A DNA stretch of 40,253 bases from NCBI GenBank assembly GCA_913061495.1, contig CAJXVG010000006.1, positions 1 to 40,253 on the forward strand, given 5' to 3'. Below, one piece after another: positions 1 through 40,253 of the stretch (positions are counted from its first letter, which is position 1; each line of letters starts with the position of its first letter). Source of the DNA: an uncultured Winogradskyella sp. Its GTDB lineage: Bacteria > Bacteroidota > Bacteroidia > Flavobacteriales > Flavobacteriaceae. Position numbers and translations under genes: made by a program. The notes under the pieces were generated by a model that was given only the letters and a program-made list of their open reading frames with translations, was not told where the DNA came from and searched no databases.

Positions 1-48
1 CGAGATCAGCCTCGGTCTCGTGGGCTCGGAGATGTGTATAAGAGACAG
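1..48. other. Illumina Nextera i7 adapter (artefact)
   Basis: CGAGAT + CAGCCTCG (8-nt index) + GTCTCGTGGGCTCGGAGATGTGTATAAGAGACAG, the Nextera transposase/i7 adapter string. Confidence 0.98.
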
Positions 49-395
49 ACTTTAAACATACACCACATCCACTTCGGAAATCAACATTTGAATCATACTT
101 TAAGGCTAATGAAAGTGTGTTTATAGATAACATTAAGTATAGATTTAGAGACAAAAGTCAGTTTACCCCTCAAGGTTTAGCAAATCACATAGAAATAAAA
201 AACAAAACATGTCACCTTAAAAATGACTTACAGCTTATGTATTTTAGATCTTATAAAAAACCGCTGTTATGGTATAAATTAAAACTAAATATGAAAGCTA
301 AAGGTAAATTATTTCTGGGGCTTCAGAGTTTAGATCGGGCACCATCTCATATTTTAGAATATATTTTAAACTGGTTAGAAAAGCGGATGGCTTAG
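49..395 (+). CDS. 5'-truncated CDS, unidentified protein in a glycan-biosynthesis context
   Basis: Frame of the 117..395 ORF stays open upstream to the adapter junction (...FKHTPHPLRKSTFESYFKANES-VFIDNIKYRF...), so the listed GTG start is probably not real. Confidence 0.6.
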
Positions 396-422
396 TGTAA
401 ATTGAATATTAAAAAATAGAGG

Positions 423-1508
423 ATGCAATATAAATTTTTAATATACATATCATACAGCTATGCTGTACCAATTGGGAATCCTCTGGAACAAGAAATTAAA
501 AGCAGGGGATTTAGTGTAAAATGGTTTAGTGACCTAGAAGACGGAAAAAAAGCGCTTCAAACCAAAAACAATATCCTTCATTCCATTAAAGACGTAGTAA
601 ATTACGAGCCTCATATTGTATTAGTTGCCACTAATGATGTTCCCGATTTTATATCTGGACTTAAAGCACAAGTTTTTCACGGTTTTAATGCTCAAAAAAG
701 ACCAGAAAGTAAAAATGAATTTAGTCATTTTCGGATCCGTGGATTCTTTGATTTGTACTGTACTCAAGGACCTTCTACTACAAAAGGTTTTAAGGCACAA
801 CAAAAAAAACACCCGCATTTTGAGGTTAAAGAAACTGGTTGGAGCAAAGTGGATCCATTGTTCCCAATAGTTAAAAAAGAGAAAAATAATTTTCCAACCA
901 TAATGATTGCTTCAACATTTAGCAAGCGTCTAAGTTTAGCGCACAATTTCGATGTTTTAAGTACAATCAAAAAACTTTCTAGATCTGGAAAATACAACTT
1001 CATAATGGTATTGCATCCAAAGCTACCAGTCGAAATAAAAGAGAAATGGAAAAGTTTAAACGGCAATTATTTTCAATATTATGACACTACAGATTTAATT
1101 CCACTATTTAAAAAAGCAGATATTATGTTTGCTGATACAACATCTGCTATTCAAGAGTTTTTAATCCAACAAAAACCAGTGGTCACATACCTACATACTT
1201 TTGATCATAAGTACTTAATAAATATTGAAACTCCTGATGCTATTGAGAATACTTTTGACGAAGCTTTAAGCTATCCTCAAAATTTATTAGAGAACATTGA
1301 CACTTTTATTAACCAATTACACCCGTATTTTGATGGCAAATCAAGTAAACGCGTTATTGATACATGTATATCTTTTTTACATGAAGATAAAAGCCACTTA
1401 AAAAACAAACCACTAAACCTTATTAGGAAATATAAAATTAGAAAACGATTGGGGTATTTTACTTTAAATAGTTACAATAAGCCATTTACAATAAAGTTAA
1501 CAGATTAG
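423..1508 (+). CDS. CDP-glycerol glycerophosphotransferase-like / glycosyltransferase
   Basis: 361 aa; HGFNAQKRPESKN, YCTQGPSTTKGF, ETGWSKVDPLF, ADTTSAIQEFLIQQKPVVTY resemble the TagB/TagF family. Confidence 0.7.
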   Translation: MQYKFLIYISYSYAVPIGNPLEQEIKSRGFSVKWFSDLEDGKKALQTKNNILHSIKDVVNYEPHIVLVATNDVPDFISGLKAQVFHGFNAQKRPESKNEFSHFRIRGFFDLYCTQGPSTTKGFKAQQKKHPHFEVKETGWSKVDPLFPIVKKEKNNFPTIMIASTFSKRLSLAHNFDVLSTIKKLSRSGKYNFIMVLHPKLPVEIKEKWKSLNGNYFQYYDTTDLIPLFKKADIMFADTTSAIQEFLIQQKPVVTYLHTFDHKYLINIETPDAIENTFDEALSYPQNLLENIDTFINQLHPYFDGKSSKRVIDTCISFLHEDKSHLKNKPLNLIRKYKIRKRLGYFTLNSYNKPFTIKLTD

Positions 1509-2329
1509 TCTTTATAAATACCAAATTTGGTGAATTTAGAATTCGAGCGTCTCGTTTCTTTCCTAATCTCACTATTCTTTTTTATAATAACATCGTTTTT
1601 ATAAGGTCTCTCATGATATAAATGAACACATATTGCGCTATATCTAATTTGAAGAAATTTAATACCATTATTTATCATTCGCTCACCTACTTCTCTATCC
1701 TCAGCGCCATATTGCATACGCTCATCAAAACCATTGACGGCGACTATATCACCTTTGTAACAAGACACATTCATACCATCAAAAGTTGCCTTTGTTGGTG
1801 TTATACTATTTAACAATTTAGATTTTGATTTCGACTTAGTAAGTTTATTCAATTTAAAGCTTTTAGGCTGCCCTTGCTCCGTTAACCAATTTTTGTCGAA
1901 ACATTTCTGCTGAAGAATAATCTCTTCTGAAATTTGGTTGGAAATTTCCTCTATTAGTTTAAAATAACCACCAGATAATGCACAACTAGGTTTTCTTAAT
2001 TTTAAATGGGTCTCTACAAAATCTTTACGTGCAATACAATCCCCATCTGTAAATATTAAATAGCCATAATTTGAAGCAACAATAGCTTTATTTAAAATCT
2101 TAGTTTTCTGAAAGCCGTCATCTGGTTGCCAGATGTGAGTTAATTTTAAATCAGATATTACAGAAAATTCATCTATTACAGATTTGGTTCGATCATCAGA
2201 ACCATCATCCGCAACAATAATTTCAAAGGTTTTTACGGTTTGAATATTATAACTATACAATACTAACTTCAACCATTCTGGTTGATTGAAAGTACTAATA
2301 ATTATAGAGACGTAAGAATTTGATTCCAT
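1505..2329 (-). CDS. Glycosyltransferase family 2 with galactosyltransferase-type C-terminus
   Basis: SIIISTFNQPEWLKLVLYSYNIQT, IIVADDGSDD, IFTDGDCIARKDF, VNGFDERMQYGAEDREVGERM. Confidence 0.85.
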   Translation of the reverse strand: MESNSYVSIIISTFNQPEWLKLVLYSYNIQTVKTFEIIVADDGSDDRTKSVIDEFSVISDLKLTHIWQPDDGFQKTKILNKAIVASNYGYLIFTDGDCIARKDFVETHLKLRKPSCALSGGYFKLIEEISNQISEEIILQQKCFDKNWLTEQGQPKSFKLNKLTKSKSKSKLLNSITPTKATFDGMNVSCYKGDIVAVNGFDERMQYGAEDREVGERMINNGIKFLQIRYSAICVHLYHERPYKNDVIIKKNSEIRKETRRSNSKFTKFGIYKD

Positions 2330-2370
2330 TAGCGCAAAAATACTATTTTTACAGCAGTGAAATTACATCT

Positions 2371-3135
2371 ATGTTAAAACTATCTGGAGTTATTATTACA
2401 TTTAACGAGGAACGAAACATCGAAGAGTGTTTGAAATCTTTAGTCAACGTTGTTGATGAAATTGTAGTGGTAGATTCTTACTCATCTGACAACACAAAAT
2501 CTATTTGTCAGAGGTTTAATGTAAAATTTATAGAACAAGAATTCTTAGGATATATTGAACAAAAGAATTTTGCTTTAAAACAAGCTAGTTTTGACTATGT
2601 TGTTTCATTAGATGGAGATGAAGCTTTATCTAACGTGCTTCAAAAATCACTAGTTAAATTAAAAAGTAATTGGAACTATGATGGTTATTATATAAATCGT
2701 TTCAACAATTTTTGCGGACAATGGATAAGGTATTCTGATTGGTATCCTAATAGAAAGCTACGTGTTTTTGATAGAAGATGTGGAAAATGGACAGGCCTAA
2801 ATCCTCACGATAACGTAAAATTGCATGACATAAATGCAAAAACTGGGCAACTAAAAGGTGATATACTGCATAAAACCTATCAAAGCTATTCTGAGTTTAA
2901 CCAAAAAACCGAGTACTTTTCTACTATAGCTGCTAAGGCTTATTATAAAGAAGGTAAAAATGCGACAATCTTGAAAATTGTTTGGAATCCAACCTGGGCC
3001 TTTTTTAAAGCCTATTTTTTAAGGTTAGGGTTTTTGGATGGGTTTAACGGGTTTATGATTTGTTACCAAACTGGCAATCTTACCTTTTTAAAATATTCTA
3101 AATTAAGGGAGTTGCACCAAACTAAGAACTTTTAA
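2371..3135 (+). CDS. Glycosyltransferase family 2, LPS core (WaaE/KdtX-like)
   Basis: LSGVIITFNEERNIEECLKSL, DEIVVVDSYSSDNT, VVSLDGDEALS; start moved from 2320 to ATG 2371, where the GT2 motif begins. Confidence 0.85.
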   Translation: MLKLSGVIITFNEERNIEECLKSLVNVVDEIVVVDSYSSDNTKSICQRFNVKFIEQEFLGYIEQKNFALKQASFDYVVSLDGDEALSNVLQKSLVKLKSNWNYDGYYINRFNNFCGQWIRYSDWYPNRKLRVFDRRCGKWTGLNPHDNVKLHDINAKTGQLKGDILHKTYQSYSEFNQKTEYFSTIAAKAYYKEGKNATILKIVWNPTWAFFKAYFLRLGFLDGFNGFMICYQTGNLTFLKYSKLRELHQTKNF

Positions 3136-3880
3136 TTTTAAACTTTTTCTTAAATCTTTTTTTTCTTTCAAAAGCCGCTCTAAAAGAAGTGACTTCGTTC
3201 CACATTAAACTAAACACCTCATCGCAAGATTTGTTATAATGTCTTGAATACTCATCGCTCATAATTTTGACCATATGCTTGTATTTGCTTATACGAGCAA
3301 AATTTTTCATTCGGTCTTCAAAATTCAATGACCTAAATCGCATTCGGTTTAAATCAACCAAATAAAAATTATAGTTATTACCTGTTTTAGTTATAAGGGT
3401 GTTTCCTGGCGAATGGTCTAAAAATTCTACTCCTTTTTCGTGTAAATCAAAAGTAAATTTGGTGAATTGTCGTAATATGTTATCGTAATCTGGGTAATTA
3501 AAATCCTCAATTAATTCTCTATACGTTAAATCATAATTCAATTGTCTGCTTACATAATAACTTCTTCCAAATAATACACCATTTGGATATTCAAAATAAG
3601 CTATAGGTTTAGGTGTTCCAATTCCTAATTTAATTAACTTATTGGCATGTTCAAATGAGCGTCTTGCCTTACTTTTTCTAAAATATTTATATACAATTTG
3701 ATTGAATATATTTGGTACCCTAAAGGATTTTACATTTATAATTTCTTCCCCTAAACCAAATAGTTTTAACGTATTCCGTTCGTCTTTTAAAACGCTTTGC
3801 TCTGAGTTATCAAAATCATCTATTATTTTTTTTAACTCAGCTTTTTTATCTAAGTAATCAGCACTCACAACTATTTTCAT
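3122..3880 (-). CDS. Kdo/lipopolysaccharide kinase-like protein (kinase fold)
   Basis: HANKLIKLGIGTPKPIAYFEY, GRSYYVSRQL, FLDHSPGNTLI, FYLVDLNRMRF (kinase catalytic/DFG-like motifs). Confidence 0.75.
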   Translation of the reverse strand: MKIVVSADYLDKKAELKKIIDDFDNSEQSVLKDERNTLKLFGLGEEIINVKSFRVPNIFNQIVYKYFRKSKARRSFEHANKLIKLGIGTPKPIAYFEYPNGVLFGRSYYVSRQLNYDLTYRELIEDFNYPDYDNILRQFTKFTFDLHEKGVEFLDHSPGNTLITKTGNNYNFYLVDLNRMRFRSLNFEDRMKNFARISKYKHMVKIMSDEYSRHYNKSCDEVFSLMWNEVTSFRAAFERKKRFKKKFKIKSS

Positions 3881-3950
3881 AAAAGCAAAATTACAACTTT
3901 TTGAATATCATAAATAATCAATCTCAGCCTTAAAAATATAATTGATATCG

Positions 3951-3958
3951 TATCTTTG
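3951..3958 (+). promoter_or_regulatory. Bacteroidetes -7 box candidate upstream of cca
   Basis: TATCTTTG within CGTATCTTTGCAAA, 28 nt before ATG 3987; no clear -33 TTG seen. Confidence 0.5.
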
Positions 3959-3986
3959 CAAAGCGAAAATTTTCTCCACATTATTG

Positions 3987-5402
3987 ATGAACCACAAACA
4001 AGCCTTAAAGCATCCAATTTTTAAGATTATATCTCAGTCTGCTGAAGCTCTAAATATAGACAGCTACGTTATTGGTGGGTTTGTACGCGATTATTTGTTA
4101 CAACGAGGTAATGCTAAAGATATAGATATTGTAGCTGTTGGCAGCGGTATTTCACTCGCAAAACAAGTAGCCAAAAACTTGCCCAGTCAGCCTGCCGTAC
4201 AGGTTTTTAAAACCTACGGAACAGCAATGCTGCGCTATAACGATATTGAAATTGAATTTGTTGGAGCCCGAAAAGAAAGCTACTCAGAACATAGCAGAAA
4301 TCCAATTGTGGAAAACGGAACGCTCAAAGACGATCAAAACCGACGCGATTTTACGATAAACGCTCTGGCCTTGAGTCTCAAAAAAGAAAATTACGGAGAA
4401 CTCTTAGATCCTTTTAACGGCTTAAACGATTTAGACAAAGGCATTATACAAACACCACTAAACCCAGATATTACCTATAGCGACGATCCTTTACGTATGA
4501 TGCGAGCAATCCGTTTTGCAACACAATTAAACTTTAAGATTGAAGAAAATTCCTTAAAAGCAATTGCCAAGAACAAAGATCGCATTAAAATAATAACAAA
4601 AGAACGAATTGTTGTCGAGCTAAATAAAATTTTAGAAAGCGAAACTCCTTCCATAGGTTTTTTACTACTCGAAAAAACTGGTCTATTACAGTACATATTG
4701 CCAGAATTAGTAGCTCTAAAAGGCATAGATGAGGTAGAAGGACAGCGCCATAAAGATAATTTTTACCATACGCTTGAGGTGGTTGATAATATTTCAAAAA
4801 CAACCGACAATCTTTGGTTACGTTGGGCTGCCCTTTTACATGATATTGGTAAAGCTCCCACCAAAAAGTTTCATAAAAAAATTGGATGGACTTTCCATGC
4901 GCACGAATTTGTTGGTGCTAAAATGGTTTACAGACTATTTAAGCGTTTAAAAATGCCTTTGAATGACAAGATGAAATTTGTGCAAAAAATGGTAATGATG
5001 AGCTCTAGACCAATTGTACTTGCAAGCGATGTTACAGATTCAGCTGTACGACGTTTGGTTTTTGATGCTGGCGACCATGTTGATGATTTAATGACGCTTT
5101 GTGAAGCTGATATCACCACAAAAAATCCAAGAAAATTCAAGAAATACCATAATAATTTTAAGAAAGTAAGGGATAAAATTGTGGAAGTTGAAGAGCGCGA
5201 TCACGTTCGTAATTTCCAACCTCCAATTTCTGGTGAAGAAATTATGGCGGCTTTCAATTTAAAACCTTCTCGCGAAATTGGCATCATTAAAGAAGCCATA
5301 AAAGAAGCTATTTTAGAAGGTGATATTCCTAATGAACATAACGCCGCTTATGACCTCATGCTAAAGGAAGGAAAAAAATTGGGTCTTAAAGAGATGATAT
5401 GA
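3987..5402 (+). CDS. cca: CCA tRNA nucleotidyltransferase, HD domain
   Basis: YVIGGFVRDYLLQRGNAKDIDIVAVG, RRDFTINALALSL, DDPLRMMRAIRFATQL, LLHDIGKAPTKKF; start trimmed to the internal ATG. Confidence 0.93.
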   Translation: MNHKQALKHPIFKIISQSAEALNIDSYVIGGFVRDYLLQRGNAKDIDIVAVGSGISLAKQVAKNLPSQPAVQVFKTYGTAMLRYNDIEIEFVGARKESYSEHSRNPIVENGTLKDDQNRRDFTINALALSLKKENYGELLDPFNGLNDLDKGIIQTPLNPDITYSDDPLRMMRAIRFATQLNFKIEENSLKAIAKNKDRIKIITKERIVVELNKILESETPSIGFLLLEKTGLLQYILPELVALKGIDEVEGQRHKDNFYHTLEVVDNISKTTDNLWLRWAALLHDIGKAPTKKFHKKIGWTFHAHEFVGAKMVYRLFKRLKMPLNDKMKFVQKMVMMSSRPIVLASDVTDSAVRRLVFDAGDHVDDLMTLCEADITTKNPRKFKKYHNNFKKVRDKIVEVEERDHVRNFQPPISGEEIMAAFNLKPSREIGIIKEAIKEAILEGDIPNEHNAAYDLMLKEGKKLGLKEMI

Positions 5403-6325
5403 AAGTATTTTATTTGACAGCATTTAGTTTTATATTTTCAACAAATATTTTGCTAGGACAGATAGTTGAAATTAAAGGTTTTGCATTCAGTTCTAATGAA
5501 AACCAAAGAGTAAATGTGCAGATTAATGACACTATCAATAAGTTAATACGGCTAGATAAAATTGACCTACTTAGTAACTTTTCAAAAAATCAATTTAAAA
5601 AATTAATTACCCAAACAAACAGACGTGGTAAATTCAAGATAAAAGCTCACTTAGATGACTCGCTAAGTTTCAGAGCGCATTTAGATTTAAAGAAAACATA
5701 CGCAGTTTCTGATTTAATAAATAAAGACACAGTTTCAATTCAACTTGAAAAAAAAACTTGTTGGAATGAGTGCAAAGAGAATGTTGAGTTAATTATTATT
5801 AGGGGAAGAAAATTAAACTTTAAAAAAAGTAGGTATGATGACTGTGAATACGGTTCTATGAACTCCAATTGGGAAGCAATTTATTCCGTCGACTCCATAC
5901 TTCACGGGAACTACAATAATGATACTATTAAATTCAAAGTCTCTGTTCATGCTAGGCAACCTACAGTTCAAAATTATGATAATGTCATATTATATATTTA
6001 TAAAAAATGTGATTTATATACAATGCTAAGAAACGGTTTTGACCCTATTTATAAAACAAAAACTAAGAAATGGGCAGGAATATACACCAATGGATATCTA
6101 AGTAAAATACCTCTTGACATCAGACCAAAAGCCAAACACTTAGATTTTAACACTCCTGTTGAAATTAAATTTCATAAAAGTTGGGATGATGATTATATAT
6201 CAAATAGATGGTATGAACCTTATTATAGTGTCAAAGATAGAAAAGCCATCGCGAAGTACGGGTTCTATGTTAATGATCTTATAAATATACGGATTGCTTA
6301 CATCAATAGTATCAATGAAAGATGA
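5399..6325 (+). CDS. Hypothetical secreted protein
   Basis: 308 aa with signal peptide-like N-terminus (MKVFYLTAFSFIFSTNILLGQ); ATGA overlaps with cca and ctaA; no family recognised. Confidence 0.8.
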   Translation: MKVFYLTAFSFIFSTNILLGQIVEIKGFAFSSNENQRVNVQINDTINKLIRLDKIDLLSNFSKNQFKKLITQTNRRGKFKIKAHLDDSLSFRAHLDLKKTYAVSDLINKDTVSIQLEKKTCWNECKENVELIIIRGRKLNFKKSRYDDCEYGSMNSNWEAIYSVDSILHGNYNNDTIKFKVSVHARQPTVQNYDNVILYIYKKCDLYTMLRNGFDPIYKTKTKKWAGIYTNGYLSKIPLDIRPKAKHLDFNTPVEIKFHKSWDDDYISNRWYEPYYSVKDRKAIAKYGFYVNDLINIRIAYINSINER

Positions 6326-7362
6326 AAACACATTTCAGAAAAACTGCTAAAATAGCTTTAGTCCTCATTTACGTCGTTATAATTGCTGGTGCTGTTGTAC
6401 GGATGACGGGTTCTGGGATGGGCTGCCCAGATTGGCCTAAATGTTTTGGGTATTACATACCTCCAACTGAACTTTCAGAATTACAATTCAAACCCAATCA
6501 TAACTATAAAAAAGGTGTAGTTATTATTGTTGAGGAAGAGTTACAGGTTGTAAAAGAAAATTTTGTGTCAGGTGAAAACATTAACCTAAACAACTGGAAG
6601 CTATATACTAAACATGATTATGCTGAGTTTAATCCACTACATACTTGGGTAGAATATATTAACAGGCTCACTGGTGCCTTGTCTGGTATTCCAATCCTTA
6701 TATTCACCATTATGTCTATATGGCTTTGGAAAGACAAAAAGCGCTTTCTATTGCTCTCAATTTTTACGGTAATTGCAATGGGCTTTCAAGCTTGGTTAGG
6801 TAAAACGGTTGTAGATTCTAACCTCGCTCCATACAAAATTACAATTCATATGGTAATGGCTTTGGTGATTGTTGCTGTAATTTTATATCTCATTTATATT
6901 TCAAAAACAAGTTTTAAAAATCAAAAGTTTGATAAACATTTTAGAAATGTTTTGGTGTTTGCTACCGCACTTACCCTATTCCAAATAATTCTAGGAACAC
7001 AAGTACGGCAGTTTGTTGATATACAAAATAAACTCAACGGTTACTTTAATTGGGATATTACCTCAATTGCTCCTTTAGAGTTCTATATTCACCGATCACT
7101 TTCTGTTTTAGTGCTATTAATAAATCTTTGGCTTTTTTACAGAAATAGAAAGCTTAATCTTGGCTATAATAAATTTAAACTTGTGTTGATTTGTATTGCC
7201 TTGGAAATTCTTACAGGAATTGCCATGTACTACTTTAACTTCCCATTTTCAACCCAACCATTACATTTGGTTATAGCTACTATTATGATAGGTATTCAAT
7301 TTTATATTATATTAGAAAGCAACCATAGAAGCGAACAGAAAACTGTTATAGCTAAAACATAA
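6322..7362 (+). CDS. ctaA: Heme A synthase, COX15/CtaA family
   Basis: GAVVRMTGSGMGCPDWPKCFGYYIPPTE, HTWVEYINRLTGALSG, multiple TM segments, HRSLSVLVLL. Confidence 0.93.
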   Translation: MKTHFRKTAKIALVLIYVVIIAGAVVRMTGSGMGCPDWPKCFGYYIPPTELSELQFKPNHNYKKGVVIIVEEELQVVKENFVSGENINLNNWKLYTKHDYAEFNPLHTWVEYINRLTGALSGIPILIFTIMSIWLWKDKKRFLLLSIFTVIAMGFQAWLGKTVVDSNLAPYKITIHMVMALVIVAVILYLIYISKTSFKNQKFDKHFRNVLVFATALTLFQIILGTQVRQFVDIQNKLNGYFNWDITSIAPLEFYIHRSLSVLVLLINLWLFYRNRKLNLGYNKFKLVLICIALEILTGIAMYYFNFPFSTQPLHLVIATIMIGIQFYIILESNHRSEQKTVIAKT

Positions 7363-7366
7363 ATCG

Positions 7367-7374
7367 TATCTTTG
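7367..7374 (+). promoter_or_regulatory. Bacteroidetes -7 box candidate upstream of pRiA4b ORF-3-like gene
   Basis: TATCTTTG within CGTATCTTTGCAAA, 20 nt before ATG 7395; no clear -33 TTG seen. Confidence 0.5.
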
Positions 7375-7394
7375 CAAACTATTAAAATTAAACG

Positions 7395-7910
7395 ATGATT
7401 TACAGATTTAGAGTCATATTAGATAATGATACAGAAGATGATGTGTTTCGCGATATAGAAATTCGTGAAAATGACACTATGGAAGATTTACACAATGCCA
7501 TTACACAATCTTTTGGGTTTAATGGCATGGAAATGGCATCTTTTTATGTTAGCGATGACGAGTGGAATCAAGGTGAAGAAATTGCCATGATGGATATGAG
7601 TGAAGCTGGTAATACTGTAAGAATGATGAATGAAACTACCATTAATGATGTGGTACACGAAGCTGCAACAAAACTCATATATGTGTACGACTTTATGAGT
7701 ATGTGGACCTTCTACGTAGAATTGGGTGAAATTGTTGAAGAAGCAGAAGGCACCGATTATCCTAATTTAATGTATGTGCATGGTCAAATTCCTGATGAAG
7801 CACCTGAAAAAACATTTGAAGCAGAAGGTGAAGATGATTTTGATGAGTATGATGATGATTTGGATATCAATGATTACGACAATTTAGATTTTGATGAAAA
7901 TTGGAATTAA
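7395..7910 (+). CDS. Plasmid pRiA4b ORF-3-like family protein
   Basis: MIYRFRVILDNDTEDDVFRDIEIRENDTMEDLHNAITQSFGF...FYVSDDEW; strongly acidic C-terminus. Confidence 0.75.
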   Translation: MIYRFRVILDNDTEDDVFRDIEIRENDTMEDLHNAITQSFGFNGMEMASFYVSDDEWNQGEEIAMMDMSEAGNTVRMMNETTINDVVHEAATKLIYVYDFMSMWTFYVELGEIVEEAEGTDYPNLMYVHGQIPDEAPEKTFEAEGEDDFDEYDDDLDINDYDNLDFDENWN

Positions 7911-8374
7911 TCTCCTTCAACCTTCCAATGGAATAGATCTTTTAATAGAACATCATTTATAAAATAGTCGAAAAAACCACCGAATATAATCCCTTTACTG
8001 TCAAAATTTCTGTAAAGACCATCCTCTAATGGACCGCAAAAAGGTCTAATATTATCAATTGAATTAAAATCCGTACGCTTTTGAAGCATCAACTTAGGCG
8101 GAGTAAAATCTATTGAAGAAAGATGTAAGTTTAGCCCTTTTAGGTCAAAACCATTATGGTAATGTGTTTTTTTACTAAAATCAAACCCTTCTCTTTTAAC
8201 ATTAGCCTTATTAGAGGAAAATAATTTCATCTTTCTATCATCAATCAAAACAGTAGCAACGTGATGATCTTTTGCTTCATAATTTTGAAATAAACTTGCC
8301 TTCTCTGTTTCCTGAGCATTACAAAAATTTATAATGAGCAATGCAGTTATAATAAAGTAAATGATCACCTTCAT
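7907..8374 (-). CDS. Hypothetical secreted protein
   Basis: Signal peptide MKVIIYFIITALLIINFCNAQ begins at the internal ATG 8374; no family recognised. Confidence 0.65.
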   Translation of the reverse strand: MKVIIYFIITALLIINFCNAQETEKASLFQNYEAKDHHVATVLIDDRKMKLFSSNKANVKREGFDFSKKTHYHNGFDLKGLNLHLSSIDFTPPKLMLQKRTDFNSIDNIRPFCGPLEDGLYRNFDSKGIIFGGFFDYFINDVLLKDLFHWKVEGD

Positions 8375-8532
8375 AGTACTGATTTCTATAAATTTACGAC
8401 AAATATCACAATTCATTATAGTTAAGCTGTAACAAATAAAAACTTCATTCGTCTTATTTTTATAATCAAACTACGCTGATTAAATTTACACTGACATCAT
8501 TTCAGTAACTCAGCATCTAAAACCAATCACTC

Positions 8533-9450
8533 TTGGAACCAATTCTAACCATCAATAATCTCACAAAGAAATTTGGCTATCTCACAGCTGTAAAAGATTT
8601 AAGTTTTACCATCAATAAGGGTAATGTTTACGGTATTCTTGGCCCAAACGGAAGCGGTAAATCCACAACGTTGGGCATTGTACTAAACGTAGTTAATAAA
8701 ACCCATGGAGATTTCCATTGGTTTGATGGCAACACCACAACCCACGATGCTTTAAAGCAAGTTGGCGCCATTATTGAACGGCCAAACTTTTATCCTTACA
8801 TGACAGCAGAGCAGAACTTAAAGCTCGTTTGTAAAATTAAAGGTGTCGATTCTTCTAAAGTTGAAGAAAAGTTAGAAGTTGTTGGTTTGTTAGATAGAAA
8901 AACACATAAGTTCAGAACTTATTCATTAGGTATGAAACAACGTTTGGCTATTGCTTCTGCCCTCCTCAACGATCCCGAAATTTTAATTTTAGATGAACCT
9001 ACTAATGGATTAGATCCGCAAGGTATTCATCAAATTCGCCAAATTATTAAAGACATTGCCAAAGATGGCACTACCATTTTGCTCGCCTCTCACCTACTCG
9101 ATGAAGTAGAAAAAGTATGTTCTCATGTTGTTGTACTTAGAAAAGGTGAAAAATTATATTCTGGTCGTGTTGATGAAATGATAAGCAGTCATGGTTTTTT
9201 TGAATTGAAAGCAGAAAAGCATCAAGCTTTACTGAACCTGCTAGAGAATAATTCGGACTTCGGAAAAATTAAAGTTGAAGATGAATTAATTACAGCCTTC
9301 TTAAACGAGCCAATGTCGGCACCTGAGTTCAATAAATTAATGTTTGAAAAAGGCATTATACTTTCCCATTTGGTAAAGCGAAAAGAAAGCCTTGAAGAAC
9401 AATTTTTGCAGTTAACAGACAATTTGAATGACACTGTTGCTCAAAATTAA
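8533..9450 (+). CDS. ABC transporter ATP-binding protein (ABC-2 exporter type)
   Basis: Walker A GPNGSGKST, signature YSLGMKQRLAIA, Walker B ILILDEPTNGLDP; TTG start. Confidence 0.93.
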   Translation: MEPILTINNLTKKFGYLTAVKDLSFTINKGNVYGILGPNGSGKSTTLGIVLNVVNKTHGDFHWFDGNTTTHDALKQVGAIIERPNFYPYMTAEQNLKLVCKIKGVDSSKVEEKLEVVGLLDRKTHKFRTYSLGMKQRLAIASALLNDPEILILDEPTNGLDPQGIHQIRQIIKDIAKDGTTILLASHLLDEVEKVCSHVVVLRKGEKLYSGRVDEMISSHGFFELKAEKHQALLNLLENNSDFGKIKVEDELITAFLNEPMSAPEFNKLMFEKGIILSHLVKRKESLEEQFLQLTDNLNDTVAQN

Positions 9451-9520
9451 AAAATCAATCAAAAAAAAATATACTGTTACATCAAGCATAGATGTTACAA
9501 AACAGAAAACCAATCAACAC

Positions 9521-10345
9521 ATGTTACGACTTTTAAATCTCGAATTACAAAAACTTTGGCTGAATAAAACCAGTAAAGTTCTTATATTTATCTCCTTTAT
9601 TCTGCCTTTTACGGTTTTAATATTATCCTCTATTAAAATTAATTTCTTTGGCTTTTTTACGTTGGAATTAGGTGAGCTTGGAATTTTTAACTTTCCCATA
9701 ATCTGGCATATCACAACCTTTTTTGCTTCCTATTTTAAATTCTTTTTTGCAATTGTCGTAGTGAGCATGATTAGTAATGAATATAGTAACAAAACACTTA
9801 AACAAAACCTAATTGACGGTTTAAGTAAAAAAGAGTTTATTCTTTCAAAATTCTATACCATTGTATTCTTTTCATTAGCCGCTACACTTTTAATAGGTGT
9901 TGCTACATTTTTAATTGGCATGTATTATTCTAGCTATACCGAAGCAACAATTATTTTTAGGGAAATTGAATTTCTACTAGCTTATTTCACAAAATTATTA
10001 GGCTTCTTTAGTCTTTGTTTGTTTTTTGGTATGCTTTTAAAACGTTCTGCGTTTGCTCTGGCCTTTCTATTTGTAACTTGGATTGTGGAGTTAATAATTT
10101 ACGGCCTAATGGAGTGGAAAATTGATAGTGATTTAGCAGATAAGATTTTTAATTTTTTCCCTATCCAATCTATGTACAAGCTCATAGACCAACCTGTTCA
10201 GCGCATAGTAATGACTAAGTTCCCAGAAAAAACTGACATTGCTTACGATTATGCTGTACATTGGCACGAAATCACTATTGTTTTAGGCTGGACAGCGCTT
10301 TTTGTATTTTTATCGTATCGATTACTGAAAAAGAGAGATTTATAA
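9521..10345 (+). CDS. ABC transporter permease
   Basis: MLRLLNLELQKLWLNKTSKVLIFISFILP, six-TM-like hydropathy, SNEYSNKTLKQNLIDGLSKKEFILSK; adjacent to the ATPase. Confidence 0.88.
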   Translation: MLRLLNLELQKLWLNKTSKVLIFISFILPFTVLILSSIKINFFGFFTLELGELGIFNFPIIWHITTFFASYFKFFFAIVVVSMISNEYSNKTLKQNLIDGLSKKEFILSKFYTIVFFSLAATLLIGVATFLIGMYYSSYTEATIIFREIEFLLAYFTKLLGFFSLCLFFGMLLKRSAFALAFLFVTWIVELIIYGLMEWKIDSDLADKIFNFFPIQSMYKLIDQPVQRIVMTKFPEKTDIAYDYAVHWHEITIVLGWTALFVFLSYRLLKKRDL

Positions 10346-10353
10346 TATCTTTG
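10346..10353 (+). promoter_or_regulatory. -7 box candidate upstream of first T9SS array gene
   Basis: TATCTTTG begins directly after the permease stop (10345), 19 nt before ATG 10373. Confidence 0.4.
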
Positions 10354-10372
10354 GTAGCAGTTGCTATTTAAG

Positions 10373-13300
10373 ATGAAAAAAATAAATCTTGTTTTTCTCT
10401 CACTAATTTTCAGTGCTCAGATGTATGCTCAGAACGAGGCATCATTTTGGTATTTTGGTCAAAACGCAGGTTTGCGGTTTGATACCACTACTGGCACAGT
10501 TTCAGCAGTTACTGACGGCCAATTAAATACTTTAGAAGGCTGTACTTCTATTTCCGATGCAAATGGTGACCTTCTATTCTATACAGATGGACAAACCGTT
10601 TGGAACAGAAATCACCAAATAATGCAAAACGGCAATTATTTTGGTGGCACTGGTTTATTGGGTGATCCCTCAAGTACCTCATCAGGTCTTATTGTACCAA
10701 AACCAGAAGATCCAACACAATATTATATTTTCACGGTAGATGAACCTCATCATCAAAATGCAGCGGTCTTCCCAAACCAATTTAACGGAGCTTATGATTC
10801 TGGTGGAAGTGTACCAGGACAAGATGATGGCCTCAACAATGGTTTTAATTATTCGCTGGTTGACATGACTCTAAATGGCGGTTTAGGTGATGTAGTAGAT
10901 GCTGAAAAAAATATGCCATTGATATCCTATGATCCCTCGAGTACATTGGAGCTTCAATACAAATGTTCAGAAAAAATCACAGCAGTTCGTGCAGAAGATT
11001 GTTCTTCTATTTGGGTAATTACACATTTTGGCAATTCGTTTTATGCTTTTAGAATTGATGATTCTGGTGTTGAAACCACACCAGTAATTTCAACTGTTGG
11101 TCCATATATTCCTATTGAAGGATACAGGAGAAACGCTTTAGGTTATTTAAAAACATCACCAGACGCTACTAAATTAGTAGTTTCACATTTGGGAGAAGCA
11201 ACTGTGACAGCTGGTGAAGCTGGTGGAGGAGTTTATTTATTTGATTTTGATAATGAGACAGGGATAGTGTCAAACAGTACAGAGCTATATAGTCCTCAAA
11301 ATAACGACAGTCCTTACGGAGTTGAATTTTCTGCTGAAAATCGAAAAGTTTATGCTACAGTTGGGATTGGAGAATCTGGAAATGGTGCCAGCCAAGTCTT
11401 ACAATGGGATTTGGAAAGCGCAGATATACCTGCATCTATGCAAGTAATACATTCTTCGAGTACCATAAGTGCGGGTGCTCTACAATTAGGTGTGGACCGA
11501 AAAATTTACAGAGCCCAATTTAGTTTCAACAGTAATTCTAATGCTTCAAGATATTTGGGAGTTATAAATAATCCCGAAGCTGACGGTACCGCAGCAAACT
11601 ATAATGGACAAGGTGTTCTTTTGGATGTCAATGGATTCAACCAAAACACAAGTCGTATTGGTTTGCCACCATTTATACAATCCCTGTTTAATTCACAAAC
11701 CGATATTATAAGAAACGGCATAAGTACTACAGAACTAAAACTTTGCACAGGTGATAGCTACACTTTACTTGCTGATGACTACCCTACTGGAGACTATGTT
11801 TGGAGCTTTAACGGAACTCCATTGACAGAAACAACTAATGAGCTTTTTGTAAACACTCCAGGATTTTACGAAGTTTATATTGAACCTAATAATGGAGAGT
11901 GCCCAATTGAAGGAAGTGCTGTGGTAGGTATATTTGACATTCCTGTAGCAAATAATTTAACGGATATTAGTGTTTGTGATAATAATGCAAATGATGGCGT
12001 CTTTTCATTCGATTTTACATCAAAAAACAACGAAGCACTTTTAACACAAAATCCTTCGGAATATAACGTGCGTTATTTTGAAAGTGCTTTGGATGCAAAT
12101 AACCTTCAAAATGAAATCACCTTTCCTTATGAAAACACCACAAACCCACAAACTATTTTTGTGCGTGTGGATAACGGAAACAATACCAATTGCTTTGATA
12201 TTAATTCATTTGAACTTAAAATCTTCAACACTCCGCAAATTATTCAGATGAGCAACATAGAATTTTGTGATAACCAAGGAGATGAAACGGATGGTATTGC
12301 TACAATTGAACTTTCAGATTATATCCCAAACATTAGTGGAGCTCAAAACGATGTGAATGTTACTTTTCACCCAACACAAAGTGATGCAGATAGTAAGACT
12401 TCTCAGTTGCCATTTACATACACTAATTCAACAGCTTTTAACGAAACTATTTTTATAAGAATTGAAAACTCAACCAATACAGATTGTTACAATACAACCA
12501 GTTTTGAACTGATTATAAATGCGGCACCTATTGCCAATGACATCTCTATTTTGCAATGTGATGAAGATGGTATTCCCGAAGGCTTCACAACCTTCAACAT
12601 CAATGCATTTATAGATGAAATTACCAATGGAGAACCTGGAGTAACAACCAACTTTTATTTATCGTTAGCAGATGCTGAAAATCAAAACAACGAAATCAAT
12701 GCAGATGCTTTTGAGAATTTTTTCAATCCACAAACCCTTTATGTCAGAGTAGATAATACCTCAACAGGTTGTGTAAGTTATAGTGAAGTTACCCTTAACG
12801 TAAGCACCACTTCTTCTAATGATGCCAGCATACAAGCCTGTGATGACGATGGTACCGAAGATGGTTTTACTAGTTTTAACCTCAACACTGCCAATACTAT
12901 TGTTTTAGCTGGCGCACCAGCCGGCTTGGATTTATCTTATTATGAAACCTATAACGATGCGCTTTTAGAGATCAATCCCATTGAAAACACATTTACCAAT
13001 ACAGTTCCGTACAACCAAACAATCTACGGAAGAGTTGAAAATGCAAACGCTTGCTATGGTATAAGCGAAATAGAGCTCACCGTTTTTGAATTACCAAATA
13101 TTGAAACCGAATTTGAAACACAATACTGCCTCAACTTTTTTCCTGAAACTATTAGTTTAAATGGTGGTGTCATTAATGATTCACCAAGTAATTATTTTTA
13201 TCAATGGTCCACAGGTGAAAACACAGCAGAAATTCAAGTGAACGAACCTGGTACTTACTCAGTGAGAGTCAGCAATACCAATGGCTGTTTTAAAGACAGA

Positions 13301-13804
13301 ACTATTACTGTTTTGCCATCAAATATTGCAACCTTTACCAATATTGAAATTGTTGATGCCTCAAATAATAATTCTATATCTGTTTTTGTAAGTGGAGAAG
13401 GCGACTATGAATATGCATTAGATGATAGTAATGGACCGTATCAAGATAGCCCAATTTTTAATAATGTTCTACCAGGTTTATACACGGTTTATGTTCGTGA
13501 TAAAAACAATTGTGGCATTGTTGAAGAATTGGTTTCGGTAATTGGTTTTCCAAAATTCTTTACTCCAAATGGAGACAACGATAACGAATTTTGGCAAGTT
13601 AAAGGAGTATCTTCACAATTTCAAGTTAACAGTAACGTTTTAATTTTTGACCGCTATGGTAAACTCATAAAAGAATTAGATCCTTTAAGTCCTGGTTGGG
13701 ATGGCACTCTGAATGGAAAAAAATTACCATCTAGCGATTATTGGTTTAAGGTTACACTTGAAGACGGAAGAACATTTACAAGCCATTTTTCTCTCAAACG
13801 ATGA
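10373..13804 (+). CDS. T9SS type-B (gliding-motility C-terminal) secreted protein, propeller-like N-terminus
   Basis: Signal peptide; SFWYFGQNAGLRFDTTTG...LLFYTDGQTVWNRNHQIM propeller-type head; four repeats; CTD PKFFTPNGDNDNEFWQVKG...IFDRYGKLIKELDPLSPGWDGTLNGKKLPSSDYWF. Confidence 0.9.
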   Translation: MKKINLVFLSLIFSAQMYAQNEASFWYFGQNAGLRFDTTTGTVSAVTDGQLNTLEGCTSISDANGDLLFYTDGQTVWNRNHQIMQNGNYFGGTGLLGDPSSTSSGLIVPKPEDPTQYYIFTVDEPHHQNAAVFPNQFNGAYDSGGSVPGQDDGLNNGFNYSLVDMTLNGGLGDVVDAEKNMPLISYDPSSTLELQYKCSEKITAVRAEDCSSIWVITHFGNSFYAFRIDDSGVETTPVISTVGPYIPIEGYRRNALGYLKTSPDATKLVVSHLGEATVTAGEAGGGVYLFDFDNETGIVSNSTELYSPQNNDSPYGVEFSAENRKVYATVGIGESGNGASQVLQWDLESADIPASMQVIHSSSTISAGALQLGVDRKIYRAQFSFNSNSNASRYLGVINNPEADGTAANYNGQGVLLDVNGFNQNTSRIGLPPFIQSLFNSQTDIIRNGISTTELKLCTGDSYTLLADDYPTGDYVWSFNGTPLTETTNELFVNTPGFYEVYIEPNNGECPIEGSAVVGIFDIPVANNLTDISVCDNNANDGVFSFDFTSKNNEALLTQNPSEYNVRYFESALDANNLQNEITFPYENTTNPQTIFVRVDNGNNTNCFDINSFELKIFNTPQIIQMSNIEFCDNQGDETDGIATIELSDYIPNISGAQNDVNVTFHPTQSDADSKTSQLPFTYTNSTAFNETIFIRIENSTNTDCYNTTSFELIINAAPIANDISILQCDEDGIPEGFTTFNINAFIDEITNGEPGVTTNFYLSLADAENQNNEINADAFENFFNPQTLYVRVDNTSTGCVSYSEVTLNVSTTSSNDASIQACDDDGTEDGFTSFNLNTANTIVLAGAPAGLDLSYYETYNDALLEINPIENTFTNTVPYNQTIYGRVENANACYGISEIELTVFELPNIETEFETQYCLNFFPETISLNGGVINDSPSNYFYQWSTGENTAEIQVNEPGTYSVRVSNTNGCFKDRTITVLPSNIATFTNIEIVDASNNNSISVFVSGEGDYEYALDDSNGPYQDSPIFNNVLPGLYTVYVRDKNNCGIVEELVSVIGFPKFFTPNGDNDNEFWQVKGVSSQFQVNSNVLIFDRYGKLIKELDPLSPGWDGTLNGKKLPSSDYWFKVTLEDGRTFTSHFSLKR
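11958..13124 (+). repeat. Four tandem ~97-aa repeats (C-Asp-rich...GC modules)
   Basis: Module heads ISVCDNNANDG, IEFCDNQGDETDG, ILQCDEDGIPEG, IQACDDDGTEDG, each followed by a DA-rich strand and an RV.N...C strand. Boundaries approximate. Confidence 0.8.
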
Positions 13805-16269
13805 ATTTCAAATCTCCTTTTATTATTAAAAAAACATTCCTTTTTACAGTTCTATTCTGTTTAACATTTACAATAAATGCCCAACAACCTAACGACTGTC
13901 AAAATGCAGTTACTGTTTGTGGTAACTCAAGTTTTAGTTTGGATGTAAATGGCATTGGCACACAAGAGTTAAATAATTCAAATACGTGTTCTAGCCAAGA
14001 AAACAATAGTATTTGGCTAGAGGTAACCATTGCTAGTTCTGGCACATTAGCATTTACGCTGACTCCTAGCAGTAGCAGCATAACTGAAGATTACGATTTT
14101 TTTATATTTGGGCCAAACGTAAACTGTGGTAATATTGGGCAAGCTATACGATGCTCAACAACCAATCCTGCGGCAGCACACCAAGGTAATAATCTCACAG
14201 GATTGAACTCAACCGATCCAGATCCAGACGAAGGACCAGGTTCAGATGGTGATAGTTTTGTAAGTGCAATAGAGGTCTTAGCAGGTGAAAGCTACTTTAT
14301 AGTAATTGATAGACCTGTTGGCAACAGTCCTTTTTCTTTAGAATGGACAGGTACAGCTACGTTCCCAGACAATCCATCTAATCCAATGTTACAAAATCCT
14401 AGCTCTACTAGCTTACCAGATTTGAATGTGTGTGATGGGCTTACTCCTTTTGATGATAATATTACCCAAATTGACCTTACGCAATTAACCCAAGATATTA
14501 TTAACGGAGAGTCTGACGTCGCAGTAAGTTACCATGTTTCAGAAAGCGATGCCAACATCAATGTAAACCCTCTGGGAGATATTTTCAATAGTACATCGAG
14601 TTCTCAAAACATTTATATCAGAATTGAAAATACCACCAGCCACTGTTATATTCTAAATGATTTACAAATAAATATAACATCACTTTCAGATTTTAATACA
14701 CCAACCGATTACCAGCTATGTGATGATGATACAGATGGTGATGACCAAAACGGCATGAGAACCTTTGATTTTAATATTAAGACCCAAGAAATAACTAATA
14801 ATATTGTAGGTGCAAACTACTCAATTTCATATCATTTAAGTCAGAATGATGCAGAATCTGGCAATGCTCCATTACCCATAAACTATACTAATACCACTCC
14901 TACTCCAACAGAAATTTTTGTAAGGATTGTTGATAATGATCAAAGTTGTGTTGGCTTCACTTCATTCAATATCTTAGTTTCAGAAATACCTGTTGCCAAT
15001 GATATTACACTTTTACAATGTGATGAAGATGGCATACCTGAAGGCTTTACGACCTTCAACATAACTGAAGCTTTGAACGCTATTACCGGAGACAATACAA
15101 ATACTTCAGTAAAATATTACTTGTCTCAAAATGATGCAGAAAATCAATTAAACGAAATTACAAACCCAGAAGCTTTTGATAATTTCTTCAATCCTCAAAT
15201 TATTTACACTCGTGTGACCAACCCAAGTAGTGGTTGCATCAATTTTAGCGAAATTTCACTAGAGGCTAGTACAACAGCCTCTAACAATGCCAGTATGCAA
15301 GCTTGTGATGATGACGGAACTGAGGATGGTTTCACAGAGTTTAATTTGGTTGATGCTAACACTATTGTTTTGGCTGGCTCACCTGCTGGATTAAATTTAA
15401 TGTACTATGAAACCTATGAAGATGCACTGCTAGAAACCAATCCGCTTGGAAATACGTTTACCAATACAATTGCTTTCAATCAAACGATTTATGGTCGTGT
15501 AGAGAATTTAAACGGATGCTATGGGATTAGTGAAATTGAGCTTACTGTTTTTGAATTACCTAATATTGAAACCGAATTTGAAACAAAGTACTGTCTCAAC
15601 TTTTTTCCTGATACCATTATTTTAGATGGAGGAATAATCAACGACTCTCCAAGTAATTATTTTTACGATTGGTCCACAGGCGAAAACACCACAGAAATTG
15701 AAGTTAATGAACCAGGTACATATACTGTTAGAGTAACCAATACAAACGGGTGTTTTAAAGACCGAACTATTACAGTTTTACCATCTAACATTGCTACCAT
15801 AACAAATATTGAAGTTGTAGATGCCACTGAAAATAACTCTATTGCAGTAATGGTTACCGGAGAGGGAGATTATGAATATGCATTGAATGATATGAATGGT
15901 CCATATCAAGATAATCCTCTTTTTCAGAATGTAAAACCAGGTGTGTATACCGTTTATGTACGTGATAAAAATAATTGTGGTATCTCTGAAGCGCAAGTTT
16001 CGGTCATTGGATTCCCTAAGTTTTTTACACCAAATAGTGACACCGTAAATGACTATTGGCAGATTGATGGTATCTCATCTCAATTTCAAGCTAATTCCGC
16101 TATATTAATTTTTGATCGCTACGGAAAATTATTGAAAGAACTTGATCCGCTCAGTCCAGGTTGGGATGGCAATTATAATGGAGCTAAATTACCAACCAGT
16201 GATTATTGGTTTAAAGTAAAACTTGAAGATGGCAGAACCTTTACAAGTCATTTTACCCTGAAGCGATAA
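13801..16269 (+). CDS. T9SS type-B secreted protein, paralog of the preceding gene with a different head
   Basis: ATGA overlap with upstream CDS; N-term QQPNDCQNAVTVCGNSSFSLDVNG; four repeats; CTD PKFFTPNSDTVNDYWQIDG...IFDRYGKLLKELDPLSPGWDG. Confidence 0.9.
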   Translation: MNFKSPFIIKKTFLFTVLFCLTFTINAQQPNDCQNAVTVCGNSSFSLDVNGIGTQELNNSNTCSSQENNSIWLEVTIASSGTLAFTLTPSSSSITEDYDFFIFGPNVNCGNIGQAIRCSTTNPAAAHQGNNLTGLNSTDPDPDEGPGSDGDSFVSAIEVLAGESYFIVIDRPVGNSPFSLEWTGTATFPDNPSNPMLQNPSSTSLPDLNVCDGLTPFDDNITQIDLTQLTQDIINGESDVAVSYHVSESDANINVNPLGDIFNSTSSSQNIYIRIENTTSHCYILNDLQINITSLSDFNTPTDYQLCDDDTDGDDQNGMRTFDFNIKTQEITNNIVGANYSISYHLSQNDAESGNAPLPINYTNTTPTPTEIFVRIVDNDQSCVGFTSFNILVSEIPVANDITLLQCDEDGIPEGFTTFNITEALNAITGDNTNTSVKYYLSQNDAENQLNEITNPEAFDNFFNPQIIYTRVTNPSSGCINFSEISLEASTTASNNASMQACDDDGTEDGFTEFNLVDANTIVLAGSPAGLNLMYYETYEDALLETNPLGNTFTNTIAFNQTIYGRVENLNGCYGISEIELTVFELPNIETEFETKYCLNFFPDTIILDGGIINDSPSNYFYDWSTGENTTEIEVNEPGTYTVRVTNTNGCFKDRTITVLPSNIATITNIEVVDATENNSIAVMVTGEGDYEYALNDMNGPYQDNPLFQNVKPGVYTVYVRDKNNCGISEAQVSVIGFPKFFTPNSDTVNDYWQIDGISSQFQANSAILIFDRYGKLLKELDPLSPGWDGNYNGAKLPTSDYWFKVKLEDGRTFTSHFTLKR
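14410..15585 (+). repeat. Four tandem ~97-aa repeats (same family)
   Basis: Module heads LNVCDGLTPFDD, YQLCDDDTDGDDQNG, LLQCDEDGIPEG, MQACDDDGTEDG. Boundaries approximate. Confidence 0.8.
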
Positions 16270-16307
16270 ATTTAAAATATGTATTTTAGTTTCACTTAAC
16301 TACAATC

Positions 16308-18086
16308 GTGAAACACCAGCTTTACATATATTTTCTTCTGTTTAGTATAAGTTGTTCACTTTGTGCACAAGATGTATCCCTTTTTCAACAATTTAACGGA
16401 AGGTACGATTATGTTGCCATTGGCAATACACTAAATACTTTGGAAAACGGACCAGGTGCGAGTTGTAATATCTTAACCTCTTCATCTGCAAGTCTAAATC
16501 TAAGTGCCACTCAAAATGTGATTGCAGCCTATTTGTATTGGGCAGGCTCTGACCGCGGAGATTTTGAGATTACATTAAACGGAACTCCAATAACCGCTGA
16601 GCGCACCTTTAGCGATGCTTTGGATGGCAACCGTACATTCTTTGCTGCCTTTGCTGATGTTACAGATATTATATTAGATGAAGGTAATGCTACCTATACG
16701 ATTTCAGATTTTGATTTGTCAAGCATTATAGATCCTTATTGCCCAACTGGGACCAACTTTGGTGGTTGGGCCATTTCAATCATTTATCAAGATGACAACT
16801 TACCGCTCAATCAACTCAACGTTTACGATGGCCTACAAAGTGTACCAACATTTCTCAGCATTACGTTAGATAATTTGAACGTGCTCGATAACGAAGATGC
16901 TAAAATAGGTTTTATTGCATGGGAAGGTGATAGATCTTTAGCCGTAAATGAACAATTAACCATTAATGGCAATTTAATAAGCAATTTTCCCCTAAACCCA
17001 GCGAATAATGCCTTTAACGGAACCAATAGCTTTACGGGAGCATCAGATTTATATAATATGGATATTGATGTTTACAATATTCAGGATAATATTGATGTGG
17101 GAGACACTTCAGCAACAATTGCATTAACTTCTGGGCAAGACTTTGTAATGATAAACAATATCATAACCGTTCTCAACAGCCAATTACCAGATGCAACTAT
17201 AACACTAGATGATGAAATTGTTAATTGCGGCGACAATACTATCGAAGTGTTTTTCACTGTAGGCAATACTAATAGTACAGCAGTTTTGCCTGCCAACACA
17301 CCTATTGCTTTTTATGTTGATGGAAATTTAATTGGTCAAACCCAAACCACAAGTGATATTGGAATTGGTGAAAGCGAAAACAATTCAATTCTATTAACGG
17401 TTCCAGAAGACACAAATCCTAACTTCACCTTAGTAGCCACTGCAGATGATAATGGCTCTATGACAGGAATTGTTACTGAAACCAACGAAGAAAACAACAC
17501 AACATCTACCAACATTGAATTATTGGTGATTCCTGAAATTACAATATTACCAAACCTCATTGGTTGCAATGAAGGTTTTGAAACTTCACCCTTTAATTTA
17601 GTTGAAGCTTTGGATGGATTAAATTTTAATATAGACAATATATCTTTCTATAGAAATATACCTGATTTAGAAACTCAAAACAATGTTATTGACATTCCCC
17701 AATTGTACAACAACCTAACTAATCCTGAAACCATATTTGTACGACTGGAAAGTCCTCCATGTTACGAAATACTTCAGTTTGAATTAATTGTAGATAATTG
17801 CCCACCTAATATACCGGAAGGGTTTTCGCCTAACGACGACACGTATAATGATTGGTTTAATATTCAAGGCTTATACGATATTTTTACTGATCATAAACTT
17901 AAGATTTATAATCGTTATGGAGATATTGTTTTTGAAGGTGACAATAACAAACGTTGGTATGGCAAGGTTAACAGAGGATTGAACAATCACGGCAAACGAG
18001 TTCCTGTTGGCACCTATTATTACCTTCTAAACCTAAATGATCCCGATTATAAACTTATGGTAGGTTGGGTTTATGTCAATTATTAA
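16308..18086 (+). CDS. T9SS type-B secreted protein with CARDB-like segment
   Basis: GTG start; signal peptide; PDATITLDDEIVNCGDNTIEVFFTVGNTNSTAVLPANTPIAFYVDG (CARDB-like); CTD FSPNDDTYNDWFNIQG...IYNRYGDIVFEG. Confidence 0.85.
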   Translation: MKHQLYIYFLLFSISCSLCAQDVSLFQQFNGRYDYVAIGNTLNTLENGPGASCNILTSSSASLNLSATQNVIAAYLYWAGSDRGDFEITLNGTPITAERTFSDALDGNRTFFAAFADVTDIILDEGNATYTISDFDLSSIIDPYCPTGTNFGGWAISIIYQDDNLPLNQLNVYDGLQSVPTFLSITLDNLNVLDNEDAKIGFIAWEGDRSLAVNEQLTINGNLISNFPLNPANNAFNGTNSFTGASDLYNMDIDVYNIQDNIDVGDTSATIALTSGQDFVMINNIITVLNSQLPDATITLDDEIVNCGDNTIEVFFTVGNTNSTAVLPANTPIAFYVDGNLIGQTQTTSDIGIGESENNSILLTVPEDTNPNFTLVATADDNGSMTGIVTETNEENNTTSTNIELLVIPEITILPNLIGCNEGFETSPFNLVEALDGLNFNIDNISFYRNIPDLETQNNVIDIPQLYNNLTNPETIFVRLESPPCYEILQFELIVDNCPPNIPEGFSPNDDTYNDWFNIQGLYDIFTDHKLKIYNRYGDIVFEGDNNKRWYGKVNRGLNNHGKRVPVGTYYYLLNLNDPDYKLMVGWVYVNY

Positions 18087-18138
18087 AATTACTTCTTATT
18101 AATAAATGTTAATGTTTAATGCTTTTTATCGTATTTTT

Positions 18139-18169
18139 TTGTATTTCGTCTAAATAATTTTTATTTTTG
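18139..18169 (+). promoter_or_regulatory. Promoter candidate TTG-N20-TAnnTTTG
   Basis: TTG 18139-18141 and TATTTTTG 18162-18169 with 20-nt spacing, upstream of ATG 18242. Confidence 0.45.
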
Positions 18170-18241
18170 ACTCTCATTACAACTAAAGTTAGAGTTGCCC
18201 CAAATCTACCCTTGCTTTATTTAAAGATTTAACCGCTGTTT

Positions 18242-21200
18242 ATGAACCCTATCAAATATCCCTTAATACTCTTTCTATGCTTTATTTTTTCACAGTTGTC
18301 TGCACAACAAATTAGTATAGACAACAACATTTCAGTTGAAGATTTAATAGCAAATACCCTTATTCAGGGCTGTGTAGAAGTATCTGACATCTCCTCTCCA
18401 ATAAACGGTAACGTTAACGGTTTAGGAAGTTTTGGTTATTTTGAAAGTGGTGCTTCTAACTTTCCTTTTGAAAATGGGATTGTTCTCACCACAGGAAATG
18501 CTAATGCTGGCGGAAATGGTCAAAACAACACGGTACTAAATGATGGAAACAGCAGTTGGACAACCGATGCCGATTTAGAAACTGCGTTAGGAATTAGCGG
18601 TACCGTAAATGCTACGGCAATAGAATTCAATTTTCTATCGAGCTCAAATCAAGTGCAATTCAATTATATTTTAGCTTCAGAAGAATATTTTGGTAATTTT
18701 CCATGTGAATATTCCGATGGTTTTGCTTTTCTAATCAGAGAGGCAGGCACAGGAAACGCGTATCAAAATATAGCATTGGTGCCAGGAACAACAATTCCTG
18801 TAAATACAAATACAGTCCATGATGAAATTGTTGGGTTTTGCGATGCAGAAAACGGACAATACTTTGAAGGTTATAATATAGGAGACACTAATTACAATGG
18901 TAGAACGAGTGTGCTTTCTGCAACAGCTACCATACAGCCTAATGTGCAATATCAAATTAAATTGGTGATTGCAGACCAAACAGATCAAAATTATGATTCG
19001 GCAGTTTTCATTGAAGGGAATTCTTTTAATGCGGCTGTAAATTTGGGAGAGGATATCATGACATGTGCTAGCAATGTATTGCTAAATGGTGATATTGCTA
19101 ATCCACAAGCCGTGTATTCATGGTATTTTAATAACACCTTAATTTCGGGTGCAACACAACCTACTTTCGATGTTTTAGAATCTGGAAACTATAGAATTGA
19201 AGTTGATATTCCATTAGCAGGCAGTACTTGTGTAATTGAAGACGATGTTAATATAACCTTGAGTTCTACACAATCTTCTGACCCAATTACAGATTTTCAA
19301 CTTTGTGATGATATAAGTGATGATGGTATTGAAACATTTGATCTTTCAACTAAAAACACAGAAGTCTTGGCATCAGTGCCAGCATCAAACTATATGATAT
19401 CTTATCATTACTCTGAAACTGAAGCACAAAACAATTCTAATAGTATTGTAAACCCAATTCAAAACTCAACCAACCCAGAAACCATTTATGTAAGGATTGA
19501 AGATATTGATAATGGTTGTTTAGCGTTTTCAAACTTTGATTTAATTGTTAATCCTTTACCAACTATAACAGATCCAACACCTTTACAAGTCTGTGACGAC
19601 CAAACTGCAGATGGTTATACAGCGATAGATTTGAGTGTTAAAAATGACGAAATTACAAATGGCCAAACCAATCTTATAGTAAATTTTCACACTACTGCTG
19701 CAGATGCAGCTTCTGGCAGTAATCCATTGCCTCTACCCTATGTAAATACCAATGTAAACGAACAGGTTTTTGTAAGTGTGCAAAACCAGCAAACTGGTTG
19801 CTTAACTACTACAAGTTTGGATATAGAGGTTTTAGATAACCCAGTTATAAATAATGAAGAGCATTACATTGATGCTTGTGATACAGACCATGACGGTTTT
19901 GCTAATTTCGATTTAACTTCTGTTATACCTAATATTCTTGAAGGGTTAACTGATGTATCAGTAACGTTTCATGAAAGTAACCAAGATGCAATTTCAGGAA
20001 CAAATGCCATAGCTGATGACACCAATTACGCTAACACCATTAATGAAGAACAAATAATTTATGTTAGGATTGAGGATGACACAACCGGTTGCGCTTCTGT
20101 GACTCCTATTGAAATTCATACAAATTTATTATTAACAGCCACCAATATTAATAATGCTACGCTATGTGATGTGTCTAATGATGGCACAGAGGAATTTAAC
20201 TTCTCTAATATCGCTACAGGCATTATAAATGATTTGGAAAATGTATCGGTTGTTTTTTACGAAACGGAAGCAGATCGTACCAACCAAAGCAATCCAATTG
20301 ACCAAAATGTACCTTATGAACCACAAAGCAATCCACAAACAATTTATCTGGCTTTAGAAAGCGATACTTGTGCTGATGAAGCTGAAATTGAATTGGTTCT
20401 ATTGCCTGTGCAGGAATTCGATCCTATTGACGACCAAACAGTCTGTGATGAAGATCAAGACGGATTTACATCTACAGATTTATCTCAATTTGATATTTTG
20501 GTTACCCAAGGTCAGTCTGGTTTTATAGTGAGTTATTTTGCTTCTGAAAATGATGCCTTATCCAACACCAATGCGTTACCAAATTTTTATACCAACACTA
20601 CTAACCCGTTTACCGTATATCCAAGAATACAAGATGTAGGTACTGGCTGTTTTGACGTTAATAATTTTACTGTTACAGTTTTAGAAGCTCCAATAACGAC
20701 CGCTCCATCTCCAATATTAATGTGTGATAACGACCAAGATGGATTTTCCACAATTAATCTTCAAAATGTTATTTCTGAAGTTGTTTCAGATACCAATGAG
20801 CGATCTATAACTTTTTACAATAATCAATCAGATGCAGATCAAGGCTTAAACCAAATAAATAATGAAACGGCTTATTCAGCGCAAACGGAATCTGTTTTCA
20901 TTAGAGTGGAAAATACTGTAACAGGTTGTCACTCCACTGAAATTTTATCAGTAACAATTAACACATTGCCTGTTTTTCAACCGATTAGTAATTATAAAAT
21001 TTGCGAAGATAATAGTGATGGTTTTGGGGATTTTATATTCAATACAAAAGATGTTGAAATCTTGAACGGCCAAAGTGGAAAACAAGTATTTTACTACCTC
21101 AACCAAACAGACGCAGACAATCGCACAAACGCAATTGACAAATCCTCTATTTATCAAAACACAAGCAATCCACAAACCATTTTTGCTAGAGTTGAAAATA

Positions 21201-23068
21201 TAACAGATGAAAATTGCTATGGCACATCAAATTTTATAGTTGAAGTTGGCAGTAACCCGGAATTTAATACACCTTCAGATTGGTTTGTTTGTGATGATGT
21301 TGAAAATGATGGTTCCGAGATGTTTGACTTTTCAGAAAAAATTACGGAAATATCCGAAGGAATTTCAGATGATGTAAACATTACATTTTACACCTCTCAA
21401 TTTAATGCAGAAAATAGTATCGATGCCCTACCGCTTCAATTTGAAAATACGGTAAATCCTCAGCAAATATATGTTCAAATAGACAATGGTACCATTTGTA
21501 ATTCAATCACTTCTTTTGAACTGAATGTGGTTCAAGTTCCAGAAGTAAACGAAGCACAACCTATAATTGAGTGCGATACAGATTACGATGGCTTTACTGA
21601 ATTTGATTTAACTGTTGCCGAATTCAATGTATTAGATGTAAGACAAGATGACATTGAAATCTCTTATTTTGAAAATGCAGTAGATGCTGATTTAGATGCT
21701 AATGCTATTTCTACCCCTGAAACTTACATCAACACCAGTAATCCGCAAACAGTTTTTATAAAAGTGACTAATACCATATCTAACTGTAGCGTAACCCTTC
21801 CCTTTGATTTAATAGTGAATTTACCCCCAGCCATAAATGATTTTCAGGTTTACGATATATGTGCTAATGCAAACAATAGTTTTGACCTTACAGAAATTAA
21901 TGAAGCATTAATGGACGAGAGTTTTAATGTACTGTTCAGTTACTTTATAAACGAAGCTGATGCGCTTTCAAACACAAATGCTTTAGATCAAAACTATACG
22001 TACACAACTAATAACGACTCACTTTACGCACGTGTAGAGTTCAGTACAACACATTGTTATGCAATCTATCCATTTATCTTAAATGTAAACGAGCTACCAA
22101 ATGCAAATCAACCTAATAACTTAATTGCTTGTGACGATAATTTTGATGGCCTACAGGAATTTTATTTAGCTCAGCAAAACAATATAATTTTGGGCAACCA
22201 AAACCCTAACCTATTCTCTGTAAGCTATCACAGTACGGAATTACAAGCCATTGAAAACAATACAGCTTTAGACATAAATTATTTTGCTTTTAACCATGAA
22301 GTGATTTATGCCAGAATTGAAAACAATACAACTGGCTGTTACGATATTACTCAATTTTCAACAATCATAAATCCGCTTCCAAATATAGATATTGAAGATC
22401 AGGTTATCTGTTTAGAGAACCTTCCACTTGTGGTTTCAGCAAATACAAACAATATAGCAGACCAGTATTTGTGGTCTACAGGAGCAACAACACCTGAAGT
22501 TGAAATTACTGAAATTGGCACATATTGGGTCACGGTCACAACTGAATTTGGTTGTGAAAACACACGTACTTTCAACGTTTCTGAATCTGAAGCTGCAACT
22601 ATAGAAGTTACGGAAACGGTTGACTTTTCAGACCCTAACAATATTACCGTGACCATTAGGGGTATAGGCAATTACCTTTATCAATTAGATGATAATGACC
22701 CACAAGATTCCAATGTTTTTGAAAATGTAGGCTTGGGCTACCATACACTTACAGTTATTGATCTTAACGGTTGCTCAGAGGTGACCGAAGAGGTTTTGGT
22801 TATTGACGCTCCAAAACATATGTCTCCAAACAACGATGGTGATTTTGATACTTGGCATATTAGTGGTGTGGAAACTTTACCTGGAACTATCATCCACATT
22901 TTTGATCGCTACGGAAAGCTTTTAAAACAAATTGGCTCCAACACACTAGGTTGGGATGGCACTTACAAGGGCAATAAAATGCCTGCTGGCGATTATTGGT
23001 TTTTAGCAGAAGTACAAAACGGAGATAAATCTTTTGAAGTAAAAGGACATTTTGCTTTGAGGAGATAA
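18242..23068 (+). CDS. Choice-of-anchor L domain, 11-repeat T9SS type-B secreted protein
   Basis: N-term FGYFESGASNFPFENGIVLTTGNA...FNYILASEEYFGNFPCEYSDGFAFLIRE; eleven ~94-aa repeats; CTD MSPNNDGDFDTWHISG...IFDRYGKLLKQ. Confidence 0.9.
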   Translation: MNPIKYPLILFLCFIFSQLSAQQISIDNNISVEDLIANTLIQGCVEVSDISSPINGNVNGLGSFGYFESGASNFPFENGIVLTTGNANAGGNGQNNTVLNDGNSSWTTDADLETALGISGTVNATAIEFNFLSSSNQVQFNYILASEEYFGNFPCEYSDGFAFLIREAGTGNAYQNIALVPGTTIPVNTNTVHDEIVGFCDAENGQYFEGYNIGDTNYNGRTSVLSATATIQPNVQYQIKLVIADQTDQNYDSAVFIEGNSFNAAVNLGEDIMTCASNVLLNGDIANPQAVYSWYFNNTLISGATQPTFDVLESGNYRIEVDIPLAGSTCVIEDDVNITLSSTQSSDPITDFQLCDDISDDGIETFDLSTKNTEVLASVPASNYMISYHYSETEAQNNSNSIVNPIQNSTNPETIYVRIEDIDNGCLAFSNFDLIVNPLPTITDPTPLQVCDDQTADGYTAIDLSVKNDEITNGQTNLIVNFHTTAADAASGSNPLPLPYVNTNVNEQVFVSVQNQQTGCLTTTSLDIEVLDNPVINNEEHYIDACDTDHDGFANFDLTSVIPNILEGLTDVSVTFHESNQDAISGTNAIADDTNYANTINEEQIIYVRIEDDTTGCASVTPIEIHTNLLLTATNINNATLCDVSNDGTEEFNFSNIATGIINDLENVSVVFYETEADRTNQSNPIDQNVPYEPQSNPQTIYLALESDTCADEAEIELVLLPVQEFDPIDDQTVCDEDQDGFTSTDLSQFDILVTQGQSGFIVSYFASENDALSNTNALPNFYTNTTNPFTVYPRIQDVGTGCFDVNNFTVTVLEAPITTAPSPILMCDNDQDGFSTINLQNVISEVVSDTNERSITFYNNQSDADQGLNQINNETAYSAQTESVFIRVENTVTGCHSTEILSVTINTLPVFQPISNYKICEDNSDGFGDFIFNTKDVEILNGQSGKQVFYYLNQTDADNRTNAIDKSSIYQNTSNPQTIFARVENITDENCYGTSNFIVEVGSNPEFNTPSDWFVCDDVENDGSEMFDFSEKITEISEGISDDVNITFYTSQFNAENSIDALPLQFENTVNPQQIYVQIDNGTICNSITSFELNVVQVPEVNEAQPIIECDTDYDGFTEFDLTVAEFNVLDVRQDDIEISYFENAVDADLDANAISTPETYINTSNPQTVFIKVTNTISNCSVTLPFDLIVNLPPAINDFQVYDICANANNSFDLTEINEALMDESFNVLFSYFINEADALSNTNALDQNYTYTTNNDSLYARVEFSTTHCYAIYPFILNVNELPNANQPNNLIACDDNFDGLQEFYLAQQNNIILGNQNPNLFSVSYHSTELQAIENNTALDINYFAFNHEVIYARIENNTTGCYDITQFSTIINPLPNIDIEDQVICLENLPLVVSANTNNIADQYLWSTGATTPEVEITEIGTYWVTVTTEFGCENTRTFNVSESEAATIEVTETVDFSDPNNITVTIRGIGNYLYQLDDNDPQDSNVFENVGLGYHTLTVIDLNGCSEVTEEVLVIDAPKHMSPNNDGDFDTWHISGVETLPGTIIHIFDRYGKLLKQIGSNTLGWDGTYKGNKMPAGDYWFLAEVQNGDKSFEVKGHFALRR
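19291..22410 (+). repeat. Eleven tandem ~94-aa repeats (same family)
   Basis: Heads include QLCDDISDDG, DACDTDHDG, TVCDEDQDG, LMCDNDQDG, IECDTDYDG, ACDDNFDG, with a regular ~283-nt spacing. Boundaries approximate. Confidence 0.85.
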
Positions 23069-23247
23069 AATATTTGCTAATCTTAGTAAATCTATAAAAC
23101 TCAATTAGCTGCTTTTCATCCTATTATATTTGTAATTCAACCTTTAAAACTTTAATTAATAAGTAATATTTTATACTTTCTATTGTTTAACGCAGAAAAC
23201 AGAATGCCCTAATGTTTTACTCGTAAACATTTACGAATGTATTACTT

Positions 23248-26200
23248 ATGAAGTCCAAAATATCTTTCTTATTTTTTGTTGCTATATTTTTCGGACAATC
23301 ATGTTTCTCCCAACAAATCACAACAGATAATTCTCAGACTTTAGAGCAATTAATTCAAAATAGTCTAGGTCAAAATTGTGTTGAAATTTCAAATATATCT
23401 TCTACAGTCAACGGCAATATCAATGGATTTTCAAGCTTTGGATATTTTGAGAGAGGATCATCAAGTTTTCCTTTTGAAAATGGAATTGCCTTAACAACAG
23501 GTAATATCAGCTCAGCAGGCAACACCTTAAATACCAGCTCACTAAACGAAGGTGACGACACTTGGGGAACTGATATTGATTTAGAAAACGCTCTTGGTAT
23601 TTCCCAAACATCAAACGCTACTTCAATTCAATTCAATTTTGTTTCTGTTGCCAACCAAATAGAGTTTAATTATATTTTGGCTTCGGAAGAATACCAACAA
23701 GAATATCCTTGTTTTTATTCAGATGGATTTGCATTTCTTATTCGTGAATCTGGTAGTAATGATTCGTTTTCAAATATCGCATTGGTTCCCGGAACATCAA
23801 TACCAGTTAACACAAATACGGTACATAATCAAATTGAAGGTTTTTGTGATGCGGAAAATGAAGTCTATTTTGAAGGTTATAATATTGGAGACACAAATTA
23901 CAATGGACGTACTGTGGTATTAACAGCAACAGCGAGTATAATTCCTAATACGGAATACGAAATTAAGTTGGTAATAGCAGATCAGAACGATACCAATTTC
24001 GATTCTGCTGTGTTTATAGAAGGAAACAGTTTTAATGCCACAGTAGATTTAGGTCCAGATATCAGTACCTGCGGACAATCTGTTACACTCAATGGTGATA
24101 TACAAAACTCCCAAGCATCATATCAATGGTTTAAGGATGATGTAGCCATTGAAAATGCAACAAACACAAGTTTTACTGCTACGGAAACTGGCACATACAG
24201 CATAGAAATTACCGTTCAACTTAACCAGACCTCATGTGTCATTGAGGACAGTGTGGACATTATTTTAAATTCCGAACAAACTTCAAATGAAATTTCAGAT
24301 TTTTCATATTGTGATGATAGTTCTAACGATGGAGTAGAAATCTTTAATTTAAGTCTTAAGGACAATGAGGTTTTAGCCTCAGTGCCACCATCTAATTACA
24401 ACATTAGTTACCATCTCAGTTCTAGCAATGCTCAAAACAACCAAAATCCAATAATAAACCCAATACAAAATACAAGCTCACCACAAACTATTTTTGTTAG
24501 AATTGAAGATACAAACTCAGGTTGTTTGGCATTCTCTACATTTAATTTAGTTGTAAACGAAAAACCAAATTTTGAGATACCAGATCCTATTGTGGCTTGT
24601 GAAAACTCTTTACTCGAAGGCACTACCCTCATTGATTTAACGCTTTCTGATGAGCAAATTATTGATGGGAATACTCACTTAAATATTAGCTATCATTTCT
24701 CTCAGTCTGAGGCAAATTCGGGTGACAATCCCATTACCTCTCCTTATTCAAATCCAAATACGTCCGAGACGCTTTACGTAAGAGTTACTGATAGTGAAAC
24801 CAGTTGTTTTTCTACAACAACTATAGATATTCAATTTCAAACTGGACCAGAAATTAGTACAGAACTTCAATGGATAAATGCTTGTGAACAAGATGAAGAT
24901 GGGTTTGAGTTCTTTGACCTTACGAGTATCATTGATGACCTTTTGCAAGGTTTAACAGATGTTACCGTAAGTTTTCATGAAACAAACGAAGAAGCCTTTA
25001 ACGATACAAATCCAATTACCGATTCTGAAAATTATGAAAATAATATTCAAGATTTTCAAGAAGTATATGTTCGTGTAGAGGACAATAATACAGGTTGTGC
25101 AAGTATTGCTCCCTTAGAATTACATACCAATGTGGTAATGACTGGTTTTATTACTAGTCCATACGGTATTTGTGACGACGTTTCCAATGATGGTATTGCT
25201 AATTTTGACCTGCTACTGGTTGAGGGCAGATTAGAAGATGAATACGACGGTTTTAATACTGTGTTCTATCTTACCGAAGAAGATAGAGATGCTAACCTTA
25301 ATCCATTAGATGAATCTGTACCAATCACTGTAACAAATAGTTTAACAATTTATGCCAATGTTTTTAGTGAAGGCTGTATAGAACCAGTAGATATTGTACT
25401 TGAGATTGACCCACCAGTTATTTTAGAACCTTTAAGTATTGACTACTGTGATGAAGATAACGATGGTGTTACCTCCATTACACTCAATAGTTTTAATGCT
25501 GTGGTAAGCCAAGGAGTTTCAGCTACCAATGTAAAATACTTTCTTACTGAAGCAGATGCCAACACTAATGAAAATATCCTTCCAAATATTATTACAAATA
25601 CCTCAAATCCACAACAACTATTTGTTAGGGTTACCAATGTACAGACCGAGTGTTATGACGTTACAACTTTAGATATTAATATTATTGGCGCACCTGAAAT
25701 TAATAATTTTCCCGATCCTATTTTAATATGCGATGACGATATGGATGGAATTTCATCTGTTAATCTTGAAACCAAAATACCAGATATTACAACCAATACT
25801 ACAGATCTTCAAATCACCTTTCATAATAATATTGAAACTGCAATTTCTGGCAATGATGAAATCAGTAATCCAGAGAACTACACAACAGCAACACAAACTA
25901 TTTTTACTAGAGTTGAAAATGAGACAACAGGTTGTTTCAGCATTTCTCAATTCACGGTTTTTGTAAATACATTACCACAATTTATTCCGATTTCAAATTT
26001 TCAAAATTGCGAAGCTGACCTAAGTGGTGTGGCAGATTTCTTTTTTAATACAAAAGATTCTGAAATACTTAATGGCCAGAACAATAAAGAAGTGCTGTAT
26101 TTTGAAAATGAAAGTGATGCTCAGGCAGGTATAAATCAAATAGATAAATTTTCTGCATACCAAAACACATCAAACCCACAAACCATCTTTGTCCGTGTAC

Positions 26201-28062
26201 AAAATTTAAGCAATCCAAATTGTTTTGGCACATCATCGTTTCAACTCGAAGTTGGTACAATACCAAACTTTACGGAAGCTTCTGATATTTCTGTTTGCGA
26301 TGACATTAACAATGACGGTATAGAAACTATAGATTTAAACGAAACAATAAATGAAATTTCTGCCGGAAGCACAGAAGATTTAGATATTACATTTCACACT
26401 TCTGAAGAAGAAGCTAATATGGGAATCAATCCCGTACCAGTTAATTATACCAATTCAACAAATCCGCAATTTTTATTTGCCAGAATTGACAATGGAGAAT
26501 ATTGTTTTGGTATTTCGGCATTTCAAATCAACGTTATCTCTGTTCCAATTGTGAATGCCGTGAATTCGGTTGAAAGATGCGACGATGATTACGATGGAGT
26601 TTTAAATTGGGATCTCACTCTTTCTGAATTAGAGATTTTAGACGTAAGGCAAGTTAATATTGAAGTTTCCTATTTTAGGTCTATTGAAGACTCAGAAGCC
26701 AACCTCAACCCTATTTTAAATCCTGAAAATTTTACAAATACAACAAATCCGCAAACGGTTTATGTTAAGGTTAACAATACTATTAGTAATTGCTATGTAA
26801 ATGTTCCTTTAGAATTAAAAGTTAATTTACCACCAGCCATAAATACTTTTGAAGTTTTTGAAATCTGTGAAAACGACAACAATAATTTTGATTTAAATAC
26901 CATTAACGATGTTCTTGTTGATGTGGATTTTAACGTGCTGTTCCGTTACTTTACATCTGAAGCTGATGCAGTTGCAAATACAAATGCATTAGATTCTAAT
27001 TACCTATATACTTCAAATAACGATACTATATATGCTCGCGTAGAGTTCAGCACAACGCATTGTTTTTTTATATATCCTTTTGAGCTTCGTGTTAATCCGT
27101 TGCCAACGGCTAACCAACCTCCAGATCTAGTTGATTGTGATGATGATTTTGATGGTCTGTTGCGGTTCAATCTTCAAGAGCAAACTCCAATTATTTTGGG
27201 CTTTCAAAATCCAAATGATTTTTCAGTCACTTACTATTCCGAAGATAACACCTTAATTTCAGAACCTAATAGTTACCTTGCTTTTAATGGAGAAGTTATA
27301 ACAGCATATATTGAAAATAACACATCAGGTTGTTCTAATATAGTTCAATTCTCTACGATAGTGAATCGAAAACCATTTGTTGAAATTCCTGATCAAGTAG
27401 TATGTATAAATAATTTACCATTAGTGGTTTCGGCAAATACTAGCTATCCATCAGACAGTTATGTATGGTCAACAAATTCAACAGCACCTGAAATTGAAAT
27501 CACTGAAATAGGTACTTATAGTGTTACGGTCACTTCAGAATTTGGATGTGTCACCACAAGCACATTCAACGTTACAGAATCGGAATCTGCAACTATAGAA
27601 TTAACTGAAACGGTTGACTTTTCAGATCCTAACAACATTACAGTCACCATTGATGGTATCGGAAATTATCTTTATGTATTAGATGACGGAAATCCACAAG
27701 AATCTAATGTATTTGAAAACGTGGCTCTAGGCTTCCATACCGTAACCATTATAGATTTGAATGGTTGTGCAGAAGTCACCAAAGAAGTTGTTGTCGTTGA
27801 CGCTCCAAAGTTTTTCACTCCCAATAATGATAGAGAAAATGATACATGGCATATTATAGGTATTGAAACATTGCCAGGAAGTATTGTTTACGTTTTTGAC
27901 CGTTATGGAAAACTCATGAAACAATTAGGCTCAAGTACCAAAGGTTGGGATGGCACATACAACGGCAATAATATGCCTGCAAGTGATTATTGGTTTTTGG
28001 CAGAAATAAGACAAGGCCAAACTGCTTTTGATGTAAAAGGGCATTTTTCATTACGTCGTTAA
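23248..28062 (+). CDS. Choice-of-anchor L domain, 11-repeat T9SS type-B secreted protein (tandem paralog)
   Basis: Collinear with the preceding CDS throughout: same head, eleven repeats, same tail; CTD FFTPNNDRENDTWHIIG...VFDRYGKLMKQ. Confidence 0.9.
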   Translation: MKSKISFLFFVAIFFGQSCFSQQITTDNSQTLEQLIQNSLGQNCVEISNISSTVNGNINGFSSFGYFERGSSSFPFENGIALTTGNISSAGNTLNTSSLNEGDDTWGTDIDLENALGISQTSNATSIQFNFVSVANQIEFNYILASEEYQQEYPCFYSDGFAFLIRESGSNDSFSNIALVPGTSIPVNTNTVHNQIEGFCDAENEVYFEGYNIGDTNYNGRTVVLTATASIIPNTEYEIKLVIADQNDTNFDSAVFIEGNSFNATVDLGPDISTCGQSVTLNGDIQNSQASYQWFKDDVAIENATNTSFTATETGTYSIEITVQLNQTSCVIEDSVDIILNSEQTSNEISDFSYCDDSSNDGVEIFNLSLKDNEVLASVPPSNYNISYHLSSSNAQNNQNPIINPIQNTSSPQTIFVRIEDTNSGCLAFSTFNLVVNEKPNFEIPDPIVACENSLLEGTTLIDLTLSDEQIIDGNTHLNISYHFSQSEANSGDNPITSPYSNPNTSETLYVRVTDSETSCFSTTTIDIQFQTGPEISTELQWINACEQDEDGFEFFDLTSIIDDLLQGLTDVTVSFHETNEEAFNDTNPITDSENYENNIQDFQEVYVRVEDNNTGCASIAPLELHTNVVMTGFITSPYGICDDVSNDGIANFDLLLVEGRLEDEYDGFNTVFYLTEEDRDANLNPLDESVPITVTNSLTIYANVFSEGCIEPVDIVLEIDPPVILEPLSIDYCDEDNDGVTSITLNSFNAVVSQGVSATNVKYFLTEADANTNENILPNIITNTSNPQQLFVRVTNVQTECYDVTTLDINIIGAPEINNFPDPILICDDDMDGISSVNLETKIPDITTNTTDLQITFHNNIETAISGNDEISNPENYTTATQTIFTRVENETTGCFSISQFTVFVNTLPQFIPISNFQNCEADLSGVADFFFNTKDSEILNGQNNKEVLYFENESDAQAGINQIDKFSAYQNTSNPQTIFVRVQNLSNPNCFGTSSFQLEVGTIPNFTEASDISVCDDINNDGIETIDLNETINEISAGSTEDLDITFHTSEEEANMGINPVPVNYTNSTNPQFLFARIDNGEYCFGISAFQINVISVPIVNAVNSVERCDDDYDGVLNWDLTLSELEILDVRQVNIEVSYFRSIEDSEANLNPILNPENFTNTTNPQTVYVKVNNTISNCYVNVPLELKVNLPPAINTFEVFEICENDNNNFDLNTINDVLVDVDFNVLFRYFTSEADAVANTNALDSNYLYTSNNDTIYARVEFSTTHCFFIYPFELRVNPLPTANQPPDLVDCDDDFDGLLRFNLQEQTPIILGFQNPNDFSVTYYSEDNTLISEPNSYLAFNGEVITAYIENNTSGCSNIVQFSTIVNRKPFVEIPDQVVCINNLPLVVSANTSYPSDSYVWSTNSTAPEIEITEIGTYSVTVTSEFGCVTTSTFNVTESESATIELTETVDFSDPNNITVTIDGIGNYLYVLDDGNPQESNVFENVALGFHTVTIIDLNGCAEVTKEVVVVDAPKFFTPNNDRENDTWHIIGIETLPGSIVYVFDRYGKLMKQLGSSTKGWDGTYNGNNMPASDYWFLAEIRQGQTAFDVKGHFSLRR
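24292..27405 (+). repeat. Eleven tandem ~94-aa repeats (same family)
   Basis: Heads include SYCDDSSNDG, NACEQDEDG, DYCDEDNDG, LICDDDMDG, ERCDDDYDG, VDCDDDFDG, with ~283-nt spacing. Boundaries approximate. Confidence 0.85.
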
Positions 28063-28122
28063 TTAGCAAGAATTAATGATTTCTTTAACATCTTTTATCT
28101 GTTTTAGTTTCGGTTTGATGCT

Positions 28123-28130
28123 TATCTTTG
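28123..28130 (+). promoter_or_regulatory. -7 box candidate upstream of the last choice-of-anchor L gene
   Basis: TATCTTTGCA, 18 nt before ATG 28149. Confidence 0.45.
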
Positions 28131-28148
28131 CATTCCCTAAAATTAGAA

Positions 28149-30497
28149 ATGAAGCGATTACTCATTGTACTTGTTTTTTTGGTTTCGTTATTGAGCTATT
28201 CACAAAATATAACTGTTGATAGCCAAACCTTTACTCCGCAACAGCTCATAGAAGACATACTTATTGATAGCGACTGTATTACCAATGTTGTGGTAACCAA
28301 CGTAGTTGGAGGCAATTTTAATGGTTCAGACCAAAGCTATGGTTACTTTGATGCTTCAGGTACAACATTTCCTTTTGAAAGCGGACTTGTTCTAAGCACA
28401 GGCAGACTCGCCAATGTACCTGGCCCAAATAATAGCTTAAGTGACGACAATGCATCTAATTGGCAAGGTGACAACGATTTAGAATATGCTTTAAATGAAT
28501 CTGGCACAACAAATGCCACAATTTTAGAATTCGATTTTACTTCAGTAGCATCACAAGTAAGTTTTAGATATTTGTTTGCTTCAGAAGAATACCAAGAAAA
28601 CAACCCAAATAGCTGTCAGTTTTCAGATTTATTTGGTTTTTTAATTCGTCCTGCAGCTGGACAAGAACAATATGAAAATATTGCATTAGTACCAGACACC
28701 AATACTCCGGTTAAGGCTACAACGGTTACACCTGGAGTTCCTGGCAGTTGTCCTCCAGAAAATGAAACCTACTTTGGAAGTTATAACGGAACCAATTCAC
28801 CCATCAATTTTAATGGCCAGACAGCAGTTTTAACTGCAACCGCAAACATAAACCCTAACGAAACCTACCATGTAAAATTAGTCATTGCTGATGAACAGAA
28901 TTTTCGTTACGACTCAGCTGTGTTTTTAGAAGCTAGCAGTTTTCAATTATCAACAGATTTAGGACCAAACCGGTTAATTGCCAATGGAACTGCAGTGTGT
29001 GAAGGTGAAACATTAGACTTAAACGCATACCAAAATGGACAGAATACCTATGAGTGGTACAGAAATGGCGTCTTGGTACAAGGTGCATCTTTAGGTTGTG
29101 GCACTTGTGGCATTTATACTGTAACTGAACCTGGAACCTATACCGTAGAAGTTGGTTATGCCAATAATTGTATTTCTTATGGAGAAGTAGAGATAGAGTA
29201 TACACCAGCTCCTACAGCACAAGATGCGGTTTTAGTGGAGTGCGATGTTAATCAAGATGGGTTAACCACTTTTAACCTTTTTGATGCTGAAAGTGATTTA
29301 ACGGATAACGACAATGCATTGGCAGTTACAGCTTTCTACCTAACGGAAATGGATGCAATTGATACCATGGACCCTATTCAAAATTCGACAGAATTTCAAA
29401 ACACAAGTCCATTTCAAGTGGTTTATGCCAGAATTGTGAATCAAGCAAATTGCTTTGATGTTGCAGAATTAGAACTTCAAACTTCAAATAATACATTAAA
29501 TATTCCCGATTTGGGAGCCTGTGATGGAGATATTCAAGATGGTTTTGCCGATTTTACTTTAAGTGATATTAGAGCATCCATTGTGAATCAAATCCCAACA
29601 GGTGCTGATGTTATTTATTACGAAACAGAAGCAGATGCATTTAATGAAAGTAATGCATTACCAAACAACTACGAAAATACAATTGCAGATTCTCAAATTC
29701 TGTATGTAAAAGTAGAAAGCAACAATCAATGTTTTAGCATTTCAACCGTAACTCTAAATGTGCTTTATACTCCTGTTTTAGAGGAGGATAAAACGGTTTA
29801 TTATTGTACTAATACTTTTCCTGAAACTATTACTATTTTTGGTGGTGTGCTTAATGATTCACCTAACAACTATTTTTATGAATGGTATTTTAACGGTGTA
29901 CTAACCGACGTAACGACCTTATTTAACGACGTTAATGAAGCAGGAACTTACTCAGTTACCGTTACAGACCCTAACGGCTGTTCTTCCTCGCGTACAATTA
30001 CCGTCTTGGCGTCAAATACACCAACCATTGAAAGTATTGAAGTTTTTGGTATAGCTCCAAATAACAGCATTACAATAAACGTTTCTGGAGATGGAGTTTA
30101 CGAGTATGCTTTAGATGACAGTGAAGGTTTATATCAACAAAGCAATGTATTTACTAATGTTTCTAGAGGCTTTCATACCATTCATATCAACGACTTAAAT
30201 GGTTGTGGTATTACAGAAGAAACTATATTGGTTTTAGGATTTCCAAAATTCTTTACACCCAATGGAGATACTGTAAATGATACTTGGCAAATTTTAGGTT
30301 TTAGCGATCAATTCAATGAGCTAGAATCCATTCATATTTTTAACCGTTACGGAAAACTTATAACAGTGTTAAATTCATCTAACTTAGCATGGGACGGCAC
30401 TTTAAATGGTAAAGATTTACCAAGTAGCGACTATTGGTTTATTGCTAAGTTCCTTGATGGTAAAACCCACACTGGGCATTTTGCTTTAAAACGATAA
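28149..30497 (+). CDS. Choice-of-anchor L domain T9SS type-B secreted protein (2 repeats)
   Basis: Start trimmed to MKRLLIVLVFLVSLLSYSQ; FGYFD/SYGYFDASGTTFPFESGLVLSTG...FRYLFASEEYQENNPNSCQFSDLFGFLIR; two repeats; CTD PKFFTPNGDTVNDTWQILG. Confidence 0.9.
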   Translation: MKRLLIVLVFLVSLLSYSQNITVDSQTFTPQQLIEDILIDSDCITNVVVTNVVGGNFNGSDQSYGYFDASGTTFPFESGLVLSTGRLANVPGPNNSLSDDNASNWQGDNDLEYALNESGTTNATILEFDFTSVASQVSFRYLFASEEYQENNPNSCQFSDLFGFLIRPAAGQEQYENIALVPDTNTPVKATTVTPGVPGSCPPENETYFGSYNGTNSPINFNGQTAVLTATANINPNETYHVKLVIADEQNFRYDSAVFLEASSFQLSTDLGPNRLIANGTAVCEGETLDLNAYQNGQNTYEWYRNGVLVQGASLGCGTCGIYTVTEPGTYTVEVGYANNCISYGEVEIEYTPAPTAQDAVLVECDVNQDGLTTFNLFDAESDLTDNDNALAVTAFYLTEMDAIDTMDPIQNSTEFQNTSPFQVVYARIVNQANCFDVAELELQTSNNTLNIPDLGACDGDIQDGFADFTLSDIRASIVNQIPTGADVIYYETEADAFNESNALPNNYENTIADSQILYVKVESNNQCFSISTVTLNVLYTPVLEEDKTVYYCTNTFPETITIFGGVLNDSPNNYFYEWYFNGVLTDVTTLFNDVNEAGTYSVTVTDPNGCSSSRTITVLASNTPTIESIEVFGIAPNNSITINVSGDGVYEYALDDSEGLYQQSNVFTNVSRGFHTIHINDLNGCGITEETILVLGFPKFFTPNGDTVNDTWQILGFSDQFNELESIHIFNRYGKLITVLNSSNLAWDGTLNGKDLPSSDYWFIAKFLDGKTHTGHFALKR
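29215..29795 (+). repeat. Two tandem ~96-aa repeats (same family)
   Basis: Heads LVECDVNQDG and LGACDGDIQDG. Boundaries approximate. Confidence 0.75.
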
Positions 30498-30560
30498 ATT
30501 TTATTTCCTATACAGTTAACTTCTCGCCAAATCTAATTCAGATAGAGTGCCACAATATTG

Positions 30561-30568
30561 TAACTTTG
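30561..30568 (+). promoter_or_regulatory. -7 box candidate immediately before uvrB
   Basis: TAACTTTG ends 4 nt before ATG 30573. Confidence 0.4.
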
Positions 30569-30572
30569 TAAT

Positions 30573-32579
30573 ATGCGATTTAAAATTGATTCAGAGTTTA
30601 AACCAACAGGAGATCAACCACAAGCTATAAAACAATTAGCAGGTGGTATTGATAAAAAAGAAAAATATCAAACCTTATTGGGTGTTACTGGCTCTGGCAA
30701 AACATTTACGGTTGCAAATGTTATTGAAGAGGTACAACGCCCAACTTTGGTATTAGCACATAACAAAACTTTAGCAGCGCAACTATATTCTGAGTTTAAG
30801 CAGTTTTTTCCTGATAATGCCGTTGAGTACTTTGTATCTTATTACGATTATTACCAACCTGAAGCCTACATTCCCGTTTCTGGTGTTTATATAGAGAAAG
30901 ATTTATCTATTAATGAAGAAATAGAAAAGATGCGGCTAAGTACAACCTCTTCCCTACTTTCTGGAAGACGAGATGTTTTGGTCGTAGCATCAGTATCATG
31001 TTTGTATGGTATTGGAAACCCTGTTGAGTTTCAAAAAAATGTAATTTCGGTTGAACGAGATCAGGTTATTTCACGTACAAAACTACTGCATAAACTCGTT
31101 CAGAGTTTGTACTCTAGAACCGAAGCGGAATTTAAAAATGGAAACTTTAGAATTAAAGGAGATACTGTTGATGTATTTCCTGGCTATTCTGACAATGCTT
31201 TCAGAATTCACTTTTTTGGTGATGAAATTGAAGAAATCGAAGCTTTCGATCCGCATTCAAATGAAATTATTGAGCGTTATGACCGTTTGAATATTTATCC
31301 TGCAAATATGTTTGTGACTTCTCCAGATGTTTTAAATGGAGCCATTAGGAATATTCAAGATGATTTGGTAAAGCAGTATGATTATTTTAAAGACATAGGA
31401 AAACATCTCGAAGCTAAACGTTTAAAAGAACGAACAGAATTCGATTTAGAAATGATTCGTGAATTAGGCTATTGCTCTGGGATTGAAAACTATTCAAGGT
31501 ATTTGGATGGTCGTTTACCTGGAACGAGACCTTTCTGTTTATTAGACTATTTCCCGGATGATTACTTAATGGTTGTAGATGAAAGTCATGTTACCATATC
31601 ACAAGTACACGCTATGTATGGTGGAGACAGAAGCAGAAAGGTGAATTTGGTAGATTATGGTTTTCGGTTACCAGCTGCAATGGATAATAGGCCTTTAAAG
31701 TTTGAAGAGTTTGAAGCGCTTCAAAACCAAGTTATATATGTTTCTGCTACACCTGCAGATTACGAAATGCAGAAGACGGACGGTGTTTACGTAGAACAGG
31801 TTATTCGCCCAACAGGTTTATTAGATCCTATTATTGAAGTTAGACCAAGCTTAAACCAGATTGATGATTTAATTGAAGAAATTCAAAATAGGATTGAAAA
31901 AGACGAACGTACATTGGTTACGACCTTGACTAAACGAATGGCAGAGGAATTGGTGAAGTATCTCACCAGAATTTCAATCCGCTGTCGTTACATACACAGT
32001 GATGTGGATACTTTAGAGCGTGTAGAAATTATGCAAGATTTACGGAAAGGTATTTTTGATGTTTTGGTAGGAGTTAATTTACTTAGAGAAGGATTGGATT
32101 TACCAGAGGTTTCGCTAGTTGCCATATTAGATGCTGACAAAGAAGGTTTTTTACGGTCTAATCGTTCTCTAACACAAACCGTTGGTAGAGCTGCTAGAAA
32201 TCTCAACGGAAAAGCAATTATGTATGCGGATAAAATTACAAAGAGTATGCAAAAAACCATTGATGAAACCGAATACAGGAGAGAAAAACAAATCGCATAC
32301 AACACAAAACACAATATTACTCCTACCGCACTAAAGAAAAACTTAGATAGTGCATTGGCAAAAAATTCAGTAAGTACTTATCGTACAGAATTAGATGCAA
32401 AAATAGCTGCAGAACCTGAAAGCAAATACCTTACAAAAGGTGAGCTGGAAAAGAAAATACGAGAAAAACGGAAACAAATGGAACAAGCTGCAAAAGCTTT
32501 AGATTTTATGGAAGCTGCGCGTTTTAGGGATGAGATTACTGCCTATCAAGACCGATTAGCAAGCCTGAAGGTGAAATAA
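30573..32579 (+). CDS. uvrB: Excinuclease ABC subunit B
   Basis: 668 aa; FKPTGDQPQAIKQL, TLLGVTGSGKTFTVAN, VEYFVSYYDYYQPEAYIP, GVNLLREGLDLPEVSLVAILDADKEGFLRS, C-terminal UVR motif. Confidence 0.98.
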   Translation: MRFKIDSEFKPTGDQPQAIKQLAGGIDKKEKYQTLLGVTGSGKTFTVANVIEEVQRPTLVLAHNKTLAAQLYSEFKQFFPDNAVEYFVSYYDYYQPEAYIPVSGVYIEKDLSINEEIEKMRLSTTSSLLSGRRDVLVVASVSCLYGIGNPVEFQKNVISVERDQVISRTKLLHKLVQSLYSRTEAEFKNGNFRIKGDTVDVFPGYSDNAFRIHFFGDEIEEIEAFDPHSNEIIERYDRLNIYPANMFVTSPDVLNGAIRNIQDDLVKQYDYFKDIGKHLEAKRLKERTEFDLEMIRELGYCSGIENYSRYLDGRLPGTRPFCLLDYFPDDYLMVVDESHVTISQVHAMYGGDRSRKVNLVDYGFRLPAAMDNRPLKFEEFEALQNQVIYVSATPADYEMQKTDGVYVEQVIRPTGLLDPIIEVRPSLNQIDDLIEEIQNRIEKDERTLVTTLTKRMAEELVKYLTRISIRCRYIHSDVDTLERVEIMQDLRKGIFDVLVGVNLLREGLDLPEVSLVAILDADKEGFLRSNRSLTQTVGRAARNLNGKAIMYADKITKSMQKTIDETEYRREKQIAYNTKHNITPTALKKNLDSALAKNSVSTYRTELDAKIAAEPESKYLTKGELEKKIREKRKQMEQAAKALDFMEAARFRDEITAYQDRLASLKVK

Positions 32580-32636
32580 AGTAATTGGTAAAATTCTAAA
32601 CAAATCCGCTAATAACCTTTTTAACATTTAACAATT

Positions 32637-33041
32637 TTAATTATACTGAACCTTAAAGATATCAATTAAAAAATCTGGAGGCACCATCTTATTGGGGAAA
32701 CTATCCATTAAGTCTAAAACCCGGTTTATAGACTCATGTCCCAATCCCATTCGCAATCCAAAATTATGTATTTTCACCAGTTGTTTAGGTGATATTTCAT
32801 GCTCTAAGTTCATTAATAGTACCAATCTATGAAATTGTACAATACGCTCACTATGCGATTTTAGATGTACATAGGTTACAGGATGTTCAAATAGAAAATT
32901 AAAATCTTCTCTAGATATATCCAATTGCTTTGCTATACTGAATAAAAAATTATATTCAATCGAAGAAATGTTATCATCCGTTTGTGCAAACGCAATCATC
33001 TCTGACAACAAGCTCAATTTTTCTACACGATTAATCATCAT
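32637..33041 (-). CDS. TerB-like small helical protein
   Basis: 134 aa; LLSEMIAFAQTDDNISSIEYNFLFSIAKQLDIS resembles TerB-family helical repeats; weak recognition. Confidence 0.5.
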   Translation of the reverse strand: MMINRVEKLSLLSEMIAFAQTDDNISSIEYNFLFSIAKQLDISREDFNFLFEHPVTYVHLKSHSERIVQFHRLVLLMNLEHEISPKQLVKIHNFGLRMGLGHESINRVLDLMDSFPNKMVPPDFLIDIFKVQYN

Positions 33042-33469
33042 CTGAGGGGTTAATTTTAATACTGTAAAGTTACAGAGATGTATTATTTTATTGTCGTTGA
33101 TATAATGTATCTTGTCGAAAAATTGAATGTAACTTATCGGTTATTTTAAACATTGGTCAACCTATAACAGTAATTATAGCAGTGCTTTGAAGCATTTTTA
33201 GGTTATTTTCAAACCACTTCTAAGTGTAAATAAAACCGTACAAAGTCTTGTGTCTAAATAGATTGAAACGTTTTTAATTTTAAAAATATAAAAAATGATA
33301 TTTGAAATTGTTTAGTTTTTTTCCGATTAAAAACTAAAATTCTAGTAAAAGAGAATTATTGTGAGGTTAAGATCGCTTCAAGCACATTCGATAATGCAGC
33401 AAAAAAAGAAAAGCCGAAGTTTTATAAAAACACTTCAGTAAGACATATAATACTTAAACACAAATAAAC

Positions 33470-33712
33470 ATGACAAACAACGACATATTCAAAAAATTAA
33501 GAGTAGCACACAAATTACGTGACGATGATATTGTAAAAATTTTGGAATTGGTAGATTTTAGAATTTCAAAAAGTGAACTTGGTGCTTTTTTCAGAAAAGA
33601 AGACCACCCAAAATATATGGAATGTGGTGACCAAATTCTTAGGAATTTCCTCAACGGATTAATTATTCATTTACGAGGTCCAATGCCAAAACCGCAAAAA
33701 AAGAACCCTTAA
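33470..33712 (+). CDS. DUF1456 (YehS-like) single-repeat protein
   Basis: NDIFKKLRVAHKLRDDDIVKILELVDFRISKSELGAFFRKEDHPKYMECGDQILRNFLNGL. Confidence 0.8.
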   Translation: MTNNDIFKKLRVAHKLRDDDIVKILELVDFRISKSELGAFFRKEDHPKYMECGDQILRNFLNGLIIHLRGPMPKPQKKNP

Positions 33713-33798
33713 ATTACCAACTCCTCAAAAATAGACGTACTATTTTTTAGTTTGACATTATCCAATTACCTTGCAATGATTGATAGCCATATACATAT

Positions 33799-34500
33799 AT
33801 GTTTGAAACCACTTCAAAAATAAAACCTCTACTAAAGTTTACAGCTGAGGAAATAAAAGCTTTAAATAAAAAATACAAACCTCTTTCAGCTAGCGAACGT
33901 ATTAAACAACTTTATGTTGATTTTAACTTATCTGATATAATGGTTACTAGCTCCTTTGCAGCAACCTCTGCATTTTTGTTAAAATTGGTTTCAGATGTTA
34001 ATACAAAGCAAGAAATCTTTTTTATTGATACAGGCTATCATTTTGAGGACACTTTAAGCTATAAATCCCAATTAGAGAAACAATACAATCTTAACGTAAA
34101 ATCAGTTTCTGCAATTAAGGAAGAACATGAGTTTACAACAGAAGACGAAACTTGGAAAAAGAATCCTGATTTCTGTTGCTCCATTAACAAAGTAAAACCG
34201 CTAGACCGTATCAAACAACAGTATAGCATTTGGATGTCCGGACTTATGGAATGGCAAAGTGATCACCGAGCGTCATTAGATATTTTTGAACTGCGAGGAG
34301 ATATTTTAAAGTTTTATCCACTTTTGGATATTTCAAAAGAAAAACGAGATGATTATATTGAAGAACATCAACTCCCTTTTCATCCATTGGTTGCAAAAGG
34401 TTATCACTCTATTGGCTGCAAGCATTGTACAGTACCTGGCGAAGACAGAAGTGGACGCTGGAACAATAATCCCAAAACTGAATGTGGATTGCATCTTTAA
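33799..34500 (+). CDS. cysH: Phosphoadenylyl-/adenylyl-sulfate reductase family (CysH)
   Basis: FFIDTGYHFEDTLSYKSQL, PDFCCSINKVKPLDR, WMSGLMEWQSDHRA, HSIGCKHCTVPGEDRSGRW...ECGLH. Confidence 0.92.
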   Translation: MFETTSKIKPLLKFTAEEIKALNKKYKPLSASERIKQLYVDFNLSDIMVTSSFAATSAFLLKLVSDVNTKQEIFFIDTGYHFEDTLSYKSQLEKQYNLNVKSVSAIKEEHEFTTEDETWKKNPDFCCSINKVKPLDRIKQQYSIWMSGLMEWQSDHRASLDIFELRGDILKFYPLLDISKEKRDDYIEEHQLPFHPLVAKGYHSIGCKHCTVPGEDRSGRWNNNPKTECGLHL

Positions 34501-34576
34501 AAAAACTCGTTTACAATATTCAAATGGATTCAAAATATAAGAAGCATAAAGACCAGTTTCAGTTACCCTCAGTATG

Positions 34577-35524
34577 TCATAATGCCAAGTATATAAAAAT
34601 AAGATAACTGCCAAAAAGCAACATTCCTTTATACCTACCAATAATAAATCGTTTTGGAATCAGCATTAAGGGAATTAATACTGCCGCAAAAGCAATCATC
34701 CAAAATATATTTGTGGATAATATTTCTGGTGTGTTAGGGTTCACTGCAATGGGTTTTATCATGGCTGTTAAACCAAGTACAGAGGCTATGTTAAAAATGT
34801 TAGAGCCAATGAGATTTCCTAATGAAATTGCTTTTTCCTTTTTTAAAGCTGCAATTACTGATGCTGCCAACTCAGGTACACTAGTCCCAATAGCAATTAC
34901 AGTTACTGAAATGGCATAATCACTAATTCCTACAGATGTTGCAAGTTGTTTTGCTCCATCAACCAACCACTCTGATCCAAAATAAAGTCCGGCTGCACCA
35001 ATTAATAGCCACATTACGATTTTAAAATTAGAAACTATAGCCAAACCTTCGTCTACCTCTTCTAAATTTGCTTTAGTAAGCTTTCTTGAGTTTTTAACGA
35101 GAAAAATTAAAAAGACAACTAAAGCAGAAAACATAATTACTCCTTCCAATTGAGAAAGCATTTGGTCGTTTTTCAAAAAATAATACAATACAAAGGAAAT
35201 AAACATCATCATAGGCCAATTCAGTTTATAAAACTCCCTATCAACTGCAAGAGGAGAAATTATAGCCGTAATACCAAGCACCAAACCAATATTTGCAATA
35301 TTTGAACCTATAACATTTCCTAAAGCAATATCAGACACTCCGTCTAAAGCTGCTTGAAGACTCACTAGTAATTCTGGTGCAGAAGTCGCAAACGACACAA
35401 CCGTCATACCTATTACGAGTTTCGAAATCTTGAGTTTAAAGGACAAACCAACAGAAGCCCTAACCAAAAAATTACCACCAACCACTAATAATGACAAACC
35501 AGCTATAACAAGAAATATACTCAT
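34577..35524 (-). CDS. Calcium/sodium antiporter (CaCA family, YrbG-like)
   Basis: Two inverted alpha-repeats: VVSFATSAPELLVSLQAAL...NVIGSNIANIGLVLG and VIAIGTSVPELAASVIAAL...NLIGSNIFNIASVLG. Confidence 0.92.
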   Translation of the reverse strand: MSIFLVIAGLSLLVVGGNFLVRASVGLSFKLKISKLVIGMTVVSFATSAPELLVSLQAALDGVSDIALGNVIGSNIANIGLVLGITAIISPLAVDREFYKLNWPMMMFISFVLYYFLKNDQMLSQLEGVIMFSALVVFLIFLVKNSRKLTKANLEEVDEGLAIVSNFKIVMWLLIGAAGLYFGSEWLVDGAKQLATSVGISDYAISVTVIAIGTSVPELAASVIAALKKEKAISLGNLIGSNIFNIASVLGLTAMIKPIAVNPNTPEILSTNIFWMIAFAAVLIPLMLIPKRFIIGRYKGMLLFGSYLIFIYLAL

Positions 35525-35601
35525 CTACTCTACCTATTTTATTGAGTTTGCAAAGATAACATTAAGTTTTTAGAGAACGCAAAAACTAAAATTACCGTTA
35601 A

Positions 35602-35648
35602 ATAACTAACAATATAGTTTTATAACTACAAAAATAGTTATACATTTG
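35602..35648 (+). promoter_or_regulatory. BlaI-family operator candidate overlapping a TAnnTTTG promoter box
   Basis: TATAACTA-CAAAAA-TAGTTATA perfect palindrome (35621-35642), further half-sites at 35602 and 35613, TACATTTG at 35641-35648. Confidence 0.6.
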
Positions 35649-35670
35649 AAAAAGCTACAAACTCAATGCT

Positions 35671-36030
35671 ATGCAAAAACTGACAAATAAAGAAGAAGAA
35701 ATAATGCACATTTTATGGAAACTAGAAAAAGCTTTTGTAAAAGATGTACTAGCTGAGATTAAAGAAGACAAACCTCATTACAACACACTCTCAACAATAA
35801 TAAGAAATCTTGAGGAAAAGGGCTATGTAAGCTACAATGCTTACGGAAAAACACATCAATACTACCCAATTGTCTCAAAAGAAGATTACAAAGCCAAGTT
35901 TATGAATAGTGCTATTGAAAACTACTTTAACAACTCATATAAAAATATGGTTTCCTTCTTTGCTAAAGAAGAAAAAATAAGTGTTGATGAACTTAAAGAG
36001 ATTATTTCATTAATAGAAAAAGAAAGCTAA
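35671..36030 (+). CDS. BlaI/MecI/CopY family transcriptional regulator
   Basis: LTNKEEEIMHILWKLEKAFVKDVLAEI...YNTLSTIIRNLEEKGYVSYNAYGKTHQYYPIVSKEDYKA. Confidence 0.92.
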   Translation: MQKLTNKEEEIMHILWKLEKAFVKDVLAEIKEDKPHYNTLSTIIRNLEEKGYVSYNAYGKTHQYYPIVSKEDYKAKFMNSAIENYFNNSYKNMVSFFAKEEKISVDELKEIISLIEKES

Positions 36031-36032
36031 TC

Positions 36033-38501
36033 ATGGAATATTTCTTAAAAGCCAGTGTTGTTTTAGCATTATTTTATCTCTGTTTTTATTTAATTCTGAA
36101 AAAAGAAACCTTCTTTCAACATAATCGTTGGTTTTTAATTTTTGGGATTATTATAGCTATGGTATTTCCACTCATCGTTATTCCTGTAGAAATTATGGTA
36201 GAGCCTGTTGCAATACCTGAAGCTAATTTTATAATAAACGATAGCGTATCCAATACTCAAATTGCAAAATCTGTTTCTCAGCCTTTTCAGTGGGCAAGTC
36301 TCATTCCTATTTTATATAGTATAGGTTTAGTTGTGTTTTTAATTCAATTTATGTTTCAATTTGGATCGTTGGTTTTACTACTATTCAAAAATCCAAAAAG
36401 TAAAGATGGCACTTTTACATACGTTATAGTCAACAGCAAAATTTCGCCTTTTTCATTTTTTAAATGGATTGTTTATAATCCTGAAGCTTTCGAAAAAAAT
36501 GAACTGAAACTCATGCTCACTCATGAGAAAATCCACGCCAAACACCTCCATTCCATGGATATACTCTTAGCACAATTAGCTTGCGTTATTTTTTGGTTTA
36601 ACCCGTTGATATGGTTATACCGAAAAGAAGTAAGGCAAAACCTAGAATATATTGCCGATTTTAAAACCCAAAAAAAATCAAATACAAAAAAAGAGTACCA
36701 ACACTTGTTACTAAAGACGAGCGTTGCGAATCACAACATTTCATTATCCAATAATTTTTATAATTCCTCAATCAAAGAACGAATCGTTATGTTAAAAAAA
36801 TCGAGATCAAACAGAAAAAAACAATGGAAGTATTTACTTATACTCCCATTATTAGCCGGACTTTTAATGAGCATGAACACCGAAAAAGTGTATGTTGAAG
36901 CTGAAACCAAAATTGAAAATAAAACTGAAACCCTAGAATTTGTGGTCTCTAAAAACACTACGGATACCGAGTTAGAAATTATGACAAAAGCGGTAGCTCA
37001 AAAAGGAGGTAGCTTGCTATTTAACAAAATAAAAAGAAATATTTCAAATGAGCTAACGAGCATTTTTGTTAAACTCTACGACCATAGTTATGGTGGTGGA
37101 GACTCCCAAACACCAATAGATACATTTATTATTTACAAAGAACTCTATGGCAATGGAGGTGGTTATGTGGGTAGGCTCCGCAATGGAACAATGCATTTTA
37201 ATAAAGACATGAAAGATGTCTCAGATAAAGAAATTGAAGATTTAAAGAAAAGAGCTGCAAGAGCTATAGTGAAACACAATGTTCAAAAAATTTCAAAGAC
37301 TCTCAATTCCGATAAAATAAATCAAAGTGCAGTAAAGATTGTTTTTAACAAAAACATGACAGATAATCAACTTCAAAGCATTAAAAAAGAACTGAAATCT
37401 AATAAAATAGATATGGATATTAAACGCTTAAAACGTAATAAAAAAGGTGAAATCAGCTCAATAAATATTGATTTTGAAACAGATAATAGCTCTGCCAATT
37501 ACAAGGTAAAGGATGAAAAGGGCATTAAGCCATTCTACTTTAAAATGAATGAAAACGGAAGCTTTGAAGTTGGTGCTGTAAATGATGATGAAGTTATAAT
37601 TGTTGAAGAAATTAATGTTGATGATTTAAAAAAACCTTCTAAATCAAAATCAAATACTAAAACCTACATTTATAATAACGATGAAAACAAGGTTTACTTC
37701 ATAGATTCAACTCAAGCAAAATTATTAAATGAACAACGCAATATTGTAATTGATAGAATTAAGGAAAAGATAAAAACTAACGATACAATTTATTATACAT
37801 CTATAGACTCTGCTGAAATCGAGAAATTATCCAAAATTAAATCTAATATTTACTATCAAAGCGATAAACCTGGTAAAATAAAAAATACTGGTGAGCATGT
37901 TATTATTCACCAGCCCAATAAATCCAATGGTAATTTTTATACATATGCCAACAACAAAACTAAACCTTTAGTGATTGTTAATGGCGAAATGATAAGTTAT
38001 GAGAAAATGCAAATTATAAATCCTGACAATATTGAGAAGGTTCACATTTTAAAAGATAAATCTGCCATTGAGGCATATGGTAAAAAAGGGCAAAATGGCG
38101 TTATAGTTATTACTTTAAAAGGAAACAATACTTGGACAGCAAAAGCTGATGGAGAAGAAAAACATCTTTTAAAAAACAAAAAACAAATAAGTAGTTCTGG
38201 TTATACTTTTATTCATGACTACGATGCTAGCAAAAACGCTTCAGTAGCACATATATCTAAAATTACCAAAGATATCACTCTCAATAATTTTAAAGAGAAA
38301 CTTAATGAGATTGGAGTAACTGTAAAATATTCAAAATTAAAACGAAATGAAGCTGGAGAAATAGTTAGTATAAAAATTATTTTAAAAACAGAAAACGGCA
38401 AATTAAGTAGTGCCTCTTGGAAAGATGATGATGGCATTCCCCAAATAGAATTTGGCATAAAAGAGGGGTCTTTAATTGCAAGAACAAAGCAAATGCCGTA
38501 A
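36033..38501 (+). CDS. M56 family metallopeptidase (BlaR1-like) with TonB-plug-like segment
   Basis: N-terminal TM segments, HExxH in LTHEKIHAKHLHSMD, FWFNPLIWLYRKEVRQNLEYIAD; C-terminal VIVNGEMISYEKMQIINPDNIEKVHILKDKSAIEAYGKKGQNGVIVITLK. Confidence 0.9.
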   Translation: MEYFLKASVVLALFYLCFYLILKKETFFQHNRWFLIFGIIIAMVFPLIVIPVEIMVEPVAIPEANFIINDSVSNTQIAKSVSQPFQWASLIPILYSIGLVVFLIQFMFQFGSLVLLLFKNPKSKDGTFTYVIVNSKISPFSFFKWIVYNPEAFEKNELKLMLTHEKIHAKHLHSMDILLAQLACVIFWFNPLIWLYRKEVRQNLEYIADFKTQKKSNTKKEYQHLLLKTSVANHNISLSNNFYNSSIKERIVMLKKSRSNRKKQWKYLLILPLLAGLLMSMNTEKVYVEAETKIENKTETLEFVVSKNTTDTELEIMTKAVAQKGGSLLFNKIKRNISNELTSIFVKLYDHSYGGGDSQTPIDTFIIYKELYGNGGGYVGRLRNGTMHFNKDMKDVSDKEIEDLKKRAARAIVKHNVQKISKTLNSDKINQSAVKIVFNKNMTDNQLQSIKKELKSNKIDMDIKRLKRNKKGEISSINIDFETDNSSANYKVKDEKGIKPFYFKMNENGSFEVGAVNDDEVIIVEEINVDDLKKPSKSKSNTKTYIYNNDENKVYFIDSTQAKLLNEQRNIVIDRIKEKIKTNDTIYYTSIDSAEIEKLSKIKSNIYYQSDKPGKIKNTGEHVIIHQPNKSNGNFYTYANNKTKPLVIVNGEMISYEKMQIINPDNIEKVHILKDKSAIEAYGKKGQNGVIVITLKGNNTWTAKADGEEKHLLKNKKQISSSGYTFIHDYDASKNASVAHISKITKDITLNNFKEKLNEIGVTVKYSKLKRNEAGEIVSIKIILKTENGKLSSASWKDDDGIPQIEFGIKEGSLIARTKQMP

Positions 38502-38520
38502 CCTACATTTATAATTGAAA

Positions 38521-38546
38521 AGCCAAACTAAAATTTTAGTTTGGCT
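38521..38546. terminator. Bidirectional terminator candidate between convergent genes
   Basis: AGCCAAACTAAAA/TTTTAGTTTGGCT, perfect 13-bp arms, in the 70-bp gap between convergent stops. Confidence 0.75.
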
Positions 38547-38571
38547 CTTTACATTTAATGCTTATATAATT

Positions 38572-40208
38572 TTATTCAACAATAATCTTTTCAATTAAAG
38601 ATTGATTGCCACTATTCAACTTCAACAAATAAATCCCTGAAGCAAAATTCAAATCAATAAAATCTTCAACTGAATTGTATCGCTTTAAAAGTCGTCCATC
38701 AACAGAAAATATTTCGGCATTATATTCAGACTTTAAACCTTTAATATACAATCTATTTTTTGCTGGATTGGGATAAACAATTACGCCATCTAACCCAGAT
38801 TCACCAACACTTAAGGATTGCAGCCAAGTATCACCAACATTGTCTCCCCAAATATATTCTACCAAAAGTGGTTGGTCTATAAATGGATTTCTGTTTTGCT
38901 GCCAGGTGTAAACTACGTTGTTTCTGTTCATTTCAAAATCGTCTGGCGGATCGTTTCTGTGCCAATCTAAAAGTGTTTCTAAATCTCCTAAAAGACCTGT
39001 TCCTGTCGGCTCAGGGAAGCCATTTACAACTTGTAAACCGTTATATCTTATCTCCATAAACAACACGCTTCTTGCAACATCTCCATAAAAACTTCCTTCG
39101 GTGCCTGTTGGGCCAACATATTGTCCATAATGTTGATTGTTTCGCGAACTATTTTCAGAAGCATCTGCAACCCTTAAGGCATGTGCGTCTGAATTCCCAT
39201 GACGTAACGAGTCTGCCTTAGTTTGCCAAAATACGTTGATACCATCTGCAATATCGTCTTCCTCTATACTGAAAAAGTCTCCTCGTGATCGTGGAAAAGT
39301 ATGCTCTCTATTCCATTTATCTTCATTGTCTGATCCTGATTGAATATCGAGTTTTGCTCTACCCGCTTCTGTATAGACCATCCACACCTCGTTACTGTTC
39401 TCAGGGTTTTGGTCCGCTTCTTTTAGGATATCAATGACATCTGCATAAGTATGCGCTCTTACAGTTTCTGGATCTGCGATAATAGCTTGTAACTCATCTC
39501 TCAGTTCAGTATCTGCCAGACCATCTAAACTATCGTAATAGCCAACTGGCTGTGTGCTTGCTACTTGATTGTATGTAGGCTCAAGAGGTGTTCCCCAAGG
39601 CGCAACAGTAAAATCGTTATCAACAATTCTTACCTCAACCCTATTGTTTGCAGCAACGATTGGCTCTACCAAATCTAAAAACCGAATTTGCATTACTTCA
39701 TCACCTTCATCATTTGTATCATCTACTAAATTTATAGTTGTTGTGGTTGTATTTTGACCAGCAGGAATTGTGAGGTTTAAGTTTCCTATAAAATCTGAAG
39801 TATTAAATCCAAAATTATTCAAGCTAATATTAAAACTGATATCCTCATCAGCATTTGTTTCTGCAGTAAATGTAATATCAAAAGTTTCTCCTTCGTTATA
39901 TTGAGGTTCTGTTACAGAAATTGTAATAGGATTTATAGGGATACCCGAACCATCATTATTTCGTCTCGGTGATGGTGCACCTGTAAAATAAGTACCATCA
40001 GAATTGCGCTGAATAGAATTTGTGTTACCACTACTCCCCTCATTAATTTGCTGAATGTCTGAAAAGTTTAGGTCATCATTGAAAATATCGATAAGTGTAG
40101 CGTCATCTGCATCGCTAGTGTCGTAAATGAGTACATCTATTAAGTTATTGATAGTTGCAACTGTTTCGTCTGGAAAATCATTAACCGATGCCTGATAAAT
40201 ACCAATAG
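38572..40208 (-). CDS. 5'-truncated lamin-tail/Calx-beta/endonuclease I protein with T9SS type-A C-terminus
   Basis: Frame of ORF 38572..39822 stays open to the adapter: AIGIYQASVNDFPDETVATINNLIDVLIYDTSDADDATLI...SIQRNSDGTYFTGAPSPRRNN (lamin-tail-like), EPQYNEGETFDITFTAETNADEDISFNISLNNFGF (Calx-beta-like); WNREHTFPRSRGDF, HALRVADASENSSRNNQ; tail VIVYPNPAKNRLYIKG...KIIVE. The listed start at 39822 is TTG. Confidence 0.88.
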
Positions 40209-40253
40209 CTGTCTCTTATACACATCTCCGAGCCCACGAGACCGAGGCTGATC
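40209..40253. other. Illumina Nextera i7 adapter, reverse complement (artefact)
   Basis: CTGTCTCTTATACACATCTCCGAGCCCACGAGAC + CGAGGCTG + ATC; exact reverse complement of positions 4-48. Confidence 0.98.

Follow-up and report, generated by a model that had tools for sequence, protein, structure and literature searches.

Type-B cargo of the T9SS appears to be anchored by binding PorP-like barrels (PMC9143113). In the SprB/SprF system a type-B protein with repeats is displayed through a PorP/SprF-like protein, and this shuttle gene is adjacent to that of SprB. In Flavobacterium johnsoniae, Fjoh_1677 co-precipitates with three orphan C-terminal domains (CTDs) and promotes their secretion (PMC12618676). 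Most surface foci of a fusion to the CTD of Fjoh_1123 are static, helical movement being seen in 3% of cells; Fjoh_1123 tagged at its native locus gave no signal; and Fjoh_1123, 1720 and 4934 are named by the authors as proteins targeted to the gliding machinery (PMC12618676).

We describe an array of related genes in a window of 40,253 bp, the whole stretch of DNA that was analysed, from an uncultured Winogradskyella sp. (contig 6, termed C6, of a 3.2-Mb draft genome in 301 contigs). The genes that we assign to Fjoh_1123 and Fjoh_4934 resemble those of the array in having the same module (four and two copies), the same CTD class and no adjacent PorP gene, and the Fjoh_4934-type gene adjoins the same ABC transporter. 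They are, however, separate single genes with two or four modules, whereas the array is a cluster of six, two with 11. SprB/SprF is comparable in its type-B CTD, its repeats and its mode of display. It differs in the adjacency of its shuttle gene; moreover, the array proteins have no Pfam match to SprB repeats and no adjacent PorP/SprF, and membership in the SprB-repeat family was rejected. GhpA, the Aureispira grappling-hook protein (PDB 9flp and relatives; 5898 aa, known here from PDB entries alone), has a C-terminal Ig domain and type-B CTD that can be aligned with those of the array by profile (E 2.8e-31), but it gives no sequence match to the module profile; fold and sorting signal are held in common, not modules or function. 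Lastly, choice-of-anchor L proteins (NF038133) match the N-terminal heads of three array proteins. A literature search found no paper dedicated to this domain, and the NF038133 model as listed is silent on its function.

Gene content

The array consists of six consecutive genes, all on the + strand, as are the module blocks and neighbours given below. P0001 (10373..13804) encodes a T9SS type-B cargo with a signal peptide, a head of ∼526 aa, four tandem modules (11951..13102), two further domains and the CTD; P0002 (13801..16269), also a type-B cargo, has a head of ∼200 aa, four modules (14407..15567) and the CTD. In P0003 (16308..18086) a head weakly similar to CARDB is followed by a single module (17541..17810) and a CTD of divergent subtype. 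P0004 (18242..23068) combines a choice-of-anchor L head with 11 modules (19280..22387) and the CTD, and its 11-module orthologue is conserved across Flavobacteriaceae. P0005 (23248..28062), its tandem paralogue, likewise has a choice-of-anchor L head, 11 modules (24286..27381) and the CTD. P0006 (28149..30497) has a choice-of-anchor L head, an Ig-like domain, two modules (29214..29780), two more beta domains and the CTD. Module blocks were delimited by profile match and Cys alignment.

An iterated profile HMM of the module converged at 33 copies in the order 4-4-1-11-11-2, with E-values (Z=1000) of 1e-28 to 2e-15; the domain scores listed for a control set, 120 proteins made by shuffling the six, lay at about 0 bits. 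The first-pass annotation had proposed six same-strand genes with one module family in these very numbers, and the profile finds the same 33 copies, in an array whose first start is at 10373. P0004 and P0005 are 56% identical over their full length with their 11 modules in register; one 11-mer was thus duplicated as a gene, and copy numbers within the array are not independent. The last 423 residues of P0001 and P0002, a stretch that takes in modules 3–4, are 76% identical.

The heads of P0004, P0005 and P0006 match choice-of-anchor L with E-values of 1e-43 to 1e-47. Pfam and NCBIfam scans gave no match for the ∼526-aa head of P0001 and no confident family for the heads of P0001–P0003 as a group.

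Module sequence and predicted fold

The module is 90–101 aa long in the array, with two cysteines invariant in 33/33 copies. Relatives supplied 2036 distinct modules; in these, Cys occupies profile positions 8 and 76 at 100% (rounded), and 1954 have exactly two Cys. Two invariant cysteines in an exported protein, usually with no third, argue for one disulfide within each module.

When the 33 modules were scanned singly against Pfam, no family was matched by more than one of them and none convincingly; NCBIfam scans of the whole proteins gave no convincing match where the modules lie, the module profile matched no PDB sequence and a literature search for the repeat by annotation terms returned nothing useful. 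The module is thus a new, uncurated family inside a known kind of system, the T9SS type-B repeat adhesin. By sequence, the match to a characterised domain family that would have refuted the first-pass annotation did not appear; by fold, the modules resemble the general Ig/cadherin class. An AlphaFold2 model of P0004 modules 5–7, made with 64 orthologous rows, has a mean pLDDT of 94, and its top PDB neighbours in Foldseek (E about 1e-9, prob 1.00) are tandem Ig/cadherin chains and the Ig-like chain of GhpA, the last being the best match. The chain-of-domains stalk envisaged at first pass is in line with this model. Whole-chain TM-scores are low (0.2–0.4), as differing hinge angles in tandem chains can cause, and support is therefore limited to the fold class: tandem Ig-like/cadherin-like beta-sandwiches are predicted with high confidence, and nothing finer.

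The acidic CD.D.DG loop of the module is similar to the calcium loop Dx[DN]xDG, which belongs to a family of motifs reviewed in PMC3123361. The strict motif occurs in 12/33 array modules and in 621/2036 family modules, against 16 in shuffles, and so is enriched and not universal. A calcium-clamped stalk was rejected as a general model on the array count; a subset of modules at most may bind calcium in this way.

Genomes of this genus have 24–133 module copies each. The module is present in 38/41 other genomes drawn from the same family and in 7/8 from a second family of the same order; beyond these it is only sporadic.

Sorting domains and candidate shuttle

As first proposed, all six proteins belong to the T9SS type-B class: the CHU_C domain PF13585 and the type-B sorting domain TIGR04131 score above cut-off in 6/6. 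Judged by eye, each of the six translations has a Sec signal peptide, with a charged start, then a hydrophobic stretch and an A/S-Q end. The CTD of P0003 is a divergent subtype, barely over the TIGR04131 cut-off at 40 bits against 104–119 in the other five; it is 27–35% identical to its array neighbours and 47% to a protein encoded on another contig (C16). With a CTD of another subtype, P0003 may use another shuttle.

The genome encodes the translocon protein SprA (SprA_N within a 2425-aa frame on C5) and seven PorP/SprF proteins, none of them on C6. Six of these genes adjoin CTD genes, and the seventh is an orphan on a 2.6-kb contig (C278) that carries no CTD gene. A SprB/SprF-type pair is present on C74; SprF has its own, separate orthologue in this genome.

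For comparison we used a genome (G548) in a single contig of 6,096,872 bases, identified as F. johnsoniae by a SprA 100% identical to PDB 6h3i over 484 aa. It encodes two module-bearing type-B proteins, one of 1097 aa with four modules and one of 784 aa with two, neither adjoining PorP. Together with a 730-aa protein they are its clear PorP-less CTD genes; nor does a PorP adjoin a further, weaker CTD match (3.88 Mb) or two that fall below cut-off. We infer that the 1097-aa protein is Fjoh_1123 and the 784-aa protein Fjoh_4934, with tags interpolated from coordinates and not taken from a record; the interpolation uses the locus tag that we take sprA to have. A seventh module match in this genome falls in an 889-aa frame at 1.45 Mb.

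The F. johnsoniae PorP gene at 1,946,097, which we take to be Fjoh_1677, is likewise an orphan with no CTD gene beside it. Its product and the C278 PorP are reciprocal best hits (57% identity; next 31%). The CTDs of P0001, P0002, P0004, P0005 and P0006 are 47–57% identical to those of the two module-bearing F. johnsoniae proteins, and that of P0003 31–35%. By this orthology the orphan PorP of the Winogradskyella genome would be a Fjoh_1677-type shuttle for the array CTDs. A common, unannotated repeat is thereby linked to type-B cargo with an experimentally identified F. johnsoniae shuttle, so that the module can be tested in a strain amenable to experiment.

Module number across relatives

Ten same-genus genomes, chosen for kinship, were compared. 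Module number was constant for each type found: 4 for P0001 (10/10), 4 for P0002 (8/8), 1 for P0003 (10/10), 11 for P0004 (10/10) and 2 for P0006 (7/7). When 79 named loci were added, 83/89 P0004-type genes had 11 modules; this larger set is biased to 11-mers, having been gathered by similarity to an 11-module query, while the neighbouring genes were not so chosen. P0005-type paralogues have 11, 14 or 17 slots only. Apparent 10-module paralogues were rejected as such, each having an eleventh slot that has diverged and contains two Cys, and were counted as 11.

Between species the same slot is 50% identical on average and different slots 31%, so that the slots are conserved as individuals and not homogenised. 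The first-pass annotation had read the order-of-magnitude spread of copy numbers as a length-tunable stalk; this part of it is not supported, given fixed counts per gene, individual slots and changes that affect the P0005 type, or apparent recombinants with it, and come in threes. As surface stalks, the proteins appear to have set lengths and not freely adjustable ones.

Changes of three modules

In the last modules of the 14- and 17-mers, similarity at an offset of three is about 41–61%, against about 31%, which indicates duplication of a block of three modules. An ancestral three-module period inside the 11-mers was considered and rejected, since no offset stands out there and identity is about 32% at most offsets.

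On two trees, one built from heads plus tails and the other from modules 1–8, the labels 11, 14 and 17 require about 11 changes. The well-supported branches of the modules 1–8 tree force 7 changes in the group with 11 and 8 in that with 14; this tree was made without a 17-mer (L074, very long branch) and a 13-mer (L079, 2466-aa frame), apparently other proteins. Three loci (L095, L096 and L089) combine a head of P0004 type with a tail of six modules that is in part closest to 14-mer paralogues, and look like recombinants. In the 17-module L090, modules 10–12, 13–15 and 16 match unit by unit at 97–100% identity, by which the gain is plainly recent. Judged from these alignments, changes in count are confined to the P0005-type paralogue, or to apparent recombinants with that type, and occur in threes.

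A neutral account is enough for this pattern: one three-module duplication, followed by in-register exchanges, would give 11, 14 or 17. Alternatively, module number could be selected and fixed slot by slot, three modules being a real structural or functional unit, with only 11, 14 and 17 viable and related heads held at quantised heights; we regard this as unlikely. A single superhelical repeat would be an example of such a unit, as would three types of interface in alternation. The constancy of the counts, with growth by three modules at a time, makes it a pointed question whether stalk length matters, and why the steps are of three.

Proposed mechanism and alternatives

We consider it probable that the array has grown by expansion into a cluster of adhesin-like surface proteins, T9SS type-B cargo that forms stalks of set length and holds heads at fixed heights. 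Each protein would be exported by Sec, each module being closed by one intramodular disulfide. The type-B CTD would then pass through the T9SS translocon and be collected by the orphan PorP/SprF-like outer-membrane barrel of Fjoh_1677 type, encoded elsewhere. Shuttle use and surface location have been demonstrated by others in relatives and would extend to the array by homology. The protein would be attached to the surface by its C-terminal end, mostly static, though a minority may travel on the gliding track, and the tandem Ig-like modules would form a chain keeping the N-terminal head off the outer membrane. Heads would thus be displayed at several fixed distances, set by 1, 2, 4 or 11 modules here and by 14 or 17 in certain relatives. 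If about 4 nm is taken as the length of each Ig-like module, 11 modules would reach about 40–50 nm. The head, choice-of-anchor L in three proteins and others in the rest, is the likely ligand-binding part, and adhesion the putative role of the whole.

The proteins might instead ride the helical T9SS track, as SprB does, and serve chiefly in motility. The genome does have the SprB/SprF-type pair on C74, and the moving minority of Fjoh_1123-CTD foci, with the listing of three F. johnsoniae proteins as directed to the gliding machinery, would fit (PMC12618676). The predominance of static foci in the same study does not (PMC12618676), and the shuttle is a PorP distinct from SprF. We know of no motility phenotype for array-type proteins, which also counts against this reading, and we think it quite improbable.

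Less credible again is a stalk whose module number changes freely by recombination to adjust its reach. Counts do differ among the genes of one array, versions with 14 and 17 modules exist and the near-identical units of L090 mean that recombination still adds modules. Orthologues nevertheless keep to 11, 4, 4, 1 and 2 modules (for 11, both in the same genus and in the wider set), slots are individually conserved and long paralogues have only 11, 14 or 17; between species, free adjustment is largely refuted. Least credible, by a little, is lateral assembly into an S-layer-like coat or release into a biofilm matrix: one cluster does encode several similar Ig-chain proteins with Foldseek matches to the S-layer Ig chains Sap and EA1 (E about 1e-10 to 1e-11), but such matches are generic to Ig chains, no S-layer anchoring domain was found and the type-B CTD suggests anchoring one by one on PorP barrels (PMC9143113).

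Locus history

An ABC transporter pair occupies 8533–10345, comprising the ATPase (8533..9450), a conserved left neighbour, and an ABC-2 type permease (9428..10345), immediately 5′ of the array in relatives; uvrB (30573..32579) is the conserved right neighbour in Winogradskyella-type genera and lies outside the system. These three were placed by locus comparison. Identification of the ATPase as GldA was rejected, because it scores 174 bits where the cut-off is 402. In the synteny check suggested at first pass, most relatives with a locus that reaches far enough have the transporter pair 5′ of the array, and uvrB is often downstream.

Throughout the sampled Flavobacteriaceae, the array locus adjoins this same transporter. 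Most of the Flavobacterium genomes examined have just one module gene after the transporter, of P0006 type and with two modules; two have there a P0006-type gene plus a two-module gene of 1483–1487 aa, and one has other module genes. A small ancestral locus probably expanded into the six-gene array in Winogradskyella-type genera. Within the array, a pattern match only, TTG-N20-TATTTTTG, marks a Bacteroidota-type promoter-like element upstream of P0004 (18139..18169, + strand).

Modules elsewhere in the genome and in a relative

In the draft genome G000, which holds the window, 46 modules are counted in all. This total is probably too low, and the assembly seems to break at the module repeats. 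Further module-bearing genes lie in or next to three of its contig ends (the end of C5, the start of C97 and the end of C142; loci L146, L150 and L143), and two module-bearing genes are truncated by a contig end. The module is present also in cargo with a dedicated shuttle: on contig C8, the gene for a 1883-aa protein with three modules and a C-terminal sorting domain (CTD; L145, 1574–7225) is followed by its own PorP/SprF gene.

In a relative, a 17-module paralogue (L090, 16995–23519) contains a repeated three-module unit with protein identities of 97–100%, probably a very recent expansion; an assembly artefact is the less likely explanation.

Sorting domain and neighbouring genes

P0003, the single-module product of the third array gene (window 16308–18086), has a CTD of a different subtype from its neighbours, with 47% identity to that of a protein encoded on contig C16 versus 27–35% to the neighbouring array CTDs. 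No PorP gene adjoins either the P0003 gene or the C16 gene.

An ABC ATPase and ABC-2 permease pair (window 8533–10345) adjoins the cargo locus, with almost no gap before the first cargo gene, and the pair keeps this position in Flavobacterium too. Reading by eye further suggests genes for a BlaI-like regulator and then a BlaR1/M56-like protein (window 35671–38501), the latter with a TonB-plug-like segment, and, on the minus strand, a putative secreted endonuclease-I-like protein (window 38572–39822) with a type-A-like C-terminal sorting region.
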